A stretch of 64,000 bases of DNA from Streptomyces sp. NL15-2K (lineage in GTDB: Bacteria; Actinomycetota; Actinomycetes; Streptomycetales; Streptomycetaceae). Where the stretch lies: assembly GCF_030551255.1 (NCBI RefSeq), contig NZ_CP130630.1, forward strand, positions 11,345,001-11,409,000, given 5' to 3'. The position numbers and the translations under genes were made by a program. Each line of letters begins with the position of its first letter. Positions within the stretch are counted from its first letter, which is position 1. The notes under the pieces are model-generated. The model did not search any database. It was not told the origin of the DNA and saw only the letters and a list, made by a program, of their open reading frames with translations. This document shows, piece by piece, positions 1-64,000 of this stretch.

Positions 1-2
1 AC

Positions 3-851
3 GACGAACCGAAGAACGTCTCCGCGAAGGCCGCCGCTCTGGGCACGCTCACGCCCGGTGTCATCAAGGTGGCCGTCCAGCCGTATGCGCCCTACACCAG
101 CGTCCAGGGCGACAAGATCGTCGGACTGGACGGCGACATCCTCACCTACGTGGCCAAGAAGCTGGGCCTCGAGATCAAGCCACAGGTCACCGACTTCGCC
201 GGCATGCTCGCCGGAGTGCAGTCCCGCCGGGTGGACATCACCATCGGCGGTGTCGCCTGGTCCGCCGAGCGGCAGAAGCAAGGGCTGTTCACCGACCCGC
301 CGTACTACTCGCCCCCGGCGATGGCGGTCCGCAGCGGCAAGACGTACAAGACGGTCGACGACCTCAAGGGCCTGAACCTGGGCACGGTCGAGGGCTATGT
401 CTGGGTCAAGTCCATCCAGTCCGTCCCCGGGGCCGAACTGCACGCCTACCCCGACGCCACCGGAGTCTTCGACGACCTCGGCGCGGGCCGCGTCGACGTC
501 GGCTTCCTCGACCCGCTGATCATCATCGCCGCGCAGAAGGAGCGCCCGGAGCTGAAGATCAGCACCCAGTACCTGACACCGCCCACCGCCGCCGAGGTCA
601 AGGCGAAGCCCGACTACCAGTACTTCCAGCCGTACCAGACCGGCTTCTACCTGCCCAAGAAGGCCACCGCGCTGGAGAAGGCGATCTCCGCGCAGATCGA
701 CGCCATGTACAAGAACGGCGAGATGGCGAAGCTCGTCGAGAAGTACGGCGGTGACCCCGAGCAGTTCCTCAAGCCGTCCGCCGACGTCGCCACCGCGCGC
801 CGCGGCGTGGACCGGCCGCAGGACTGGACTCCGCCGTCCGCCGGCCAGTGA
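3..851 (+). CDS. Amino-acid ABC transporter substrate-binding protein, family 3 (5' end outside window)
   Basis: The reading frame is open from the first complete codon (base 3), so the true start and any lipoprotein signal lie upstream. About 282 residues are visible. After the KVAVQPYAPY strand comes a GLDGDILTYVAKKLGL segment, which matches the ligand-binding signature of family 3 (polar amino-acid) binding proteins. The protein should sit outside the membrane and deliver an amino acid or opine-like ligand to the permease encoded 9 bp downstream. The ligand cannot be read from sequence. The following permease, ATPase and FAD enzyme suggest an amino acid that is oxidised after uptake (inference). 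Confidence 0.88.
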   Translation, partial: DEPKNVSAKAAALGTLTPGVIKVAVQPYAPYTSVQGDKIVGLDGDILTYVAKKLGLEIKPQVTDFAGMLAGVQSRRVDITIGGVAWSAERQKQGLFTDPPYYSPPAMAVRSGKTYKTVDDLKGLNLGTVEGYVWVKSIQSVPGAELHAYPDATGVFDDLGAGRVDVGFLDPLIIIAAQKERPELKISTQYLTPPTAAEVKAKPDYQYFQPYQTGFYLPKKATALEKAISAQIDAMYKNGEMAKLVEKYGGDPEQFLKPSADVATARRGVDRPQDWTPPSAGQ

Positions 852-860
852 GGGGATGAC

Positions 861-1616
861 ATGTCCGGCCTCTTCCAAGTGCCCTGGTCCGACTATCAGT
901 CCGACCTGATCGACGCGCTCTGGCGCACCGTCTCCTACACCGTCGTCAGCTTCGTCGGCGCCGTACTCCTCGGCCTCGCTGTGGCCCTGCTCCGGCTGAG
1001 CAGGACATGGCCCGCACGGGCCGTCGCCGCCGTCTACACCGAGGTGTTCAAGAACGTCCCGCTGCTGGCCATCATCTTCCTGACCTACTTCGGTCTGGCC
1101 TCCGCGGGACTCCGGCTGGACGTGTTCACGGCCGGGTGCCTCAGCCTGGTCGTCTTCTACGCCGCCTACCTGTCCGAGATCTTCCGCGCCGCGATCAGCG
1201 GAGTGCACGCCGGACAGACCGAGGCGGGCGAGGCGCTGGGACTGGGCAGGGCGGCCATCTTCGCCCAGGTCGTCCTGCCGCAGGCCGTCCGGCAGGCCCT
1301 GCCCGGCACCAACACCATGCTGGTCGACCTGCTCAAGTCCACCTCGCTGCTCGTCACGGTCTCCGCCGCGGAGCTGATGTCGGAGGGCCGGCTCATCACC
1401 TCGGCCACCTTCCGGGCGCTGGAGGTGTACCTGGTCATCTCGGCGCTCTACTTCGCCATGTGCTATCCGCTCTCCCAACTCCTTCTGCTGCTGGAGAGGA
1501 AGGTACGGGCCGGCATTCCCCTGTCCCCGTGGCGACGGCGGCGGGTACGGGCGGCCAGGCAGCTGCTCGCCGCCGATCCCGGTGCCGACATCAAGCGGAA
1601 GGAGGCGGCGGTATGA
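861..1616 (+). CDS. Amino-acid ABC transporter permease (HisM/GltK type)
   Basis: This 251-residue integral membrane protein has a hydrophobic span near residues 25-50. It carries the cytoplasmic EAA loop (ISGVHAGQTEAGEALGLG, about residues 113-130) that docks on the ATPase, followed by the LPQAVRQALPG segment typical of polar amino-acid permeases. Only one permease gene is visible, so it probably forms a homodimer, or pairs with a permease encoded upstream of the window. An AGGGG-like Shine-Dalgarno precedes the ATG. The last codon overlaps the start of the ATPase gene (ATGA), which implies translational coupling. Confidence 0.9.
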   Translation: MSGLFQVPWSDYQSDLIDALWRTVSYTVVSFVGAVLLGLAVALLRLSRTWPARAVAAVYTEVFKNVPLLAIIFLTYFGLASAGLRLDVFTAGCLSLVVFYAAYLSEIFRAAISGVHAGQTEAGEALGLGRAAIFAQVVLPQAVRQALPGTNTMLVDLLKSTSLLVTVSAAELMSEGRLITSATFRALEVYLVISALYFAMCYPLSQLLLLLERKVRAGIPLSPWRRRRVRAARQLLAADPGADIKRKEAAV

Positions 1617-2407
1617 CCGAGCCCGTCACCACGGCGGAAGCCGTCACCGATGCCCCCACCGACGCGGTCGTACGGATCGAGGGGCTGAGCAAGTCCTTCG
1701 ACGGCCGGCTGGTGCTCGACGACGTGAACCTGGAGGTCGACCGCGGCCGCATCGTTAGCGTCATCGGGCAGAGCGGCGGCGGCAAGACGACCCTGATGCG
1801 CTGCGTCAACCTGCTGGAACGCCCCGACCGGGGCACGGTCGAGGTGGCCGGTGAGGTCGTGCACAGCGCCGGCCGCACGGTCTGCCGCGACCTGCCCCGG
1901 CTGCGCCGCACCGTCGGCATGGTCTTCCAGCGGTTCAACCTCTTCCCGCACCTCACGGCCGTGGAGAACGTCGTGCTGGCCCAGCGCAAGGCAGGCGTCC
2001 CGGAGCAGGAGGCGCTGGAGCGGGCCGTCACGCTGCTGCGCCGGGTCGGCGTCGCACACCGCGGACTCGCCCAGCCCGACCAGCTCTCCGGCGGCGAACA
2101 GCAGCGCGTCGCCATCGCGCGGGCGCTCGCGCTCAAGCCGGAGGTGCTGCTCTTCGACGAGCCCACCTCCTCCCTCGACCCGGAGGCCACCCGGGAGGTC
2201 CTGGCCGTGATGCGGGAACTCGCCGCGGACGGAATGACCATGCTGCTGGTCACCCACGAACTGCCCTTCGCCCGTGAGGTGTCCGACCACGTCGTCTTCG
2301 TCGACGGCGGCCGGATCGTGGAGGAGGGAGCCCCGCGGGACGTCCTCGACAACCCCGCCCAGGCGCGCACCCGGGAGTTCCTCGCCTCGTACGAGCCGGC
2401 GTCATGA
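1613..2407 (+). CDS. Amino-acid ABC transporter ATP-binding protein (GlnQ type)
   Basis: The ATG at 1613 overlaps the permease stop by four bases; an open frame runs further upstream but only as a shadow of the permease. The 264-residue product has Walker A (GQSGGGKTT, about residue 50), the ABC signature LSGGEQQRVAIARAL, Walker B (VLLFDEPTSSLDPE) and a switch histidine (VTHELPF). Family length for GlnQ/GltL-type ATPases is 240-260, so it is complete, with a short N-terminal extension. It powers import through the upstream permease. Its stop overlaps the start of the FAD enzyme gene (ATGA). Confidence 0.93.
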   Translation: MTEPVTTAEAVTDAPTDAVVRIEGLSKSFDGRLVLDDVNLEVDRGRIVSVIGQSGGGKTTLMRCVNLLERPDRGTVEVAGEVVHSAGRTVCRDLPRLRRTVGMVFQRFNLFPHLTAVENVVLAQRKAGVPEQEALERAVTLLRRVGVAHRGLAQPDQLSGGEQQRVAIARALALKPEVLLFDEPTSSLDPEATREVLAVMRELAADGMTMLLVTHELPFAREVSDHVVFVDGGRIVEEGAPRDVLDNPAQARTREFLASYEPAS

Positions 2408-3669
2408 CCGCCCCCGTGGTGGTGGTCGGGGGTGGCGTCGTCGGACTGTGCACCGCGTACTACCTGGCCGAGGCGGGCCTCCCCGTGGAGGTCGTCGAAC
2501 GGCGCGGCCTGGGCTCCGGCGCGTCCCGGGGCAACGCGGGCTGGGTCTGCCTCAGCCACTCGACGCCGGTCCCGGCTCCCGGCGTCGTACGGTACGCGCT
2601 GCGTTCGCTGGGTCGCCCGGACTCGCCCCTGTACCTACGGCCCCTGCCCGACCCGGCGTTCGTACGGTGGCTGTGGCGGTTCTGGCGCAGCAGCACCCCG
2701 GCCGCCTTCCGGCGCGGCTACGCGGCGATCGCCGAGCTGAACCGGACCACCTTCGACCTCTTCGACGGCCTGCGCGCGGCCGGCGTCGACACGACTCTGA
2801 CCCGTCCCGGCATGGTCCACGCCTTCCTGTCAGCCGCCGAGGCCCGCCATCACCTGGCCGTACAGCGGGAGATGGCGGACGGCCGCTACCCGCTGCCCGA
2901 CGACGTCGTCACCGGCGACGAGGCCCGTCTGCTGGACGACGCGCTGTCGTCCTCGGTGCGTGCGGCGTACCTCGTCGAGGGGGAGGGAGTGGTCGACCCG
3001 GAGGCGTTCGCCTTCGGGCTCGGCGAGAGGCTCGCCACCTCGGGGGTGAAGGTCCATGAGGACGTCGAGGCCATCGGGCTGCGCACCTCGGGGGGCCGCG
3101 TCACCGCGCTGCGCACCGCGCAGGGGGAGATTCCCTGCTCGTCCGTCGTCATCGCGGCCGGTATGCGCTCCTCCCGCCTGCTGGGCTCGCTGGGACATAC
3201 GCTGCCGCTCCAGGCGGGCAAGGGTTACAGCTTCTCGGTGGATCTCGATCCGGAGCCCCGGCACACGCTGTACTTCGGCGAGCGCAGGGCCGTCGCCTCA
3301 CCGATCGGCGGCACGACACGGATCGGCGGCACGATGGAGCTCAGCGGCAACAACAACCGCCTCGACTGGCGCCGTGTCGTCGCCGTCGCCCTGGCCAGTC
3401 GGCACTATCTGGGCCGCTGGTTCGACGACCCGGACGACCTGGTCGGCCTGATCCGTGACCCCTGGGTCGGCGGGCGGCCCTTCCTCCCCGACGGGCTCCC
3501 GGTCATCGACCGCGTTCCGGGCCACGACAACGCCTTCGTGGCCACCGGACACGGCATGCTCGGCGTCACCCTGGGTCCGGTCACCGGCCACAAGCTCACC
3601 GAGTACGTCGTCACCGGCCGCCGCCCCGAGGCGCTCGCGCCGTTCCGTTTCGACCGGCTGCGCCACTGA
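2404..3669 (+). CDS. FAD-dependent amino-acid oxidase/dehydrogenase (DadA-like, DAO family)
   Basis: The 421-residue protein begins with an FAD-binding Rossmann motif (VVVGGGVVGLCTAYYLAEAG) followed by an acidic residue (VVERR). Near the C-terminus is VATGHGMLGVTLGPVTG, the flavin-contacting end typical of the DAO/DadA family. It would oxidatively deaminate a D-amino acid, glycine derivative or N-methyl amino acid; the substrate is not determinable. Four-base overlap with the ATPase gene makes it the last gene of a transport-plus-oxidation operon. A strong hairpin follows its stop. Confidence 0.85.
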   Translation: MTAPVVVVGGGVVGLCTAYYLAEAGLPVEVVERRGLGSGASRGNAGWVCLSHSTPVPAPGVVRYALRSLGRPDSPLYLRPLPDPAFVRWLWRFWRSSTPAAFRRGYAAIAELNRTTFDLFDGLRAAGVDTTLTRPGMVHAFLSAAEARHHLAVQREMADGRYPLPDDVVTGDEARLLDDALSSSVRAAYLVEGEGVVDPEAFAFGLGERLATSGVKVHEDVEAIGLRTSGGRVTALRTAQGEIPCSSVVIAAGMRSSRLLGSLGHTLPLQAGKGYSFSVDLDPEPRHTLYFGERRAVASPIGGTTRIGGTMELSGNNNRLDWRRVVAVALASRHYLGRWFDDPDDLVGLIRDPWVGGRPFLPDGLPVIDRVPGHDNAFVATGHGMLGVTLGPVTGHKLTEYVVTGRRPEALAPFRFDRLRH

Positions 3670-3676
3670 GCGGACG

Positions 3677-3718
3677 CCGCCGGGGAGCGGGACGCACGGA
3701 CGTCCCGCTCCCCGGCGG
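3677..3718. terminator. Bidirectional terminator hairpin
   Basis: Perfect 18-bp inverted repeat (3677-3694 with 3701-3718) and 6-nt loop, GC-rich, lying between the convergent FAD-enzyme and tctA genes. There is no U-tract, as is common for Streptomyces terminators. Confidence 0.85.
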
Positions 3719-3723
3719 ACGGA

Positions 3724-5217
3724 TCAGGCCGCCGTACGGCCCCGCGTCACCAGCTTCCTCAGCAGCGGCCAGGCCAGCAGCACCACGATCACCGCGTACA
3801 CGGTCACCGCGAACGGCGTGTTCACCAGCCCCGAGACGCTGCCGTCGCTGATCTGCAGGGAGCGCCTGAGCTGTTGCTCGGCGTTCGGGCCGAGGATGAC
3901 GCCGATGACGGCGGGCAGCACGGGCAGGCCGTAGCGCCGCATGCCGAACCCGATCAGGCCGATGATCAGCAGGATCACCAGGTCGATGACCTCGCCGCCG
4001 ACCGCGTACGCGCCGACCGCCGCGAAGAACAGGATCCCGGCGTACAGATACGGCCGCGGGATGCGCAGCAGCTTCGCCCACAGCGGCGCCAGCGGCAGGT
4101 TGAGCGCGAGCAGCAGCACCATGCCGACGAACAGGGAGGCGATCAGGCCCCACACCAGGTCGGGTTCGCGCTCGAACAGCAGGGGCCCCGGCTGGATGCC
4201 GTACTGCTGGAACGCGGCCAGCATGACCGCCGCGACCGCCGTGGTGGGCAGGCCGAGCGTCAGCATCGACACCAGCGTGCCCGCCGCCGAGGCCGACGCC
4301 GCCGACTCCGGCCCCGCCACGCCCTCGATCGCGCCCTTGCCGAACTCGTCCTTGTGCTTCGACAGACGCTTCTCCGTGACGTAGGAGAGGAAGGTGGGGA
4401 TCTCCGCGCCGCCCGCCGGGATCGCGCCGAACGGGAAGCCGATGAACGGGCCGCGCAACCACGACTTCCAGGTCCGGTTCACATCGGCGCGGCCCAGCCA
4501 CGGGCGGCCCACCGGGATCGGCTCGCCCGGGCTGCGCCGCAGATGCGCCGCCACCCACAGGGCCTCGCCGATCGCGAACAGGCCGACCGCCACGATCACC
4601 ACGTCGACGCCGTCGGCGAGTTGCAGGGAGCCGAAGGTCAGGCGCTGCTGCCCGGTCATCTGGTCCAGGCCCACCAGGCCGATCGTCAGACCGATCAGCA
4701 GGGACGCCAGACCCCGGATCCGCGACGAACCCAGCACCGACGTCACCGCGATGAACGCCAGCACCATGATGGCGAAGTAGTCCGGCGCACCGATGTCCAC
4801 CGCCAGGTCGGCGACCGTCGGCGCCAGCGCGACCAGCAGGATGGTGCCGATCAGGCCGCCCGCGAAGTGCCCGATGGCGGCGGCCGCGAGCGCCTGTGCG
4901 CCCCGCCCCGCCTTGGCCATCGGGTTGCCCTCCATGGCCGCGACCACCGCCGCGCTCTCGCCGGGCGTGTTGAGCAGGATCGATGTCGTCGAGCCGCCGA
5001 ACATGGCGCCGTAGTAGATGCCCGCGAACATGATGAACGCGGCGATCGGATCGAGCCCGTAGGTCACCGGCAGCAGCAGCGCGACCGCCATCGCGGGTCC
5101 GATGCCGGGCAGCACGCCGATCGCGGTGCCGAGCAGTACACCGAGGGCGGCCCACAGCAGGTTGACCGGAGTCAGGGCCGTACCGAAGCCGTCCATGAGG
5201 GAGTTGAGGGCGTCCAT
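3724..5217 (-). CDS. tctA: Tripartite tricarboxylate transporter, large membrane subunit TctA
   Basis: This 497-residue, highly hydrophobic protein begins [20 protein letters not shown], the usual TctA opening. It contains the glycine/proline-rich [17 protein letters not shown] segment near residue 35 and a mid-protein [19 protein letters not shown] segment, both characteristic of the family. TctA forms the main channel for citrate or another di/tricarboxylate, with TctB and the extracellular receptor TctC. It is the third gene of tctCBA; only one base separates its ATG from the tctB stop. The divergent CitA/DcuS-type sensor pair supports a carboxylate substrate. Confidence 0.93.
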
Positions 5218-5218
5218 G

Positions 5219-5758
5219 TCACAGCACTCCCATCAGCGGACCGCCGGGCAGCGGCACTCCGAGCAGGTTGTTGAAGACGGCGTAGGTGACGAGGGAGAGG
5301 ACGGCCGCGATCAGCGGGTCCCGGTCGATGCGGCGGCTGCCGAGCGCGAAGGCGGCTCCCCAGAACAGCAGGGCGCCCGCTATGGGGAAGCCGAGGGGCT
5401 CGATGAGGACCGCCGCACCGAGGAAGACCCCGGCGAGCAGCAGCACCGTACGCCAGTCGGCCGGTTCGGACAGGTCGACGTCCTCGCCGGTCTCGGCCTG
5501 GCCGCGGCCGCCGCGCAGCACGTCGACGGCGAGCAGGGCGGCGATGACGAGCAGCCCGATGCCGACCACGATCGGCACGGTCTTCGGTCCGACCGGACCG
5601 CGCTGGGTGATGTCGACGTCCATGGTGAGCGCGTCGGTGAGGACCAGCACGCCGAGGGCCAGCAGCAGCACGCACACGCCGAGTTCGGAGTGCTCGCGCA
5701 GCCAGGAGCGGCGGTCGGCCGAAGGCGTGGGGGGTATGTCGGTGGTCTGCGTCGTCAC
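5219..5758 (-). CDS. tctB: Tripartite tricarboxylate transporter, small membrane subunit TctB
   Basis: I take the GTG at 5758, which overlaps the tctC stop (GTGA); the frame is open much further upstream but only as a shadow of tctC. The 179-residue product has an early hydrophobic helix ([19 protein letters not shown]), a cytosolic-looking loop, and three further hydrophobic stretches. This fits the four-helix TctB subunit of 140-180 residues. TctB is poorly conserved in sequence, so the call rests mainly on topology and position between tctC and tctA. Confidence 0.85.
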
Positions 5759-6738
5759 AGTCCCAGCTCCTTCAGCACCGAAACCACGCGCTTGTCCTGG
5801 GCGTCCAGGAACGCGCCGAACTTCTCGCCGGTCAGGAACGCGTCGTCCCAGCCGTTCTGCTTCATGGACTGCTGCCACTCGGGCGAGTCGTGCAGTTCCT
5901 CGATCAGCGCGGTGAGCTTGTCCCGCTCGGCCTGCGACAGACCGGGCGGGGCGACTATGCCGCGCCAGTTGGTGAAGTCCACGTTGTAGCCGGACTCCTT
6001 CAGCGTGGGCGCGTCCAGCTCGTCGACCCGCTCCGGGCCGGTGACCGCGAGCACCCGCAGCTCGCCCGCCTTGATCTGGTCGAGGTACTCGCCGACGCCG
6101 GAGACGCCGAAGGCGACCTTGTTGCCGAGGATCGAGGCGAGCAGTTCGCCGCCGCCGTCGAAGGGGATGTAGTTGACCTGCTTCGGCGCGATCCCCGCGG
6201 CCTGGGCCATCAGCATCGGCGCGAGGTGGTCCGGCCCGCCGGGGGAGGAGCCGCCGCCGACCGGCAGCTTTCCGGGATCCTTCTTCCAGGCGCCGATCAG
6301 GTCGTCGATGGACTTGTACGGGGAGTCCTTGGCGACCACGACGACGTCCTGCTCCTCGGTGAGCCGGGCGATCGGGGTGGTGTCCGCGAGGGTCTTCGGC
6401 GCGTCGTTGGAGCGGACGGCACCCACGACGCCGAGGCCCATCGACATGGCGAGCTTGCCGTTGCCGTGCTCGCTCACCAGCCGGCTCAGCCCGACCGTGC
6501 CGCCGGCGCCGGGCAGGTTGAACACCTCGATGTTGTGGGTGAGTCCGGCGTCCTCGGCGTTCTTCGCGGCCGTCCGGGCCGTGATGTCGTAGCCGCCGCC
6601 GGGCGTGTTGGGGACCATGAAGCGCAGGCCGGGGATCTGTGTGCCGGTGTCGGCGCCGCTGCCGCTCGTGAGCAGCGGAGGTCCCACGAGCACGAGCACG
6701 GCGGCCCCGAACAGGGCAAGGGGAGTGCGCAGGCGCAC
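5755..6738 (-). CDS. tctC: Tripartite tricarboxylate transporter receptor TctC (extracytoplasmic)
   Basis: The chosen GTG (6738) has AGGTGG about 12 bases upstream and gives 327 residues, the usual TctC length; an upstream in-frame GTG at 6747 is possible. An N-terminal hydrophobic signal/anchor (RTPLALFGAAVLVLVG) precedes the receptor. Typical TctC features follow: MVPNTPGGGYD with the ligand-binding loop, GAGGTVGLSRL, and a segment ending GVSGVGEYLDQIKAGELRVLAV. It binds the carboxylate and hands it to TctA/TctB. It is first gene of the operon, divergent from the sensor-kinase operon. Confidence 0.93.
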   Translation of the reverse strand: MRLRTPLALFGAAVLVLVGPPLLTSGSGADTGTQIPGLRFMVPNTPGGGYDITARTAAKNAEDAGLTHNIEVFNLPGAGGTVGLSRLVSEHGNGKLAMSMGLGVVGAVRSNDAPKTLADTTPIARLTEEQDVVVVAKDSPYKSIDDLIGAWKKDPGKLPVGGGSSPGGPDHLAPMLMAQAAGIAPKQVNYIPFDGGGELLASILGNKVAFGVSGVGEYLDQIKAGELRVLAVTGPERVDELDAPTLKESGYNVDFTNWRGIVAPPGLSQAERDKLTALIEELHDSPEWQQSMKQNGWDDAFLTGEKFGAFLDAQDKRVVSVLKELGL

Positions 6739-6798
6739 GAGTGCCACCACCTGTCGGTACGTCGATGAAGGTACGGGGAGGCCCTGTGGGGGAGGGTG

Positions 6799-6877
6799 AT
6801 GTGGGCCACATGTTGCCCGCACGTTAACGGTCTGTCCCGCTTGCGGAAGCAACGGAGGTTGTGGTCTTTGTGACCAC
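6799..6877. promoter_or_regulatory. Divergent control region of tctCBA and sensor-kinase operon with two palindromes
   Basis: The 189-bp region between tctC and the kinase gene holds two palindromes: ATGTGGGCCACAT (6799-6811) and GTGGTC-5-GACCAC (6861-6877). The GTGG/CCAC half-sites are shared. They are candidate binding sites for the adjacent response regulator. That both are functional operators is inference from position and symmetry only. Confidence 0.4.
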
Positions 6878-6927
6878 TGGACCGTCGGGTGGTGGTACGT
6901 CTCTTTCCCTGACCGCAGGTGGGCGCC

Positions 6928-8589
6928 ATGATGGCGGCCGTGGTCGCCACTTTCCGTCGTCAGACACTCGCCGGCGAGATGCTGCTGCTCCAGCTCGCCA
7001 TCGTCGTCGTGGTGCTGGCAGCGGTCGCCGCTGTCTCCCTCGCCCAGTCGGAGGCGACCTTCAACCGCGTCGAGGGCCGCCGGGTCGCCGCGCTGGCCGA
7101 ACAGCTCGCCGCCAACCCCCTGGTGCGCAGCCAGCTCACGCGGCCCCTGCCGCGCGAGGCGCTGGCCCCGCTGGTGAACTCCATGCAGACGCAGTCCTCA
7201 GTCACCTCGGTGACGGTGGCCGACGCCGACGGCCGGATCGTCAGTTCGACGAACCCCACCGTGACCGGCGACCCGCTGCCTCTCGGCGAGGGCGCGACCG
7301 AGGGCCGGGGCTGGTCCGGCTCGCTGCGGCTGGACGACAGCCGCGAACTCGTCGCCCAAGTGCCCGTACTCGGCGCGACGCAGGAGAACCTCGGACAGCA
7401 CCTGGGCACGGTGATGATCGGCGAGGCCGACCCGACGGTGTGGCAGCGCCTCAGCGGCGCCTCCTCGTACCTGCTCGCCTACCTGGGCATCGCCAGCGGA
7501 CTCGGCGTGGCCGGCTCCTGGCTGCTGTCCCGGCGGGTCAAACGGCAGACCCTCGGCCTGGAACCGCGCGAGATCGCGGGACTGGCCGAGCACCGCGAGG
7601 CGATGCTGTACGGCATCGCCGAGGGCGTGATCGCCCTGGATCCCCAGCACCGGCTCACCCTGGTCAACGAGATGGGCCGGCGCCTGCTCGACCTGCCCGA
7701 GGACTGCGTGGGCCTCAGCCTCGCCGAACTCGGCATCGAGGGACGGCTGCGGGACGTCCTGGCCGGCGACCGCGAGGGCACGGCCGGCCGGCGCGACGAG
7801 GTCGTCGTCCGGCACGGCCGCGTGCTGGTGATGAACCGGATGACCGTCACCAAGGACGGCCGCCCGCTCGGCAGCGTCACCACCCTGCGGGACCGCACCG
7901 AACTGGCCCGGCTGGAGCGGGAGATCGGCTCCTTCCGCAGCTCCACCGAACTGCTGCGCGCCCAGGCCCACGAGTTCGCCAACCAGCTGCACACCATCTC
8001 CGGACTGATCCAGATCGGTGAGCAGGAGGAGGTCGTGCGCTACATCCGCGCGCTCAACCAGCGCCGCCAGTCCCTGGACGTCTCCCTCAGCCGCCGGGTC
8101 CGCGACACCGCCGTCGCCGCCCTGCTGATGGCGAAGGCCTCCCTGGCCGCCGAACGCAAGGTCCGCCTGCGGATCTCGGACGACACCGCGCTCGACCGGC
8201 TCACCCCGGAGGACGCCGCCGACGTGGCGACCGTGGTCGGTAACCTCGTCGACAACGCGGTGGACGCGGCAGCCGCGGGGGAGACCGATGAGGGCGAGCC
8301 ATGGGTCGAGGTCGACCTGCGCCAGGACGCCTCCAGCGTGGAGATCGTGGTCCGCGACTCCGGCCCCGGCGTCGCACCGGAACTCGCCCGGGAGGTCTTC
8401 TCGCACGGCTTCACCACCAAGGCCGCCCAGGAAGGCGAGCGCGGCATCGGCCTGGCGCTGACGCGGCTGGTCTGCGAGCGTCACGGTGGTGAGATCTCGG
8501 TGACCAACACCCCGGACGGGGCCATGTTCACCGCACGCATGACCGTCAGCCACCTCGCCGACGCGGTGGCGGAAGGAGCGCCACGATGA
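6928..8589 (+). CDS. Sensor histidine kinase, CitA/DcuS family
   Basis: The ATG at 6928 follows an AGGTGGG ribosome site; a GTG at 6919 is in frame. The 553-residue protein has a first transmembrane helix at about residues 18-37 and an extracellular sensor region with PAS/Cache-like text (SVTVADADGRIVSSTNPTV). A second helix lies near 185-200, then a cytosolic PAS domain (YGIAEGVIALDPQHRLTLVN). The H-box AHEFANQLHTISGL puts the phospho-acceptor histidine near residue 348. The ATPase domain shows NLVDNAVDAA, DSGPGV and GIGLALTR. Kinases of this family sense extracellular citrate or C4-dicarboxylates, which matches the divergent tct operon. Confidence 0.92.
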   Translation: MMAAVVATFRRQTLAGEMLLLQLAIVVVVLAAVAAVSLAQSEATFNRVEGRRVAALAEQLAANPLVRSQLTRPLPREALAPLVNSMQTQSSVTSVTVADADGRIVSSTNPTVTGDPLPLGEGATEGRGWSGSLRLDDSRELVAQVPVLGATQENLGQHLGTVMIGEADPTVWQRLSGASSYLLAYLGIASGLGVAGSWLLSRRVKRQTLGLEPREIAGLAEHREAMLYGIAEGVIALDPQHRLTLVNEMGRRLLDLPEDCVGLSLAELGIEGRLRDVLAGDREGTAGRRDEVVVRHGRVLVMNRMTVTKDGRPLGSVTTLRDRTELARLEREIGSFRSSTELLRAQAHEFANQLHTISGLIQIGEQEEVVRYIRALNQRRQSLDVSLSRRVRDTAVAALLMAKASLAAERKVRLRISDDTALDRLTPEDAADVATVVGNLVDNAVDAAAAGETDEGEPWVEVDLRQDASSVEIVVRDSGPGVAPELAREVFSHGFTTKAAQEGERGIGLALTRLVCERHGGEISVTNTPDGAMFTARMTVSHLADAVAEGAPR

Positions 8590-9338
8590 CCGCTGTGTCC
8601 CGTACGTCGGGTGCTGCCGACGCGATCGACGTGCTCGTGGTCGACGACGACTTCATGGTGGCCAGGGTCCACCGCGCCTTCGTCGACCGCGTCGAGCCGT
8701 TCCGGGTCGTCGGTGTCGCCCACACCGGCGAGCAGGCGGCCCACGCCGTCGACGCGCTGCGCCCCGACCTCGTCCTGCTCGACCTGTACCTGCCGGACGT
8801 CTTCGGCCTGGACGTCATTCCCCGGCTGCGCACCGCCGGCCACGACTGCGACGTCATGGTCATCAGTGCCGCCCGGGAGGCGGACGCGGTCCGCGGCGCC
8901 GCCCGCCACGGCGTGGTCGACTACCTCCTGAAACCCTTCGACTTCGAGGACCTGCGCGCCCGCCTGGAGCGTTACGCCGTCCAGCGCGGCCGCCTGCTCA
9001 CCGCCGTCGTCCGCAGCCAGGCCGACGTGGACCGGGTGCTGGCCGGAGCGGCCGTACCGGCGTCGGCCGCCGGCACCCTGCCCAAGGGCATGAGCGTGGA
9101 GACCGCCGAGCTGATCGAACGCACGCTGCGCGCCGCGGAGGGCTCCCTGTCCGCCGCCGAGTGCGCGACCCTGGCCGGCGTCTCCCGCGTCAGCGCCCGC
9201 CGCTACCTGGAGCACTTCCACGCGATCGGCAGCGCCGACGTGTCCCTGCGCTACGGAATGGCGGGACGACCCGAGCGCCGCTACCGCTTCCGCGATGAGT
9301 CGACGGGGCTCCGGCCGGGTGGGGAAGCGCGGGCCTAG
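8586..9338 (+). CDS. Response regulator, CitB/DcuR family
   Basis: The 250-residue protein starts within the kinase stop (ATGA). Its receiver domain has DDD near residue 20, phospho-acceptor Asp near residue 66 (LLDLYLPD) and the conserved Lys in YLLKPFDFEDL. The C-terminal third (SAAECATLAGVSRVSARRYLEHF) is the helix-turn-helix of the DpiA/DcuR group. It likely activates tctCBA. The stop codon TAG (9336-9338) is the end of the inverted repeat of the MITE-like element downstream, so the last residues abut an insertion border. Confidence 0.92.
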   Translation: MTAVSRTSGAADAIDVLVVDDDFMVARVHRAFVDRVEPFRVVGVAHTGEQAAHAVDALRPDLVLLDLYLPDVFGLDVIPRLRTAGHDCDVMVISAAREADAVRGAARHGVVDYLLKPFDFEDLRARLERYAVQRGRLLTAVVRSQADVDRVLAGAAVPASAAGTLPKGMSVETAELIERTLRAAEGSLSAAECATLAGVSRVSARRYLEHFHAIGSADVSLRYGMAGRPERRYRFRDESTGLRPGGEARA

Positions 9339-9560
9339 TGCCCCGACAGGCAACGTTCGCCCCGTCGCGACGCCCGGCACGCTCCCCCACTGCCCTAAAG
9401 GCGTGGGAGGTGCCCCCACTCGCCGCACCGGCCGAAAGCCCAAGTACATCCAGTACGAGGACTTCCGGCCGGCACGCCGAGAGCACGCACCGGCTGCGGT
9501 CCTCGGCCGCTGCGCGGCGGGCGCTCCTTGACGGGCAAACGTTGCCTGCCGGGGCACTAG
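9335..9560 (+). repeat. MITE-like element, copy 1 (CTAG-bordered)
   Basis: 226-bp element with imperfect terminal inverted repeats, CTAGTGCCCCGACAGGCAAC at the left and its near-complement at the right (about 26 of 28 positions match). The core holds CACGCTCCCCCACTGCC, a GGGAGGTGCCCCCAC stretch and a hairpin at 9428-9472. It is related to copies at 30098, 40913 and 62345. The left TAG is the stop codon of the response regulator. It fills most of the gap to the convergent NarL-type regulator. No coding potential is visible, so it would need a transposase in trans. Confidence 0.85.
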
Positions 9561-9644
9561 GTGTGCTGCCGAGGCGTGACCGATGAGTGTCAGAGTGGGT
9601 TGAGGCGGGCCTTGAGCAGGCAGAACTCATGAACCGCTCGGACG

Positions 9645-10292
9645 TCACGGCAGCAGCCGTCGCTCCTTGGCCACCGCCACCGCGCCGGCCCGTGTCTCCA
9701 CCCCCAACTTGCCGTAGATCCGCCCCAGGTGGGTCTTGACCGTCGCCTCGCTGATGAACAGGGCCCGGGCGATCTCCCGGTTGCCCAGGCCGCGGGCCAG
9801 CTGCCCGAGGATCTCGCGCTCACGCGCGGACAGGGCGGGAGCCGGGCTGCGCAGCCGGGTCAGCAGCCGGTCGGCCACGGGGGCGGACAGGGCGGTGCGG
9901 CCGGACGCCGCGTTGCGGATCGCCGTGAACAGTTCCTCGGGGCGTTCGGCCTTGAGCAGATAGCCCGTGGCGCCCGCCTCGATGGCGCGGGTGATGTCGG
10001 CGTCGGTGTCGAACATGGTGAGCACCAGCACGCGGGGACCCGCCGCATCGCCGGAGGTCAGGCGCCGCGTGGCCGTCACGCCGTCCATGGCGCCGTCGAG
10101 CTGGAGGTCCATCAGCACCACGTCGGGGCTCAGGCGGTCGGCCAGGGCGAGCGCCTCCTCGCCGCTGCCCGCCTCACCGACGACCTCGATGCCGTCGGCG
10201 CTGGACAGCAGGGCGCGCAGCCCCGCACGGACCACGGCGTGGTCGTCGCACAGCAGCAGCCGGACGGGCGGTGAGGACACCGATCTACTCAT
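9645..10292 (-). CDS. NarL/LuxR-family response regulator
   Basis: This 215-residue protein has a receiver domain with LLLCDDHAVVRAGL at the start, phospho-acceptor Asp near residue 62 (VVLMDLQLDG), and the switch Thr and Lys (TMFDTD, YLLKAE). A LuxR-type helix-turn-helix follows at about 150-205 (LSAREREILGQLARGLGNRE, then ATVKTHLGRIYGKLGV). It is the partner of the kinase encoded immediately upstream; the two genes overlap by four bases. Targets are unknown. The divergent methyltransferase gene is the nearest candidate. Confidence 0.95.
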   Translation of the reverse strand: MSRSVSSPPVRLLLCDDHAVVRAGLRALLSSADGIEVVGEAGSGEEALALADRLSPDVVLMDLQLDGAMDGVTATRRLTSGDAAGPRVLVLTMFDTDADITRAIEAGATGYLLKAERPEELFTAIRNAASGRTALSAPVADRLLTRLRSPAPALSAREREILGQLARGLGNREIARALFISEATVKTHLGRIYGKLGVETRAGAVAVAKERRLLP

Positions 10293-11521
10293 CGGACGGG
10301 CTCCTTGTGTGGGGCGGGGACGAAGGAGGTGAGCGGGACGGCCGCCGATACGACGGTGCCCTCGCCCGGCGTGGACTCCACGGTGAGTGCGCCGCCTGCC
10401 TGCCGGGCCCGGATGCGCATGGCCGGCAGCCCGTGCCCGCGCGCTCGGCCAGGCTCTGACGCGGTCCCCGGGCTCGGGCGGTCCACGTCGAATCCGCGGC
10501 CGTTGTCGGCGACGTCCAGCGAGATCTGGTCGTCCAGGCAGGTCAGGGTTACCGCGGCCCGTGTCGCCGCGGCATGCTCGCGGACATTGGCCAGCGCCCC
10601 CTGGGCGATGCGCAGGAGCGTGGCCTCCACCCGTTCCGGCAGCCGGCCCGGATCGCCGTCGAGCCGGAACTCCACGGTCAGGCCCGGACCGCTCTCCCGT
10701 GCGGCGAGTGCGGCGAGGGCGTCGGGGAGCGACTGCCGGGCGAGGTCGGCCGGCGCCAGGTCGTGGACGAACCGGCGGGCCTCCGTGAGGTTGCGGGAGG
10801 TGATCCCGGCCGCTTCGCGGACGTGGTCACGCGCCGCGTGCGGGTCCGTGTTCCAGACGCGCTCGGCGGCCTGGAGCAGCATCCGCTGGCTGGACAGGCC
10901 CTGCGCGAGGGTGTCGTGGATCTCCGAGGACAGGCGCTGCCGTTCCGCCAGCACCCCCGCCCGCCGTTCGGTGGCCGCGAGGTCGTGGCGGGTGCGGACC
11001 AGGTCCTCGATGAGCACCCGCTGCCGGGCCCCTTGGCGCTGCAGATGGACCAGTACGGCGGTGGCGACCGCGGCGACGGCCGGCGGGGCCACCACCATGT
11101 TGGGGTTGAGCGTGCCGTCGGCCGACCGCACCTGGGAGGCGACCACCAGCGCGGTGAGCACGACCGCGAGCGGCACCGCGAGCCGCGGGCGCAGCGCGTG
11201 CAGACCGGCGAACAGCAGGGGCATAGCGCACCACGTGGCGCTCGGCGTGAGGACGAGGAGCACCACCCAGACGGCGGACACCGAGCCCAGCCAGACCAGA
11301 TGACGCGGGGTGGCCGGCGAGCCGGGGCGGGGGGCCGGGGCCAGAAAGCGCCCGAGGACGTAGAGCAGACAGAAGACCGCGAAGAGCGCCACCACCCACC
11401 CGGTGCGCGCCCCGTCCTGGTCGCGGGTCAGGAAACGGGCGAACGAGGAGCCGAGCAGCAGGAAGAACGCGGCGTCGACGACCGTAGCCAGCCAGCGCTC
11501 GTCCGGATCGGTGTGTTCCAT
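10289..11521 (-). CDS. Two-component sensor histidine kinase, NarL-partner (HisKA_3) type
   Basis: The 410-residue protein has an N-terminal membrane domain of about five to six helices (residues 10-155), which replaces an extracellular sensor. A coiled-coil-like linker leads to the dimerisation domain with SSEIHDTLAQGLSSQ (phospho-acceptor His near residue 200). The C-terminal ATPase has NVREHAAAT and DNGRGFD, and ends GHGLPAMRIRARQAGG. The compact membrane domain without a large outside loop is typical of intramembrane-sensing kinases of actinobacteria. The signal is unknown. It is coupled to the NarL-type regulator by ATGA. Confidence 0.93.
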   Translation of the reverse strand: MEHTDPDERWLATVVDAAFFLLLGSSFARFLTRDQDGARTGWVVALFAVFCLLYVLGRFLAPAPRPGSPATPRHLVWLGSVSAVWVVLLVLTPSATWCAMPLLFAGLHALRPRLAVPLAVVLTALVVASQVRSADGTLNPNMVVAPPAVAAVATAVLVHLQRQGARQRVLIEDLVRTRHDLAATERRAGVLAERQRLSSEIHDTLAQGLSSQRMLLQAAERVWNTDPHAARDHVREAAGITSRNLTEARRFVHDLAPADLARQSLPDALAALAARESGPGLTVEFRLDGDPGRLPERVEATLLRIAQGALANVREHAAATRAAVTLTCLDDQISLDVADNGRGFDVDRPSPGTASEPGRARGHGLPAMRIRARQAGGALTVESTPGEGTVVSAAVPLTSFVPAPHKEPVR

Positions 11522-11650
11522 CCTCCGTGTCTAACGCGCCGGACGCGGCACCGCATCAACCGATCGGCTGACATGAGGTTCACCCGAATGCCCCCGGACC
11601 GCAGCCGGTTGACCGAGCGGATGAGCGGCAGGAGCCCCGAGGCTGGATCC

Positions 11651-12442
11651 ATGACCACCAAGAACCTCACCGCCAACCGCGCCGCCCTCGGCCACCGTGT
11701 CACCTACGCCGTGCGCCACCCCGGGAAAGTGCCCCGCCACCTGGCCCGCGCCGCCCGCGACATGTGGCTGCGCCACCGGCACGCCGACCACATCTCCTAC
11801 TACCGCGCGGTGATGCGCTCCGACACCCGTGCCGACCCGGACGCGGCGGTCGGCAGCCGTAACCGTGAGCGCTGGCTGGCGCTCGGGGCGATGCAGTTCG
11901 ACTACCTCCTCGGGCACGGTCTGCGCCCCGAGCACCGCATGCTGGAGATCGGCTGCGGCAACCTGCGGGGAGGCTGGCGGTTCATCCGGCACCTGGAGCC
12001 GGGGCACTACTACGGCATCGACATCTCGCCCGACATCCTCTTCGCCGCGCAGGACACCGTCGTGGAGATGGGCCTGGAACAGCGGCTCCCCTCGCTGACC
12101 CCGGTGCGCGACCTGACGCTGCGGTTCCTGCCCGCGGCCCGTTTCGACGTGGTGCACGCGCACAGTGTCTTCTCCCACTCGCCGCTGCCCGTCATCGAGG
12201 AGTGCCTGGCCAACGTGAGCCGGGTGCTCGCGCCGGGCGGCTGGTTCGACTTCACCTTCGACCGCACCGAGGGCGAGGAGCACCACGTACTGCGGGAGGA
12301 CTTCTACTACCGCACCGAGACGCTCGTGGCCCTGGCCGAGCGGCACGGCCTGCGGGCCCGCTTCATGGACGACTGGGAGAAACTCCCGCACGGGCAGTCC
12401 AAGATCCGCGTCACGCACGGGAACGACGTCGGCGCGAACTGA
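11651..12442 (+). CDS. Class I SAM-dependent methyltransferase
   Basis: I chose the ATG at 11651 (MTTKNLTANRAALG), preceded by a GAGG; the frame is open upstream without support. The 263-residue protein has the SAM-binding motif I MLEIGCGNLRGGWRFIRHL near residue 98, a following acidic residue (GIDISPDILFAAQ), and the post-motif FDVVHAHSVFSH. This layout fits small-molecule or sugar methyltransferases of the Methyltransf_11 group; the substrate is not apparent. It is divergent from the NarL-type kinase operon. Confidence 0.85.
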   Translation: MTTKNLTANRAALGHRVTYAVRHPGKVPRHLARAARDMWLRHRHADHISYYRAVMRSDTRADPDAAVGSRNRERWLALGAMQFDYLLGHGLRPEHRMLEIGCGNLRGGWRFIRHLEPGHYYGIDISPDILFAAQDTVVEMGLEQRLPSLTPVRDLTLRFLPAARFDVVHAHSVFSHSPLPVIEECLANVSRVLAPGGWFDFTFDRTEGEEHHVLREDFYYRTETLVALAERHGLRARFMDDWEKLPHGQSKIRVTHGNDVGAN

Positions 12443-12506
12443 CCGTCGACGCCGCGCGAGCCGTGGAGGTTCGGAGTAGGCCTTTCCCGTTTCCCTGCTC
12501 AGGGGG

Positions 12507-12561
12507 TTGTCCGTACATTCGGTTGCCACCTAGGGTCGCTCTCTGAGAGCAAGCGCTTTCT
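12507..12561 (+). promoter_or_regulatory. Promoter with LacI-type operator ahead of the sugar operon
   Basis: TTGTCC (12507-12512) and TAGGGT (12531-12536) are spaced 18 bp and would start transcription near 12543. Immediately downstream is the 14-bp near-palindrome AGCAAGCGCTTTCT (12548-12561), which has the AAGCGCTT centre typical of LacI-family operators. A repressor bound here would block transcription. No LacI gene is present in the window. Confidence 0.45.
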
Positions 12562-12590
12562 GCGTGTCCGAGCCGTCCCAGGAGAACCGC

Positions 12591-13706
12591 ATGCCCCCGC
12601 TCCCAGCCCGCCGCCGGGTCGCCGTCGTCGGCACCGGCGCCATCGTCAGCGGCAGCCACCTGCCCGCCCTCAGAGCCCACGCCGACCGGACGGAACTGGT
12701 GGCCGCCGTCGACGTGGACCAGGACCGGCTCGACCAGTTCCGGGAGATCGCGGGCGGCCAGGTCGCCGGGTACACGTCGATGGACGCGATGCTGGACGCC
12801 GCACGCCCCGACCTCGTCCTCATCGGCACGCCCCCGTCCCTGCACCGGGAGCAGACGGTCGCCGCGCTGAAGGCAGGCGCCTGGGTGCTGTGCGAGAAGC
12901 CGCTGACCCTGTCGCTCGCCGAGTACGACGAGATCGCGGCGGCCGAGGAGGCCTCCGGGGCCTACGCGTCCGTGGTCTTCCAGCACCGCTACGGCTCCGG
13001 CGCCGTCCACGCCCGCGAACTGATCGCGAGCGGCGAGCTGGGCGCCCCATTGGTCGCGCACTGCCAGACCACCTGGCACCGGGACGCCGCCTACTACGCC
13101 GTGCCCTGGCGCGGAAAGTGGGCCACCGAGGGCGGCGGGCCGACCATGGGACACGGCATCCACCAGTACGACCTGCTGCTGCACCTGCTCGGCCCGTGGA
13201 CGGAGGTGCGGGCGATGGCCGCGCGGCTGGTCCACGACACCGAGAGCGAAGACGTCTCCACGGCCCTAGTACGGTTCGAGAACGGCGCCCTGGCCACCGT
13301 CGTCAACAGCGTGCTCTCTCCGGACGAGGTGAGCCGCATCCGCATCGACTGCGCCGACGCCACGGTCGAGCTCACCCACCTGTACGGGCACCGCAACGAC
13401 GACTGGGTCTACACCCCGGCCCCGCACGTCGCCTCCGAGCGCGCCGCCGCCTGGCGCACCCCCGCCTCGGACCTGCCCAGCTCGCACACGGCGCAGCTCG
13501 GCGCGCTCCTCGACGCGTACGACAACGGTGTCCGGCCACCGAACAGCGGCCCCGAGGCCCGTGCCACCCTCGAGTTCGCCGCCGCCCTCTACAAAGCGGC
13601 GTTCACCGGCGACCCGGTGCACGCGGGCGACATCGGACCCGGCGATCCCTTCTACCCGTCCATGCACGGCGAGCACCCCGACTGGGCCCCCAAGGAGAGC
13701 GCATGA
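12591..13706 (+). CDS. Gfo/Idh/MocA-family NAD(P)-dependent oxidoreductase
   Basis: The ATG at 12591 has AGGAG seven bases upstream and is preferred over the in-frame GTG at 12564. The 371-residue protein opens with a Rossmann fold (VAVVGTGAIVSGSHLPAL) and carries the family's EKPLTLSLAEYDEI motif with the catalytic-site lysine near residue 103. The C-terminal domain has WRGKWATEGGGPTMGHGIHQ, typical of this family. It would oxidise or epimerise a sugar or sugar derivative. It is first of three tightly coupled genes (ATGA, then GTGA overlaps) with the PmoA-like and cupin genes. Confidence 0.9.
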   Translation: MPPLPARRRVAVVGTGAIVSGSHLPALRAHADRTELVAAVDVDQDRLDQFREIAGGQVAGYTSMDAMLDAARPDLVLIGTPPSLHREQTVAALKAGAWVLCEKPLTLSLAEYDEIAAAEEASGAYASVVFQHRYGSGAVHARELIASGELGAPLVAHCQTTWHRDAAYYAVPWRGKWATEGGGPTMGHGIHQYDLLLHLLGPWTEVRAMAARLVHDTESEDVSTALVRFENGALATVVNSVLSPDEVSRIRIDCADATVELTHLYGHRNDDWVYTPAPHVASERAAAWRTPASDLPSSHTAQLGALLDAYDNGVRPPNSGPEARATLEFAAALYKAAFTGDPVHAGDIGPGDPFYPSMHGEHPDWAPKESA

Positions 13707-14626
13707 GCACCATCCGCGTCCGTCACACGCACGGCGAGGACATCGCCGTGGCGACCGCGGACGGCACCGAGATCCTCCGCTACGTCTACCGTCCCGACCC
13801 CGACCCCTTCGAGGCCCGCAAGCCCTACGCCCACCCGGTGCGCACCCTCGCCGGGCGCACGGTGACCGGCTACCGCCCGAACGACCACCGCTGGCACAAG
13901 GGCCTGCAGATGACGGCGAGTCATCTGTCCGGCCAGAACTTCTGGGGCGGCAACTGCTACGTCCACGGCCAGGGCTACCTGCGCCTGCCGGAGCGTGTCG
14001 GCTCGATGCGGCACGACGGCTTCCCCGTGTTCGACGTCGAGGACGACCGGCTCGCCTTCGCCGAGAACCTCACCTGGGTCGAGAACGGCGGCCAGGAGTG
14101 GGCCCGCGAGGAGCGCGGCATCGTCGTCCACTCGGTCGACGAGGAGGCCGGCGCCTGGGCCCTGGACTGGTCGATCCGCCTCACCAACGTCCGCGACACA
14201 CCACTGGCCTTCGGCTCCCCGACCACCGCGGGCCGCGAGATGGCCGGCTATACCGGACTCCAGTGGCGCGGGCCGCGCGACTTCACCGGTGGCACCGTCT
14301 TCGCCCCGGACACCGACGCCGAGAAGCTGATGGGCTCCCAGGGGCCCTGGCTGGCGTTCACCACCGAGCACGACGAGTTCGACGGGCACTCCACGCTCGT
14401 CTTCGCGCACGCGCCGGAGAACCTCGACGAGCGGACGGCCGTCCACGAGTCCCACTGGTTCGTGCGTTCCGAGCCGTTCCCGACGGTCGCGTTCTCCTGG
14501 GCGTTCTTCGAGGAGTTCGAGCTGCCGCCGGGCGAGTCCTTCGCCTACCGCTACCGGGTCGTCGTCGCCGACGGCGCCTGGGACCGCGACCGCGTGGGCA
14601 CGTACCTGGAGGGCCTGCCGTGGTGA
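13703..14626 (+). CDS. PmoA-like protein (DUF6807 type)
   Basis: The 307-residue protein starts in the stop of the oxidoreductase. It is rich in Trp, His and Asp with a galactose-mutarotase-like look: NDHRWHKGLQ near residue 57, SGQNFWGG, then long beta-strand segments (EFELPPGESFAYRYRVVV at the end). It resembles proteins annotated PmoA, which recur beside Gfo/Idh/MocA enzymes in sugar-use loci; their biochemical role is unproven. No signal peptide is visible, so it is probably cytoplasmic. An epimerase or mutarotase role for the imported sugar is inference. Confidence 0.75.
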   Translation: MSTIRVRHTHGEDIAVATADGTEILRYVYRPDPDPFEARKPYAHPVRTLAGRTVTGYRPNDHRWHKGLQMTASHLSGQNFWGGNCYVHGQGYLRLPERVGSMRHDGFPVFDVEDDRLAFAENLTWVENGGQEWAREERGIVVHSVDEEAGAWALDWSIRLTNVRDTPLAFGSPTTAGREMAGYTGLQWRGPRDFTGGTVFAPDTDAEKLMGSQGPWLAFTTEHDEFDGHSTLVFAHAPENLDERTAVHESHWFVRSEPFPTVAFSWAFFEEFELPPGESFAYRYRVVVADGAWDRDRVGTYLEGLPW

Positions 14627-15390
14627 GCGACCCCGCAGCCGTGAAGCCCACGCTCCCGCACCCGCTGCCCGGTGCCGTCGGCCTGTCCCACCTCAGCGCC
14701 TACGACTGGGAGGCCGCCGACGGTGTGTGCGGCGGCAGCCCGCATCTGCATCTGGTGTGCACGGAGGCGTACGTCGTCACCGGCGGACAGGGCGCGGTGC
14801 AGACGCTGAGCCCCGACGGCTACCGGGACATCCCGCTGGAGGCGGGCTCGGTCGCCTGGTTCACGCCGGGGACCGTGCACCGCATGGTCCAGGGCGGCGA
14901 CCTGCGCATCACCGTGCTGATGCAGAACAGCGGCCTGCCCGAGGCCGGGGACGCCGTCTTCACCTTCCCGCCCGAGGTGCTCGCCGACCCCGAGAAGTAC
15001 GCGGCCGCGGCGACGCTGCCGCCCGGCACGGGAGAGGAGACGGCGACGGCCGCCCGGCGCCGCAGGGACCTCGCCGTCGAGGGCTACCTCGTCCTGCGCG
15101 AGGCCCTCGTCGCCGGGGACAACGGCCCGTACGCCGAGTTCCAGCGCGCCGCAGCCCGGCTCGTGCGCGCCAAGGTGCCGGCCTGGCGCGAGCTGTGGCG
15201 GGCCGGTGCGCTCGCCACCGCCGAACGCACCGGCGCCCAGCTCGACGCGCTGGCGGACGGTGAACCGGCCTATCTCGCCGAGGCGACCGCCCACGAAACC
15301 GCGCCCACAAGGCTCGGCGGCTTCGGGATGTGCGGCCGAAGGGACGAGTACAACCTGCCGGGGACGACGTTGCCGCACGGGGGCGAGTAG
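14623..15390 (+). CDS. Cupin-domain protein
   Basis: GTG at 14623 overlaps the previous stop (GTGA). The 255-residue product has a cupin motif in its N-terminal half: SPHLHLVCTEAYVVTGGQG, then EAGSVAWFTPGTVHRM, with the metal-ligand pattern HxH...E...H. The C-terminal half is helical and not recognised. Its place after an oxidoreductase and PmoA-like gene suggests a sugar isomerase or sugar-binding role, but no substrate can be named. Confidence 0.8.
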   Translation: MSDPAAVKPTLPHPLPGAVGLSHLSAYDWEAADGVCGGSPHLHLVCTEAYVVTGGQGAVQTLSPDGYRDIPLEAGSVAWFTPGTVHRMVQGGDLRITVLMQNSGLPEAGDAVFTFPPEVLADPEKYAAAATLPPGTGEETATAARRRRDLAVEGYLVLREALVAGDNGPYAEFQRAAARLVRAKVPAWRELWRAGALATAERTGAQLDALADGEPAYLAEATAHETAPTRLGGFGMCGRRDEYNLPGTTLPHGGE

Positions 15391-15509
15391 CGGCGCGCCG
15401 AACCGGGGGGGGCTGAGCAAGGCGCGTTGAGGAGACCGCCAGGGGAGATCAAGGGGAGTGCAGGGGGGCGTCAACAGAAGGTCCGAGGAGAGAAAGAGGT
15501 GACCTCGGC

Positions 15510-16793
15510 ATGCCCGGACACAGGACAAAGGGGTTCTGCGCAACGGCCGCCGCACTCGCACTCTGTGCGGTGCTGGCCGGTTGCGGGGGATCCGGGGACT
15601 CGGTGGGCGGCGGCAAGGTCGTGCTGCGCTACACGTGGTGGGGCAACCCCGACCGCGCGGAACGCACCGAGCAGGCCGTCGCCCTGTTCGAGAAACAGCA
15701 CCCGGACATATCCGTGCAGACGTCGTTCGCGGGATACGACACCTACAAACAGAAGCTCGCCACCCAGGCCGCGGGCGGCGACGCCCCCGACGTGATGCAG
15801 CTCGACTACCGCCAGATCGACCAGTACGCCTCAGGGGACGTCCTGCTCGATCTCGCCAAGCAGAAGGCCGTCCTGCGCACGTCCGAGATCGACCCGGGCC
15901 TGCTCGACACCGGCCGGGTGGAGGGCAAGCAGTACGCGATCCCGCAGGGCCGCGGTACCGAGACCGTCGTGTACGACGTCAAGACCTGGAAGGAGTCGGG
16001 GGTACCGCTCCCGCGCCAGGGCTGGACCTGGAGCGACTGGGCCGACGCCATGCGCGCGCTGGCGAAGAAGACCGGCAAACCCGGGGGCACCGACCTCGGC
16101 TGGAGTGAGGACGCCTTCGAGGTCTGGCTGCGCGGCCAGGGCAAGGCCCTTTACACGAAGGACGGTGGGCTCGGCTTCACCGCCGACGATCTGACGCAGT
16201 GGTGGACCTTCACCGACAAGCTCCGCCGCGAAGGTGCCGTCTCACCCGCCGAGCAGACCACGCAGCTCGACGGAACCGTGGAGAACACCCCGCTCGGACG
16301 CGGCAAGGCCGTCAGCGACGCCAACTGGGACGCCCCGGCGAGCGGTTTCCTCGCCCTCGTCCCGAGCGGCATCGTGCTCGCCCCGATGCCCTCCGGCGAG
16401 GACGGCACACCCGGCCAGTACTTCAAGCCGTCGATGTTCCTCGGCATCTCCGCCAACACCGGTCACGCGAAGGAGGCGGCGCAGCTCATCGACTTCCTCC
16501 TCAACGACAAGGAAGCGGCGAGGATCCTCGGCGCCACCCGCGGCATCCCCGTCAACGAGACCATCCGCGAGGAGACAGAGCCGCAGCTGAAGGACTTCGA
16601 CAAGACCGTCGCCGACTACCAGTCGTCCTTCGAAGGCACCCTGAAGGACCCGCCACAGGCCCCGCCCTCGGGCGACAACGCCCTGCAGACCACCTTCCAG
16701 CGCGACTACGACCAGGTGTCGTACGAGCGCATGTCGCCCCGCGAGGCGGCCGAGAACTACGTCACCGAGGCGAAGGCGGAGCTGAGGTCATGA
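15510..16793 (+). CDS. Sugar ABC transporter substrate-binding lipoprotein
   Basis: The 427-residue protein has a lipoprotein signal (ALALCAVLAGCGGSGDS; lipobox LAGC, Cys near residue 25) and reads as a family 1 binding protein: LRYTWWGNPDRAERTEQAV near residue 39 and DAPDVMQLDYRQIDQY. AGAGGTGA precedes the ATG. It binds a mono- or oligosaccharide outside the cell. A gap of 119 bp separates it from the cupin gene, so it may have its own promoter. Its stop overlaps the first permease gene (ATGA). Confidence 0.93.
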   Translation: MPGHRTKGFCATAAALALCAVLAGCGGSGDSVGGGKVVLRYTWWGNPDRAERTEQAVALFEKQHPDISVQTSFAGYDTYKQKLATQAAGGDAPDVMQLDYRQIDQYASGDVLLDLAKQKAVLRTSEIDPGLLDTGRVEGKQYAIPQGRGTETVVYDVKTWKESGVPLPRQGWTWSDWADAMRALAKKTGKPGGTDLGWSEDAFEVWLRGQGKALYTKDGGLGFTADDLTQWWTFTDKLRREGAVSPAEQTTQLDGTVENTPLGRGKAVSDANWDAPASGFLALVPSGIVLAPMPSGEDGTPGQYFKPSMFLGISANTGHAKEAAQLIDFLLNDKEAARILGATRGIPVNETIREETEPQLKDFDKTVADYQSSFEGTLKDPPQAPPSGDNALQTTFQRDYDQVSYERMSPREAAENYVTEAKAELRS

Positions 16794-17734
16794 CCACCAC
16801 CGACATCCCCGCACCCACCGCACGACCGAAGCGCCCCGCCACCGCCCCGAAGCGCCGCCCCAAGCGCGAACGCGAGGGCGCCGCCTGGGTGTTCCTGTCC
16901 CCGTGGGTGCTCGGCGCGATCGTCCTCACGCTGCTGCCGATGGCCGTGTCGCTGTACCTGTCGTTCACCGACTACAACCTGTTCGACCCGCCCCAGTGGG
17001 TGGGCCTGCGCAACTACACGCAGATGTTCACAGAGGACCCGCGCTACTGGCGGTCGGTCGTGACGACCGTGACGTACGTCGTCATCGCCGTCCCCCTGCA
17101 ACTGGCCCTGGCCCTCGTCGTCGCGCTCGCCCTGAAGTCCATGAAGCGCGGCAAGGCCTTCTACCGGTCCGCCTTCTACGCGCCCTCGCTGCTCGGCGCC
17201 TCCATGTCCATCGCCCTCGTCTGGCGGGCGGTCTTCAACGACGGCGGCACGGTGGACAACCTGCTCGGCACCGGCGGCTGGGTGAACAAGCCCGGCTGGG
17301 CGCTGCTGGCCGTGGCGCTGCTGACGGTGTGGCAGTTCGGCGCGCCGATGGTCATCTTCCTCGCGGGCCTCCAGCAGATCCCCGCCGAGCTGTACGAGGC
17401 GGCGGCCGTGGACGGGGCGGGGAAGTGGCGGCAGTTCCTGTCCGTCACCGTGCCGATGCTGTCCCCGGTGCTCTTCTTCAACCTGGTGCTCCAGACCATC
17501 CAGGCCTTCCAGGTGTTCACGCCCGCCTTCGCGGTCAGCGCCGGCAAGGGCGGCCCCGCCGACTCCACCCTCGTCTACACCATGTACCTCTACGACCGCG
17601 GCTTCGTCGCCTCCCACATGGGCTACGCCTCCGCCATGGCCTGGGTGCTGCTCCTCGTCATCGGCGTCGTCACGGCGGTGCTGTTCCGCACGTCACGCTC
17701 CTGGGTCTTCTACGCGTCCGAGGGGGACCGATGA
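16790..17734 (+). CDS. Sugar ABC transporter permease 1 (MalF/UgpA type)
   Basis: This 314-residue integral membrane protein has a basic, proline-rich N-terminal tail of about 35 residues before the first helix (WVFLSPWVLGAIVLTLLPMA). The EAA motif (ELYEAAAVDGAGKWRQFLSV, near residue 203) contacts the ATPase. It pairs with the next permease. Coupled by ATGA overlaps on both sides. Confidence 0.94.
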   Translation: MTTTDIPAPTARPKRPATAPKRRPKREREGAAWVFLSPWVLGAIVLTLLPMAVSLYLSFTDYNLFDPPQWVGLRNYTQMFTEDPRYWRSVVTTVTYVVIAVPLQLALALVVALALKSMKRGKAFYRSAFYAPSLLGASMSIALVWRAVFNDGGTVDNLLGTGGWVNKPGWALLAVALLTVWQFGAPMVIFLAGLQQIPAELYEAAAVDGAGKWRQFLSVTVPMLSPVLFFNLVLQTIQAFQVFTPAFAVSAGKGGPADSTLVYTMYLYDRGFVASHMGYASAMAWVLLLVIGVVTAVLFRTSRSWVFYASEGDR

Positions 17735-18603
17735 CCACCACCGCCACCTCAACCGCCGCTCCCCGCAAGCCCGTCGCGTGGGGCCGGATCGCCCTGCACC
17801 TCGGCTGCCTGGCCGCCCTGTTGGTCATGCTCTACCCGCTGGCCTGGCTGCTCGCCACCTCGCTCAAGCCCGCGAACGAGGTCATCGCGAGCCTCGACCT
17901 GCTGCCCAGCCGCCTGGAGTGGTCGAACTACACGACCGCCTTCGAGGGCGTGAACGACGTCTCCATCTGGCGGCTGCTGTCCAACTCGCTGCTGATCGCG
18001 GGCGGCGCGGTCCTCGGCAACGTCATCAGCTGCTCACTCGCCGCCTACGCCTTCGCACGTCTCAGGTTCCGCTTCCGCGGCCCGTTGTTCGCCTTCATGA
18101 TCGCCACGATCATGCTGCCGCACCACGCGATCCTGATCCCGCAGTACATCATCTTCAACCAGTTGGGCCTGGTGAACACCTACTGGCCGCTGATCCTGCC
18201 GAAGTTCCTCGCCACGGAGGCGTTCTTCGTCTTCCTCATCGTGCAGTTCATGCGCGGTCTGCCGCGCGAGCTGGAGGAGGCGGCCCGCATCGACGGTTGC
18301 GGCCCCTTCCGCAGCTTCTTCCAGGTGGTCCTGCCGCTCACCCGGCCCGCGCTGATCACCACGGCGATCTTCACCTTCATCTGGACCTGGAACGACTTCT
18401 TCACCCAGCTCATCTACCTCTTCGACCCGGAGAAGTTCACGCTCACGCTCGCCCTGCGGTCGTTCGTGGACGCCTCCAGCCAGTCCTCGTTCGGCCCGAT
18501 GTTCGCGATGTCGGTGATCGCGCTGCTGCCGATCGTGCTGTTCTTCCTCGCCTTCCAGCGCTTCCTGGTGGAGGGCATGGCCAGCTCCGGACTCAAGGGG
18601 TGA
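17731..18603 (+). CDS. Sugar ABC transporter permease 2 (MalG/UgpE type)
   Basis: The 290-residue protein has about six helices, starting with LHLGCLAALLVMLYPLAWLL, and the second-permease EAA motif (ELEEAARIDGCGPFRSFFQV, near residue 183). It ends GMASSGLKG, the usual end of MalG-type permeases. No ATPase gene follows. In Streptomyces many sugar importers share the multi-operon ATPase MsiK (established), so this importer probably does too (inference). Confidence 0.94.
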   Translation: MTTTATSTAAPRKPVAWGRIALHLGCLAALLVMLYPLAWLLATSLKPANEVIASLDLLPSRLEWSNYTTAFEGVNDVSIWRLLSNSLLIAGGAVLGNVISCSLAAYAFARLRFRFRGPLFAFMIATIMLPHHAILIPQYIIFNQLGLVNTYWPLILPKFLATEAFFVFLIVQFMRGLPRELEEAARIDGCGPFRSFFQVVLPLTRPALITTAIFTFIWTWNDFFTQLIYLFDPEKFTLTLALRSFVDASSQSSFGPMFAMSVIALLPIVLFFLAFQRFLVEGMASSGLKG

Positions 18604-18608
18604 ACGGG

Positions 18609-19208
18609 ATGAGTGAGATGCAGACACGGGAGCCGGGCGAGGTCTTCGGTCCCCGGATGACCCTGTTCGCCGACATGCTGAGCGTCGGCCTCGCCACGGC
18701 GGTGGCCTGCCTGCCGCTGGTGACCGTACCGGCCGCGCTGTCGAGCGCGTGCGCGGTGCTGCGAGGCGCGGGGGAGGGGCAACCGGCCACCGCCGGGCGG
18801 TACTTGACGGTGCTACGGCGACGGTTGCGAGCCGGCGACCTGGCGGCGGGGGCCGTCGCCCTGGCCGGCGCGCTGCTGTTCGTCGCCGACCTGGCGCTGG
18901 CCGGGGCCGGACTGCCCGGGGCGCCGCTGTTCGCGGTGGTGGCCGCCGCGATCGGCGCGGGAGCCCTGGTGGTGGGCCTCAGGGCGTGTGCGCGCCCCGA
19001 GTCGCTCACCGACTGGCCTGCCGCTGTCCGCGGGGCCGCGCGGGACGCCGTACGGGATGCGGGCGGCAGCGCCCTGGTGCTGTTCGCGGTGGCGACGGCC
19101 GCCGCGTGCGCCTGGATGCTGCTGCCCCTCGCCTTCCTCGCCCCGGGGCCGCTGGCGTTGGCGCTCACCGCGGTCGACGTGCGGCGCGGCGCTGCGCGCC
19201 GAACCTGA
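18609..19208 (+). CDS. YesL-like (DUF624) membrane protein
   Basis: The 199-residue protein has a short charged N-terminus and four to five hydrophobic helices (for example MLSVGLATAVACLPLVTVPA near residue 21 and LFAVATAAACAWMLLPLAFL near 157). The opening pattern LATAVACLPLVTVPAALSS resembles the DUF624/YesL family, small membrane proteins that recur beside sugar ABC permeases. It is five bases after the second permease and closes the operon. Function is unknown; a role with the importer is inferred from context. Confidence 0.7.
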   Translation: MSEMQTREPGEVFGPRMTLFADMLSVGLATAVACLPLVTVPAALSSACAVLRGAGEGQPATAGRYLTVLRRRLRAGDLAAGAVALAGALLFVADLALAGAGLPGAPLFAVVAAAIGAGALVVGLRACARPESLTDWPAAVRGAARDAVRDAGGSALVLFAVATAAACAWMLLPLAFLAPGPLALALTAVDVRRGAARRT

Positions 19209-19220
19209 CGCGACATCACC

Positions 19221-19260
19221 GGCCAGGAGATTCGGCCCTGTTCACCCTCCGATCTCCTGG
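19221..19260. terminator. Terminator hairpin after sugar operon
   Basis: Perfect 10-bp inverted repeat (GCCAGGAGAT at 19221-19230 with its complement at 19251-19260) and a 20-nt loop, 12 bases after the YesL-like stop. Confidence 0.65.
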
Positions 19261-19339
19261 CATGTCCAAGAGTTAAGGGGCGATTAGGGAACACGCGGTG
19301 TGAAAGCACCGTTGCGGTGTCAATCATCTTGTCATGAAC

Positions 19340-19362
19340 CTGCGACCCGAAGGGGGTCGCAG
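19340..19362 (+). promoter_or_regulatory. 5'-UTR hairpin just upstream of the phospholipase ribosome site
   Basis: CTGCGACCC (19340-19348) pairs perfectly with GGGTCGCAG (19354-19362) around a 5-nt loop. The ribosome site GGAGGTG begins about eight bases later. The hairpin could stabilise the mRNA or affect initiation; no riboswitch class is recognised. Confidence 0.5.
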
Positions 19363-19379
19363 CCTCATGGAGGTGTGGG

Positions 19380-19832
19380 ATGCACCGCAGACTCGCCACC
19401 GGTATGGCCGCCTCAACGCTGGCCCTGATCACCGTCGTCGGCACCGCCACAGCCGCCGACGCCGCTCCCGCCGACAAACCCCAGGTCCTCGCGAGCTGGA
19501 CCCAGACCAGCGCGTCGAGCTACAACACCTGGGCCGCCGCCCGCGCGAACCAGGCCACCTGGAGCGCCTACGCGTTCGACTGGTCCACCGACTACTGCTC
19601 GTCCTCGCCGGACAACCCGTTCGGCTTCCCCTTCCAGATGTCCTGCGCCCGGCACGACTTCGGCTATCGCAACTACAAGGCCGCGGGCACGTTCAGCGCC
19701 AACAAGACGCGCCTCGACAGCGCCTTCTACGAGGACCTCAAGCGCGTGTGCGCCAAGTACAGCGGCGGCACGAAGACCGCCTGCAACAGCACGGCATGGA
19801 CGTACTACCAGGCGGTCAGGGCCTTCGGCTGA
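19380..19832 (+). CDS. Secreted phospholipase A2 (prokaryotic PLA2 type)
   Basis: The 150-residue protein has a clear Sec signal peptide (residues 1 to about 28, ending TATAADAAPA) and a mature domain of about 120 residues, matching the short extracellular PLA2 of streptomycetes. The active-site text is SCARHDFGYRNYKAAG, with catalytic His near residue 92 next to Asp. Four cysteines (CSSS, SCAR, RVCAK, ACNS) could form two disulfides as in that family. It would release the sn-2 fatty acid of phospholipids in a Ca-dependent way. A strong GGAGGTG ribosome site precedes it. Confidence 0.93.
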   Translation: MHRRLATGMAASTLALITVVGTATAADAAPADKPQVLASWTQTSASSYNTWAAARANQATWSAYAFDWSTDYCSSSPDNPFGFPFQMSCARHDFGYRNYKAAGTFSANKTRLDSAFYEDLKRVCAKYSGGTKTACNSTAWTYYQAVRAFG

Positions 19833-19854
19833 CGGCTGGCCGGTGCACATGGGA

Positions 19855-19882
19855 GGGGGGTGCCGCTTGCGCGGCGCCCCCC
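19855..19882. terminator. Bidirectional terminator hairpin
   Basis: 12-bp stem (19855-19866 with 19871-19882, one G-U pair) and a 4-nt loop between the convergent phospholipase and copA genes. Confidence 0.8.
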
Positions 19883-19898
19883 TGTGAGGTGGATCGCC

Positions 19899-22157
19899 TC
19901 AGTCCGCGGCCCGGAAGGAGCGCAGCCGCAGGGAGTTGCCGACCACGAACACGGACGAGAACGCCATCGCCGCCCCCGCGAGCATCGGGTTGAGCAGGCC
20001 CGCCGCGGCGAGCGGCAGGGCGGCCACGTTGTAGGCGAAGGCCCAGAACAGGTTGGACCGGATGGTTCCGAGGGTCTTGCGGGCGAGGCGGATGGCGTCG
20101 GCCGCGGCGCGCAGATCGCCTCGGACGAGGGTCAGGTCGCCGGCCTCGATCGCGGCGTCCGTGCCGGTGCCCATGGCGAGGCCCAGGTCGGCCTGGGCCA
20201 GGGCGGCCGCGTCGTTGACGCCGTCGCCGACCATGGCGACCGAACGGCCCTCGGCCTGAAGGCGCTTGACGACATCGACCTTGTCCTGCGGCAGCACCTC
20301 GGCGATGACGTCCTCGGGTGCGATGCCGACCTCGCGGGCGACCGCCTGGGCCACGGCCCGGTTGTCGCCGGTCAGCAGGATCGGGGTCAGACCGAGGGCG
20401 CGCAGCCGCATGATCGCCTCGGCGCTGGTCTCCTTCACCGCGTCGGCGACTTCGAGGACCGCGCGCGCCTCGCCGTCCCAGGCGACCGCGATGGCCGTAC
20501 GACCCGCCGCCTCGGCATCGCCCTTGGCGCGGGCAAGCTCACCCGGCAGCTCCATCGCCCACTCGGACAGCAGTTGTTCGCGTCCGACGAGGACCGCGTG
20601 ACCGTCGACGATGCCCTGCACACCGAGACCGGGCACGTTGGCGAAGTCCTCGGGTGTGGGCAGGGAGCCCAGCTTCTTCAGCGCGCCCTCGGCGACGGCG
20701 CGGGCGACGGGGTGCTCGGAGGAGTGCTCCAACGCGCCCGCCAGCCGCAGTACTTCGGCCTCCTCGCCGCCCTCGGCGGTGTGCACGGCCAGCAGGCTCA
20801 TGCGGCCGGTGGTGACGGTGCCGGTCTTGTCGAGGACGATGGTGTCGACCTTGCGGGTGGACTCCAGGACCTCCGGACCCTTGATGAGGATGCCGAGCTG
20901 GGCTCCGCGTCCGGTTCCGACGAGCAGTGCGGTCGGTGTGGCCAGGCCCAGGGCGCAGGGGCAGGCGATGATCAGGACGGCGACGGCGGCGGTGAAGGCG
21001 GCCGTCAGCCCGGCGCCGTTGCCGAGCCAGAAACCGAGGGTGCCCAGGGCGAGGGCGATGACGATGGGGACGAAGACGGCGGAGATCCGGTCGGCGAGCC
21101 GCTGGGCCGCCGCCTTGCCGTTCTGGGCGTCCTCGACCAGCTTGGCCATCCGGGCCAGTTGGGTGTCGGCGCCCACCCGGGTCGCCTCGACGACGAGCCG
21201 GCCGCCCGCGTTGACCGTCGCTCCGGTGACCGCGTCGCCGACGCCGACCTCCACGGGCACGGACTCGCCGGTGAGCATGGAGGCGTCCACGGCGGAGGAG
21301 CCCTCGACGACCGTCCCGTCGGTGGCGATCTTCTCGCCGGGGCGGACCAGGAAGCGGTCGCCCGCCTTCAAGTCCGTTATGGATACGGTCTGTTCGCCGC
21401 CGCCGGGACGCAGCAGGGTGACGTCCTTCGCGCCCAGCTCCAGCAGGGCCTTCAGGGCCGCGCCCGCCTTGCGCTTGGAGCGGGCCTCGAAGTACCGCCC
21501 GGCCAGGATGAAGGCGGTGACTCCGGCGGCGGCCTCCAGGTAGATGTTCCCGGCGCCGTCACCGCGGGCGATGGTCAACTCGAAGGGGTGGGTCATGCCG
21601 GGCGTGCCCGCGGTCCCGAAGAACAGCGCCCACAGTGACCAGCCGAACGCGGCCGTCGTACCGACCGAGATGAGGGTGTCCATGGTGGCGGCGCCGTGCC
21701 GCGCGTTGGTGAACGCCGCCTTGTGGAAGGGCCATCCGGCGTACGTCACCACGGGCGCCGCCAGCGTCAGCGAGAGCCACTGCCAGTACTCGAACTGCAG
21801 GGCGGGGATCATCGCCATGGCGATGACGGGCACGGCCAGCACCACCGCGGTGATCAGCCGTTCCCGCAGCGGCCGCAGTTCGTCGTCCGCCTCCGCCGAC
21901 CCGTCCTCCGGCTCCCTCCGGGCCGGCGCGGGTTCGTGCGCGGTGTACCCGGTCTTCTCGACGGTGGCGATCAGGTCCTGCACGGAGACATCACCGGAGT
22001 GGGTGACGCTGGCCTTTTCGGTGGCGTAGTTGACGGTGGCCGTGACCCCGTCCATGCGGTTGAGCTTCTTCTCGATGCGCGCGGCGCATGAGGCGCAGGT
22101 CATGCCGCCGATGACGAGTTCGGTGCCGGCGGTGGCGCCGGTCGTGCTGGTGGTCAT
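19899..22157 (-). CDS. copA: Copper-translocating P-type ATPase CopA
   Basis: The ATG at 22157 is five to six bases after AGGAG; the GTG one codon earlier is too close. The 752-residue protein has one N-terminal heavy-metal domain with GMTCASC (near residue 18), then about eight membrane helices. The ion-path motif [10 protein letters not shown] is near residue 398, the phosphorylation site DKTGTVTTG near 442, the SEHPVARA (HP) motif near 480 and the [10 protein letters not shown] hinge near 643. The CPC motif with HMA domain fits a Cu(I) exporter. CsoR-like operators lie upstream, so copper-induced derepression is expected. Confidence 0.95.
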
Positions 22158-22206
22158 CACTGCTCCTCGTATCGGGTGGTCGCCCCCGCTGCCGCGTCCT
22201 GCAGAT

Positions 22207-22260
22207 ATACGGGCTGGGGGTATTCTTCGTGTCGGCCTCCTGTATACCCCCTACCCGTAT
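22207..22260 (-). promoter_or_regulatory. Two CsoR-like operators on the copA side
   Basis: ATACGGGCTGGGGGTAT (22207-22223) and ATACCCCCTACCCGTAT (22244-22260) match the CsoR pattern ATACCCC...GGGGTAT in one half and nearly so in the other. The first lies within the likely copA promoter/leader. CsoR releases DNA on Cu(I) binding (established for the family). No csoR gene is in the window. Confidence 0.7.
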
Positions 22261-22282
22261 CCGGGGCAAGTCTTCCCAAGAC

Positions 22283-22310
22283 TTGACTTCATACCCCCTA
22301 GGGGTATGGT
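22283..22310 (+). promoter_or_regulatory. Promoter with perfect CsoR operator for the secreted copper protein
   Basis: TTGACT (22283-22288), a 16-bp spacer and TATGGT (22305-22310) form a good promoter. The 17-bp ATACCCCCTAGGGGTAT (22291-22307) fills the spacer and touches the -10 box, so a bound CsoR-type repressor would exclude polymerase. Confidence 0.75.
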
Positions 22311-22369
22311 GAAGTGCATCGAGGCCCCGCACAAGAAGAAGCCGGAGCCCTGTTCTCCAGGAGCTGGCC

Positions 22370-23341
22370 ATGCATGCTGGACTGAAGATCACCACGTTCG
22401 CCGCCGCACTGGTCGCCACGTTCGGCACCGCCTACGGCGTGGGCAAGGGCATCGACCCCGTCGTCGAGGACAGCCCGCCCGCGCGCCACGAGAGCCACGG
22501 CGAGGCGTCTCCGTCACCCGAGGGAGGCGGCGGCCACGCGGGGCACGAGGCGGAGCCCGCCGGCGGACTGCAGATCTCCGACAAGGGCTACACCCTCGAC
22601 CTCGAGACCCCGCGCGTCACCGCCGGAGACCGGGCCGACCTGCGCTTCGTCATACGGGACAGCGGCGGCCGCGCCGTCACCGCCTACCAGCGGGAACACG
22701 ACAAGGAACTCCACCTCATCGTCGCCTCCCGCGATCTGGTCACCTACCGCCACCTGCACCCCACCCGCGCCGCCGACGGCACCTGGAGCATCCCCGTCGA
22801 GCTGCCCCGTGCCGGCGGGTATCGCGTCTTCGCCGACTTCACCCCGGCGAAGAAGAACGCCGAGAACCTCACCCTCGGCGCGGACCTGGCGGCCTCGGGG
22901 CCCTACCAGCCGCAGCAACTGCCGGCGCCGAACACCACCGCGAAGATCAACGGCTACGAGGTCCGGCTGGACGGCGGCCTGCGGCCGGGCACGGCCGGCG
23001 AACTGAAGCTGAAGATCTCCCGGAACGGCAGGCCCGTCACCGACCTCCAGCCCTACCTCGGCGCATACGGCCACCTGGTGGCCCTGCGCTCCGGCGACCT
23101 CGCCTACCTCCACGTCCACCCGAACGGCGAACCCGGCGACGGTACGACCAGGCCGGGCCCGGACATCTCGTTCACGGCCACGGCACCGAGCAGCGGCACC
23201 TACCGGCTCTTCCTCGACTTCAAGCACGCGGGGAAGGTCCACACGGCGGCGTTCACGGTCCGGGCCGGGGCGGCTCAGGCACCCGAGACCGGGCCGGCTC
23301 AGGCGCACGAGGATGAGTCCTCGGACGGCCACGGGCACTGA
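22370..23341 (+). CDS. Secreted His-rich protein, probably copper-related
   Basis: The 323-residue product has an N-terminal hydrophobic segment (LKITTFAAALVATFGTAYGV) that works as a signal or anchor, then a His/Glu/Gly-rich linker (HESHGEAS, GGGHAGHEAE). Two beta-rich domains follow, each with a His motif (YRHLHP near residue 128; YLHVHPNGEP near 248), and a tail ending DESSDGHGH. The repeated LHP/HVHP motifs and the CsoR-controlled promoter suggest extracellular copper binding or buffering. I know of no established function, and no enzyme family is recognised. Confidence 0.75.
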   Translation: MHAGLKITTFAAALVATFGTAYGVGKGIDPVVEDSPPARHESHGEASPSPEGGGGHAGHEAEPAGGLQISDKGYTLDLETPRVTAGDRADLRFVIRDSGGRAVTAYQREHDKELHLIVASRDLVTYRHLHPTRAADGTWSIPVELPRAGGYRVFADFTPAKKNAENLTLGADLAASGPYQPQQLPAPNTTAKINGYEVRLDGGLRPGTAGELKLKISRNGRPVTDLQPYLGAYGHLVALRSGDLAYLHVHPNGEPGDGTTRPGPDISFTATAPSSGTYRLFLDFKHAGKVHTAAFTVRAGAAQAPETGPAQAHEDESSDGHGH

Positions 23342-23395
23342 CACCCCGGGCGGGTGCCCAGGGACGACAGGAACACAACCTCGCCTTCCGGGTCC

Positions 23396-25225
23396 TCAGC
23401 CGAGGGCCCGGTCCAGGTTGAACGCCGCGCTGATCAGCGCGAGATGGGTGAACGCCTGCGGGAAGTTGCCCTGCTGCTCGCCGGTGTTGCTGATCTCCTC
23501 GGCGTACAGGCCCAGATGGTTGGCGTAGGTGAGCATCTTCTCGAAGGCCAGCCGGGCCTCGTCGACCCGCCCGGCGTGCACCATGGCCTCGACGTACCAG
23601 AACGAGCAGATGGAGAACGTGCCCTCGTCGCCGCGCAGTCCGTCGGGGCTGGCCACCGGGTCGTAGCGGTAGACCAGCGAGTCGGAGACCAGTTCCCGGG
23701 TGAGCGCGTCCAGCGTGGACAGCCACTTGGGGTCGGTGGGGGCGATGAACTTCGTCAGCGGCATCATCAGCACGGCCGCGTCCAGTACGTCGCCGTCCTC
23801 GTGCTGCACGAAGGCCTGCCGCTCCTCGGACCAGCCACGCCGCATGATCCGCCGGTAGATCGTGTCGCGGCACTCCCGCCAGCGGGTCAGGTCGGCGGGC
23901 AGACCACGCCGATTGGCCATCCGGATCGCCCGCTCGATCGCCACCCAGCACATCAGCCGCGAGTACAGGAAATTCTTGCGGCCGCCGCGGGTCTCCCAGA
24001 CGCCCTCGTCCGGCTGGTCCCAGTTCTCGCACACCCAGTCCACCAGCGCGCACACGTCGTCCCACTGGTCGCTGGAGATCGGCTCGGCCCATTTGTCGTA
24101 GAGGTAGATCGAGTCGATGAGCGCGCCGTAGATGTCGAGTTGCAGCTGGTCGGCGGCGGCGTTCCCGACCCGTACCGGCGCGGAGCCCTGATGTCCCTCC
24201 AGATGGTCGAGCTCGCGCTCGGGGAGGTCGGTGCGGCCGTCGATGCCGTACATGATCTGGAGCGGGCCGGACTGCCCGCCGTCGCACGGACTGACGTACC
24301 GGGTCAGGAACTTCATGAACGCCTCGGCCTCACCGGTGAAGCCCAGCCGCAGCAGCGCGTAGACGCAGAAGGCGGCGTCGCGCACCCAGACGTAGCGGTA
24401 GTCCCAGTTGCGTTCGCCGCCGATCTGCTCGGGCAGGCTCGTCGTCGGCGCGGCCACGATGGCGCCCGTCGGCGCGTAGGTCAGCAGCTTCAGTGTGAGG
24501 GCGGAGCGGTGCACCATCTCCCGCCAGCGGCCGCGGTACTTCGACGCGGACAGCCAGTGCCGCCAGTACGCCACCGTGCTGCTGAACTGCTCCTCGGCCT
24601 CGGCCCGCGCGCACCGGCGCGGGGTCACCGCACCGCCGACCTGATCCAGCGCGAACACCGTCGACTCGCCCTCGGCCAGCTTGAAGTCGGCCCGCGCGTC
24701 CAGCCCGTCGATCTCCAGCGGCACGGTCGCGGTCAGCCCCAGCGACAGCTCGGCGGACTCGAAGACCGCGACGTCGCCGGCCATGCGGGCGGTGTGCGGC
24801 TGGGCGCCGTAGTCGAACCGCGGTGCCACGCGTGCGCGGAACGGAATGGAGCCGCGCACGCAGACCACCCGCCGGATCAGCCGATGCCGCTCGGCCTCCA
24901 CCGAGCCGCCGTCGACCGGCATGAAGTCCTGCACCTCGCCGACGCCGTCCTCGGTGAAGAACCGGGTGATCAGGACGTTGGTGTCGGGGAAGTAGAACTG
25001 CTTGGTCCGGGCCGGCACGGCCGCCGCAAGTTCGAAGCAGCCGCCCCGCTCCGCGTCCAGGATCGAGGCGAAGACGCTCGGCGCGTCGAAGGCGCCACAG
25101 CAGTACCAGTCGATCGTGCCGTCGGTCCCCACCAGGGCGACACTGCGCAGATCCCCGATCAGCCCGTGCTCGGCGATCGGCAGATACGTCCCGGAGGCGT
25201 ACTGGTCCGTCGGTGTTCCGCCCAT
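23396..25225 (-). CDS. Glycoside hydrolase family 15 protein (glucoamylase/trehalase-like)
   Basis: The 609-residue cytoplasmic-looking protein starts with the N-terminal domain typical of bacterial GH15 (YLPIAEHGLIGDLRSVALVG, then GTIDWYCCGAFDAPSVFASI). The (alpha/alpha)6-barrel shows ERNWDYRYVWVRDAAFCVYA near residue 270 and GDEGTFSICSFWYVEAMV near 535, which carries the family's second acid/base region. In actinobacteria members of this group include trehalases (family knowledge); alpha-glucoside specificity cannot be resolved here. No signal peptide. It stands alone, upstream of the DeoR gene on the same strand. Confidence 0.88.
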   Translation of the reverse strand: MGGTPTDQYASGTYLPIAEHGLIGDLRSVALVGTDGTIDWYCCGAFDAPSVFASILDAERGGCFELAAAVPARTKQFYFPDTNVLITRFFTEDGVGEVQDFMPVDGGSVEAERHRLIRRVVCVRGSIPFRARVAPRFDYGAQPHTARMAGDVAVFESAELSLGLTATVPLEIDGLDARADFKLAEGESTVFALDQVGGAVTPRRCARAEAEEQFSSTVAYWRHWLSASKYRGRWREMVHRSALTLKLLTYAPTGAIVAAPTTSLPEQIGGERNWDYRYVWVRDAAFCVYALLRLGFTGEAEAFMKFLTRYVSPCDGGQSGPLQIMYGIDGRTDLPERELDHLEGHQGSAPVRVGNAAADQLQLDIYGALIDSIYLYDKWAEPISSDQWDDVCALVDWVCENWDQPDEGVWETRGGRKNFLYSRLMCWVAIERAIRMANRRGLPADLTRWRECRDTIYRRIMRRGWSEERQAFVQHEDGDVLDAAVLMMPLTKFIAPTDPKWLSTLDALTRELVSDSLVYRYDPVASPDGLRGDEGTFSICSFWYVEAMVHAGRVDEARLAFEKMLTYANHLGLYAEEISNTGEQQGNFPQAFTHLALISAAFNLDRALG

Positions 25226-25297
25226 GACAGCCTCCCTGGCCCAAGACGTCTTCTTCAGCTTAGGCGGGAAGGGGCACGGCCATGCCGGGAACCGGCC

Positions 25298-26077
25298 TCA
25301 CACCGCGACGACCTTCAGTCCCGCCTCCTCGAACCGGCACAACGTCTCCGCATCGGCCGCCGTGTCCGTGACCAGCGTGTCCACCGCGTCGGCCGCACAG
25401 ATCCGGGCGAAGGCCCGCCCGCCCAGCTTGCTGGAGTCCGCGGCGACGATCACACGCTCGGCCCGCTCGCACAGCAGCCGGTTGATCGCGGCCTCCGCCT
25501 CGTCATGGGCGGCGGCGCCGTGCGTGACGTCGAAGGCGACGACGCCGAGCACCGCCACGTCGATCGTGATCTGGCTCAGCACACCGTCCGCGAGCGGCCC
25601 GACGAGCTCGTACGACTGCGGGCGCGCCACCCCGCCGGTCAGCACGATCTTGAACTGCGGGCGTACCGCCAGCTCGTTGGCGATGTTCAGCGCGTTCGTG
25701 ACGACGGTCAGCGCGGGGGAGCCCGACGCCAGGTCGCCGCGCACCGCCAAGGCGCGCGCAACCTCGGTGGTGGTCGTGCCGCCGGTCAGGCCCACCGCCT
25801 CGCCGGGCGCGACGAGGTCCGCGACCGCCTTGGCGATGCGCTGCTTCTCGGAGGCGCGGCGGGCTGTCTTGTAGCGCAGCGGCAGTTCGTACGACACGCC
25901 GTGCACGACCGCGCCGCCCCGGGTGCGCACGAGCATCTGCTGCTCGGCCAGCTGGTCGAAGTCGCGGCGGATCGTCGCCGCCGATACCCCCAGTTCGGCG
26001 GCCGCCTCCTCGACGTCCAGCCGGCCCCGCTCCACGAGCAGTTCCAGCAGCGCCTGCCAGCGGGCGTCGCGAGACAT
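25298..26077 (-). CDS. DeoR-family sugar-catabolism repressor
   Basis: The ATG at 26077 follows GGAGGG; the frame is open upstream without support. The 259-residue protein has the N-terminal winged helix (DVEEAAAELGVSAATIRRDF, near residues 20-40) and the DeoR sensor domain (GLTGGTTTTEVARAL, VVTNALNIANEL, VLTGGVARPQSYELVG). The sensor resembles ribose-5-phosphate isomerase and usually binds a sugar phosphate. It is divergent from the SIS and aldolase genes and probably represses them. Confidence 0.92.
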   Translation of the reverse strand: MSRDARWQALLELLVERGRLDVEEAAAELGVSAATIRRDFDQLAEQQMLVRTRGGAVVHGVSYELPLRYKTARRASEKQRIAKAVADLVAPGEAVGLTGGTTTTEVARALAVRGDLASGSPALTVVTNALNIANELAVRPQFKIVLTGGVARPQSYELVGPLADGVLSQITIDVAVLGVVAFDVTHGAAAHDEAEAAINRLLCERAERVIVAADSSKLGGRAFARICAADAVDTLVTDTAADAETLCRFEEAGLKVVAV

Positions 26078-26150
26078 CCGCACCCTCCGTCCCTCGGTCG
26101 TCCGTCGATCCCCAGGCGACCCTAGCGCAACCGGCCCTTTGCGCGAATGC

Positions 26151-26194
26151 TTGATTGTGCTCGAAAGCTCGCTATATCTTGCATGAACAATCAG
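26151..26194 (+). promoter_or_regulatory. Promoter and probable DeoR operator of the SIS/aldolase operon
   Basis: TTGATT (26151-26156) and TATATC (26173-26178) are spaced 16 bp. The 7-mer TGATTGT over the -35 box recurs in inverted form as ACAATCA at about 26188-26194, just downstream of the likely start site. The pair is a plausible two-site operator for the divergent DeoR protein (inference). Confidence 0.5.
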
Positions 26195-26218
26195 AACCGC
26201 AAGGGGAGGGGTACTTGC

Positions 26219-27100
26219 ATGACGTACGTCGAGGACGAGCTGGCCAGCCAGCCCGAGTGCTGGACACGGGCAGCGGCGGAAGCGGGCGAACATGCCCGGG
26301 CACTGCCGGAGGCGGGGGAGCGGGTCGCGATCGTCGGGTGCGGCACCTCGTACTTCATGGCGCAGGCCGCGGCGGCGCTGCGCGAGGGGTCGGGCCAGGG
26401 CGAGACCGACGCCTTCGCCGCCTCGGAGTTCCCGTACGGCCGCCCGTACGACCGGGTCGTCGCCCTCACCCGCTCCGGCACCACCACCGAAGTCCTCGAA
26501 CTGCTGGGGAAGGTGAGGGGCCGTACGCGGACGAGCGCCCTCACCGCCGATGCCGCCGCGCCGGTCACGGCGGCCGCCGACGATGTCGTCGTGCTCGACT
26601 TCGCGGACGAACGGTCCGTCGTGCAGACCCGGTTCGCGACCACCGCGCTGACCCTGCTCCGCGCCCACCTCGACCTGCACACCGACGACGTCGTCGCCGA
26701 CGCCCGTACCGCGCTCGGCACTCCGCTGCCGGAAGGGCTCGTCGACCGCACGCAGTTCACCTTCCTCGGGCGCGGCTGGACCGTGGGGCTGGCCAACGAG
26801 GCCGGACTGAAGATGCGCGAGGCCTCCCTCGCCTGGACCGAGGCCTACCCGGCGATGGAGTACCGGCACGGCCCCATCAGCATCACCACCCGGGGCACCG
26901 CGACCTGGATGTTCGGCGAGGCACCGGACGGGCTGGCCGAACAGGTGCGGGGAACCGGCGGGTGGTGGGTGGCGGGCGGCCTCGACCCGCTCGCCGAACT
27001 GGTCCGCGCCCAGCGGCTCGCCGTCGCCGTCGCCGCGGCCCGCGGCCTGGACCCCGACCGCCCGCGCCACCTCACCCGCTCGGTGATCCTCGCGCCCTGA
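26219..27100 (+). CDS. SIS-domain sugar isomerase (AgaS/GlmS-C-like)
   Basis: The ATG at 26219 follows GGGGAGGGG; a longer in-frame start has no ribosome site. The 293-residue protein has two SIS half-domains: VAIVGCGTSYFMAQAAAALR with LTRSGTTTEVLELL in the first, and FLGRGWTVGLANEAGLKMRE with EYRHGPISI in the second. The second text resembles the isomerase end of GlmS and AgaS/FrlB-type deaminases. It probably converts an amino-sugar phosphate to a ketose phosphate. The following gene is a class II aldolase, so together they would split the product into trioses. Confidence 0.85.
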   Translation: MTYVEDELASQPECWTRAAAEAGEHARALPEAGERVAIVGCGTSYFMAQAAAALREGSGQGETDAFAASEFPYGRPYDRVVALTRSGTTTEVLELLGKVRGRTRTSALTADAAAPVTAAADDVVVLDFADERSVVQTRFATTALTLLRAHLDLHTDDVVADARTALGTPLPEGLVDRTQFTFLGRGWTVGLANEAGLKMREASLAWTEAYPAMEYRHGPISITTRGTATWMFGEAPDGLAEQVRGTGGWWVAGGLDPLAELVRAQRLAVAVAAARGLDPDRPRHLTRSVILAP

Positions 27101-27141
27101 CACTCCGGACACTCCGGGCAACCTCAGGAAAGGGAGAGGCC

Positions 27142-27990
27142 GTGCCCCTCGTCACCACCGGCGAACTCGTCACCCGCGCCGCCGCCGAACAGTCCGCCGT
27201 CCCAGCCTTCAACATCGTCACGCTGGAACACATCGAGGCCGTCATCGCCGGCGCCGAGTCCATGAACACGTCCGTCGTCCTCCAAGTCAGCGAGAACGCG
27301 GTCAAGTTCCGCTACGGACTACTGCTCCCGCTCGCCCGCGCGGCCGTCGCCGCCGCCGAACGCGCAGCCGTGCCCGTGGCTCTGCATCTGGACCATGTAC
27401 AGAGCGACGACCTGCTGCGCCAGGCACCCGGCGCCGGATTCAGCTCCGTGATGTACGACGCGTCCCGCCTGCCGTACGCCGAGAACCTCGCCGCGACCTC
27501 GGCCGCCGCCGACTGGGCACACTCCCAAGGGCTCTGGATCGAAGCCGAGTTGGGGGAGGTGGGCGGCAAGAACGGCGAGCCGCCGCTGGACGCCCACGCT
27601 CCCGAGGCCCGCACCGACCCCGCCGAGGCCCGCGCCTTCGTCGCGGAGACCGGGGTCGACGCCCTCGCCGTCGCCATCGGCAGCGCGCACGCGATGACCA
27701 CCCGCACCGCCACCCTCGACCACGACCTGCTCAAGCGACTGGCCGGGACGCTGGACGTACCGCTCGTCCTGCACGGCTCCTCGGGGGTGCCGGACGCCGA
27801 GCTGGCCGCGGCCGTCGCGGGCGGCATCACCAAGGTGAACGTCGGCACCGCCCTCAACATCGCCATGACAGACGCGATCCGCGAGTTCCTGGCCACCCAC
27901 CCCGAGGCGGTCGACTCGCGCAAGTACCTGACCGTGGGCCGGGAGGCGATGGTGCGGGCGGTGGCCGGGGTGATCAGCGTACTCGCGTGA
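27142..27990 (+). CDS. Class II ketose-bisphosphate aldolase (GatY/KbaY/FbaA type)
   Basis: GTG at 27142 follows GGGAGAGG. The 282-residue product has class II aldolase motifs: AVPAFNIVTLEHIEAVI, the zinc-ligand segment ALHLDHVQSDDLLRQA near residue 80, the second ligand region IEAELGEVGG, AIGSAHAM and LHGSSGVPDAEL. The usual conserved GxH text is slightly altered (GSAHAM). Context with a SIS isomerase and DeoR repressor points to tagatose-1,6-bisphosphate or a similar ketose, rather than glycolytic fructose bisphosphate. No kinase for the second phosphorylation is nearby. Confidence 0.88.
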   Translation: MPLVTTGELVTRAAAEQSAVPAFNIVTLEHIEAVIAGAESMNTSVVLQVSENAVKFRYGLLLPLARAAVAAAERAAVPVALHLDHVQSDDLLRQAPGAGFSSVMYDASRLPYAENLAATSAAADWAHSQGLWIEAELGEVGGKNGEPPLDAHAPEARTDPAEARAFVAETGVDALAVAIGSAHAMTTRTATLDHDLLKRLAGTLDVPLVLHGSSGVPDAELAAAVAGGITKVNVGTALNIAMTDAIREFLATHPEAVDSRKYLTVGREAMVRAVAGVISVLA

Positions 27991-28039
27991 CCGGAAAGCC
28001 CTGGCCGCCCTGATGACCGGAAAGGCCTGCCCACCCTGA
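27988..28039. repeat. 26-bp tandem repeat beginning at the aldolase stop codon
   Basis: Two copies (27988-28013 and 28014-28039) of TGACCGGAAAG..CTG..C.CCCTGA differ at three positions. The first copy begins with the aldolase TGA stop. Origin and function are unknown. Confidence 0.7.
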
Positions 28040-28252
28040 TGATTTCCCGCCACGCACGAGACCGAGCTCCACCTCGGCGAACCGCCCGCCGTGGCGAACG
28101 CTGCCCGAATTGTGGCAGCTGCACCTGTATGGGTACGACGCCGAGCTCGTCGTCGACGGCACCGCGCACGCGCGGGCTCGCGCGGCACCTCCCGGAGTCG
28201 CGCGGGCCGCGGGCGTCTCGCACACCCTCCTCCCGGGCACTGCGGGGCCCGG
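28040..28252 (+). other. Intergenic region, possible gene remnant
   Basis: No complete gene is visible. One forward frame reads PPWRTLPELWQLHLYGYDAE followed by LVVDGT from about 28084, which looks like protein rather than random high-GC translation. It then continues without an obvious domain into the end of the convergent gene. It may be a decayed fragment. I could not assign a family. Confidence 0.25.
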
Positions 28253-29404
28253 CTACTCCTTGACGGCCTTCAGCACCACGAACTTCGCATCGCTCGCCAC
28301 GAGTCGGCTGTTGCCGAACAGCCGCCGCAACTTCACGTGGTACCCGAGGTGACGGTTGCCGATCACCCACAGCTCGCCGCCCGGCCCCAGCGCACGCCGC
28401 GCCCCGGAGAACATCCGCCACGCCGTCGCGTCCGTCGTCGTCTGGTGGGAGTGGAACGGCGGATTGGTCAGGGCGAGGTCGACGCTGCCGGCCGGCACCC
28501 CCGCCAGCCCGTCCCCGACCCGGAACTCGGCGTGTCCCGGCACGCCGTTCGCCTTGTACGTCGCCTCCGCCGAGGCCACGGCCTGGAACGACTCGTCCAC
28601 GAACAGCACCTCGGCCTCGGGGTTGGCCAACGCGACCGCCGTACCGACGACGCCGTTGCCGCACCCGAGGTCCACGACCCGGCGGGTGCCCTTCGTGTCC
28701 GGCAGGTGCTGGAGGAAGAACCGGGTGCCGATGTCCAGGCGGTCGGCGCAGAAGACCCCCGCGTGGTTGACGACCGTGCGGCCGGAGACGGAGCCGATGC
28801 CGCCGGGGAGCGTGTAGGTGTAGGGCCAGGGATGGACACTCGGCTCCCGCTCCCGTGACGGCTCGGGCGTGCAGAAGATCAGCCGGGCCTTCTTCTCGGC
28901 GAGCGAGGTGCGGGTCGGGCCGAGGATCCGCTCGAACAGCCGCAGCGTCGAGGTGTGGATCTCCTTCACCATGCCGGTGCCGACGACGACCGTGCCCTCG
29001 TGCACCGCGGGCGCCAGCCGCAGCAACTGGTCCTCCAGGAGGGCCAGGCTCTTCGGCACGCGCACCAGCAGGACGTCCACGCGGTCGGGCGGCGGATCCT
29101 GGGTGGTGAGCAGCCGTACGGTGCCGGTCGCGACGCCGTTGCGGCCGAGGTTCGCCCGGGTCGCCTCCTGAGCGAGGAAGGAGTCGGTGATCTGCACCGG
29201 CCGGTGCGCCGCGAGCGCCGTGACCAGCGCGCCCCAGCGGTCACCGACCACCACGACCGTGCCGGACAGCGGGGTCCCCTGATCCGCGAGGTGCTTCAGC
29301 AGGTACTCGTCGGAGGCGTCCCAGGCACGCAGCCTCTCGCGCGGGTCCTCGGGGAAACGGGCCAGCGCGAGCTCGCCCCAGGGGGTCGTCATACGGTCGC
29401 TCAT
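28253..29404 (-). CDS. rRNA (guanine-N2)-methyltransferase, RlmG/RsmC-like
   Basis: The 383-residue protein has the two-domain layout of RlmG/RsmC. A degenerate N-terminal methyltransferase-like half (TVVVVGDRWGALVTALAAH) is followed by an active C-terminal domain with VVDLGCGNGVVGTAVALA near residue 245 and the catalytic NPPFHSHQTT near 313. NPPF is the signature of N2-guanine methyltransferases. Length and start (MSDRMTTPWG) agree with actinobacterial homologues annotated as methyltransferase. The exact rRNA base cannot be stated. Divergent from the AlkB-like gene with a 55-bp gap. Confidence 0.88.
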   Translation of the reverse strand: MSDRMTTPWGELALARFPEDPRERLRAWDASDEYLLKHLADQGTPLSGTVVVVGDRWGALVTALAAHRPVQITDSFLAQEATRANLGRNGVATGTVRLLTTQDPPPDRVDVLLVRVPKSLALLEDQLLRLAPAVHEGTVVVGTGMVKEIHTSTLRLFERILGPTRTSLAEKKARLIFCTPEPSREREPSVHPWPYTYTLPGGIGSVSGRTVVNHAGVFCADRLDIGTRFFLQHLPDTKGTRRVVDLGCGNGVVGTAVALANPEAEVLFVDESFQAVASAEATYKANGVPGHAEFRVGDGLAGVPAGSVDLALTNPPFHSHQTTTDATAWRMFSGARRALGPGGELWVIGNRHLGYHVKLRRLFGNSRLVASDAKFVVLKAVKE

Positions 29405-29459
29405 CGTGCGTCCAGGCTAGCTGAGCCGCAGATCAAGCCCATCGGGCAGGATGGGAACC

Positions 29460-30101
29460 ATGGACGCCGAGCTGTTCCCCAGGCCCCCTACGGAGGTCGC
29501 GCCGGGCGCGGTGCACGTACCGGACTGGCTGGACGCGGACCGGCAGCGCGAGCTGGTGGAGGCCTGCCGCGTGTGGTCCCGCCCGCCGGCCGGGCTGCGG
29601 ACGGTCCGCACACCCGGCGGCGGCACGATGACCGCCCGCCAGGTATGTCTGGGCCGGCACTGGTATCCGTACGCCTACACCCGCACGGTCGTCGACGGCG
29701 ACGGTGCCCCCGTGAAGCCGTTCCCTCAGTGGCTGGGGGAGCTGGGCCGACGTGCGGTGAGGGACGCGCTGGGGGCGGAAGCCGCTCCGTACGACATCGC
29801 CCTGATCAACTTCTACGACGGCGACGCCCGCATGGGCATGCACCGCGACAGCGACGAGAAGTCGGACGCGCCGGTGGTGTCCCTGAGCCTCGGCGACACC
29901 TGCGTCTTCCGCTTCGGCAACACCGAGACCCGGACCCGCCCCTACACGGACGTCGAACTGCGCAGCGGCGACCTGTTCGTGTTCGGCGGCCCGTCCCGCC
30001 TCGCCTACCACGGCGTGCCCCGGGTCCACGCGGGCACCGCACCGCCGGAGTTGGGGCTGGCCGGGCGGCTGAACATCACGCTCAGGGTCAGCGGCCTCTA
30101 G
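29460..30101 (+). CDS. AlkB-family 2-oxoglutarate/Fe(II) dioxygenase
   Basis: I prefer the ATG at 29460; CAGGAT seven bases before it looks like a -10 box of a leaderless transcript. An in-frame ATG at 29451 exists. The 213-residue protein has the AlkB iron motif HRD (GMHRDSDEKSD, His near residue 127), the distal His (PRVHAGTAP) and the 2-oxoglutarate arginine in RLNITLRVS. LINFYDGDARMGMH is the usual text around the first ligands. It would repair alkylated bases by oxidative demethylation. Its TAG stop is the border of a MITE-like element. Confidence 0.92.
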   Translation: MDAELFPRPPTEVAPGAVHVPDWLDADRQRELVEACRVWSRPPAGLRTVRTPGGGTMTARQVCLGRHWYPYAYTRTVVDGDGAPVKPFPQWLGELGRRAVRDALGAEAAPYDIALINFYDGDARMGMHRDSDEKSDAPVVSLSLGDTCVFRFGNTETRTRPYTDVELRSGDLFVFGGPSRLAYHGVPRVHAGTAPPELGLAGRLNITLRVSGL

Positions 30102-30360
30102 GCCCTTTCGCCACATTCCCGCCTGCCCCGCGGCGCCATGCACGCTCCCCCACTGCCTTAAAGGCGTGGGAGGTGCCCCCACTCGCCGCACCGGGCACAG
30201 GCCCACGTACAACCAGTACGAGGGCCTGCGCCCGGCACTCCCACAGCCTTCGGCCGGGGGGACCCCCAGAGCACGCACCTACAGCGACACAAGCCGCTAC
30301 CGCGGCGGGCGCGGGGCCCGCCCTTGGGGCGGACGACGGGAATGTGACGAAAGGGCCTAG
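30098..30360 (+). repeat. MITE-like element, copy 2 (different terminal repeats, same core)
   Basis: 263-bp element with terminal inverted repeats CTAGGCCCTTTCGCCACATT (left) and a near-perfect complement at the right, 23 of 24 positions. These ends differ from the other three copies, but the core (CACGCTCCCCCACTGCCTTA and the following GGGAGGTGCCCCCAC) is shared. A core hairpin lies at 30191-30235. The left TAG (30099-30101) is the stop codon of the AlkB-like gene. Confidence 0.85.
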
Positions 30361-30397
30361 GACGCCGGGGCCTGCGGATCATGGGAGACTCGCCCTC

Positions 30398-31639
30398 ATG
30401 AGCGGGAAGGCGGACCCCCGGGCGGCGGGGGAAGGGACCACCTCGAGGACACGGCTGGACCGGGGGCGCGGTGCGCTCGGGCCCGCCTTGGAGCTCGTGC
30501 ACACCGGTCGCGCGCCCACCCGCGCCGTGCTCACCGCCGAGCTGGGCGTCACCCGGGCCACCGCCGGCGCGGTCGCCGCCGAGCTGGAGGCGCTCGGGCT
30601 GATCCGGGTCGACGCCCGGCCCGGCGCGGGAGCCGGTTCGCAGGGACGCCCCTCGCACCGGCTCGCGGTCGCCGAGGACGGGCCCGTCGTCCTCGCCGCA
30701 CAGGTGCACGCCGACGGGTTCCGGGCGGCCCTGGTCGGGCTGGGCGGCCGGATCGTCGCCACCGCGCCCGGCTGCGAGACCGTCGACGCCGACCCCGCGA
30801 AGGTCCTGGGGTCCGTGGTGGAGGCCGGGGCCGACCTGCTGCGCACGACCGGGCGGCGCTGCGTCGGCGCGGGACTCGCCGTGCCGTCCGCGGTCGCCGA
30901 ACCGGACGGACTCGCGCTCAACCCCCTGCACCTGGCGTGGCCCGTCGGCGCGCCCGTGCGCCGCATCTTCGCGGAGTGCGTGCGCGCGGCCCAGATCACC
31001 GGACCGGCGTTCGCGGGCAACGACGTCAACCTCGCCGCGCTCGCCGAGCACCGGCACGGCGCGGGCCGTGGTGCCCGGGACCTGCTGTGCGTGGCCACCG
31101 GGCATCGCGGTGTCGGTGGCGCGCTGGTCCTTGACGGGCGCCTGCACACCGGCAGTTCGGGCCTGGCGCTCGAGGTCGGCCACCTCACCGTCAACCCCGA
31201 GGGCCGCCCCTGCCACTGCGGCAGCCGCGGCTGCCTCGACGTCGAGGCCGATCCGCTGGCCTTCCTCACCGCCGCGGGACGGGCCCCCGGCCCCGAGGTC
31301 TCCCTGGTCCAGCAGGCCGACGACCTGATCCGCGACCACTACGCCGACTCCGCCGTCCGCACCGCCGCCGAAACCCTGATCGACCGGCTGGGCCTGGGCC
31401 TGGCCGGCCTGGTGAACATCCTCAACCCGGACCGCATCATCCTCGGCGGCCTGCACCGCACCCTGCTCGACGCCGACCCGGACCGCCTGCGCGCGGTCGT
31501 CGCCGACCGCAGCCTGTGGGGGCAGAGCGGCGGCGTCCCCATCCTGGCGTGCACCCTGGACCACAACAGCCTGGTCGGCGCGGCGGAACTGGCATGGCAG
31601 CCGGTGCTGGACGATCCGCTCGGCGCGCTGGTGGCCTGA
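30398..31639 (+). CDS. ROK-family protein (transcriptional regulator/sugar kinase)
   Basis: The 413-residue product starts with a winged-helix DNA-binding region (TRAVLTAELGVTRATAGAVA near residue 46). A ROK kinase-fold follows, with the zinc motif CHCGSRGC near residue 271 and an ExGHxT pattern (ALEVGHLTVNPEG). The phosphate-binding DxGxT motif is not evident (the matching strand reads VLAAQVHADGFRAAL), so it is more likely a regulator than an active kinase. The ATG at 30398 was taken as the last start before conserved sequence. The downstream RpiB-like gene is probably co-transcribed. Confidence 0.88.
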   Translation: MSGKADPRAAGEGTTSRTRLDRGRGALGPALELVHTGRAPTRAVLTAELGVTRATAGAVAAELEALGLIRVDARPGAGAGSQGRPSHRLAVAEDGPVVLAAQVHADGFRAALVGLGGRIVATAPGCETVDADPAKVLGSVVEAGADLLRTTGRRCVGAGLAVPSAVAEPDGLALNPLHLAWPVGAPVRRIFAECVRAAQITGPAFAGNDVNLAALAEHRHGAGRGARDLLCVATGHRGVGGALVLDGRLHTGSSGLALEVGHLTVNPEGRPCHCGSRGCLDVEADPLAFLTAAGRAPGPEVSLVQQADDLIRDHYADSAVRTAAETLIDRLGLGLAGLVNILNPDRIILGGLHRTLLDADPDRLRAVVADRSLWGQSGGVPILACTLDHNSLVGAAELAWQPVLDDPLGALVA

Positions 31640-31661
31640 GCCACGAAGTAGTCTCGGGGGC

Positions 31662-32117
31662 ATGCGGATCTCCGTTTCCTCCGACATGGACGAACCCGTG
31701 GCGCGCTCCCTCGTCACCCAGCTGCGCGACCGCGGCCACGACGTGGTGACCCACGGAGCGCTCGCTCCCGGCGACGACCCCCAGTGGGCCGCCTGCTCGG
31801 AGGCGGCCGCCCGAGAGGTCGCCGCGGGGACGGCCGACCAGGCGGTCGTGTGCTGCTGGACCGGCACCGGCGCCTCGATCGCCGCGAACAAGGTGCCGGG
31901 CGTGCGGGCGGCCCTGTGCGCGGACGCCTACACCGCGGACGGCGCCCGCCGCTGGAACGACGCCAACGTGCTGGCCCTCAGCCTCCGGCTGACGTCCGAA
32001 CCACTCCTCAAGGAGATCCTCGACGCCTGGTTCGCCGCCGAGGCCAGCGAGGACGCGGAGGACCGGGAGAACGTGGCTCACGTGGGACGCCTCGACGTCG
32101 GTAGGAGTGCTTCCTAG
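31662..32117 (+). CDS. RpiB/LacA/LacB-family sugar-phosphate isomerase
   Basis: The 151-residue protein has the RpiB catalytic text VVCCWTGTGASIAANKVPGV near residue 65, with the active-site Cys before TGTG, and ends in an acidic tail not present in most homologues. The N-terminal metal-free Asp/His region is SSDMDEPVARSL. TAGTCT seven bases before the ATG suggests a leaderless start. It would interconvert aldose and ketose phosphates (ribose 5-phosphate or a lactose-pathway analogue). Substrate is uncertain because the ROK neighbour suggests a dedicated sugar pathway. Confidence 0.88.
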   Translation: MRISVSSDMDEPVARSLVTQLRDRGHDVVTHGALAPGDDPQWAACSEAAAREVAAGTADQAVVCCWTGTGASIAANKVPGVRAALCADAYTADGARRWNDANVLALSLRLTSEPLLKEILDAWFAAEASEDAEDRENVAHVGRLDVGRSAS

Positions 32118-32163
32118 GCCCCTCCCTTCCGTGAGTTCGGTGCCATCCCACTCCGGAAAAAGG

Positions 32164-33072
32164 TCACTGCCACTCCACGGCGAACGCCCGCCCCGGATTC
32201 TCTGTCAGGATGCGCCGCACCAGCTCCTCGCCCAAGGCGAGGGCGAGCCGTGGCCGCACCCCGTGGAGCAGGTACGGCATTCCCGGGCCGCCGTCCACCG
32301 AGCGGGCCGCCGCGCTCGTGGTGTCGGCGCCGAGCAGCAGACGGTCGCCGTGTCCCGCCTCGGCGAGCGCCCGTACGGCGTCCGGCATGCGCCAATCCGT
32401 GGCGTGGTGGGCGCGGGACGGGCCGTCGAAGGCGAGATGGCAGCCCGTCTCCGCGACCCGGCGGTGTGTCTCGATGTCGGGGGAGCGGTTGAGATGGCCC
32501 AGGATCACCCGGCGCGGCGGCACGCCCAACTCGCCGCACAGCAGCTCCAGTACGTCCAGGGCGCCGGTGCCCAGCTCCAGGTGGACGGCGATGGGCGCCC
32601 CCGTGGCGTGATGGGCCTCGGCCGCCGCGGTCATGGTCCAGCGGGCGTGCGCGTCGAGAGCGTGGAAACCGCCCGCGACCTTGATCAGGCCCGCGCGGAC
32701 CCCCGACGTGCCGATGCCCTCGGTCAGTTCGGCGACGAAGACCTCGGCGAGCCTGCCGCGCAACGCGGCGAGCGTGTCGTCGTCGTAGTGCACGGCCTGG
32801 TGCAGTCCGGTCGCGGCGACGACGTGCACGCCGGTCTCCCGGGACAGCGGCGGCAGATCGGCGGCCCGCCGGCCCAGCCCGTACGGCGTCCACTGCACCA
32901 CGCTGCCGCCGCCCAGCGCACGGAACGCGGCCAGCTCGGCGCGGGCCGCGCAGACGCTGTGCAATTCCTGGCCGGGCAACTGGGGACTGCCGAAGAACAG
33001 GTGGTCGTGCGCGTCGCACACCCCGAGGTCGTCGGGCAGTACGTCCCCGAGCACCGTACGGACCGTGCTCAC
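32164..33072 (-). CDS. Phosphotriesterase-family metal-dependent hydrolase
   Basis: GTG at 33072 overlaps the DUF4865 stop (GTGA). The 302-residue product has the N-terminal metal motif CDAHDHLFF near residue 20, a lysine candidate bridging the metals (LIKVAGGF near residue 125), VHLELGTGALDVLELL, GHLNRSPD and the C-terminal LLLGADTT. This order matches the phosphotriesterase/lactonase fold. Activity against lactones is the usual physiological role; paraoxonase-like activity is possible. Last gene of TetR-DUF4865-hydrolase. Confidence 0.88.
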   Translation of the reverse strand: MSTVRTVLGDVLPDDLGVCDAHDHLFFGSPQLPGQELHSVCAARAELAAFRALGGGSVVQWTPYGLGRRAADLPPLSRETGVHVVAATGLHQAVHYDDDTLAALRGRLAEVFVAELTEGIGTSGVRAGLIKVAGGFHALDAHARWTMTAAAEAHHATGAPIAVHLELGTGALDVLELLCGELGVPPRRVILGHLNRSPDIETHRRVAETGCHLAFDGPSRAHHATDWRMPDAVRALAEAGHGDRLLLGADTTSAAARSVDGGPGMPYLLHGVRPRLALALGEELVRRILTENPGRAFAVEWQ

Positions 33073-33659
33073 CACTGCCGGCCCCGTGACAGGCGGTCGC
33101 GTCCCGGCGCCGACAGATGCAGGACCTCGAACACGTCGCCGTCCGCCTTGGGCGTCTCGTCCTCCCAGAGCGAGAAGTGGACCAGCTCCCAGCGACCGGT
33201 GTCCACGGCGGCCGCCGCGAGCACCGCGCCGTCCTCCCCGGCCAGCCGTGCGGTCTCGCCCACGGCGTCCTCCACGAAGGCCGCCAACTGCACGCCGTCC
33301 GGCACGGGTTGCCGACGCCGCACCGCCACCCTCGCGCGCGGGCCGACGGCGCCGCCCGCCTCGTACGCCACTCCCGTCCACTGCCGCACCGAGGGCCGCC
33401 CGAAGTCGTCGCTGAGCCTCTGAAAGGCGCCTCCCCAGAGGAAGGAATTCATCCCCTCCATGGTGTTCCACAGATAGAACGGCGCGTACTGGTTCACCGG
33501 CGAGCCGTGCGTGCCGCGCTCGCGCAACAGGTACGCCTTGAAGCCGAGCCCCTCCCAGTCGTCGAGCAGATGCCCGACGCGGGAGACGCGGCCGCGGATG
33601 ATGTCCATGTCGTAGTCGGCGGGCAGGGTGAGTTCGTACTGCATGGCGTGCACGGGCAT
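33069..33659 (-). CDS. DUF4865-family protein
   Basis: AAAGGAG precedes the ATG at 33659. The 196-residue protein begins MPVHAMQYELTLPADYDMDI and contains APFYLWNTMEGMNSFLWGG, the conserved text of DUF4865, a family found with TetR regulators in actinobacteria. No catalytic motif is evident, and the function is unknown. It starts eight bases after the TetR stop and overlaps the hydrolase by four bases, so the three are one transcript. Confidence 0.82.
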   Translation of the reverse strand: MPVHAMQYELTLPADYDMDIIRGRVSRVGHLLDDWEGLGFKAYLLRERGTHGSPVNQYAPFYLWNTMEGMNSFLWGGAFQRLSDDFGRPSVRQWTGVAYEAGGAVGPRARVAVRRRQPVPDGVQLAAFVEDAVGETARLAGEDGAVLAAAAVDTGRWELVHFSLWEDETPKADGDVFEVLHLSAPGRDRLSRGRQW

Positions 33660-33667
33660 GAACTCCT

Positions 33668-34240
33668 TTACGAGGTAGGGGACTTCTGCGCGGCGAGCAG
33701 CGAGAGCAGCCCCCGGACGCCCACGTCGAACGCGGCGGGTGAACCGGAGGCGCGAGCGAGGACGTAGCCGCCCTGGACGGTGGACAGGACCGCCGCGGCG
33801 ATCTCCTCGCCGTCCAGCGAGGGCGCGAACTGGCCCTGCTCCTTGCCCTCCTCGACGATCCCGGCGAGCCGTTCGCGGATCCAGTCCAGCGTCTCGTCGA
33901 CGGGCGCGCGCAACGCGTCGTCCGCGATGACGTCCGGATCCATCGTCAGCCGGCCGATCGGGCAGCCGCGCAGCACGTCCCGCTCACGGCGCAGATAGGC
34001 CTCGATCCGCTCGTACGGCGTCCCCGGCCCGCCGAGTACTCCCTCGGCGGTAGCCCGCAGCTCCTGCGCCGTTCGCCGGATCGCGGCCAGGGCGAGGTCC
34101 GGCTTCCCCTTGAAGTGGTGGTACATGCTGCCCTGTCCGGCGCCCGCGCGCTCCAGGATGGCCTTGGGGCTGGTGCCCACGTAGCCGCGCTCCCACAGCA
34201 GCTCACGGGTGGACTCGATCAGTCGCTCCGAGGTGCTCAT
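33668..34240 (-). CDS. TetR-family transcriptional regulator
   Basis: The ATG at 34240 is chosen because the helix-turn-helix (TRELLWERGYVGTSPKAILE, then GAGQGSMYHHFKGKPDLALA) then starts near residue 10 as usual; a longer frame has no support. The 190-residue protein is of normal length, with a C-terminal ligand domain containing DPDVIADDALRAPVDE, typical of the TetR_C_33 type. A palindrome lies ten bases upstream. It is divergent from the ABC exporter operon and may control both sides. Confidence 0.92.
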   Translation of the reverse strand: MSTSERLIESTRELLWERGYVGTSPKAILERAGAGQGSMYHHFKGKPDLALAAIRRTAQELRATAEGVLGGPGTPYERIEAYLRRERDVLRGCPIGRLTMDPDVIADDALRAPVDETLDWIRERLAGIVEEGKEQGQFAPSLDGEEIAAAVLSTVQGGYVLARASGSPAAFDVGVRGLLSLLAAQKSPTS

Positions 34241-34249
34241 GCGCACACT

Positions 34250-34267
34250 GTACATACTAGTAGTTAC
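34250..34267. promoter_or_regulatory. Probable TetR operator
   Basis: Near-palindrome GTACATACTAGTAGTTAC (14 of 18 positions symmetric, centre ACTAGT) lies ten bases before the TetR start codon, in the AT-richest stretch of the divergent region. It probably serves autoregulation. Confidence 0.5.
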
Positions 34268-34437
34268 AGAAGTCGAGCCTTTAGAAGCCCCCGAGGGAGC
34301 AGGGCAGACGCCACGGCGTACTCCCCAGGAGGTACGCCCACTGCCGCTGGCCGTACGACGACCCGGACCCCTCCCCGGCGGGAGTCTCGAGGCATCACCG
34401 GAAGTCCCACAAAGACCCACCTAGGAGATGACCCGAG

Positions 34438-34728
34438 ATGCAGACCCTGGCGCACTGGGACGGCGGCCCCGGCCCGTGGATCCTGTTCTTCCCGCTGATC
34501 TGGGCGGCCGTCGTGATCGGCGTCGTCACCCTCCTGCGCCGCACCGTCGGGCGCGGCCGACGCGGACCGTGGCGCGCCATGGCCGACCCCCGACCGTCCG
34601 GCGACTCGCCGATCGCCGTGCTCGGCCGCCGCTTCGCCTCCGGCGAGATCGACGAGGACGAGTACTGGCGCCGGCTGTCCGTCCTGGACGAGCAGTTCGG
34701 CCCCGCGGCCAAGGGCGGTGCGGCATGA
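34438..34728 (+). CDS. Small membrane protein with C-terminal SHOCT domain
   Basis: The 96-residue protein has one membrane helix (PWILFFPLIWAAVVIGVVTL, residues 13-32), a basic linker, and a SHOCT motif at the end (LGRRFASGEIDEDEYWRRLS). SHOCT domains are short oligomerisation modules. AGGAG precedes the start, and its stop overlaps the ABC ATPase start (ATGA), so it is first in the exporter operon. It may be an accessory or anchoring component. Confidence 0.85.
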   Translation: MQTLAHWDGGPGPWILFFPLIWAAVVIGVVTLLRRTVGRGRRGPWRAMADPRPSGDSPIAVLGRRFASGEIDEDEYWRRLSVLDEQFGPAAKGGAA

Positions 34729-35483
34729 CCGCGACAACCGCCACCGTGAGCACGCTGCCGGCCGCCCGGGTCGTCGACGCCGTGAAGGTGTACGGCACCG
34801 GCGACACCGCCGTGAGGGCCCTGGACGGGGTGAGCGTCGACTTTCCGGTCGGACGCTTCACCGCGATCATGGGGCCCTCGGGCTCCGGCAAGTCCACCCT
34901 GATGCACTGCGCGGCCGGACTCGACACCCTCACCTCGGGCGCCGCCCACATCGGCGACACCGAACTGGGCGCCCTCGACGACCGCCGCCTGACCCTGCTG
35001 CGCCGCGATCGCGTCGGATTCGTGTTCCAGGCGTTCAACCTGGTACCGACGCTGACCGTCGCCGAGAACATCCGGCTGCCGCTCGACCTCGCCGGCACCA
35101 AGGGCGACCCGGAGTGGATCGAAGCGCTGATCGACGTGGTCGGCCTGCGCGACCGGCTCCACCACCGGCCCTCCGAGCTCTCCGGCGGCCAGCAGCAACG
35201 CGTCGCCGTGGCCCGGGCGTTCGCCGGCCGGCCGGACGTCGTCTTCGCCGACGAGCCGACCGGCAACCTCGACTCCCGCTCCGGCGAGGAGGTCCTCGGG
35301 CTGCTCGGCCGCGCCGTACGCCAGACGGCCCGCACGGTCGTCATGGTCACCCATGACCCGGTCGCCGCCGCCCACGCCGACGAGGTCGTCTTCCTCGCCG
35401 ACGGACGCCTGGTCGACCGGATGGACTCCCCGACCGCCGACAAGGTCCTGGACCGCCTGAAAGCCTTCGAGGTGCCCTCATGA
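34725..35483 (+). CDS. ABC transporter ATP-binding protein (MacB/LolD type)
   Basis: The 252-residue ATPase has Walker A GPSGSGKSTLMH near residue 50, the MacB/LolD-type text FVFQAFNLVPTLTVAEN, signature LSGGQQQRVAVARAF, Walker B VVFADEPTGNLDSRSGEE and the switch VMVTHDPVAAAHAD. The DEPTGNLD form is the mark of the MacB/LolD/FtsE group that works with FtsX-type permeases. It overlaps both neighbours by four bases and energises the permease encoded next. Confidence 0.94.
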   Translation: MTATTATVSTLPAARVVDAVKVYGTGDTAVRALDGVSVDFPVGRFTAIMGPSGSGKSTLMHCAAGLDTLTSGAAHIGDTELGALDDRRLTLLRRDRVGFVFQAFNLVPTLTVAENIRLPLDLAGTKGDPEWIEALIDVVGLRDRLHHRPSELSGGQQQRVAVARAFAGRPDVVFADEPTGNLDSRSGEEVLGLLGRAVRQTARTVVMVTHDPVAAAHADEVVFLADGRLVDRMDSPTADKVLDRLKAFEVPS

Positions 35484-38041
35484 ACGCCTCCGTACGCCTG
35501 AGCGTGTCCTCCCTTCGCGCCCACAAGCGGCGCTTCGCCGGGACGTTCCTCGCGGTGTTCCTCGGCGTCGCCTTCCTCGCCGGGACGCTCGTCATGGGCG
35601 ACACGCTGCGCGCCAGTTTCGACACCATGTTCGGCAACGCGACCAGCGGCACCGACGCCGTCGTCCGCAGCGCGGACGACATCACCACGCCGGGGGAGAG
35701 CCAGGGCGTGCGCCAGCCGGTCGACACCGACCTGGTGAAGGCCGTCGAACAGGTCCCCGGCGTCGCGGCCGCCGCGCCCAACATCGAGGGCGCGGGCCAG
35801 CTCGTGGGCGCGGGCGGCAAGCCCATCGGCGGCCAGGGCCCGCCCACCCTCGCCGGCAACTGGATCACCGACCAGGAACTCAACCCGTACCGGCTCGCCG
35901 AAGGCCGCGCCCCGGAGAAGTCCGGCGAGGTCGTCGTCAACCGCGGCACCGCCGAACGGGGCGACCTGAAGATCGGCGACACGACGACCCTGCGGACGCC
36001 CGACCCGGTCAAGGTGACGATCGTGGGCCTCGCGACCTTCGGCGGCGAGGACGGCATGGCCCAGGTGACCTTCACCGGCATGACCCGGGCCGACGCCGAG
36101 AAGTACCTCACGGCCCGGCCCGGGGAGGCGGCGAGCATCCAGGTGCGCGCCGGGCCCGGAGTGAGCGAGCAGGAACTGGTCGACCGGCTGACGCCCGTCC
36201 TGCCCAAGGGAGTCGAGGCCATCACCGGTCAGGAGTCGGCCGAGGAGAACACCGACATGATCTCCAGCCAGTTCCTGTCCCTCTTCACGACCTTCCTGCT
36301 CGTGTTCTCCGGCGTCGCCCTGCTGGTCGCGACCTTCTCCATCCACAACACCTTCGCGATCGTCGTGGCCCAACGCACCCGTGAGAACGCCCTGCTGCGG
36401 GCGCTCGGCGCCTCGCGTCGGCAGGTCACCGTCACCACTCTCGTCGAGGCGAGCGCCGTGGCCGTGATCGCCTCGGTGGCGGGCCTGGCAGGCGGCATCG
36501 GCATCGCCGCCGGACTGCAGGCACTCTTCCCTGCCATCGGATTCCCGTTCCCCGAAGGCGCCTTGGTGATCAGCGCCCTGTCCCTGGCGCTGCCGCTGGT
36601 GGTCGGCATCGTGGTCTGCCTCGGCTCCGCGCTGCTGCCCGCCGTGCGCGCCGGCCGCACCGCACCCCTGGCCGCACTGCGCGAGACGGCGGTCGACCAG
36701 TCCGGGGCCTCCCGCGTCCGCGCCGTCACGGGCCTGGGCCTCGCCGCCCTCGCGGTCGCCGTGACCCTCACCGGCGTCCTGGTGTCACCGTCCATCTGGC
36801 TGGCGGGAACGGGCGCGGTCCTGGCCCTGGTCTCCTTCGTGGTCCTGGGCCCGGTCGCCTCCACCTCGGCCGTACGTGTCCTCGGCGGCCCGCTCGACCG
36901 GCTGCGCGGCGTCACGGGCGGCCTCGCTCGGCGCAACGCCCTGCGCAGTCCGAAGCGGACGGCCGCGACCGCCAGCGCCCTGATGATCGGCGTGGCCGTG
37001 GTCTCGCTGTTCACGGTGTTCGGCGCCTCGCTGAAGGCGACCATGGACCAGACCGTGTCGCGTTCCTTCGCCGGCGACGTCGCCGTGAGCACCCCGTCGT
37101 TCGGCGCGGGCGGCAGCGGCCTGAGCCCTCGGCTCGCCGGAGCGGTCCAGCAACTGCCCGAGGTGGACACGGCCGTCGGACTCGGCCGCGGCGTCGCCGA
37201 GGTCGACGGCAAGGGACGGGCGCTGACCGTCACCGACCCGCTCGCACTGGAGCGCACCTTCGACCTCGGCAAGATCCAGGGCTCCCTGGACACTCTCGGC
37301 ACCGACGGCCTCGCCGTCACCGAGAAGGAGGCCGACAAGCAGGGCCTGAAGACTGGTGACCAGGCGCACCTCACCTTCACCGACGGCAAGCGGGAGACCT
37401 TCACGGTCCGCGCGGTCTACGGCCAGTCCGAACTCGCCGGCGACTACGTCATCACCCGCGCCGCCTGGGCCCCGCACCGCACCCAGGACTCCGACACCCT
37501 CGTCGCCGTCTCCTTCAAGGACGGTGTGAGCACGGAGACAGGCAGGGCGGCGGTGGAGAAGGTGGCCGACCAATACGGCAACCCCGAGGTGCAGACCCGC
37601 GACGAGTACGCGCAGTCCTCGGCCGGCGGCATCGACATGATGCTCACGCTCGTCTACGCACTGCTCGCCCTCGCCGTGCTCATCGCGCTCCTCGGCATCG
37701 CCAACACCCTGACGCTGGCGATCCACGAGCGCACCCGCGAACTGGGCCTGCTCAGGGCCGTCGGCCAGACCCGGTCCCAACTGCGGGCCATGGTCCGCTG
37801 GGAGTCGGTCCTGGTCGCCGCCTTCGGCACGGTCGGCGGACTCGGCCTCGGCGCCTTCCTCGGCTGGGTGCTGGTGAAGGCCTCGGACGGCGCGAGCGAC
37901 AGCGCGTTCGCCTTCGCGATGCCGCCCCTGCAACTCGCCGTGGTGGCGCTGGTGGGCCTCGCGGCGGGAGCCTTGGCGGGCGTGCGCCCGGCCCGGCGCG
38001 CGGCACGCTTGGATGTGCTGCGGGCGATCGCGACTGAGTAG
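35480..38041 (+). CDS. FtsX-like ABC transporter permease (duplicated-domain type)
   Basis: The 853-residue membrane protein has the long actinobacterial layout. It shows an N-terminal helix (near residue 22), an extracellular MacB-PCD-like domain, a first FtsX domain of three to four helices (near 260-390), a linker with helices near 415-460, a second extracellular region and a second FtsX domain (near 720-840) ending RAARLDVLRAIATE. The ERTRELGLLRAVGQTRSQLR loop is the typical coupling segment. It probably exports a peptide, lipid or drug. The last 36 bases of the gene are included in a direct repeat. Confidence 0.92.
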   Translation: MNASVRLSVSSLRAHKRRFAGTFLAVFLGVAFLAGTLVMGDTLRASFDTMFGNATSGTDAVVRSADDITTPGESQGVRQPVDTDLVKAVEQVPGVAAAAPNIEGAGQLVGAGGKPIGGQGPPTLAGNWITDQELNPYRLAEGRAPEKSGEVVVNRGTAERGDLKIGDTTTLRTPDPVKVTIVGLATFGGEDGMAQVTFTGMTRADAEKYLTARPGEAASIQVRAGPGVSEQELVDRLTPVLPKGVEAITGQESAEENTDMISSQFLSLFTTFLLVFSGVALLVATFSIHNTFAIVVAQRTRENALLRALGASRRQVTVTTLVEASAVAVIASVAGLAGGIGIAAGLQALFPAIGFPFPEGALVISALSLALPLVVGIVVCLGSALLPAVRAGRTAPLAALRETAVDQSGASRVRAVTGLGLAALAVAVTLTGVLVSPSIWLAGTGAVLALVSFVVLGPVASTSAVRVLGGPLDRLRGVTGGLARRNALRSPKRTAATASALMIGVAVVSLFTVFGASLKATMDQTVSRSFAGDVAVSTPSFGAGGSGLSPRLAGAVQQLPEVDTAVGLGRGVAEVDGKGRALTVTDPLALERTFDLGKIQGSLDTLGTDGLAVTEKEADKQGLKTGDQAHLTFTDGKRETFTVRAVYGQSELAGDYVITRAAWAPHRTQDSDTLVAVSFKDGVSTETGRAAVEKVADQYGNPEVQTRDEYAQSSAGGIDMMLTLVYALLALAVLIALLGIANTLTLAIHERTRELGLLRAVGQTRSQLRAMVRWESVLVAAFGTVGGLGLGAFLGWVLVKASDGASDSAFAFAMPPLQLAVVALVGLAAGALAGVRPARRAARLDVLRAIATE

Positions 38042-38247
38042 GGGGGTAGGGCCCATCAACGCCCACTGTCCCAACGCGTCGGCCTTGAGGGAGCCGGAGG
38101 GGCGCGCCGCCTTGTGGGCTTGGGCCGGGCCCGGTGGGCGGCTCGCTTGGATGTGCTGCGGGCGATCGCGACTGAGTAGGGGGGTAGGGCCCATCAACGC
38201 CCACTGTCCCAACGCGTCGGCCTTGAGGGAGCCGGAGGGGCGCGCCG
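38006..38247 (+). repeat. Direct repeat of the FtsX gene 3' end
   Basis: 104 bp (38006-38109) recur identically at 38144-38247. The unit holds the last codons and stop of the permease gene plus its downstream segment. Upstream of the second copy, 12 or more bases still encode a match to the same C-terminus (ARWAARLDVLRAIATE then stop), with codon-level differences. The second copy therefore looks like the tail of a duplicated or related permease gene. Confidence 0.9.
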
Positions 38248-38311
38248 GTGTCGAGACGGCGAACGCGCGGAGGCGCGAAGCGCTGAGCACGATCGCCGTC
38301 TCGACACCGGC
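38244..38311. terminator. Long bidirectional terminator hairpin
   Basis: Perfect 19-bp inverted repeat (38244-38262 with 38293-38311) and a 30-nt loop, between the convergent permease and anti-sigma-type genes. The loop itself can form a small GC stem. Confidence 0.8.
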
Positions 38312-38359
38312 TAAGGCGCCCCGTAGGCGACCGAGCCAAAAAGCGGTGTCACCGCCCGG

Positions 38360-38911
38360 TCAGCCGGCAACGGCCGACCGGGCGGGAGCGGGTTCGGGCC
38401 TGCGCAGGTCGACCGCGTGCTCGACCTTCGCGAACCGGTGCGCGGGCTTCTCCGCGACCGTGCGCCGCAGCGGGCGCGCCGCACCCGCCCGCGTGGACGA
38501 GGGCGTGGGCAGGGTGAACCACACGACCTTGCCGGACTCGCCGTCCGGCCGCACGCCCCAGCTCTCGCTGACCGCGGCGACCATGGCGAGCCCGCGCCCG
38601 CAGGTGGCGAGCGCGTCGGCGTCCTTGGTGTCCTTGATGTCGGCCACGACCGGCAGACGCGGGTCGTGGTCGCGCACCGAGACCATGAGCCGGTCGAGCA
38701 GCAGCTCGATCTCCACGGTGCACGTCTTGTCGGGCTGGGCATGCCGGTGGACGTTGGTCAACAGCTCTGTCACACCGAGCGCGGCCCGGTCTATGAGGGG
38801 ATCCAGATGCCAGTAGCGCAACTGCGCCGATACGATTCTGCGGACCTGGCCGATCCGCGACGGCAGGGCTTGGAGCTCCACCGTGCAGTGCCTGCTTGGG
38901 TGACTGATCAC
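38360..38911 (-). CDS. Anti-sigma-factor-type serine kinase/ATP-binding protein
   Basis: The GTG at 38911 has GGGGAG at good distance and gives 183 residues; an ATG further upstream lacks support. The protein has a GHKL ATPase fold: GVTELLTNVHRHAQ (N-box), VRDHDPRLP, and GRGLAMVAAVSESWGVRPDG (G-boxes). This is the layout of the RsbW/SpoIIAB-like family abundant in Streptomyces. It may bind a sigma factor or phosphorylate an anti-anti-sigma protein. No sigma or antagonist gene is nearby, so its partner is encoded elsewhere. Confidence 0.88.
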   Translation of the reverse strand: MISHPSRHCTVELQALPSRIGQVRRIVSAQLRYWHLDPLIDRAALGVTELLTNVHRHAQPDKTCTVEIELLLDRLMVSVRDHDPRLPVVADIKDTKDADALATCGRGLAMVAAVSESWGVRPDGESGKVVWFTLPTPSSTRAGAARPLRRTVAEKPAHRFAKVEHAVDLRRPEPAPARSAVAG

Positions 38912-39118
38912 GGCTGCGACTCCCCGACGTAGAGGTCCGGAAGAACACGGAGTTCGGATCGATCCAGCAGAGTGCCTGCGTGACACGGCCGCCTGCTGTC
39001 GTGGCCGGCGGGCTGGTTCGCAGCGTTATCGCCGGTAAACCCAGAGTGACGTGAGACCAGCGTGGCTCAGGGGATGCGGTCCCGCAACTCGCGGTAGTTC
39101 AGTGAATACGCCCGCAGT

Positions 39119-39442
39119 TCAGCCGCTACGTCCCGCGGCCCTGCGTACGGCCTCGATGAACCGGCGTGCCGCGGGCGGCCCCGGCTCGCCCGGAGCGGGG
39201 TCGTGATCGCCCAGGGTCAGCAGGTACCGCTTGCCGTTGAGGTCCGCGAGCGCCCGGTCGTCGGGGGCGAACCAGGGCTTGGACGCACGCACCGCCTGCA
39301 CCGGAGCGCTGTCGATCTCGCTGCCGTAACTGGTGAGCAGCTCGAGCCTGCCGCCGCTGATCCGGACCTGCCCCGCCCGGGTCAGCGAACGCAGCCGCTT
39401 GCCGATCCGCACGCCCGTGGCCCTGAACTCCGGCTCCGCCAT
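39119..39442 (-). CDS. Small conserved hypothetical protein
   Basis: The 107-residue product from the ATG at 39442 (GGGAGAG before it) has a regular beta-rich N-terminal part (RATGVRIGKRLRSLTRAGQV), then DDRALADLNGKRYLLTLGDH and a basic C-terminus. No domain is recognised and no signal peptide or membrane helix is visible. Codon usage is normal for the window. It is divergent from the PLP-enzyme gene. The 207 bp between it and the anti-sigma-type gene hold nothing recognisable. Confidence 0.7.
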   Translation of the reverse strand: MAEPEFRATGVRIGKRLRSLTRAGQVRISGGRLELLTSYGSEIDSAPVQAVRASKPWFAPDDRALADLNGKRYLLTLGDHDPAPGEPGPPAARRFIEAVRRAAGRSG

Positions 39443-39787
39443 GCTCTCCCGCCCCCTTGTGTGCGTCGGTGTGCCGACCCGCGCCCCCGCGTGGGCCGAT
39501 GTCCGCTTCGTGTCCTGATCCAGTGTGCCCCCCGCTCGGGACCTTCGTCCCGTCGGGCAGTCTGCCCGCGACCGGCGTCGAGCACCAGTACGCACGACCG
39601 CCTCGCCGAGGGCGCCCGGAGCACTCGCGCGAATGCGCCCCCACCCTTGTGCGCCTGCCTGCCCCCAGGGGTGCCTTTGAGGCGCTCAAAGGTATGTTTA
39701 TGCAGGTGAGGAGCGTGCGGAAGGTGTCTATGCTCGGTGTGTCGGCCGCGCGATCCGCCGTCGGCGCGCAGCCTAAGGAGCCCCGCC
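39443..39787. promoter_or_regulatory. Divergent intergenic region with palindromic operator
   Basis: No gene is supported in these 345 bp. The main feature is the palindrome CCTTTGAG-GCG-CTCAAAGG at 39674-39692 (two perfect 8-bp arms), followed at once by an AT-rich stretch (GGTATGTTTATGCAGG) that looks like promoter DNA for the PLP-enzyme gene. The regulator is unknown. Confidence 0.5.
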
Positions 39788-40912
39788 GTGAGTACGCCCC
39801 AAAGAACCCGGACCGGCGAAACCCTCGACGTCGACCACACTGACGCCGTCTACCGCGGCTGGCTGAAAGAAGCCGTCCGCAAGGTCCAGGCCGACGCCAA
39901 CCGCTCGGCCGACACGCATCTGCTCCGCTTCCCGCTGCCGGAGAAATGGGGCATCGACCTGTATCTGAAGGACGAGTCGACCCATCCCACCGGCAGCCTC
40001 AAGCACCGCCTCGCCCGCTCGCTGTTCCTCTACGGCCTGTGCAATGGCTGGATCCGGCCCGGCCGCCCGGTGATCGAAGCGTCCAGCGGCTCGACGGCCG
40101 TGTCCGAGGCGTACTTCGCCAAGCTGATCGGCGTCCCCTTCATCGCCGTCATGCCGCGCACGACGAGCGCCGAGAAGATCCGCCTGATCGAGTTCCATGG
40201 CGGGCAGTGCCACTACGTCGACGACCCCCGCACGATGTACGAGGAGTCGTCCCGCCTCGCGGCGGACACCGGCGGCCACTACATGGACCAGTTCACCTAC
40301 GCCGAACGGGCCACGGACTGGCGCGGCAACAACAACATCGCCGAGTCGATCTTCCGCCAACTGCGTCTGGAGCGCTTCCCGGAGCCCGCGTGGATCGTCG
40401 CCACGGCCGGCACCGGCGGCACCTCCGCGACCCTCGCGCGCTACGTCCACTACACGCAGCACGACACCCGGGTCTGTGTCGCCGATCCGGAGAACTCGTG
40501 TTTCTTCGAGGGCTGGACCACCGGCGATCCGGACGTCACCTGCGACTGGGGCTCGCGCATAGAGGGCATCGGCCGCCCCCGCATGGAGCCGAGCTTCGTG
40601 CCCGGCGCGATCGACCGGATGATGAAGGTCCCGGACGCGGCCAGCGTCGCCGCCGTACGGGCCCTGGAGCAGGCCATCGGCCGCAGGGCGGGCGGGTCCA
40701 CGGGCACCGGGCTGTGGAGCGCGCTGAAGATCGTCGCCGAGATGGTGGCCGAAGGGCGGCAGGGGAGTGTGGTGACGCTGCTGTGCGACCCGGGCGACCG
40801 TTACCTGGACAAGTACTACTCGGACACCTGGCTCGCCGAACAGGGCCTGGACATCACGCCGTACACGGCGGCGATCGCCTCCCTGCTGGAGACGGGCGTC
40901 TGGCCGGACTGA
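39788..40912 (+). CDS. PLP-dependent cysteine synthase/CBS-like enzyme
   Basis: GTG at 39788 has AAGGAG eight bases upstream; a longer open frame is not supported. The 374-residue protein has fold-type II PLP motifs: the Schiff-base lysine in [13 protein letters not shown] (near residue 71), the substrate loop [17 protein letters not shown], and the phosphate-binding [14 protein letters not shown] near residue 201. Length exceeds cysteine synthase (about 310), with an N-terminal extension and C-terminal segment ending [12 protein letters not shown]. It likely acts in sulfur or serine/cysteine metabolism; specificity is open. Operator-like palindrome upstream. Confidence 0.88.
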
Positions 40913-41106
40913 CTGGTGCTCGGCAGACAACGTCCGCCCCGTCGCGACGCCCGGCACGCCCGCTCGCCGCACCGGCCCGGAAGCCCAAGTACGTCCAGGC
41001 CCTTCGGGCAGACGCCGCCTTCCGCCCGGCACTCCCCCGGAGGGGCCCCAGAGCACGCACTGGACGCCGCTCCTTGGCGGGCGAACGTCGCCCGCGGGGG
41101 CACTAC
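40913..41106 (+). repeat. MITE-like element, copy 3 (shortened and diverged)
   Basis: 194-bp relative of copies 1 and 4: left end CTGGTGCTCGGCAGACAACG, right end GCGGGGGCACTAC, shared GTCGCGACGCCCGGCACG and CTCGCCGCACCGG. The CTCCCCCACTGCCCTAAAGG segment has been lost and the central hairpin altered. It starts at the base after the PLP-enzyme stop. Its right-end TAG on the minus strand (41103-41105) is the stop codon of the convergent SRPBCC gene. Confidence 0.75.
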
Positions 41107-41576
41107 TGGGTGGCCAGCCGCCGGTCCAGTGAGGTGACGGCGTCCCGGAAGGCCCGCCCGAGTCCCGCACGGGCCAGGGTCAGCAGGAGACGGAACGGCG
41201 CCGTCCCGTCGGCGGCGAAGGTCCACCGCACCCGGGTGCCGGTGGCGGCCGGAGTCAGCCGCCACTCCTCGGCCAGCGCGCGGGCGCCCGGCGCGTTGGT
41301 CACGTCGACGCGATAGGCGTACACCTCGGGTTCCTCGGCGGCGAGGATCGTCTCCTGGAACCGCGTCCCGCCCTTGAGCCGGATCTCGCGTCGGGCGCCG
41401 TCCTCCAGCGGCCGGGCCAGCGTCACGGCAGCGAACCACTCGGTCCAGCCGGGCACGTCCTCGGCCAGCGCGCGGAAGACCGCATGGGGAGCCGCGGAGA
41501 TCTCCCGCGCGAACACGAGCCGTACGGGCGCGGTCTCGACGAACTCGATTCCCACCGGGCGCAGACGGCGAGCCAT
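41103..41576 (-). CDS. SRPBCC-family (polyketide cyclase/dehydrase-like) protein
   Basis: From ATG 41576 the product has 157 residues; an in-frame GTG at 41624 is less likely. It begins VETAPVRLVFAREISAAPHA, contains FRALAEDVPGWTEWFAAVTLA, and shows EEWRLTPAATGTRVRWTFA and a C-terminal amphipathic helix. This is the helix-grip fold of lipid or polyketide binding proteins. No catalytic residues are apparent and the ligand is unknown. It follows the DeoR gene by 60 bases on the same strand. Its TAG stop comes from the border of a MITE-like element. Confidence 0.85.
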   Translation of the reverse strand: MARRLRPVGIEFVETAPVRLVFAREISAAPHAVFRALAEDVPGWTEWFAAVTLARPLEDGARREIRLKGGTRFQETILAAEEPEVYAYRVDVTNAPGARALAEEWRLTPAATGTRVRWTFAADGTAPFRLLLTLARAGLGRAFRDAVTSLDRRLATQ

Positions 41577-41636
41577 GGGCGAGAACCCCCTGGGAGAAGC
41601 GGGCGGTTGACCGGGCAGCGTCACCTTAGCTGACGG

Positions 41637-42470
41637 TCAGTCACCTGTCTGTACCTCTTCGGGCTCACCGGCCACCACCAGCCGCCGCAGGTGCTCCGCC
41701 ACCTCCGCACGCGCCTCGGCCGGCAACCCGGCGTCCGTCACCAGCGTGTCGACCTGCTCCAGCGCCGCGAACGAACTCAAGCCCACCGTGCCCCACTTGG
41801 TGTGGTCGGCGACCACCACGACCCGCCGCGCCGACTGCACCAGGCGGCGGTTGGTCTCGGCCTCCGCGAGGTTCGGCGTCGACAGGCCGGCCTCGACCGA
41901 TATCCCGTGCACCCCGAGGAACAGCATGTCGAAGTGGAGTGCCGCGATCGCCTGATCGGCCACCGGCCCCACCAACGAGTCGGACGGGGTGCGCACCCCG
42001 CCCGTCAGCACCACCGTGGCCGCACCCTGCCGGGGACCGGAGGTGCGCTGCGCCGCGTGGAAGACGTCGGCCACCCGCACCGAGTTGGTGACGACGGTCA
42101 GGTCCGGCACGTCGACCAGCTGGTGCGCCAGCGCGTACGTCGTCGTGCCGCCCGACAGCGCGATCGCGCTGCCCGGCGCGACCAGCTCCGCCGCGGCCCG
42201 CGCGATGTCCTCCTTGGCGGTCAGCTCCAGGCCCGACTTGGCCTCGAAGCCCGGCTCGTGCGTACTCGCCTCGACCACCGGGACAGCGCCGCCGTGCACC
42301 TTCTCCAGCACGCCCTGCCGGGCGAGCGCGTCGAGGTCGCGCCGTACGGTCATGTCCGACACGCCGAGCTTGCGAGTGAGCTCGTTGACGCGGACGCCGC
42401 CGCGGCGCCGGACCTCGTCCAGGATCAGGGCGCGCCGCTGCTCCGCGAGGAGGTTCTGATTCTCGCTCAC
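41637..42470 (-). CDS. DeoR-family transcriptional regulator
   Basis: The 277-residue protein (GTG start) has the winged helix GGVRVNELTRKLGVSDMTVR near residue 24 and the DeoR sensor domain: ALSGGTTTYALAHQLV, VVTNSVRVADVF, VLTGGVRTPSDSLVG and FLGVHGISVEAGLSTPNLAE. It differs clearly from the DeoR protein at 25298, so they are distant paralogues. A sugar-phosphate effector is expected for the family. No sugar genes are adjacent, so it probably acts elsewhere in the genome. Confidence 0.9.
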   Translation of the reverse strand: MSENQNLLAEQRRALILDEVRRRGGVRVNELTRKLGVSDMTVRRDLDALARQGVLEKVHGGAVPVVEASTHEPGFEAKSGLELTAKEDIARAAAELVAPGSAIALSGGTTTYALAHQLVDVPDLTVVTNSVRVADVFHAAQRTSGPRQGAATVVLTGGVRTPSDSLVGPVADQAIAALHFDMLFLGVHGISVEAGLSTPNLAEAETNRRLVQSARRVVVVADHTKWGTVGLSSFAALEQVDTLVTDAGLPAEARAEVAEHLRRLVVAGEPEEVQTGD

Positions 42471-42520
42471 GTACGCTCCGGTCCTTTCGCCTCAAGCCGT
42501 CCGACACGCTCCCGCGCACC

Positions 42521-42562
42521 ATCCCCCAACTCTCGACTTCGCTCGAGCCGGGGGGACCCCCA
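42521..42562. repeat. REP-like intergenic hairpin element
   Basis: CTCGA-6-TCGAG stem inside CCCCCAACT and GGGGGGACCCCC flanks, 42 bp in all, in the 279-bp gap between the DeoR and membrane-protein starts. The GGGGGGACCCCC text also occurs inside MITE-like copies 2 and 4. Apart from this and a CGGAGAT ribosome site near 42740, nothing is evident in the gap. Confidence 0.5.
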
Positions 42563-42749
42563 TCCACGAGGAGATACTGCCCGTCCCCGGTGCGCGGACG
42601 TCCCATCCTTGCACGTGCCGGGGTGGGTGGCGGCACCGACTGTCCCGACGCGCGCATGTCACCCGGGCGACGCCCGAGTCACGGCAGTCACACGGATCGG
42701 GGAGATTCCGTGACGGGGGGTGTGCGCAGCGCGACTAACGGAGATCCTT

Positions 42750-45161
42750 GTGCCCGCACGGACAGATGCCGACGGCGCGTCACGGGGGAAGTGCGAAACA
42801 GTGGAACATGCGCAGGAACATGTCTCGACCGGTACGGCGCAGGACTGCGCCGTGCGGCCCGAGGAAGCCGGAACCGCCCTGGAACTCCTGGTCCACGGAG
42901 TGGGCGGCACCACGCCCGAGAAGATGCTCGACGATCCGCGCACGGTGCGCGTCACCGGCGACGACACGGCGGCGGTCTTCCGGCGCGCCGAGGATGTCGA
43001 CGCGGAGACCAGACCGGACGACTACCGCGGCCGCCCGGTGCCCGAGGCGTACGTCTGGTCCAACCTCACCTCCGGCAACGGCACCCGCGCCCTGTGGCTG
43101 TTGCTGCTGCCGTTCATGGTGGTCAACCTCGCGCACTGGATGCGGCCCACCGCGCGGGGGCGCAAACGGACGGTACGCCTGTACGGACTGCTGGTGCGGC
43201 TCACGGCACTGACCCTGACCGTGCTGCTGGTCGCCGCCGCCTGTGAGGTCGCCCTCGACCTCGCGGCCTGGCAGTGCGCGGGTACGCACGCGTGCACCGA
43301 GCGGCACTCCTGGCTCGGCTTCCTGTCGCCCACCGTCTCGGACGACGGCTGGTGGAGCAGGCCCGGCCGCCGCCTCGCCCTCGCCGCGCTGGTGCCGGCC
43401 GCGCTCACGTGCCTGCTGTGGTACCTCTCCCACCGCACCTGGCGCGCGTACGAGTCCCAGCAGCCCCTGACCCACACCCCCGAGGCCGACGAAGAGACCA
43501 CTCGCACCGCCCTCGGCCGACCCGGCTTCTGGTACGGACGCCGTCTGGTGGCCCGGCTGCGGGCCGCCCACACCGCCGCCGGACTGCTGACGGTCGCCGC
43601 GGCGGTCGGCACGTCGGCCGAACGCTTCGACCACCGCCCCGGCGGGCCCGCGCTGCTCGACGTCCTGGGCCGGCTGCTGGAGGCGGCGCTCGTCGCCGCC
43701 GCGGTGGCCGTGGTGGGGGTGGTCTGCCGCCGGGGCCGCAGCGAGAACCGCCTCGACCGGGAGCTCGACGCCCGCCTCGTACGCCAACTGCCGCTCGCCG
43801 CCCTTGTCCTGCTCGCCCTCTGCGCGGTCTACGCCTGCTGGGAGCGCCCGGGATGGGAGTCGGCCGGCCGGCTGCCGGGCGACATGAGCTTCGGTGCCAT
43901 CGCCCTGTTCCAGGGCCTGCTGGTGATCGTCCTCGGAGCGGTCGCCCACGTGCTGCACCGCGCCCATCCCGATCAACGCGCCGCGATGCGCGGCCTGGGC
44001 GGACCCGCCGTCGCCATGCTGGCCTGCGCGCTCGGCGGGGTGATCTCCGGCGGCGTGTCCCAGCGTGTCGCCGACTGGCTGGACGGCACCGGCACGAACA
44101 TCCCCGGCCCACCGGTCCTGCTGACCTGGCAGGCGTCCGTGATCCCGCCGCTGCTCGTCGTGCTGCTGGTGCTGTGCGGCTGGCTGGGACGGCGTGCCTG
44201 GGTCCTGCGCCGCGCCGAGATGGGCGCGGTGGAACGCGACTACTCCGGCGAGCCGAAGGACATGACCCGCACCCGCCGCATCGCGCGGACCCGCGCGATG
44301 GCGACGCTCACCGACCGGGCGCCCCGCATCGTCGCGGTCACCTCCGCCATGACCCTGCTGCTGGGCGCCGCGGCCCTGGTCGGCGCGATGATCACCGACA
44401 AGACTCCCGGTCAGGCCGCTGACGGGTCGTTCGCGTTCGTCGAGGGCGCGGCCGATACCGCACAGGCGCTGGGCTCCTGGCTGATCGGACTCGGGTTCAT
44501 ACTGCTCGTCACCTGGGGTCGGCGCGCCTACAAGGATGCCTCCGCGCGGCGGACCATCGGCATCCTCTGGGACGTCGGCACCTTCTGGCCGCGCGCCGCC
44601 CACCCCTTCGCCCCGCCCTGTTACGCCGAGCGCGCGGTGCCCGACCTGACCTGGCGGATGGCGACCTGGACCACGGCGACCGGCGGCCGCCTGGTGATCT
44701 CCGGGCACTCGCAGGGCAGCGTGCTCGCCGCCGCCGCGGCCTGGCAGCTCAAGCCGTCCGTCCGCAAACGCGTCGCGCTGCTGACCTACGGCTCACCGCT
44801 GGAGCGCCTCTACGGCCGCTGGTTCCCCGCCCACTTCGGCCCGGCCGCGCTCAGCGCCCTGCACCACGACGTCGACTGCTGGCGCAACCTGCACCGGCGC
44901 ACCGACCCCATCGGCGGCCCCGTCCGACTGTCCGGCGACTGCGGCCCCGAGGTGGACCGGGAAGCGCTCAAGGATCCCCTGGCATACGGCCGCACCGATC
45001 AGCATCCGCTGCCGGCCCCCATCCTCGGCCACTCCGACTACCAGGCGGACCCGGCCTTCGCCGAGGAACGGCAACGGCTGCTGGCCCGGCTGCGGTCGGA
45101 GGTCCCGGCGCCGCGGCACGAGGGAGAGGGTCACGGCAGCGCCGGCAGATCCTCCGCGTAG
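42750..45161 (+). CDS. Large integral membrane protein with alpha/beta-hydrolase-like GHSQGS motif
   Basis: GTG at 42750 has GGAG seven bases before it (an in-frame GTG at 42720 is the alternative). The 803-residue protein begins with a soluble part containing LELLVHGVGGTTPEKMLDDP near residue 44, then about nine to ten helices between residues 105 and 600. It ends with a soluble domain holding the nucleophile elbow ISGHSQGSVLAAAAAWQL near 650 and TYGSPLERLYGRWFP. The HG and GxSxG elements of one hydrolase fold thus lie at opposite ends of the membrane domain. Substrate unknown. Its 3' end overlaps the convergent gene by 31 bp. Confidence 0.8.
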   Translation: MPARTDADGASRGKCETVEHAQEHVSTGTAQDCAVRPEEAGTALELLVHGVGGTTPEKMLDDPRTVRVTGDDTAAVFRRAEDVDAETRPDDYRGRPVPEAYVWSNLTSGNGTRALWLLLLPFMVVNLAHWMRPTARGRKRTVRLYGLLVRLTALTLTVLLVAAACEVALDLAAWQCAGTHACTERHSWLGFLSPTVSDDGWWSRPGRRLALAALVPAALTCLLWYLSHRTWRAYESQQPLTHTPEADEETTRTALGRPGFWYGRRLVARLRAAHTAAGLLTVAAAVGTSAERFDHRPGGPALLDVLGRLLEAALVAAAVAVVGVVCRRGRSENRLDRELDARLVRQLPLAALVLLALCAVYACWERPGWESAGRLPGDMSFGAIALFQGLLVIVLGAVAHVLHRAHPDQRAAMRGLGGPAVAMLACALGGVISGGVSQRVADWLDGTGTNIPGPPVLLTWQASVIPPLLVVLLVLCGWLGRRAWVLRRAEMGAVERDYSGEPKDMTRTRRIARTRAMATLTDRAPRIVAVTSAMTLLLGAAALVGAMITDKTPGQAADGSFAFVEGAADTAQALGSWLIGLGFILLVTWGRRAYKDASARRTIGILWDVGTFWPRAAHPFAPPCYAERAVPDLTWRMATWTTATGGRLVISGHSQGSVLAAAAAWQLKPSVRKRVALLTYGSPLERLYGRWFPAHFGPAALSALHHDVDCWRNLHRRTDPIGGPVRLSGDCGPEVDREALKDPLAYGRTDQHPLPAPILGHSDYQADPAFAEERQRLLARLRSEVPAPRHEGEGHGSAGRSSA

Positions 45162-47569
45162 AGCAGCGTCAGGTCGTCGGTGCTCGGGTCGTCGAACTGG
45201 GCGACACGGCTCGCGTGCCGCTCCACCATCGCCTCGAAGGTCTGCCGGGCGGTGCGGCCGTTGCCGAAGGCCGGTCCCTTGGGGATCGCCGTGAAGTACT
45301 TCAGCAGGGCCTCCGTCGCGCCAGGCGCCAGCCGGTATTCGTGCTCCTCGGCCTGCTGTTCCACGATCCGCAGCAGTTCCTCCGGGCCGTAGTCGCTGAA
45401 GGTGATGGTCCGGGAGAAGCGGGAGGCGACACCCGGGTTGACCGAAAGGAACCGTTCCATCTCGGCCGTGTAGCCCGCGACGATCACCACGACCGCGTCC
45501 CGGTGGTCCTCCATCAGCTTCACCAGCGTGTCGATGGCCTCCTTGCCGAAGTCGCGGCCCGAATCCTCCGGCGACAGCGCGTACGCCTCGTCGATGAACA
45601 GCACACCGCCGCGCGCCTTGTCGAAGGCCTCCTGGGTGCGGATCGCCGTGGAACCGATGTGCTCGCCCACCAGGTCGACCCGGGAGACCTCGACGAGATG
45701 GCCCTTCTCCAGAACACCGAGGGAGGCGAGGATCTCGCCGTAGAGACGGGCGACCGTCGTCTTGCCGGTGCCGGGGGAGCCTGTGAAGACCAAATGGCGC
45801 TTGACCGACGCCGCCTTCAGGCCCGCCTGCTGCCGGCGCCGGCCGACCTCGATCATGTCGGTGAGCGCCCGCACCTCGCGCTTGACGCTGTCCAGGCCCA
45901 CCAACGCGTCCAGTTCACCGAGCACGGCCTTCGAGTTCCGCGTCGGCTGCTCCGGCTCCGCGGGCACCACCAGCGGCTCCTGCTCGGTGCTGCGCTGACC
46001 GGGAATCGAGCCCAGCAGGCCGGGGGAGCGGCCCACCGTCTGAACGGCGGTCTCCGTCGCGGCCGGCCGGCGCACGCCCGCGCTCTCGTCGCTCGTGCAG
46101 TCCTCGACCACGGGGCCCGCCCCGGACGCCGCGTCCGGGCCGCCGTCCGCGAACTCGTACCCGCCGCGCGCGCACCGCTCCGTACGGCACTTCTTCAGCG
46201 TCGCACGGCAGCCGTCGATCATATGGAAGCCGTAACCGCCGCTTCCCGTCACCCGGCAGTTCAGGAAGCTGCCCCGGCCGCCCGCCGAGACGTAGAAGCC
46301 CGCTTCGGCGGGGGAGTCGACCGTGCAGCGCTCTATCGTCGGGTCGGCGCCCTTGGTGACGATCACGCCGGTCTGTGTGGCGTCCACCGTGCAGTTGTTG
46401 AGGGTGCCGCCGCTGCCGTGGTCGCGGAACCAGGCGCCCGTCGCCGCGTCCCGGATCCGGCAGTCGTCCAGCTGCGCGGTGGCGCCGTCGCTCACCGACA
46501 CCGCCGTGTTGCGCACCTGCGACAGGTCGCTGTCGACGACGTCGGCGCGCGAGCCGCGGTCGAGGACGAACAGGGCGTCCGGCACGTCGTGCACCCGGCA
46601 GGAGTCCAGTACGGCCGTGGCGCCGTCGCTGACCCAGACGGCCGGGTAGTCGCCCGTGCTGTCGAAGATCTCGCACTGGTTGGCGTCCACGCGCGTGCCC
46701 GGATCCCACACCGACAGGCCGTTGCGCCCGAACCGGCGCACCGTCGTCCGGGTCAGGGTGAGGACGGAACGGGAGCGCAGGTCGACCGCGTTCTCCGGGA
46801 TGTCGTGGATACGGCAGTCGGCCAGCGTCAGCACCGCGTCCGTGTCGAGCGTGACGCCGTCGGCGGTGGTGCGGTGCACATCGCAGTCGGTGAGGTGCGC
46901 GGTGGCCCGGGCGGTGACCTGGACGCCGCTGCCCCGGACCTCGTAGACCTCGCAACCCACCGCTTCCAGCGCGGAGTTCTCGCCGGTCGCCGACAGTCCC
47001 ACGCCCGAGGCATGATGCACCCGGCAGCGCTCCAGCCGGGGGTGCGCGCCCCCGCGCACGGCGACGCCGGCCTGGCCGGCCGCGACGATCTCGCACTCCT
47101 CGAACACGCCGCCCCCGCCGTCGAGTACGGCGATGCCGATGCCGGCCGGGTTGTCGACGGTGCAGCGCCGCACGGTCGGCCGCGCGCCGCCGCGCACCTC
47201 GATCCCGGCCGCCGACCGTGTGACGATGCGGATGTCCGTGAGCTCCGGTGTGCCCTCCTCGACGAGCAGGGCGGGCGCGGCCGCGTCCTGGCCCTCCACG
47301 TGCAGGTCTTGAACCACCGCCGAGGCGCACACGGTCAGCGGCACCCCGTCCATGGGCGCGATCCGCACGGAGCCGGGTGAGCCCTCGGGGCCGCGCAGGG
47401 TCACCGCCCGCTGTACGACGAGGTTCTCCCGGTAGGTGCCGGGGGCGACGGTGAGGACGTCGCCGTCGGCCGCGGCCTCCAGGGCGGCGGCGAGCGATGC
47501 GTACTCACCCGTGCGGCGCCGCCACCTCGATGTGCCGGTGTGCGTCACCTGGACCGTGCCCTGTGCCAT
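45131..47569 (-). CDS. Right-handed beta-helix repeat protein fused to CbxX/EccA-type AAA+ ATPase
   Basis: The start at 47569 (MAQGTVQVTHTGTSRWRRRT) is preferred; an in-frame ATG at 47602 is possible. Of 812 residues, roughly 20-510 are Pectate-lyase-type beta-helix repeats of about 23 residues (many HNxxxVx-like rungs such as GTPELTDIRIVTRSAAGIEV). A linker leads to one AAA+ module: Walker A GSPGTGKTTVARLYGEIL near 600, Walker B VLFIDEAYALSPEDSGRDFG near 656 and the arginine-finger region ASRFSRTITFSD near 715. The ATPase half resembles CbxX/SpoVK and EccA1. No signal peptide, so it is cytoplasmic. Role unknown. Confidence 0.9.
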   Translation of the reverse strand: MAQGTVQVTHTGTSRWRRRTGEYASLAAALEAAADGDVLTVAPGTYRENLVVQRAVTLRGPEGSPGSVRIAPMDGVPLTVCASAVVQDLHVEGQDAAAPALLVEEGTPELTDIRIVTRSAAGIEVRGGARPTVRRCTVDNPAGIGIAVLDGGGGVFEECEIVAAGQAGVAVRGGAHPRLERCRVHHASGVGLSATGENSALEAVGCEVYEVRGSGVQVTARATAHLTDCDVHRTTADGVTLDTDAVLTLADCRIHDIPENAVDLRSRSVLTLTRTTVRRFGRNGLSVWDPGTRVDANQCEIFDSTGDYPAVWVSDGATAVLDSCRVHDVPDALFVLDRGSRADVVDSDLSQVRNTAVSVSDGATAQLDDCRIRDAATGAWFRDHGSGGTLNNCTVDATQTGVIVTKGADPTIERCTVDSPAEAGFYVSAGGRGSFLNCRVTGSGGYGFHMIDGCRATLKKCRTERCARGGYEFADGGPDAASGAGPVVEDCTSDESAGVRRPAATETAVQTVGRSPGLLGSIPGQRSTEQEPLVVPAEPEQPTRNSKAVLGELDALVGLDSVKREVRALTDMIEVGRRRQQAGLKAASVKRHLVFTGSPGTGKTTVARLYGEILASLGVLEKGHLVEVSRVDLVGEHIGSTAIRTQEAFDKARGGVLFIDEAYALSPEDSGRDFGKEAIDTLVKLMEDHRDAVVVIVAGYTAEMERFLSVNPGVASRFSRTITFSDYGPEELLRIVEQQAEEHEYRLAPGATEALLKYFTAIPKGPAFGNGRTARQTFEAMVERHASRVAQFDDPSTDDLTLLYAEDLPALP

Positions 47570-47725
47570 GGCGTTGCTGTGCCCCCACCTCGTGGTTCTC
47601 ATGGTTCGCTTGCCTTCGGGGCGCGCCCCGACAGCTCGCTCGCGCGCGCGGGTTGATCCCGAAGAGTTCGGCCGGTCCACCGTAGCGTGCGCGCAGACGG
47701 TGGGTTGACCAGAGCCGGAAGGCTG

Positions 47726-48331
47726 TCAGCTGCCGGTGCCGGTCCTGCCCCAGTCCGGACCCGCCCGGTCCCAGGCCTGGTCCCAACGGGCGTACCGGCG
47801 GCGGACCATGCGCCACACCATCAGCCTTCTGCCGCCCTCGACGAGGCCCGCGGTCAGCAGGGCCGCGCCGAAGCCGGCCAGGACGGCATGGGTCGTCGCC
47901 GTGGCGGAGTCCAGCGGGCGGGCCACCATGCGCCCGTGCTCGTCCGTCCAGATCGTGAAGTGGTCGCCGGGGTGCGGTTTCTGAAGGCTCGCGATGACCG
48001 TGCCGTGGTGCGTGGTGCCGTCCGGTGCGGTCCAGTCGGCGAGCACCCGGCTGCGCAGGTTCCGGCCCGAGGTGGTCTCGGGGTCGGCGTCCAGCGGGGA
48101 GCGGTCCAGCTCTCGGACCACGGTGGCCGTCACCAGGTGACGGGACTCGCGCTGCTCCCGGACCGAGCGCTGCAGGGCGTCCTGGGCTGCGCCGCCGACG
48201 AGCGCGCCGATCACGGGACCGACGACCAGGATCAGCAGCAGGGCCACCAGGGCCACCCACGCCTCGACCAGATCGGTCCTGCGGCGCAACGGGTTGTGCC
48301 GCCAGCGCCAGAGTCCACCTATCGTTCGCAC
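47726..48331 (-). CDS. Rv1733c-like two-helix membrane protein
   Basis: The 201-residue protein starts MRTIGGLWRWRHNPLRRRTD, the typical opening of the Rv1733c-like family, and has two hydrophobic helices (VALVALLLILVVGPVIGAL near residue 26; HAVLAGFGAALLTAGLVEGG near 147) flanking an extracellular domain with VLADWTAPDGTTHHGTV. Function is unknown; the M. tuberculosis member is dormancy-induced (family knowledge). The start is a GTG after GGGGGTGGGA. Confidence 0.85.
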   Translation of the reverse strand: MRTIGGLWRWRHNPLRRRTDLVEAWVALVALLLILVVGPVIGALVGGAAQDALQRSVREQRESRHLVTATVVRELDRSPLDADPETTSGRNLRSRVLADWTAPDGTTHHGTVIASLQKPHPGDHFTIWTDEHGRMVARPLDSATATTHAVLAGFGAALLTAGLVEGGRRLMVWRMVRRRYARWDQAWDRAGPDWGRTGTGS

Positions 48332-48514
48332 GGTCCCACCCCCTTCCCGCTCCGTGATAACTCCCGGCGGAGCCGTTCACGCGCGGGCCCGGTCGAAGAG
48401 AGAGCGAAATCACCTGTGACCGGGTCCTCTCATGAACTTCTCACGAAGCCCAACGCCCGGGGCCCCGGGACGGGTTCCCCGGGATCCCGACAGAAGCGGA
48501 CCGTCCTGTTCGAG

Positions 48515-49342
48515 CTAGTCGAGGACGGTGACCGGATCACCGACCCGGATCGTGCCGGCGGACTGGGGCACCAGGTTCTGTCCGAAGACGAGCTTGCCGC
48601 CGATGCGGCGGTGCCGTCCGAGGGTGTGCAGGGGTTCCTTGCCGCGCTCGGCGGTGGCCTGGCCGGTCGTGGTGACCACGCACCGGCCGCACATCTTGGC
48701 GACCCGGAAGGTGACCTCGCCGATGGCCACGCGTGACCAGTCGTCCTCGGCCCAGGCGGCGGTGCCCGCCACGACCACGTTGGGCCGGAAGCGGTTCATG
48801 GGCAGGGGGCCCTCCTGCGCGTGACGGCCCTGGGCGATCAGGGAGTTCAGGGCGTCGAGCGAGGCCGCCGTGGTGAGCAGCAGCGGGTAGCCGTCGGCGA
48901 ACGACACCGTCTCGCCCGGCAGCGCGAACTCCGGGTCGACAGGCCGCCGCGTGGCCGGGTCGTCCATGTGGACCAGGCGCGCGCCGAGCCCCAGATACTC
49001 GCTGCACCACGCGTGCGCGGCGTCGCCCTCGGCCGGAACGCCGTCGACCTTGTCGCGGAAGATGCCCACCGGCACGGTGGCGGCCGGCCGCGGAACGGGC
49101 ACCGTCAAAGGGTCCATGCCGGGCGCGGACAGCCGGACACCGCCGCCGGGCAGAAGCTCGGCGGCGGCAAGAGCGAGGCGCGGGTGCTCGCGTTGTGTGA
49201 CGACCTTTCCCCCGTCGTCGATCAGCACCCAGCGCCGGTCTCCGGCCAGCCCCCAGGGCTCCACGACGGCCTGCCGGGGCGCCAGGCCCCGGAACGCCTT
49301 GACCGGATGGACATGAATGGACTGCAGTCGCGGGTTCCCCAT
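48515..49342 (-). CDS. MOSC-domain protein (YcbX/MARC-like)
   Basis: From ATG 49342 the product is 275 residues. The N-terminal beta-barrel part reads SIHVHPVKAFRGLAPRQAVV and GLAGDRRWVLIDDGGKVVTQ, the MOSC_N pattern. The MOSC core has PMNRFRPNVVVAGTAAWAED and the candidate molybdenum-ligand cysteine in KMCGRCVVTTT near residue 218. Such proteins carry Mo cofactor and reduce N-hydroxylated compounds. No redox domain is fused, so a separate reductase is needed. Confidence 0.9.
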   Translation of the reverse strand: MGNPRLQSIHVHPVKAFRGLAPRQAVVEPWGLAGDRRWVLIDDGGKVVTQREHPRLALAAAELLPGGGVRLSAPGMDPLTVPVPRPAATVPVGIFRDKVDGVPAEGDAAHAWCSEYLGLGARLVHMDDPATRRPVDPEFALPGETVSFADGYPLLLTTAASLDALNSLIAQGRHAQEGPLPMNRFRPNVVVAGTAAWAEDDWSRVAIGEVTFRVAKMCGRCVVTTTGQATAERGKEPLHTLGRHRRIGGKLVFGQNLVPQSAGTIRVGDPVTVLD

Positions 49343-49385
49343 GCGGTCATCGTGCCAGGCGGCACCGACAGCCGTGGGGATGGAA

Positions 49386-49823
49386 TCAGTACCCGCGGTA
49401 CTGCTGGTTGTTGTAGGGCTCCTGGTACGGAGTCTGCTGGGGCCGGGGAGCCGCGGGGCGCATCGCCTCGTAGCCCGTGCCCATGCCGGGGCCCGCGGGC
49501 CGAGGCTGCTGCGGCTGCGCACCGGGGTAACCGCGCGGCGCGGCGGCCTGCTGCGGGATGTACGCCGCGGGCGCCTGCTGCAGCGGGGCGGGCTGCTGGG
49601 CCTGCGGATAGCCGTACGAGGGCTGGGACGGGCCCGCCGGCAGGGCGGGCAGTGCCGACGGCAGCGCGGGCAGGTGGCTGCCCGGCGTGTCGTACGCGGC
49701 GGGGACCCGGATCGGGGCGATCTGCGGGGTGCCCCGCTCGGCCACGAGCTTGTCGTAGATCGGAGTGTCCGGGAAGGAGGCGGAGTAGTAGCCGCCGCCA
49801 TAAGTGGAGCGGGGGGAGGTCAT
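49386..49823 (-). CDS. Pro/Gln/Tyr-rich conserved protein (DUF6643-like)
   Basis: The chosen ATG at 49823 gives 145 residues starting MTSPRSTYGGGYYSASFPDT and IYDKLVAERGTPQIAPIRVP, a conserved Streptomyces opening. It is followed by a low-complexity tail rich in Pro, Gln, Ala and Tyr. TAACTT seven bases upstream looks like a -10 box of a leaderless transcript; a longer frame to 49928 has no support. Probably disordered; function unknown. The 293-bp gap to the TerD gene holds no supported gene. Confidence 0.75.
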   Translation of the reverse strand: MTSPRSTYGGGYYSASFPDTPIYDKLVAERGTPQIAPIRVPAAYDTPGSHLPALPSALPALPAGPSQPSYGYPQAQQPAPLQQAPAAYIPQQAAAPRGYPGAQPQQPRPAGPGMGTGYEAMRPAAPRPQQTPYQEPYNNQQYRGY

Positions 49824-50116
49824 GGCACATAAGTTAAGCCCACGATGTGCTGGTTGGGGAGACCGATAAGAGGGTTGTTTTCCGTGTCGGCCGTGACGTG
49901 GGATCCCCAATGCGAGCGAACTCGGCAAAAAGGGACGGCGCGCGGGGCGTTTCTCATGTAAAAGGCGAGTTCCTTGCGGGTTACCGGCGGTTGACCGTAG
50001 GTGTTCCTGTGCAGTTCATGGGACTTCCCCGACCCGGGGATTATGTTGAGAGTTCAGACAATCGGACGGGACTGCCGGGGTGCGGCCTGGCGTCGTGAGT
50101 GGTGATGGGGGCGGAC

Positions 50117-51325
50117 ATGCCAATGCCGAAAGGATCGAATGTTCCGGTGCCCACGACGGCGCTGCGCGTCGAATTGGGCCGGCGTTCGGGGCCGGGCGTG
50201 CCCGACGTGGACGCGTCGGCGCTGCTGCTGGTGGGCGGAAAGGTCCGTTCCGACGCCGACTTCGTCTTCTACAACCAGCCCGCGCACTCCTCCGGCGCGG
50301 TCCGGCACGAGGGCACACGGGACGAGGGCGGCAAGGTGACCGACACCCTCGTCGTCGACCTCGCGCGCGTGGAGTCCGCCGTAGAGACCGTCGTGCTCGC
50401 CGCCTCCGCGGACGGCGGCACGTTCGCGGCGGTGCCGGACCTCTACATCGAGGTCAGGGCCGCCGCCCAGGACACGGTGGTCGCCCGTTTCGACAGCGCG
50501 GGAGCCACCGTCGAAACCGCTTTCGTGCTCGGTGAGTTCTACCGTCGTCAGGGCGCCTGGAAGTTCCGAGCCGTGGGCCAGGGCTACGGCAGCGGGCTGG
50601 AGGGCCTCGCCACCGACTTCGGGATCACCGTGGACGAGCCGCAGCAGGCCGCACCCGCACCGGCGCCCTCGACACCCGCCGCGCCGGTCCGGCTGACCAA
50701 GGTGACACTGACCAAGGCGGCCCCGTCCGTCTCGCTGACCAAGCAGGGCGGCACATCGGGCGCACTGCGGGTGAACCTCAACTGGCAGATGCACAAGCAG
50801 TTCTCCGGGTGGGCGGGCAAGAAGGGCCGCTCGGTGGCCATGCACGCGGACCTCGACCTGGACCTGTGCGCCCTGTACGAACTCACCGACGGCAGCAAGG
50901 GAGTCGTCCAGTCCCTCGGCAACGCCTTCGGCGCCCTGCACCAGCCCCCGTACATCCACCTCGACGGCGACGACCGCACGGGCGCCGTCGAGAGCGGCGA
51001 GAACCTCACCGTCAACCTCGACCACCAGCAGGCCTTCCGGCGCATCCTCGTCTTCGTGACGATCTACGAGGGGGCGCGTTCCTTCGCCGACCTGCACGCC
51101 ACGGTCACCCTCCGGCCGCAGTACGGCGCCCCGATCGACTTCTCTGTCGACGAGTGCACCGTCCCCTCGACAGTCTGCGCACTCGCCCTGATCACCAACA
51201 CCGGCAGCGACCTGGTCGTCCAGCGCGAGGCCCGCTACCTGGTGCCGGAACGAGGCGTAAGCCCTCAGCGGACCGTGGACCACGCGTATGGGTGGGGCAT
51301 GAACTGGACCCCCGGCCGGAAGTGA
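50117..51325 (+). CDS. TerD-family protein with two tellurium-resistance-like domains
   Basis: The start at 50117 ([20 protein letters not shown]) follows GGGGG; earlier in-frame starts add only six residues. The first domain (to about residue 180) has the TerD/CABP-like text [18 protein letters not shown] and [16 protein letters not shown], and [21 protein letters not shown] Pro/Ala linker leads to a second TerA-like domain ([20 protein letters not shown] through [20 protein letters not shown]). TerD-type proteins bind calcium and act in stress and differentiation in Streptomyces. No other ter genes are nearby. Confidence 0.92.
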
Positions 51326-51329
51326 CCCC

Positions 51330-52508
51330 TCAGGTCTCGTCCCCCACGACGGCGTCCGGGCGCGCGTAGGTACGGCCCTTCCAGGCCGCACCGCGTCCCC
51401 GGTAGTGCTGCACGGCGGAATCCACCGTCATGAGGAGGTACAGGAAAGCGGTGAACGGCAGCAGGGGAGCGAGCCACAGAGGCTGGCGGTAGTAGCGGAG
51501 CATCGGAACGTACGTCCCGGTCATCACCAGCCACGCGAGACCACCGACGACCGCGGCCGCCGTACTCCCCACGGCCACACCCACGAGCACGGCTACCGGC
51601 GGCACGAGGTAGACCAACGCGAGCCCGGCCACCGTCGCCGCCAGCAGCACAAGGTTGTGCCGCAACTGCGCGTACGCGCTGCGGGACACCATCCGCCACA
51701 GGTCGTGCAGGCGCGGATACGGACGCACGCTGTCCACCCGCTCCGCCAGCCCCAGCCAGATGTGGCCGCCCCCGCCCTTGACCGCCCGCGCGAGCGCCAC
51801 GTCGTCGATGACGGCATGCCGGATCGCGTCCGGGATCCGCGCCCGCTCGGCAGCCTCCGCGCGCAGCAGCACGCAGCCGCCCGCCGCGGCCGCCGTGCGC
51901 GCCGTCCGCCTGCCGATCCGGCGGAACGGATAGAGCTGCGCGAAGAAGTACACGAAGGCGGGCACGACAAGCCGCTCCCACATGCTCTCCACCCGCAACC
52001 GGGCCATCTGGGAGACGACGTCGAAGCCCCCCGTGCGCGCCGCGGCGACCAACTGCCGCAGACTGTCCGGCGCGTGGGCGATGTCGGCGTCGGTCAACAG
52101 CAGGTACTCCGGGCCACGCGCGCGTGCCAGGCCGATGCCGTGGCGCACCGCCCAGAGCTTTCCCGTCCAGCCCGAGGGCGGCTCGCCGGGCGAGGAGACG
52201 GTCAGTGGCAGCCCGCCGTGACGCCGCGCCAGCTCCCGTGCGAGTTCCCCGGTGCCGTCCGAACTGCCGTCGTCGACGAGGAAGATCTCGGCCCGCCCCG
52301 GATAGTCCTGGGCGAGCAGCGACGGCAGGCTCGCCGGCAGCACCGCGGCCTCGTCGCGTGCCGGCACGACGACGCAGACGGCGGGCCAGTCGTCCGGTTC
52401 CCGCCGTGGCGGCAGTCCGACGTCCGTGCGCCAGAAGAAGCCCTGGCCGAGCAGCAGCCACAGCCAGGCGACGAGTGATCCGGCGGCAGTCCACACGATG
52501 GCGCTCAC
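51330..52508 (-). CDS. Family 2 glycosyltransferase, HpnB-like
   Basis: The GTG at 52508 is six bases after CAGACT, a possible leaderless start. The 392-residue product has an N-terminal membrane helix (VWTAAGSLVAWLWLLLGQGF), the GT-A core (VVVPARDEAAVLPASL, EIFLVDDGSSDGTGELA, YLLLTDADIAH) and three to four C-terminal helices with LWLAPLLPFTAFLYLLMTVD. This layout resembles hopene-associated HpnB. No hopanoid genes are next to it, so the acceptor lipid is uncertain. Confidence 0.88.
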   Translation of the reverse strand: MSAIVWTAAGSLVAWLWLLLGQGFFWRTDVGLPPRREPDDWPAVCVVVPARDEAAVLPASLPSLLAQDYPGRAEIFLVDDGSSDGTGELARELARRHGGLPLTVSSPGEPPSGWTGKLWAVRHGIGLARARGPEYLLLTDADIAHAPDSLRQLVAAARTGGFDVVSQMARLRVESMWERLVVPAFVYFFAQLYPFRRIGRRTARTAAAAGGCVLLRAEAAERARIPDAIRHAVIDDVALARAVKGGGGHIWLGLAERVDSVRPYPRLHDLWRMVSRSAYAQLRHNLVLLAATVAGLALVYLVPPVAVLVGVAVGSTAAAVVGGLAWLVMTGTYVPMLRYYRQPLWLAPLLPFTAFLYLLMTVDSAVQHYRGRGAAWKGRTYARPDAVVGDET

Positions 52509-52565
52509 GCGCGCAGTCTGCCCCACCGGGCCCGTCTCCAAGGGCGCATCGTCTATCGTGACCGG

Positions 52566-53351
52566 GTGAAGATCGCGCTCATGGACTCCGGAATCGGTCT
52601 GCTGGCGGCCACCGCCGCGGTACGGCGTCTGCGGCCCGACGCTGATCTCGTGCTCTCCCTGGACCCCGACGGCATGCCCTGGGGCCCCAGGACCCCAGAG
52701 GACCTCACCCGGCGCGCCCTGGCCGTCGCCGAGGCCGCCGCCGCGCACCGGCCCGACGCCCTGATCATCGGCTGCAACACCGCCACCGTGCATGCCCTGC
52801 CCACCTTGCGCGCCCGCCTCGAGCCCGGCATCCCGGTCATCGGCACGGTCCCGGCGATCAAGCCGGCCGCGGCCGGTGGCGGGCCCGTCGCGATCTGGGC
52901 GACGCCCGCCACCACGGGCAGCCCCTACCAGCGCGGTCTCATCGAGGACTTCGCCGACGGCGTGGCGGTCACCGAGGTCCCCTGCTACGGCCTCGCCGAG
53001 GCGGTGGAGCACGCGGACGAGGCTGCCATCGAGGCCGCCGTCGCCGCGGCGGCGGCGCTGACCCCCGACGACGTGACGACCGTGGTCCTGGGCTGCACCC
53101 ACTACGAACTCGTCTCCGACCGCATCCGCACCGCGGTGCAGCGCCCCGGCTTCCCGCCGCTCGTCCTGCACGGCTCGGCGGGCGCGGTCGCCGCCCAGGC
53201 GCTGCGCCGGCTCGGCGAGCAGCCCGCCCCCCGGGCCACGGCCGACGGGACCCTGACCGTGCTGCTGAGCGGACGTGAGGGCACCCTGCCCGAGCCCGCC
53301 CTGGCCTATGAGGAGGGCAGGCTCCTCCAGGCGGTCAGCCCCGCACGGTGA
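52566..53351 (+). CDS. Glutamate/aspartate racemase-like protein
   Basis: The 261-residue product has the racemase hallmarks: MDSGIGLL at the start, LIIGCNTATVHALP with Cys near residue 70, and VVLGCTHYELV with Cys near residue 177, the two catalytic cysteines. TATCGT lies six bases before the GTG. It would supply D-glutamate for peptidoglycan, but MurI is usually elsewhere and better conserved, so this may be a paralogue or amino-acid racemase of other specificity. Confidence 0.85.
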   Translation: MKIALMDSGIGLLAATAAVRRLRPDADLVLSLDPDGMPWGPRTPEDLTRRALAVAEAAAAHRPDALIIGCNTATVHALPTLRARLEPGIPVIGTVPAIKPAAAGGGPVAIWATPATTGSPYQRGLIEDFADGVAVTEVPCYGLAEAVEHADEAAIEAAVAAAAALTPDDVTTVVLGCTHYELVSDRIRTAVQRPGFPPLVLHGSAGAVAAQALRRLGEQPAPRATADGTLTVLLSGREGTLPEPALAYEEGRLLQAVSPAR

Positions 53352-53513
53352 AGCCTCACGGTGGCCGACGGACACGCCCCGGGCCCCACAGCCCATCACC
53401 CACTTGGCGGATGCGGACAAAGCCGACGTCTCGCGTCCACCGGGCCTCGCCGTGGCGCAGTCACCCTCCGCGACGAGCTACCCGCGCAGCGAAACCTGAG
53501 TAATCTCATAGAC

Positions 53514-54050
53514 ATGAGGGACCACCCCCACGGCGAGAACGCCCACCACCCCGATGTCTGGACCGGTCGCGCCTCGAACCGGATTCAGTGGTTGCTGGCG
53601 CTCGTCGGCGCCGCCTGCCTGGCCCTCGGTATCGAGCTGGCCGTCGACTCGGCGTGGACGTCCGGCATCGCCCCGCTGGTGATGTCCGTGGTCGGCTGCA
53701 TCGCGGCCGGGCTGCTCGTCCTCTTCGGCACCCTCGCGTTCGTGCACGTGGCCCTCAAGGTCGACAAGGAGTGCCTGGAAGTGCGCTGCGGCCACATGGG
53801 CCTGCCGCGCCGCCGCATCCCGCTGTCACACGTCGCCGACGTCGAGGTCGACCCGCACGTCACCCCGCGCCACTGGGGCGGCTGGGGCTACCGCTGGCGT
53901 CCCGAGAAGGGCACCGCGGTCGTCGTACGACGCGGCGAGGGCGTGGTGCTGAGCCTGTGGGACGGCCACACGTTCACCATCACCGTGGACGACGCGGAGG
54001 CGGCCGTACGCGTCATCCGGGCCCGGCTGCGGTCCGGCGCGGCGCGCTGA
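53514..54050 (+). CDS. Two-helix membrane protein with C-terminal PH-like domain
   Basis: The 178-residue protein has a His-rich N-terminus (HPHGENAHHPDVWTGRASNR), two helices (LLALVGAACLALGIELAVDS and LVMSVVGCIAAGLLVLFGTL) and a C-terminal beta-rich domain (LEVRCGHMGLPRRRIPLSHV through HTFTITVDDAEAAVRVIRAR). TAATCT seven bases before the ATG indicates a leaderless transcript. Function is unknown. The fold resembles bacterial PH-domain membrane proteins. Confidence 0.8.
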   Translation: MRDHPHGENAHHPDVWTGRASNRIQWLLALVGAACLALGIELAVDSAWTSGIAPLVMSVVGCIAAGLLVLFGTLAFVHVALKVDKECLEVRCGHMGLPRRRIPLSHVADVEVDPHVTPRHWGGWGYRWRPEKGTAVVVRRGEGVVLSLWDGHTFTITVDDAEAAVRVIRARLRSGAAR

Positions 54051-54063
54051 GGTCGCACCGAGA

Positions 54064-55131
54064 TCACGGAGACAGGCGGTCACCACGAGGGCGTACGTCC
54101 GTCTCGTGCCGCGCCGGTTCCTCGGCGAGGGGATGTGCCGTGGCCAGCCCCGCGAGCAGCCCGGCGCCCACCGACACCGTCGTGAAGCTCAGCGCGTTGC
54201 CGACGCAGGCGATCGCCGCCAGTGCCGTCAGGGCCACGCCCGCGGTGAGGGCGACCGGCGTGGGACGCCGGGTACGCCACAGCGCGTACAGTACCCAGCC
54301 GAAGGCCGCCGCCAGCAGGGCCACGCCGACGACTCCCTGCTCGGCCGCCTGCTGCAGTAGCGCCGAGTGCGGCTTGCCGTCGGACACCAGGGTCTGTGCC
54401 GCCGTCGTGCTGTGCTCCCCGAAACGGCCGGGACCCACGCCCAGGACCGCCTCCCGGTGCGCCATGTGCAGCGCGTCGTGCCACAGCTCCACCCGGTGCT
54501 GGGTCAGCCGGCCCTCCAGGGACACGGCGAGCCCGTCCGGCACCGCGTTCCCGGCGACCGCCCAGGTCAGGGCGGTCACCAAGGCCGTGGCCACGGCCAG
54601 CCCGGCGAGGCCCGGGCCCCGGTGGCGTACCCGGCCCGCGGCGAGTGAGCACAGCAGCACCACGCCACAGGTGACGAAACCGCCGACCGAGCCGAGGGCG
54701 GCCGCGGTCACCGCGATCCCGGCGGCCAACGCACGCAGGGCGAGCCGCAGGGCCGGGGCCTCGGCGCACCAGGCGGCGCAGCACGCGGCACCCGCGGACA
54801 GGGTCAGCAGGGCGGCGGTGGCGCCGGCGTGTCCGAGCGGCGCGACGATCTCGGGCCCGGGCGCGAGACGTGGCATGGCCAGCGTCATGCCGAGTCCGGC
54901 CAGGGCGCCGGCGCAGGCCGTGGCGACCGGGAGGAGCGCTCCGCAGATCCGCCCCGCGGCATAGCCGGCGGCCACGGCCAGCACCGCGAGCAGCACGCCC
55001 TCGGGGCGGCCGCCGTGCGCACCCGCCGTGATCAGGGACCACGTGGCGCAGGCCCCGAGGATTACGACGCCCGCCGCATCAGAAACGTTTCGTCTGTCGC
55101 CGTCCTCCTCCGGACCGGCCACAGATGTCAT
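54064..55131 (-). CDS. O-antigen ligase/polymerase-like (Wzy_C) membrane protein
   Basis: The ATG at 55131 gives 355 residues. About ten helices fill the protein. The extracellular loop between the last helices shows the Wzy/WaaL-type text GVGPGRFGEHSTTAAQTLVS and GKPHSALLQQAAEQGVVGVA, with the conserved His in PHS. In Gram-positives such proteins polymerise or attach surface glycans. No glycan gene cluster surrounds it. It converges on the PH-like gene with only 13 bp between. Confidence 0.85.
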   Translation of the reverse strand: MTSVAGPEEDGDRRNVSDAAGVVILGACATWSLITAGAHGGRPEGVLLAVLAVAAGYAAGRICGALLPVATACAGALAGLGMTLAMPRLAPGPEIVAPLGHAGATAALLTLSAGAACCAAWCAEAPALRLALRALAAGIAVTAAALGSVGGFVTCGVVLLCSLAAGRVRHRGPGLAGLAVATALVTALTWAVAGNAVPDGLAVSLEGRLTQHRVELWHDALHMAHREAVLGVGPGRFGEHSTTAAQTLVSDGKPHSALLQQAAEQGVVGVALLAAAFGWVLYALWRTRRPTPVALTAGVALTALAAIACVGNALSFTTVSVGAGLLAGLATAHPLAEEPARHETDVRPRGDRLSP

Positions 55132-55362
55132 CCCCGTGGAACCCACCCCGCCCCCCGAACCGGTCGCCCCCGACCTGTGACGGTCCCGGCCGTCGCGGGC
55201 GTTACCGGCCCGTACGACAAAGACTCCGGCACACCGTAACGGCTGATGGCCGGTTTGTGGACGAGTTGGACCGAGTTGCGCAGGAACGTTGTTGCAGACC
55301 GTCGAAGCAAGCGCCGACCCGGCCCGGGCGGACCGCGCTGTCGGCGCCAAGGTCAACCGCCG

Positions 55363-55375
55363 TACACTCCCACAG
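55363..55375 (+). promoter_or_regulatory. Leaderless promoter of lnt
   Basis: TACACT (55363-55368) ends six bases before the GTG start, so transcription would begin at or next to the start codon. No ribosome site is visible. Confidence 0.5.
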
Positions 55376-56985
55376 TGACCGTCACCGCAACCTCCGTGGG
55401 CGAGTCGGACCGGATACGGCCCGAGTCCGCGCCCGCATCGCGCGGGTCGTGGCTCCTGCGCCTCGTCCCGGCCGCCGCCGCGGCGCTCTCCGGAGTGCTG
55501 CTCTACGTCAGTTTCCCGCCGCGCACCCTGTGGTGGCTGGCCCTGCCGGCCTTCGCCGTCTTCGGCTGGGTGCTGCGCGGCCGCGGCTGGAAGGCGGGCC
55601 TCGGCCTCGGCTATCTCTTCGGCCTCGGCTTCCTGCTGCCGCTGCTGGTGTGGACCGGCGTGGAGGTCGGCCCCGGGCCCTGGCTGGCGCTGGTCGCGAT
55701 CGAGGCGATCTTCGTGGCGCTGGTCGGCGCGGGCGTCGCCGCGGTGTCGAAGCTGCCCGGCTCGCCGGTGTGGGCGGCCGCGCTGTGGATCGCCGGAGAG
55801 GCGGCACGCGCGCGCATGCCCTTCCAGGGCTTCCCCTGGGGCAAGATCGCGTTCGGCCAGGCGGACGGCGTCTTCCTGCCGCTCGCCGCGGTGGGCGGCA
55901 CCCCGGTCCTCGGCTTCGCGGTCGTCCTGTGCGGCTTCGGCCTGTACGAGGTCGTACGCCTGGCCGTGCGGATGCGCCGCACGGGTGCTGTGCGACGATC
56001 GGCCGCGGCCGTCGCCCTGCTGAGCGTGGCGGTGCCGGTGGTGGGCGCGGTGGCCGCCCGGCCGCTGGTCAGCGACAAGGCCGAGGACGGCACCGTGACC
56101 GTCGGGGTCATCCAGGGCAACGTGCCCCGTGCCGGGCTGGAGTTCAACGCCCAGCGCCGGGCCGTCCTCGACTACCACGCGCGCGAGACCGAGCGGCTGG
56201 CCGCCGAGGTCAAGGCGGGCAAGGTCGCCGAACCCGACTTCGTGCTCTGGCCGGAGAACTCCTCCGACATCGACCCGTTCGCCAACGCCGACGCACGCGC
56301 CGTCATCGACCAGGCCGCCAAGGCGATCGGGGTGCCGATCTCCGTCGGCGGTGTCGTGGAGCGCGACGGCAAGCTCTTCAACGAGCAGATCCTGTGGGAC
56401 CCGGTCAAGGGCCCCGTCGACACCTACGACAAGCGGCAGATCCAGCCGTTCGGCGAGTACCTCCCGCTGCGCTCGCTCATCGGCGCGATCAACAGCAACT
56501 GGACTTCCATGGTCCGCCAGGACTTCAGCCGGGGCAGCGAGCCGGGCGTCTTCGACATGGACGGCGCCAAGGTCGGTCTCGTCACCTGTTATGAGGCCGC
56601 CTTCGACTGGGCCGTGCGTTCCGAGGTCACCGACGGCGCCCAGATGATCTCCGTGCCCAGCAACAACGCGACCTTCGACCGCAGCGAGATGACCTACCAG
56701 CAGCTCGCCATGTCCCGCGTCCGTGCCGTCGAGCACAGCAGGACCGTCACCGTCCCGGTGACCAGCGGCGTCAGCGCGATCATCATGCCGGACGGCAGGA
56801 TCACGCAGAAGACCGGCATGTTCGTCGCCGACTCGCTGGTGCAGAAGGTGCCCCTGCGCTCCTCGCAGACGCCCGCCACACAGATGGGCATCCTGCCGGA
56901 GATCGCCCTCGTGCTGGTCGCCGCGGGAGGGCTCGGCTGGGCCATCGGCGCCGGTGGGCGCGGGCGACGCGCCGGTGACGTGTAG
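55375..56985 (+). CDS. lnt: Apolipoprotein N-acyltransferase
   Basis: GTG at 55375 gives 536 residues; a longer open frame is unsupported. The N-terminal half has about six helices (LVPAAAAALSGVLLYVSFPP onward, with PFQGFPWGKIAFGQ). The C-terminal nitrilase domain has the Glu-Lys-Cys triad: LWPENSSDIDPF (Glu near 294), YDKRQIQPFGEYLP (Lys near 353) and VTCYEAAFDW (Cys near 405). It transfers the third acyl chain to lipoproteins. Streptomyces often have two copies. A final helix precedes the basic C-terminus. Confidence 0.94.
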   Translation: MTVTATSVGESDRIRPESAPASRGSWLLRLVPAAAAALSGVLLYVSFPPRTLWWLALPAFAVFGWVLRGRGWKAGLGLGYLFGLGFLLPLLVWTGVEVGPGPWLALVAIEAIFVALVGAGVAAVSKLPGSPVWAAALWIAGEAARARMPFQGFPWGKIAFGQADGVFLPLAAVGGTPVLGFAVVLCGFGLYEVVRLAVRMRRTGAVRRSAAAVALLSVAVPVVGAVAARPLVSDKAEDGTVTVGVIQGNVPRAGLEFNAQRRAVLDYHARETERLAAEVKAGKVAEPDFVLWPENSSDIDPFANADARAVIDQAAKAIGVPISVGGVVERDGKLFNEQILWDPVKGPVDTYDKRQIQPFGEYLPLRSLIGAINSNWTSMVRQDFSRGSEPGVFDMDGAKVGLVTCYEAAFDWAVRSEVTDGAQMISVPSNNATFDRSEMTYQQLAMSRVRAVEHSRTVTVPVTSGVSAIIMPDGRITQKTGMFVADSLVQKVPLRSSQTPATQMGILPEIALVLVAAGGLGWAIGAGGRGRRAGDV

Positions 56986-57054
56986 CCGTACGCCCGTCGC
57001 ACGCCCTCTGAAGTGCGCCGGAGCGACGGATCCCGCCCGTTAGGGTCGGGGCCC

Positions 57055-57534
57055 ATGGCTACTCCTGATTTCATCCGTACCATCCGGGCATCCGTGGGAC
57101 ACGAGTTGCTGTGGCTGCCGGGAGTCAGCGCCGTCGTCCTCGACGACGAGGGCAGAGTGCTGCTCAACCGCCGCACCGACACCCGCAAGTGGTCGCTGAT
57201 CGGCGGCATTCCGGAGCCGGGGGAGCAGCCGGCGGCCTGCGCCGTGCGGGAGGTGCAGGAGGAGACGGGCGTGCACTGCGTGGTGGAGCGGGTCCTCATC
57301 GTGCAGGCACTGAACCCCGTGACGTACGACAACGGCGATGTCTGCCAGTACATGGACATCTCGTTCCGCTGCCGGGCCGTCGGCGGCGAGGCCCGGGTCA
57401 ACGACGACGAGTCGCTGGACGTGGGCTGGTTCGCCGTGGACGCTCTGCCGGAGCTGAACGAGTTCGGGGTCTTCCGGATCAAGCAGGCCCTGTCGGACAC
57501 ACCCACATGGTTCGAGCCCATGAGTTCCCAGTGA
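57055..57534 (+). CDS. Nudix hydrolase
   Basis: The 159-residue protein starts [20 protein letters not shown], and carries a full Nudix box, [20 protein letters not shown] followed by ETGV (near residues 50-73). TAGGGT eight bases before the ATG suggests a leaderless start. It hydrolyses a nucleoside diphosphate-linked compound; the substrate is unknown. The frame is open upstream without a start that fits. Confidence 0.92.
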
Positions 57535-57588
57535 AGTATGGGTGGTGACCACATGGAGTGGGAGGCGGGCGCTGTCTAAGGTCGGGGC

Positions 57589-58389
57589 ATGACCGCTCGC
57601 AGTGCCCTCCCTGCTCCCTCCGCCATGACGCTCGACCTCGAGGGCCGTACCGCCCTCGTCACCGGCGCCGCCGGCGGCATCGGCCGCGCCTGCGCGCTGC
57701 GGCTCGCGGCCGCCGGGGCCAAGGTGAGAGCGATCGACCGGGACGCCGCCGGTCTGGAGGCGCTGGCCGAGCAGGCACGGGACCTGGCGGGCAGCCTCGA
57801 GCCGCACGTCCTCGACCTCACCGACCTGGACGCCGCCGAACTCGCCGCCGCGGGAACCGACGTCCTGGTCAACAACGCCGGGCTGCAGCTGGTGCGCCCC
57901 CTCGAGGAGTTCCCGCCCGACGTCTTCCACACCGTGCTCACCGTGATGCTGGAGGCGCCCTTCCGGCTCATCCGCGGCGCCCTGCCCCACATGTACGGGC
58001 AGGGATGGGGCCGCATCGTGAACGTGTCCTCCGTCCACGGGCTGCGGGCCTCGGCGTACAAGTCGGCCTATGTGGCGGCCAAACACGGACTGGAAGGGCT
58101 GTCCAAGACGGCCGCGCTCGAAGGCGCGCCCCACGGTGTCACCTCCAACTGTGTGAACCCCGCCTATGTGCGCACCCCCCTGGTCGAGCAGCAGCTCGCC
58201 GACCAGGCACGGACGCACGGCATCCCCGAGGAGCGCGTGCTGACCGACGTGCTGCTCCAGGACAGCGCCGTCAAGCGGCTGATCGAACCGGAGGAGGTCG
58301 CCGAGGCCATGGCGTACCTGTGCAGCCCGCAGGCATCCTTCGTGACCGGGACCTCGCTCGTCCTCGACGGCGGCTGGACCGCGCATTGA
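57589..58389 (+). CDS. 3-hydroxybutyrate dehydrogenase (SDR family)
   Basis: The 266-residue protein has classical SDR motifs: TGAAGGIGRACALRL near residue 25, VNNAG near 94, NVSSVHGL with catalytic Ser near 148, YVAAKHGLEGLSK with Tyr near 161 and Lys near 165, and the NPAYVRTPLVEQQL segment typical of 3-hydroxybutyrate dehydrogenase. It would oxidise (R)-3-hydroxybutyrate to acetoacetate. TAAGGT six bases before the ATG suggests a leaderless start. The next gene is a PucR-type regulator. Confidence 0.9.
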   Translation: MTARSALPAPSAMTLDLEGRTALVTGAAGGIGRACALRLAAAGAKVRAIDRDAAGLEALAEQARDLAGSLEPHVLDLTDLDAAELAAAGTDVLVNNAGLQLVRPLEEFPPDVFHTVLTVMLEAPFRLIRGALPHMYGQGWGRIVNVSSVHGLRASAYKSAYVAAKHGLEGLSKTAALEGAPHGVTSNCVNPAYVRTPLVEQQLADQARTHGIPEERVLTDVLLQDSAVKRLIEPEEVAEAMAYLCSPQASFVTGTSLVLDGGWTAH

Positions 58390-58447
58390 GCGGGGCCGCG
58401 CCGGTGTGCCGCGGAGTTTTCCACAGGGCTGACGGCGCGGCCGGGCC

Positions 58448-60451
58448 ATGGGCAATCCTGTGAGCATGTCCCACGATCACGTGCAGTCCGCCGAGCGTTC
58501 CGCAGCTGGAGCTGGAGCTGGAGCTGGAGCTGGAGCTGGAGCTGGAGCTGGAGCGCCGGCGGTCGGCGGTGCCGAGGCGCCGTTCCTGGAGTTGCTGGCC
58601 CGAGGTGCGTCCGCCGACGCCTATGAGCAGCCGGTGCTGCTGGCCCGCGCCGAAGGGCGGTCGGCCGAGTGGATCGCCGCGCTCGAACGGGCCAAGCCGC
58701 TCGCCCTGCGCGTGCGCTCGGAGCTGGAGGGCCGGCGCCGGCGGGAGGCCGAGCTTTCCGCGCTCTTCGAGACCGCCCACGACCTGGCCGGTCTGCGCGA
58801 CCTGGACGCGGTCCTGCGGGCGATCGTGCAGCGCGCCCGGTCGCTGCTCGGCACGGACGTGGCCTACCTCAGCCTGAACGACCCGGGCAGGGGCGACACC
58901 TACATGCGGGTCACCGAGGGCTCGGTCGCGGCCCGCTTCCAGCAGCTGCGGATCGGGATGGGGGAGGGGCTGGGCGGCCTCGTCGCCCAGACGGCCCGCC
59001 CGTACGTCACCGACGACTATTTCAAGGACGACCGTTTCCAGCACACGGTCACGATCGACGCGGGCGTCCGGGACGAGGGACTGGTCGCCATCCTCGGCGT
59101 CCCGTTGATGCTGGGGCACCATGTCATCGGCGTCCTGTTCGCCGCGGACCGGCGCGCCCGCGTCTTCGACCGGGAGCAGATCGCGCTGCTGGGCTCCTTC
59201 GCCGCGCTGGCCGCGGCCGCGATCGACACCGCGAACCTGCTCACCGAGACCCGCTCGGCCCTCGCCGGCCTGGAGCGGGCCAACGAGATCATCCGGGACC
59301 GCAGCGGGGTCATCGAGCGTGCCTCGGACGTCCACGACCGGCTCGCCGAACTCGTCCTGCGCGGCGGCGGTGTCCACGACGTGGCCGCCGCGGTCTCCGA
59401 AGTCCTCGACGGCACGGTCGAGTTCACCGAGGCCCTCGCCGCACCGGCCCGGGCCCTGGAGGCCTCCCACGCCGAAGGGCACGCCGTGCGACACGAGAAC
59501 GACTGGATCGCCGCCGTCTCCGCCGGCGGCGAGCTCCTCGGCGCGCTCGTGCTGCGCGGTCATCCGGGCCTCGACCCCGTCGACCAGCGCACTCTGGAGC
59601 GCGCCGCCATGGTCACCTCACTGCTGCTGCTCGCCAGACGCTCGGCCGCCGAGGCCGAACAGCGCGTGCGCGGCGAGCTCCTCGACGACCTGCTCGACGC
59701 CCGGGACCGTGACCCACGCCTGCTGCGAGAGCGCGCCGCCCGGCTGCGCGCCGACCTCGACGCCGCCCATGTCGTGCTCGCCGCCCGCCTGGACGCTCCA
59801 GCGGCCGACGCCGACCAGGAGGCGGACGCCCGGCGGCGCCTGTGGTCCGCCGCGTCGCACCTCGCCGCCACCCGGCACGGACTGGCCGCCGCACGCGACG
59901 GCGGCACCGTCCTGCTGCTGCCCCTGGAGCCCGGCGACAGTACGACGGAGCTGGCCCGGCGCACCGCCCGGCACCTCGGCACCGCCGTGCACGAAGCGGT
60001 CACCGTCGGCGCCTCCGCCCCTGTCGAGGACCTCGCCGCCCACCCGGACGCCGTGGCGGCCGCCTACGCGGAGGGCAGACGCTGCCTCGACGCCCTGCGC
60101 CTGCTCGGCCGCACCGGCGACGGGGCCGCCGCCGAGGACTTCGGCTTCCTCGGCCTGCTGCTCGCCGGGGACCGGGACATCGACGGGTTCGTGGATCGCA
60201 CGATCGGCCCGGTCGTCGCCTACGACGACCGGCGCGGCACCGACCTGGTGCGCACTCTCGACGCCTACTTCGACTGCGGAATGAGCCCCGCCCGCACCAA
60301 GGACGAGCTGCACGTCCACGTGAACACGGTCGCCCAGCGCCTGGAGCGGGTGGGCCGTCTCCTCGGCGACGACTGGCAGAGCCCTGCCCGCGCCCTGGAG
60401 ATCCAACTCGCCCTGCGGCTGCACCGGTTGTCGGTGCGGGGACGGGACTGA
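58448..60451 (+). CDS. PucR-type regulator with GAF domain
   Basis: The 667-residue protein starts at 58448 or at the in-frame ATG 58466. After a low-complexity Ala-Gly stretch (near residues 20-36) comes a helical region, then a GAF domain (residues about 120-265: TDVAYLSLNDPGRGDTYMRV, FFADRR-type end at FAADRRARVFDREQ) and a long coiled region. The C-terminus is the PucR helix-turn-helix TKDELHVHVNTVAQRLERVG near residue 615-640. It sits 58 bp after the dehydrogenase gene, which it probably regulates together with the transporter. Confidence 0.88.
   Translation: MGNPVSMSHDHVQSAERSAAGAGAGAGAGAGAGAGAPAVGGAEAPFLELLARGASADAYEQPVLLARAEGRSAEWIAALERAKPLALRVRSELEGRRRREAELSALFETAHDLAGLRDLDAVLRAIVQRARSLLGTDVAYLSLNDPGRGDTYMRVTEGSVAARFQQLRIGMGEGLGGLVAQTARPYVTDDYFKDDRFQHTVTIDAGVRDEGLVAILGVPLMLGHHVIGVLFAADRRARVFDREQIALLGSFAALAAAAIDTANLLTETRSALAGLERANEIIRDRSGVIERASDVHDRLAELVLRGGGVHDVAAAVSEVLDGTVEFTEALAAPARALEASHAEGHAVRHENDWIAAVSAGGELLGALVLRGHPGLDPVDQRTLERAAMVTSLLLLARRSAAEAEQRVRGELLDDLLDARDRDPRLLRERAARLRADLDAAHVVLAARLDAPAADADQEADARRRLWSAASHLAATRHGLAAARDGGTVLLLPLEPGDSTTELARRTARHLGTAVHEAVTVGASAPVEDLAAHPDAVAAAYAEGRRCLDALRLLGRTGDGAAAEDFGFLGLLLAGDRDIDGFVDRTIGPVVAYDDRRGTDLVRTLDAYFDCGMSPARTKDELHVHVNTVAQRLERVGRLLGDDWQSPARALEIQLALRLHRLSVRGRD
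58504..58551 (+). repeat. Hexanucleotide tandem repeat (AGCTGG x8) within the PucR gene
   Basis: Eight perfect copies of AGCTGG encode alternating Ala-Gly near residue 20. The unit is a multiple of three, so gain or loss changes only the linker length, not the frame. Confidence 0.95.
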
Positions 60452-60477
60452 CCCCGTACACACGGGCGTACGGGGTC
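60450..60477. terminator. Bidirectional terminator hairpin
   Basis: Perfect 10-bp stem GACCCCGTAC/GTACGGGGTC with an 8-nt loop, overlapping the PucR stop and lying before the convergent MFS gene. The flanks extend pairing imperfectly. Confidence 0.8.
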
Positions 60478-60492
60478 CGTCTCCGAGGGGGA

Positions 60493-61881
60493 TCAGACGG
60501 TGTGTGCGTCCACCGCACGGGCCGTGGCGGGCGCCGCGTCGGTGGAGGAGGGCTCGATCTCGGTCAGATCCCGGTGACGGGTCTCCTTGGCCGCTGCCAC
60601 GGCGATGACGGTCAGGAGGGCCGCGGCGACGACGTACAGGGCGATCGGGGTCGAGCTGTCGTATTCGGCCAGCAGCGCGGTGGCGATGAGCGGCGCCGGT
60701 GCGCCCGCCGCGACCGAGGCGAACTGGGCGCCGATGGAGGCGCCGGAGTAGCGCATCCGGGTCGCGAACATCTCGGAGAAGAAGGCGGCCTGGGGCGCGT
60801 ACATCGCGCCGTGCAGGACCAGACCGACGGTCACGGCGAGGATCAGGGGGCCGAAACCGCCGGTGTCGATGAGCGAGAAGAACGGGAACATCCACAGACC
60901 GACCCCGACCGCGCCCAGCAGGTACACGGGACGGCGGCCGATCCGGTCCGACAGCGCGCCCCAGGCGGGGATGACCGCGAAGTGCACCGCCGAGGCGATC
61001 AGCACCGCGTTGAGCGCGGTCTGCTTGGAGACGCCGGCCGAGGTGGTGGCGTAGACGAGGATGAACGCGGTGATGACGTAGTAGCTGATGTTCTCCGCCA
61101 TGCGGGCGCCCATGGCCACCAGGACGTCGCGCCAGTGGTGCTTCAGCACGGAGACGAGCGGCAGTTTCTCGACGTAGGCGTCCGGGGCGGCCTTGCGCGC
61201 CTCAGCCTGCGCCAACGCCTGTTTGAAGACAGGCGATTCATCGACAGACAGACGAATCCACAAACCGACGATCACCAGCACACCGGAGAGCAGGAAGGGG
61301 ATCCGCCAGCCCCAGCTGCCGAACGCGCTGTCCGAGAGCACGGCGGTCAGCAGGGACAGTACGCCGGTCGCGAGGAGTTGCCCGGCGGGCGCCCCGGTCT
61401 GCGGCCACGAGGCCCAGAACCCGCGCCGCCGCGCGTCCCCGTGCTCGGACACCAGCAGCACGGCCCCGCCCCACTCGCCACCGAGCGCGAAACCCTGCAC
61501 CAGGCGGAGCACGGTCAGCAGCACGGGAGCGGCGGTTCCGACGGTCGCGTGCGTGGGCAGCAGTCCGATCGCGAAGGTCGCGCCGCCCATCAGCAGCAGG
61601 CTCAGCACCAGCAACTTCTTGCGCCCCAGCCGGTCGCCGTAGTGCCCGAAGACGAGGGCGCCCAGTGGACGGGCCGCGAATCCGACGGCGTAGGTCAGGA
61701 ACGACAGCAGCGTGCCGACGAGCGGGTCGGAGTCCGGGAAGAACAGCTTGTTGAAGACGAGAGCGGCGGCGGAACCGTACAGGAAGAAGTCGTACCACTC
61801 GATGGTGGTGCCGATGAGGCTGGCGGCGACGATGCGTTTGAGGTTGGCGGGGGGTGGGGGAGCGGTTGCGGGGGACGACAT
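60493..61881 (-). CDS. MFS transporter, metabolite:H+ symporter (MHS) type
   Basis: The ATG at 61881 with GGAAGTGG upstream gives 462 residues; ATG at 61926 is in frame. The MHS hallmarks are the opening IGTTIEWYDFFLYGSAAALV, the loop GHYGDRLGRKKLLVLSLLLM and the internal ALGGEWGGAVLLVSEH. MHS members carry citrate, alpha-ketoglutarate, proline or shikimate. Next to a hydroxybutyrate dehydrogenase and PucR regulator, hydroxybutyrate or a related organic acid is a plausible substrate (inference). Confidence 0.9.
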   Translation of the reverse strand: MSSPATAPPPPANLKRIVAASLIGTTIEWYDFFLYGSAAALVFNKLFFPDSDPLVGTLLSFLTYAVGFAARPLGALVFGHYGDRLGRKKLLVLSLLLMGGATFAIGLLPTHATVGTAAPVLLTVLRLVQGFALGGEWGGAVLLVSEHGDARRRGFWASWPQTGAPAGQLLATGVLSLLTAVLSDSAFGSWGWRIPFLLSGVLVIVGLWIRLSVDESPVFKQALAQAEARKAAPDAYVEKLPLVSVLKHHWRDVLVAMGARMAENISYYVITAFILVYATTSAGVSKQTALNAVLIASAVHFAVIPAWGALSDRIGRRPVYLLGAVGVGLWMFPFFSLIDTGGFGPLILAVTVGLVLHGAMYAPQAAFFSEMFATRMRYSGASIGAQFASVAAGAPAPLIATALLAEYDSSTPIALYVVAAALLTVIAVAAAKETRHRDLTEIEPSSTDAAPATARAVDAHTV

Positions 61882-61944
61882 CGGCACCACTTCCAGGCGG
61901 TTGGCGGGGACGTTTCGTGTCGCCATACCGTAGGAATCCGCAGG

Positions 61945-62331
61945 TCAGTGGCACATGTGGTGGGACACCATAGTTCTGGGTGCGGAGGTGCATGCGGCCA
62001 CCATGAGGGCGTGGACGGAGCGGCTACGAAAGCCACCTTTGGTGGTTGGGTGCTGGCTACGCTGGAGGTCTCGCTGCGGGCAGTGGGCCGGACGCGGTAG
62101 CTGTGGGTGGCACAACTCGCGGGCGACCGCGACGATCGGCGGTACCTCCACACCCGCGCACGCCAGCACGATCCGCGCGCGCAGGGCCAGCGCCTGGGCC
62201 GACGATGCCCGCCGCGTCCACCGCTCCAACACCGCCCGCTCGTCATCAGACAGCAGCAACGGTTCCAGCTTCGGGCCCCGACGAGGAACTGACGCACCAG
62301 CAACAGAAGTCACACAACTACCAAGGATCAA
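61945..62331 (-). pseudogene. IS630-family transposase fragment (N-terminal)
   Basis: The minus-strand frame from 62331 reads SDDERAVLERWTRRASSAQA and LALRARIVLACAG, then VAVARELC, the N-terminal helix-turn-helix region of IS630-type transposases. Homology stops near 62105 and the catalytic DDE part is missing. The rest of the open frame looks unrelated. A 15-bp gap separates it from MITE-like copy 4. Confidence 0.8.
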
Positions 62332-62344
62332 CCATTGGCAGGAA

Positions 62345-62563
62345 CTAGTGCCGCGACAGGCAACGTTTGCCCTTCAAGGAGCGGCGTCCGGTGCGTGCTC
62401 TGGGGGTCCCCCCTCTGGGGGAGTGCCGGCCGGAAGCCCTCGTACTGGACGTACTTGGGCTTCCGGCCGGTGCGGCGAGTGGGGGCACCTCCCACGCCTT
62501 TAGGGCAGTGGGGGAGCGTGCCGGGCGTCGCGACGGGGCGAACGTTGCCTGTCGCGGCACTAG
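62345..62563 (-). repeat. MITE-like element, copy 4 (inverted orientation)
   Basis: 219-bp element with the best terminal repeats of the family: CTAGTGCCGCGACAGGCAAC at each end, inverted (27 of 28 positions match). Its core is in reverse orientation to copies 1-3 and has the hairpin at 62426-62470. It is inserted in the IS5-type transposase remnant, within the TKIHL codons, and CTAG is present at both ends. Confidence 0.88.
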
Positions 62564-62925
62564 GTGGATCTTGGTGGTCAGTCCGCCCGGCAGCGTCCGA
62601 GCCTGTGGTCGGACGGCTCGACGAAGAGGCCGCCGGGCGGCTCTTGTTGCAGTTCCCACCTTTTTGCCGCCCCGGCAGCATGCTGGTGCGCCGGCAGACG
62701 GTGAAGCCGACGTTCACGTCCCAGGTGATCAGGCCCTTCGCATCGGCCTGGGGCTGGAGTTGGGTGACGGTCATCGCCCAGATGCCATCGCGCTGCCGGC
62801 GCCGGAACACTGCCGTCTATCAGCTGCCGCCGAGGCCGCACTGGCGGACGGCCGCTCTTGATGCCCCTCGGCAGCAACGGCTCCAGCCGGGCCCACTGGC
62901 TGTTCGTCAGATCACCGCACCCCAC
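62564..62925 (-). pseudogene. IS5-family transposase remnant, frameshifted
   Basis: Pieces in three frames on the minus strand follow one transposase. LTNSQWARLEPLLPRGIKSG is at the start (from 62925), then QRDGIWAMTVTQLQPQADAK with GLITWDVNV, then EPSDHRLG, then GGLTTKIHL at the MITE border. The middle and end are missing. It is dead. The element's right border interrupts it. Confidence 0.85.
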
Positions 62926-62930
62926 AAGGC

Positions 62931-63135
62931 GTGATCATCCTTAACCAAGATCCACTTGCACCACCGCCCCTAGGCCCCCACCGTCGGCATCACCGCTTCC
63001 CCGGTCGTGTCGGGACGGCGACGCCGCGGCCTGGCCGCCCACGCAGGCCGCAACCAGGATGCAGTCCTGATACCTGCCCGTCCTTGTTGGCTCGGTAATC
63101 CTGGTGCGCGGAGGCCGCGCTCCAGTTGCCCGTGG
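62931..63135. other. Intergenic region with no recognised feature
   Basis: 205 bp between the transposase remnant and the binding-protein gene. No open frame with coding character, promoter or repeat was recognised. Confidence 0.5.
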
Positions 63136-63999
63136 TTATCCGGCCGGCCAGATCAGTTTCGTGCCGTTGTAAATGGCCTTCAGGTAGCTGGGGTCGAAGG
63201 CGCTCTCGACGTCGGGCAGTTTCTTCAGGTCACCGGAGGCTATGAGGGTCTTGCCCTCGGCCGTCACACTGTCGGTGTCGATGTAGCCGGCCGGCCGGTC
63301 CTTGGGCGTCGACTTGTCGGCCAGGCCGGATTCGATCTTCCAGATGGCTTCGTTCTGCTTCACGTCGTAGCTGGATCCGGCGGCCTTGGCCGCGTACCCG
63401 ACGCATTCGGCGCCGTGCTTCTCGCAGTACGCCTGGGCCCGGAGGGTCGCCCGCAGGAAGTCCTCCACGGCATGCGGGTGCTTTTCGGCGAAGCCGGGAT
63501 TCACGATGGTTGTGCCGAAGGAACCGGGAACACCGTAGTCCTCCGGGTTCCACTCTTTGATGTGGGCGCCCATCGCCTTGAGCTGCAGTGGCTCGTTGGA
63601 CTTGTACGCGGCCAGCGCCTGCACCTGGCCCCGGGGCAGCACGCTGGGGTCGAACCCGACCTCCACCTGACGGACGGAACCGATCTTCACACCGGCCTTC
63701 ACCAGCATCGCCCGCAGCGCGGGTCCCAGGGCGCCATGGTGGCCCAGGGTCTTGCCGTCGAGCTGCTTGAGGCTGGTGATCTTGGACATGGTGATCAACG
63801 TGGCGATCGGCAGGTGGCCCGGGGTCATGACGGCCTTGACGTCTATGCCACCGGCGACGGACTGGAGTACCGCGGCATCGTTGCCCAGGGAAGCGAACTG
63901 GGCGGTGTTCGCGGCGACCAGCTGGGAGTTGCTCCCGGTGTTGCCACCGCCCGGCTTGATGCGCACGTTCAGGCAGAGGTCGGAGTAGTAGCCCATGGC
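63136..63999 (-). CDS. NitT/TauT-type ABC transporter substrate-binding protein (5' end outside window)
   Basis: The frame continues past the window edge; residues before MGYYSDLCLNVRIKPGG are needed for the fold, so the ATG at 63996 is internal. The visible 287 residues match the NMT1/SsuA-like fold: NTAQFASLGNDAAVLQ, KQLDGKTLGHHGALGPALRA, VEVGFDPSVLPRGQVQALAA and NPGFAEKHPHAVEDFLRATL. Ligands in the family are sulfonates, nitrate, thiamine precursors or aromatic acids. The transporter's other genes should lie beyond the right edge. Confidence 0.88.
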   Translation of the reverse strand, partial: AMGYYSDLCLNVRIKPGGGNTGSNSQLVAANTAQFASLGNDAAVLQSVAGGIDVKAVMTPGHLPIATLITMSKITSLKQLDGKTLGHHGALGPALRAMLVKAGVKIGSVRQVEVGFDPSVLPRGQVQALAAYKSNEPLQLKAMGAHIKEWNPEDYGVPGSFGTTIVNPGFAEKHPHAVEDFLRATLRAQAYCEKHGAECVGYAAKAAGSSYDVKQNEAIWKIESGLADKSTPKDRPAGYIDTDSVTAEGKTLIASGDLKKLPDVESAFDPSYLKAIYNGTKLIWPAG

Positions 64000-64000
64000 G

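Follow-up and report, generated by a model that had tools for sequence, protein, structure and literature searches.

The window analyzed here (64,000 nucleotides of Streptomyces sp. NL15-2K, contig NZ_CP130630.1, positions 11,345,001 to 11,409,000) carries four non-autonomous transposons (MITEs) that enter the sequence CTAG and duplicate it, as seen in their borders, their unrelated flanks and the empty sites of relatives. In the explanation that we favor, to which we give a probability of roughly 80%, these are CTAG-targeting MITEs whose surviving copies lie at gene 3' ends, with a conserved core hairpin and exchanged ends. The gathering at gene 3' ends is shown statistically, and we infer selection as its cause.

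CTAG-bounded elements in the window and in the genome

The initial annotation had described four related elements, bordered by CTAG in elements 1, 2 and 4 and by CTGG/CTAC in element 3, and all four were recovered at the same positions and with these borders (Table 1). It was also right that three genes (response regulator, AlkB-like and SRPBCC) end on a border TAG. The PLP-enzyme gene, described as ending at a border too, does adjoin element 3 but has a TGA of its own, outside the border. Element 4 touches no called gene, and the presence of stops at three of the four window elements is above the genome average (31/83 paired copies). The interior of element 2 is that of elements 1, 3 and 4, but its terminal inverted repeat (TIR) is different, starting with GCCCTTTCG instead of the TGCC..CAGGCAACGTT of the others.

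Table 1. Elements of the window, their parts and the genes next to them (window coordinates)
Feature	Position (strand)	Identification	Remarks
Element 1	9335..9560 (+)	Family A MITE, 226 bp, CTAG/CTAG, TIR TGCCCCGACAGGCAACGTT	Sits on the response-regulator stop codon (TAG)
Left CTAG target copy of element 1	9335..9338 (+)		TAG 9336-9338 is the response-regulator stop
Response-regulator gene	8586..9338 (+)	PF00072	TAG stop inside the border of element 1
Core hairpin of element 1	9418..9484 (+)	Match to covariance model R1	Stabler predicted RNA fold on the minus strand
Element 2	30098..30360 (+)	MITE, CTAG/CTAG, TIR GCCCTTTCG[CT]CACATTCCCG	Sits on the AlkB-like stop codon (TAG)
Core hairpin of element 2	30181..30246 (+)		Stabler predicted RNA fold on the minus strand
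AlkB-like 2OG-Fe(II) oxygenase gene	29451..30101 (+)	PF13532	TAG stop in the border CTAG of element 2
Element 3	40913..41106 (+)	Diverged family A copy, borders CTGG/CTAC	Flanked by convergent genes
SRPBCC/polyketide-cyclase-like gene	41103..41555 (-)	PF10604	TAG stop 41105-41103 in the mutated right border of element 3
PALP-type PLP enzyme gene	39788..40912 (+)	PF00291	Own TGA 40910-40912, adjoining the border of element 3
Element 4	62345..62563 (-)	Family A MITE, 219 bp, CTAG/CTAG	Predicted RNA fold stabler on the plus strand of the window
Core hairpin of element 4	62414..62480 (-)
Weak IS5-type transposase domain match	62812..62910 (-)	PF13340, 24.5 bits (cut-off 34.3)	Near element 4

Element 1 has 116 matches in its own genome, a count that includes partial and inverted hits to the same copies, and right ends were found 71 times (up to 3 mismatches) vs. 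3 matches of a reversed control pattern. The fetched loci contained 83 paired copies with sizes from 61 to 274 bp, 70 of family A and 13 of family B, i.e., the main family (A) has at least 70 paired copies in the genome. Short, putatively non-coding, multicopy and flanked by terminal inverted repeats (the two ends of core-bearing elements match at 18 to 20 of 20 bases on average), they have the makeup of MITEs. CTAG is found at both ends of 74 of the 83, as expected from a target duplication, and neighboring tandem copies have one CTAG in common. Beyond the CTAG, the flanks have a composition like that of control CTAGs, with no consensus apparent by eye. The rarity of CTAG that the initial annotation had claimed was confirmed, with 157 occurrences in 800 kb vs. 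2165 expected (a ca. 14-fold depletion), and 24% of the CTAGs outside elements (53 of 219) serve as stop codons. We recognized no published description of this Streptomyces MITE family in the literature searched.

Relatives provided 30 junction-spanning alignments at four sites, judged on nucleotide alignment; two candidates were scored per genome, and the matches are uninterrupted by construction. At site 1,904,408, 9 of 12 relatives have a single CTAG (one of them across an alignment gap) and 3 have CTAA, and at site 9,928,292 an exact CTAG is present in 2 of 14. In the two further empty sites none of the four relative alignments has a CTAG, which counts against our explanation, so that the expectation of a pre-existing CTAG stop in orthologs held for two of the four sites only. 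Stops made by the element itself seem unlikely, given those two sites and because the duplication of CTAG implies that any in-frame TAG at a border was there before the insertion.

Location of the copies relative to genes

The initial annotation had proposed that C-TAG stop codons are chosen as targets. When borders were counted against random CTAGs, 62 of 139 copies were at stops compared with 53 of 219 control CTAGs (odds ratio [OR], 2.5; P = 7e-5; the copies from other species are those among the matches listed). Genes were called with a custom codon-usage script that used no annotation, control CTAGs beside recognized element ends were removed (27 in the control of the own genome), and the stop, class and core counts cover CTAG-bordered elements that have good TIRs and lie well inside their locus. 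Among the matches listed for other species (56 elements among 80 loci), 31 of 56 copies were at stops vs. 23 of 92 control CTAGs (P = 4e-4). For family A of the own genome alone the difference, 23 of 70 vs. 30 of 127, was not significant (P = 0.18), a point against our explanation. This last value, obtained once element borders had been removed from the controls, is what would be expected if the coincidence with stops were due to chance or to the gene calling, but we consider this highly improbable in view of the figures for the other species, the same outcome at three score cut-offs and the behavior of the frames: of 31 stop copies in the own genome, only 3 had a coding-like frame running on past the border stop, vs. 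3 of 38 control CTAG stops. One stop-class copy, at 12,031,315 (CTAG/CTGG), is apparently located within a longer reading frame.

Own and other-species copies (the latter among the matches listed) were then pooled by class and compared with control CTAGs at a score cut of 20. The counts were 62 vs. 53 at stops, 14 vs. 10 between convergent, 29 vs. 63 between tandem and 15 vs. 50 between divergent genes, 17 vs. 28 in coding sequence, and 2 vs. 15 at locus edges. Gene-call score cuts of 12 and 30 gave a similar picture. Expressed as copies per control CTAG, the values are 1.17 for stops, 1.40 for convergent, 0.46 for tandem and 0.30 for divergent intergenic CTAGs, those upstream of genes being the least used. 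No preference was detected for stop over convergent-intergenic CTAGs (P = 0.82; the convergent numbers, 14 vs. 10, are small). Thus, CTAG targeting and the excess at stops stand, but a preference for the stop itself is unsupported, because use of convergent CTAGs is about as high, and recognition of the stop codon as such was discarded, with the same caveat about small numbers.

The excess is most simply explained by CTAG targeting combined with the loss of promoter-proximal copies. Elements that insert at the rare CTAG often hit TAG stops. On entering the palindrome and duplicating it, the element restores the TAG, leaving the protein unaltered; copies upstream of genes would be lost or never established, and the survivors collect at gene 3' ends, stops and convergent intergenic CTAGs alike. 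The harmless insertion suggested by the initial annotation holds in that the TAG is kept after insertion, since the 4-bp duplication restores it. On the other hand, 14 of the 70 own family A copies (13 in a second count) lie within a predicted gene or at its start vs. 18 of 127 controls, a poor fit with strong purifying selection. Since the own genome shows no depletion of coding insertions, selection alone is not the sole possible cause. The insertion machinery could instead sense gene ends (terminator hairpins, transcription or 3' supercoiling), CTAG being just part of the target. The undepleted coding insertions and the higher use of stop and convergent CTAGs would fit, as would the terminator-like repeats that we saw by eye downstream of several target stops. 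However, stop CTAGs do no better than convergent ones and the flanks have no apparent consensus beyond the CTAG, so we regard gene-end recognition as unlikely.

The core hairpin and its differing ends

We collected 157 core-bearing elements, in which a single core hairpin is found between at least 14 TIR sequences belonging to four unrelated groups (grouping at 14/20 lumps several types together, and only these four groups are fully separate). Identity between group consensuses is 0.88 in the core vs. 0.32 in the TIRs. Mismatches in the core are A·C on the plus strand in 308 cases vs. G·T in 16, and the predicted minus-strand RNA fold was lower in all 98 elements folded (a set with at most 60 distinct elements from the largest group). 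Since mismatches that are nearly all A·C on one strand are G·U on the other, one strand would encode a near-perfect full-length RNA hairpin. The cores of the main sets were gathered by their tip motif (element 2 was added by hand), and the invariance of this motif is thus partly a product of the selection; in 30 loci picked with the covariance model, 24 had the motif, the minus fold was lower in 30/30, and A·C outnumbered G·T by 63 to 13. Both sides had changed in 10 of 25 pairs, with 38 cells vs. 13.2 in shuffles, although the A2 rows were hand-picked for variety and the A2 shuffle test speaks for that set. In 21 copies, representing nine TIR types, 6 to 14 G·U pairs were counted in the minus-strand fold vs. 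0 to 3 in the plus-strand fold. Covarying pairs together with strand-specific retention of G·U are the marks of a structured RNA, to judge from sequence, and it is chiefly on one strand that the core base pairs remain G-C, A-U or G-U. Rfam gave no matches at the gathering score in the window and none at E values up to 5 over positions 9300 to 9600.

The same one-strand pattern could be produced by mutation bias, e.g., C-to-T deamination of an exposed strand, with no selection on RNA. Plus-strand G-to-A is indeed the commonest change (20 kinds vs. 12 of C-to-T at paired sites in 48 distinct 169-bp copies), but changes from intact pairs have the same asymmetry in T-to-C (8) vs. A-to-G (1), which is not deamination. 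With frequent compensatory changes and the G·U contrast between the folds of the nine TIR types, we find this explanation rather improbable. The pattern suggests a transposon whose ends can be exchanged and in which an RNA, or else one of the DNA strands, is under selection.

A benefit of the hairpin in the 3'-UTR had also been suggested, i.e., that copies are kept at stops as terminators or mRNA stabilizers. The folds are very stable (z of -13.6 in element 4), and MITE hairpins of other bacteria are described as affecting neighboring mRNAs (PMC2229807, PMC3733652). The orientation data, however, go against this idea: the stabler strand is sense to the neighboring gene in only 28 of 75 cases and antisense in 47 (P = 0.037), with 22 vs. 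33 in the stop class alone (P = 0.18), and uninterrupted sites are present in relatives. Retention as part of the 3'-UTR was discarded and seems quite improbable. That the stable strand is not preferentially sense also counts against the RNA part of our own explanation.

The TIRs, which differ by group around a constant core, seem to have been exchanged. Selection would act on the element as a folded molecule, either RNA or single-stranded DNA, and new ends would mean a new transposase partner; from the sequences, such selection with a change of partner through the ends is likely. Family P (seven copies) has no core, and therefore the core is not required in every CTAG MITE. No mobile coreless A family was recognized, the short derivatives seen having differing deletion points by eye. 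A bolder proposal, possible but tentative, is that these are mobile RNA-hairpin elements: a hairpin of ca. 160 nt, encoded on one strand and kept almost perfect in its RNA form by G·U pairs, would be what is selected, with an imperfect DNA palindrome and the outer 20 to 30 bp swapped between transposase families, and the RNA or single strand would be active in mobilization or persistence.

Candidate transposases and comparison with known elements

The TIRs of some MITEs are similar to those of IS5-family insertion sequences (ISs) with CTAG borders, which makes IS5-type transposases, acting in trans, the likely movers. Such ISs with similar TIRs were found only for MITE types P, S and M, all three in other genomes. 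L466 shares 19/20 TIR bases with the core-free type P; the raw counts are 16/20 for L470 (type S) and 15/20 for L458 (type M) and, in the own genome, 14/20 for a 1468-bp IS (type C2/C3) and at most 13/20 (type R) for a 1104-bp IS5-type IS with CTAG borders and six copies. A PF13340 search across 61 Streptomyces genomes added 29 new loci, and in 10 of these a CTAG-bounded repeat reached 14/20 or more. The loci examined yielded no autonomous partner for either family A or family B, another point against our explanation, and the loci searched for pairs of A, B, C, C2 or E2 TIRs spaced 700 to 2500 bp had none. In the own genome, the PF13340 search gave no helper for families A and B, and none of the seven PF13359 loci was CTAG-bounded. 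As helpers we also discarded the PF13546 loci, CTAG-bounded yet with a different TIR, and seven proteins adjoining four unpaired B ends, which are not transposases. An IS-like sequence was seen by eye beside the unpaired end L240.

IS5 reportedly duplicates a YTAR target (PMC10359306), and the elements described here likewise have a 4-bp target of this type, CTAG, duplicated on insertion. CTAG-bounded IS5-type transposases are present in the own and related genomes, and some TIRs are similar. Unlike IS5-derived MITEs, the core hairpin is here constant across the TIR groups, and no autonomous partner turned up for the main TIR type in the loci examined. The IS701-family ISs of this genome are also at CTAG, with CTAG duplication, and 3 of 12 bounded copies (L417-L428) are at stop codons (gene calls for the CTAG-bounded PF13546/IS701 loci had a lower score cut, 15). 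Their TIR is different (TAGTGCTTCG/TAGGACTCCG), and no core-bearing MITE was seen with it. Some IS701-family copies are stacked on CTAGs also used by MITEs.

Repetitive extragenic palindromes (REPs) are described as 20- to 40-bp palindromes with a GTAG or CGTC tag, and the termini of GTAG-tagged, RAYT-associated REPs are reported to supply, in many cases, the stop codon TAG of adjacent ORFs (PMC3733652). Our elements are likewise palindromic and present in many copies. However, they are longer, with true TIRs and CTAG duplication, and do not fit the definition of REP/BIME. REP/BIME insertion is not known to involve target duplication. NEMIS/Correia, ERIC, YPAL and RUP are, as described in PMC2229807, short hairpin MITEs near genes, with long stem-loops. 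They have TA termini, unlike the CTAG found here. We are not aware that a one-strand G·U signature together with exchangeable TIRs has been described for any of them.

In a high-GC genome, a simple quantitative rule describes transposon ends that serve as stop codons: a rare target word survives chiefly at stops and between genes. The element is widespread in Streptomyces, with a conserved interior, group-specific ends and an RNA-type strand signature. The usual picture of MITEs is the reverse of a conserved interior with differing ends. It offers a testable case of a non-coding transposon selected as a folded nucleic acid, and, should the proposal of mobile RNA hairpins be true, the RNA, or the single strand, would be active and not mere leftover sequence between the ends.

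A shared core between differing ends

The four MITEs (short gene-less transposons with terminal repeats) reported in the initial annotation are present as described, within 11,345,001-11,409,000 of a 12.35-Mb contig (genome of 12.4 Mb). Elements 1, 3 and 4 belong to one family (A), with the terminal repeat TGCC[C/G]CG[A/G]CAGGCAACGTT. Element 2 has the same interior, and its terminal repeat, GCCCTTTCG..CACATTCCCG, is near that of a second family, B (GCCCTGTCGTCAAATTCCCG), and unlike that of A. Elements often measure 165-181 bp, or more where they contain extra modules (a 33-bp hairpin, for example). One module of ca. 33 bp (CTCCCCCACTGCC..GGCGTGGGAGGTGCCCCCA) is missing from some copies, e.g., element 3. 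There are also tiny derivatives of 61-96 bp consisting of little more than the two ends (loci L126, L137, L217, L252, L284, L295 and L191), with deletion points that apparently differ between copies.

Positions of the elements and related features (window coordinates unless marked as genome)
Feature	Position	Remark
Element 1	9335-9560
Element 2	30098-30360
Element 3	40913-41106
Element 4	62345-62563
Hairpin modules of ca. 33 bp	9381-9420, 30141-30181, 62480-62520
Region with a weak IS5-type transposase match	62569-62910	beside element 4
Tandem copies	genome 823,551 and 3,656,922	single common CTAG
Empty site	genome 1,904,408	12 relatives: CTAG in 9 (one across an alignment gap), CTAA in 3
Empty site	genome 9,928,292	exact CTAG in 2 of 14 relatives; the rest GTAG, TGA or a shifted CTAG
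Empty site	genome 2,186,861	three relatives
Empty site	genome 740,735	one relative
Family-A copy, locus L124	genome (main contig) 12,031,315	borders CTAG/CTGG
1104-bp IS5-type element	locus L153:12242-13345	main contig, ca. 7,512,242; CTAG duplicated; copies at L187-L192

Family-A ends (up to three mismatches) occur 151 times in this genome vs 0 for a reversed control pattern, right ends 71 times vs 3 control matches and B-type ends 34 times vs 0. The loci fetched contained 83 paired copies, 70 of A and 13 of B. No exact match to the A pattern appeared in the 40 other genomes searched; among the public matches listed for the family-A end, 79 of 80 were from Streptomyces and one from an Actinomycetes MAG, which makes a Streptomyces host probable.

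By manual count, the same core, i.e., the conserved interior hairpin, lies between at least 14 terminal-repeat sequences, some only two or three bases apart. Linkage at 14 of 20 bases gave four separate groups of 119, 32, 5 and 1 elements, and the mean identity between group consensuses was 32% for the terminal repeats and 88% for the cores. Family P (GGCCTGTCCGGCGGATC..; L094, L133, L163, L418 and L237) is core-free.

CTAG borders and gene ends

Both borders are CTAG, within unrelated flanks, in 74 of the 83 paired copies, and at least one border differs in the remaining 9. Judged by eye, flank composition outside CTAG was about that of control CTAGs (CTAG words outside element borders). Fifteen of the 83 copies adjoin another recognised mobile-element end at a common CTAG. 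The word is rare: base composition predicts 2165 occurrences in the 800 kb of genome sampled, and 157 were counted.

Joined flanks (3356 of 4692 prepared bases) were searched against 246 Streptomyces genomes, which finds uninterrupted sites by construction and so demonstrates the existence of empty sites, not their frequency. Thirty loci were recovered, and 30 alignments span the junction at four sites. Some or most relatives read CTAG at two of them (1,904,408 and 9,928,292), and no CTAG was found at the other two. Where relatives carry it, the stop would be older than the insertion, as judged from untranslated nucleotide sequence; it survives insertion because CTAG is duplicated.

With genes called by codon usage, empty sites of family A in the own genome were intergenic in 33 cases, at stops in 23 and coding in 14, and those of family B intergenic in 5 and at stops in 8. 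The first control CTAGs gave 87, 36 and 18 (intergenic, stop, coding), and 79, 30 and 18 after removal of element borders, from which family A alone did not differ in stop share (p=0.18). Among the loci listed from other species, stops accounted for 31 of 56 copies, and for 23 of 92 CTAGs in the control (p=4e-4).

Position classes of copies and control CTAGs, own families A and B and other species pooled (score cut 20)
Class	Copies	Control CTAGs
Stop	62	53
Convergent	14	10
Tandem	29	63
Divergent	15	50
Coding	17	28
Locus edge	2	15

The overlap of borders with stop codons, as initially suggested, is real (62 of 139 copies; OR 2.5, p=7e-5 against all other classes), but what is preferred is a CTAG at a distance from gene starts rather than the stop codon itself. 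Stop and convergent positions did not differ (p=0.82), and together they exceeded divergent plus tandem ones (OR 3.1, p=4e-6), with a similar picture at score cuts 12 and 30. Loss of copies near promoters is the simplest cause of this pattern; an insertion step that itself prefers gene ends is a possible alternative. Targeting of CTAG, the rarity of that word, the rebuilding of TAG and an avoidance of gene starts largely account for the coincidence.

Beyond the border stop, a frame with a coding score ran on in 3 of the 31 stop copies from the own genome, in none of 31 from other species and in 3 of 38 CTAG stops in the control. In one of the three own cases, at L124, the border TAG appears to interrupt a longer frame, probably that of a disrupted gene; border stops are therefore not all original.

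One-strand pairing of the core

The alignment of the 67-nt core comprises 25 varied copies picked by their tip (GTAC..CCAGTAC), so that tip constancy among them is partly a selection effect. On the plus strand of the oriented element, both sides of the stem changed in 10 of 25 pairs (38 cells vs 13.2 in shuffles; 0 of 500 shuffles reached 38), a signal that falls clearly when pairing partners are slid.

The reverse strand of the core folds far better than the plus strand. Standard pairs rose from 83.0% (plus) to 93.6% (minus) in the aligned rows, with 7 and 79 G·U cells, respectively, and reached 94.8% in ten hand-written minus-strand rows. Over 157 core-bearing elements, counting distinct cores per group, 308 cells were A·C on plus (G·U on minus) vs 16 the reverse. 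RNA fold energy was lower on the minus strand in all 98 elements folded, and the terminal repeats lean the same way (95 vs 13). For family A, a consensus of 48 distinct elements of 169 bp forms one nearly uninterrupted hairpin on minus (-155 kcal/mol; plus, -115), and element 4 gave -173.8 vs -141.4. Polymorphism kinds arising from intact pairs kept G·U on minus in 28 and on plus in 13. Among them T-to-C kinds exceeded A-to-G kinds (8 vs 1, both derived from totals), so deamination alone does not account for the bias. In core-free family P, whose orientation lacks an independent marker, minus was lower in 6 of 7 copies as found.

With a covariance model of the plus strand, the core was detected in 22 of the 61 genomes searched and 3 of 14 genera. 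The minus fold was lower in all 30 loci returned (A·C 63 vs G·T 13 cells in 24 distinct cores), and 24 of the 30 had the tip motif; L378, one of the other six, may be read as showing paired change in the tip. Divergent copies with a different stem and the same tip were also found. In one diverged group (L377, L379, L380, L272 and L318; stem GCATCACCC..GGGTGATGC or similar), tip and one-strand stability are kept. Four named plasmid records were fetched. In NZ_CP139046.1 and NZ_CP108294.1 the core is flanked by clear ends of other types, and NZ_CP108366.1 has it without ends that are clear; the tip motif was not found in the Embleya plasmid NZ_CP108785.1.

Candidate helpers and precedents

The own genome holds a CTAG-bounded IS5-type element of 1104 bp (PF13340 and PF01609; NCBIfam NF033580), whose two overlapping ORFs are likely a frameshift pair, and CTAG-bounded IS701-type elements (NF033540). 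The latter, at L417-L428, measure 1425-1450 bp, and several are stacked on MITE ends at a common CTAG. Stops are occupied by 3 of 12 IS701-type copies and 1 of 6 copies of the 1104-bp element, the latter in the TAG of an upstream 230-codon gene. Ends of CTAG-bounded PF13340 elements from other Streptomyces resemble those of MITE types P, S and M (19, 16 and 15 of 20 bases, raw counts); the P-like ends, nearly the same as those of the MITE family, belong to the IS5-type element at L466. None with A- or B-like ends was found in the own and other Streptomyces loci searched. Mobilisation by IS5-type transposases is thus supported by sequence resemblance for some MITE types and would be extrapolated to the rest.

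Repeat termini supplying TAG stops are reported for GTAG REPs (PMC3733652), as is YTAR as an IS5 duplication (PMC10359306). We recognised no description of this MITE family, of its variable ends or of the strand signature in the literature searched, in which subscription journals were thinly covered. It is this conserved one-strand hairpin with exchangeable ends that is the part worth pursuing.
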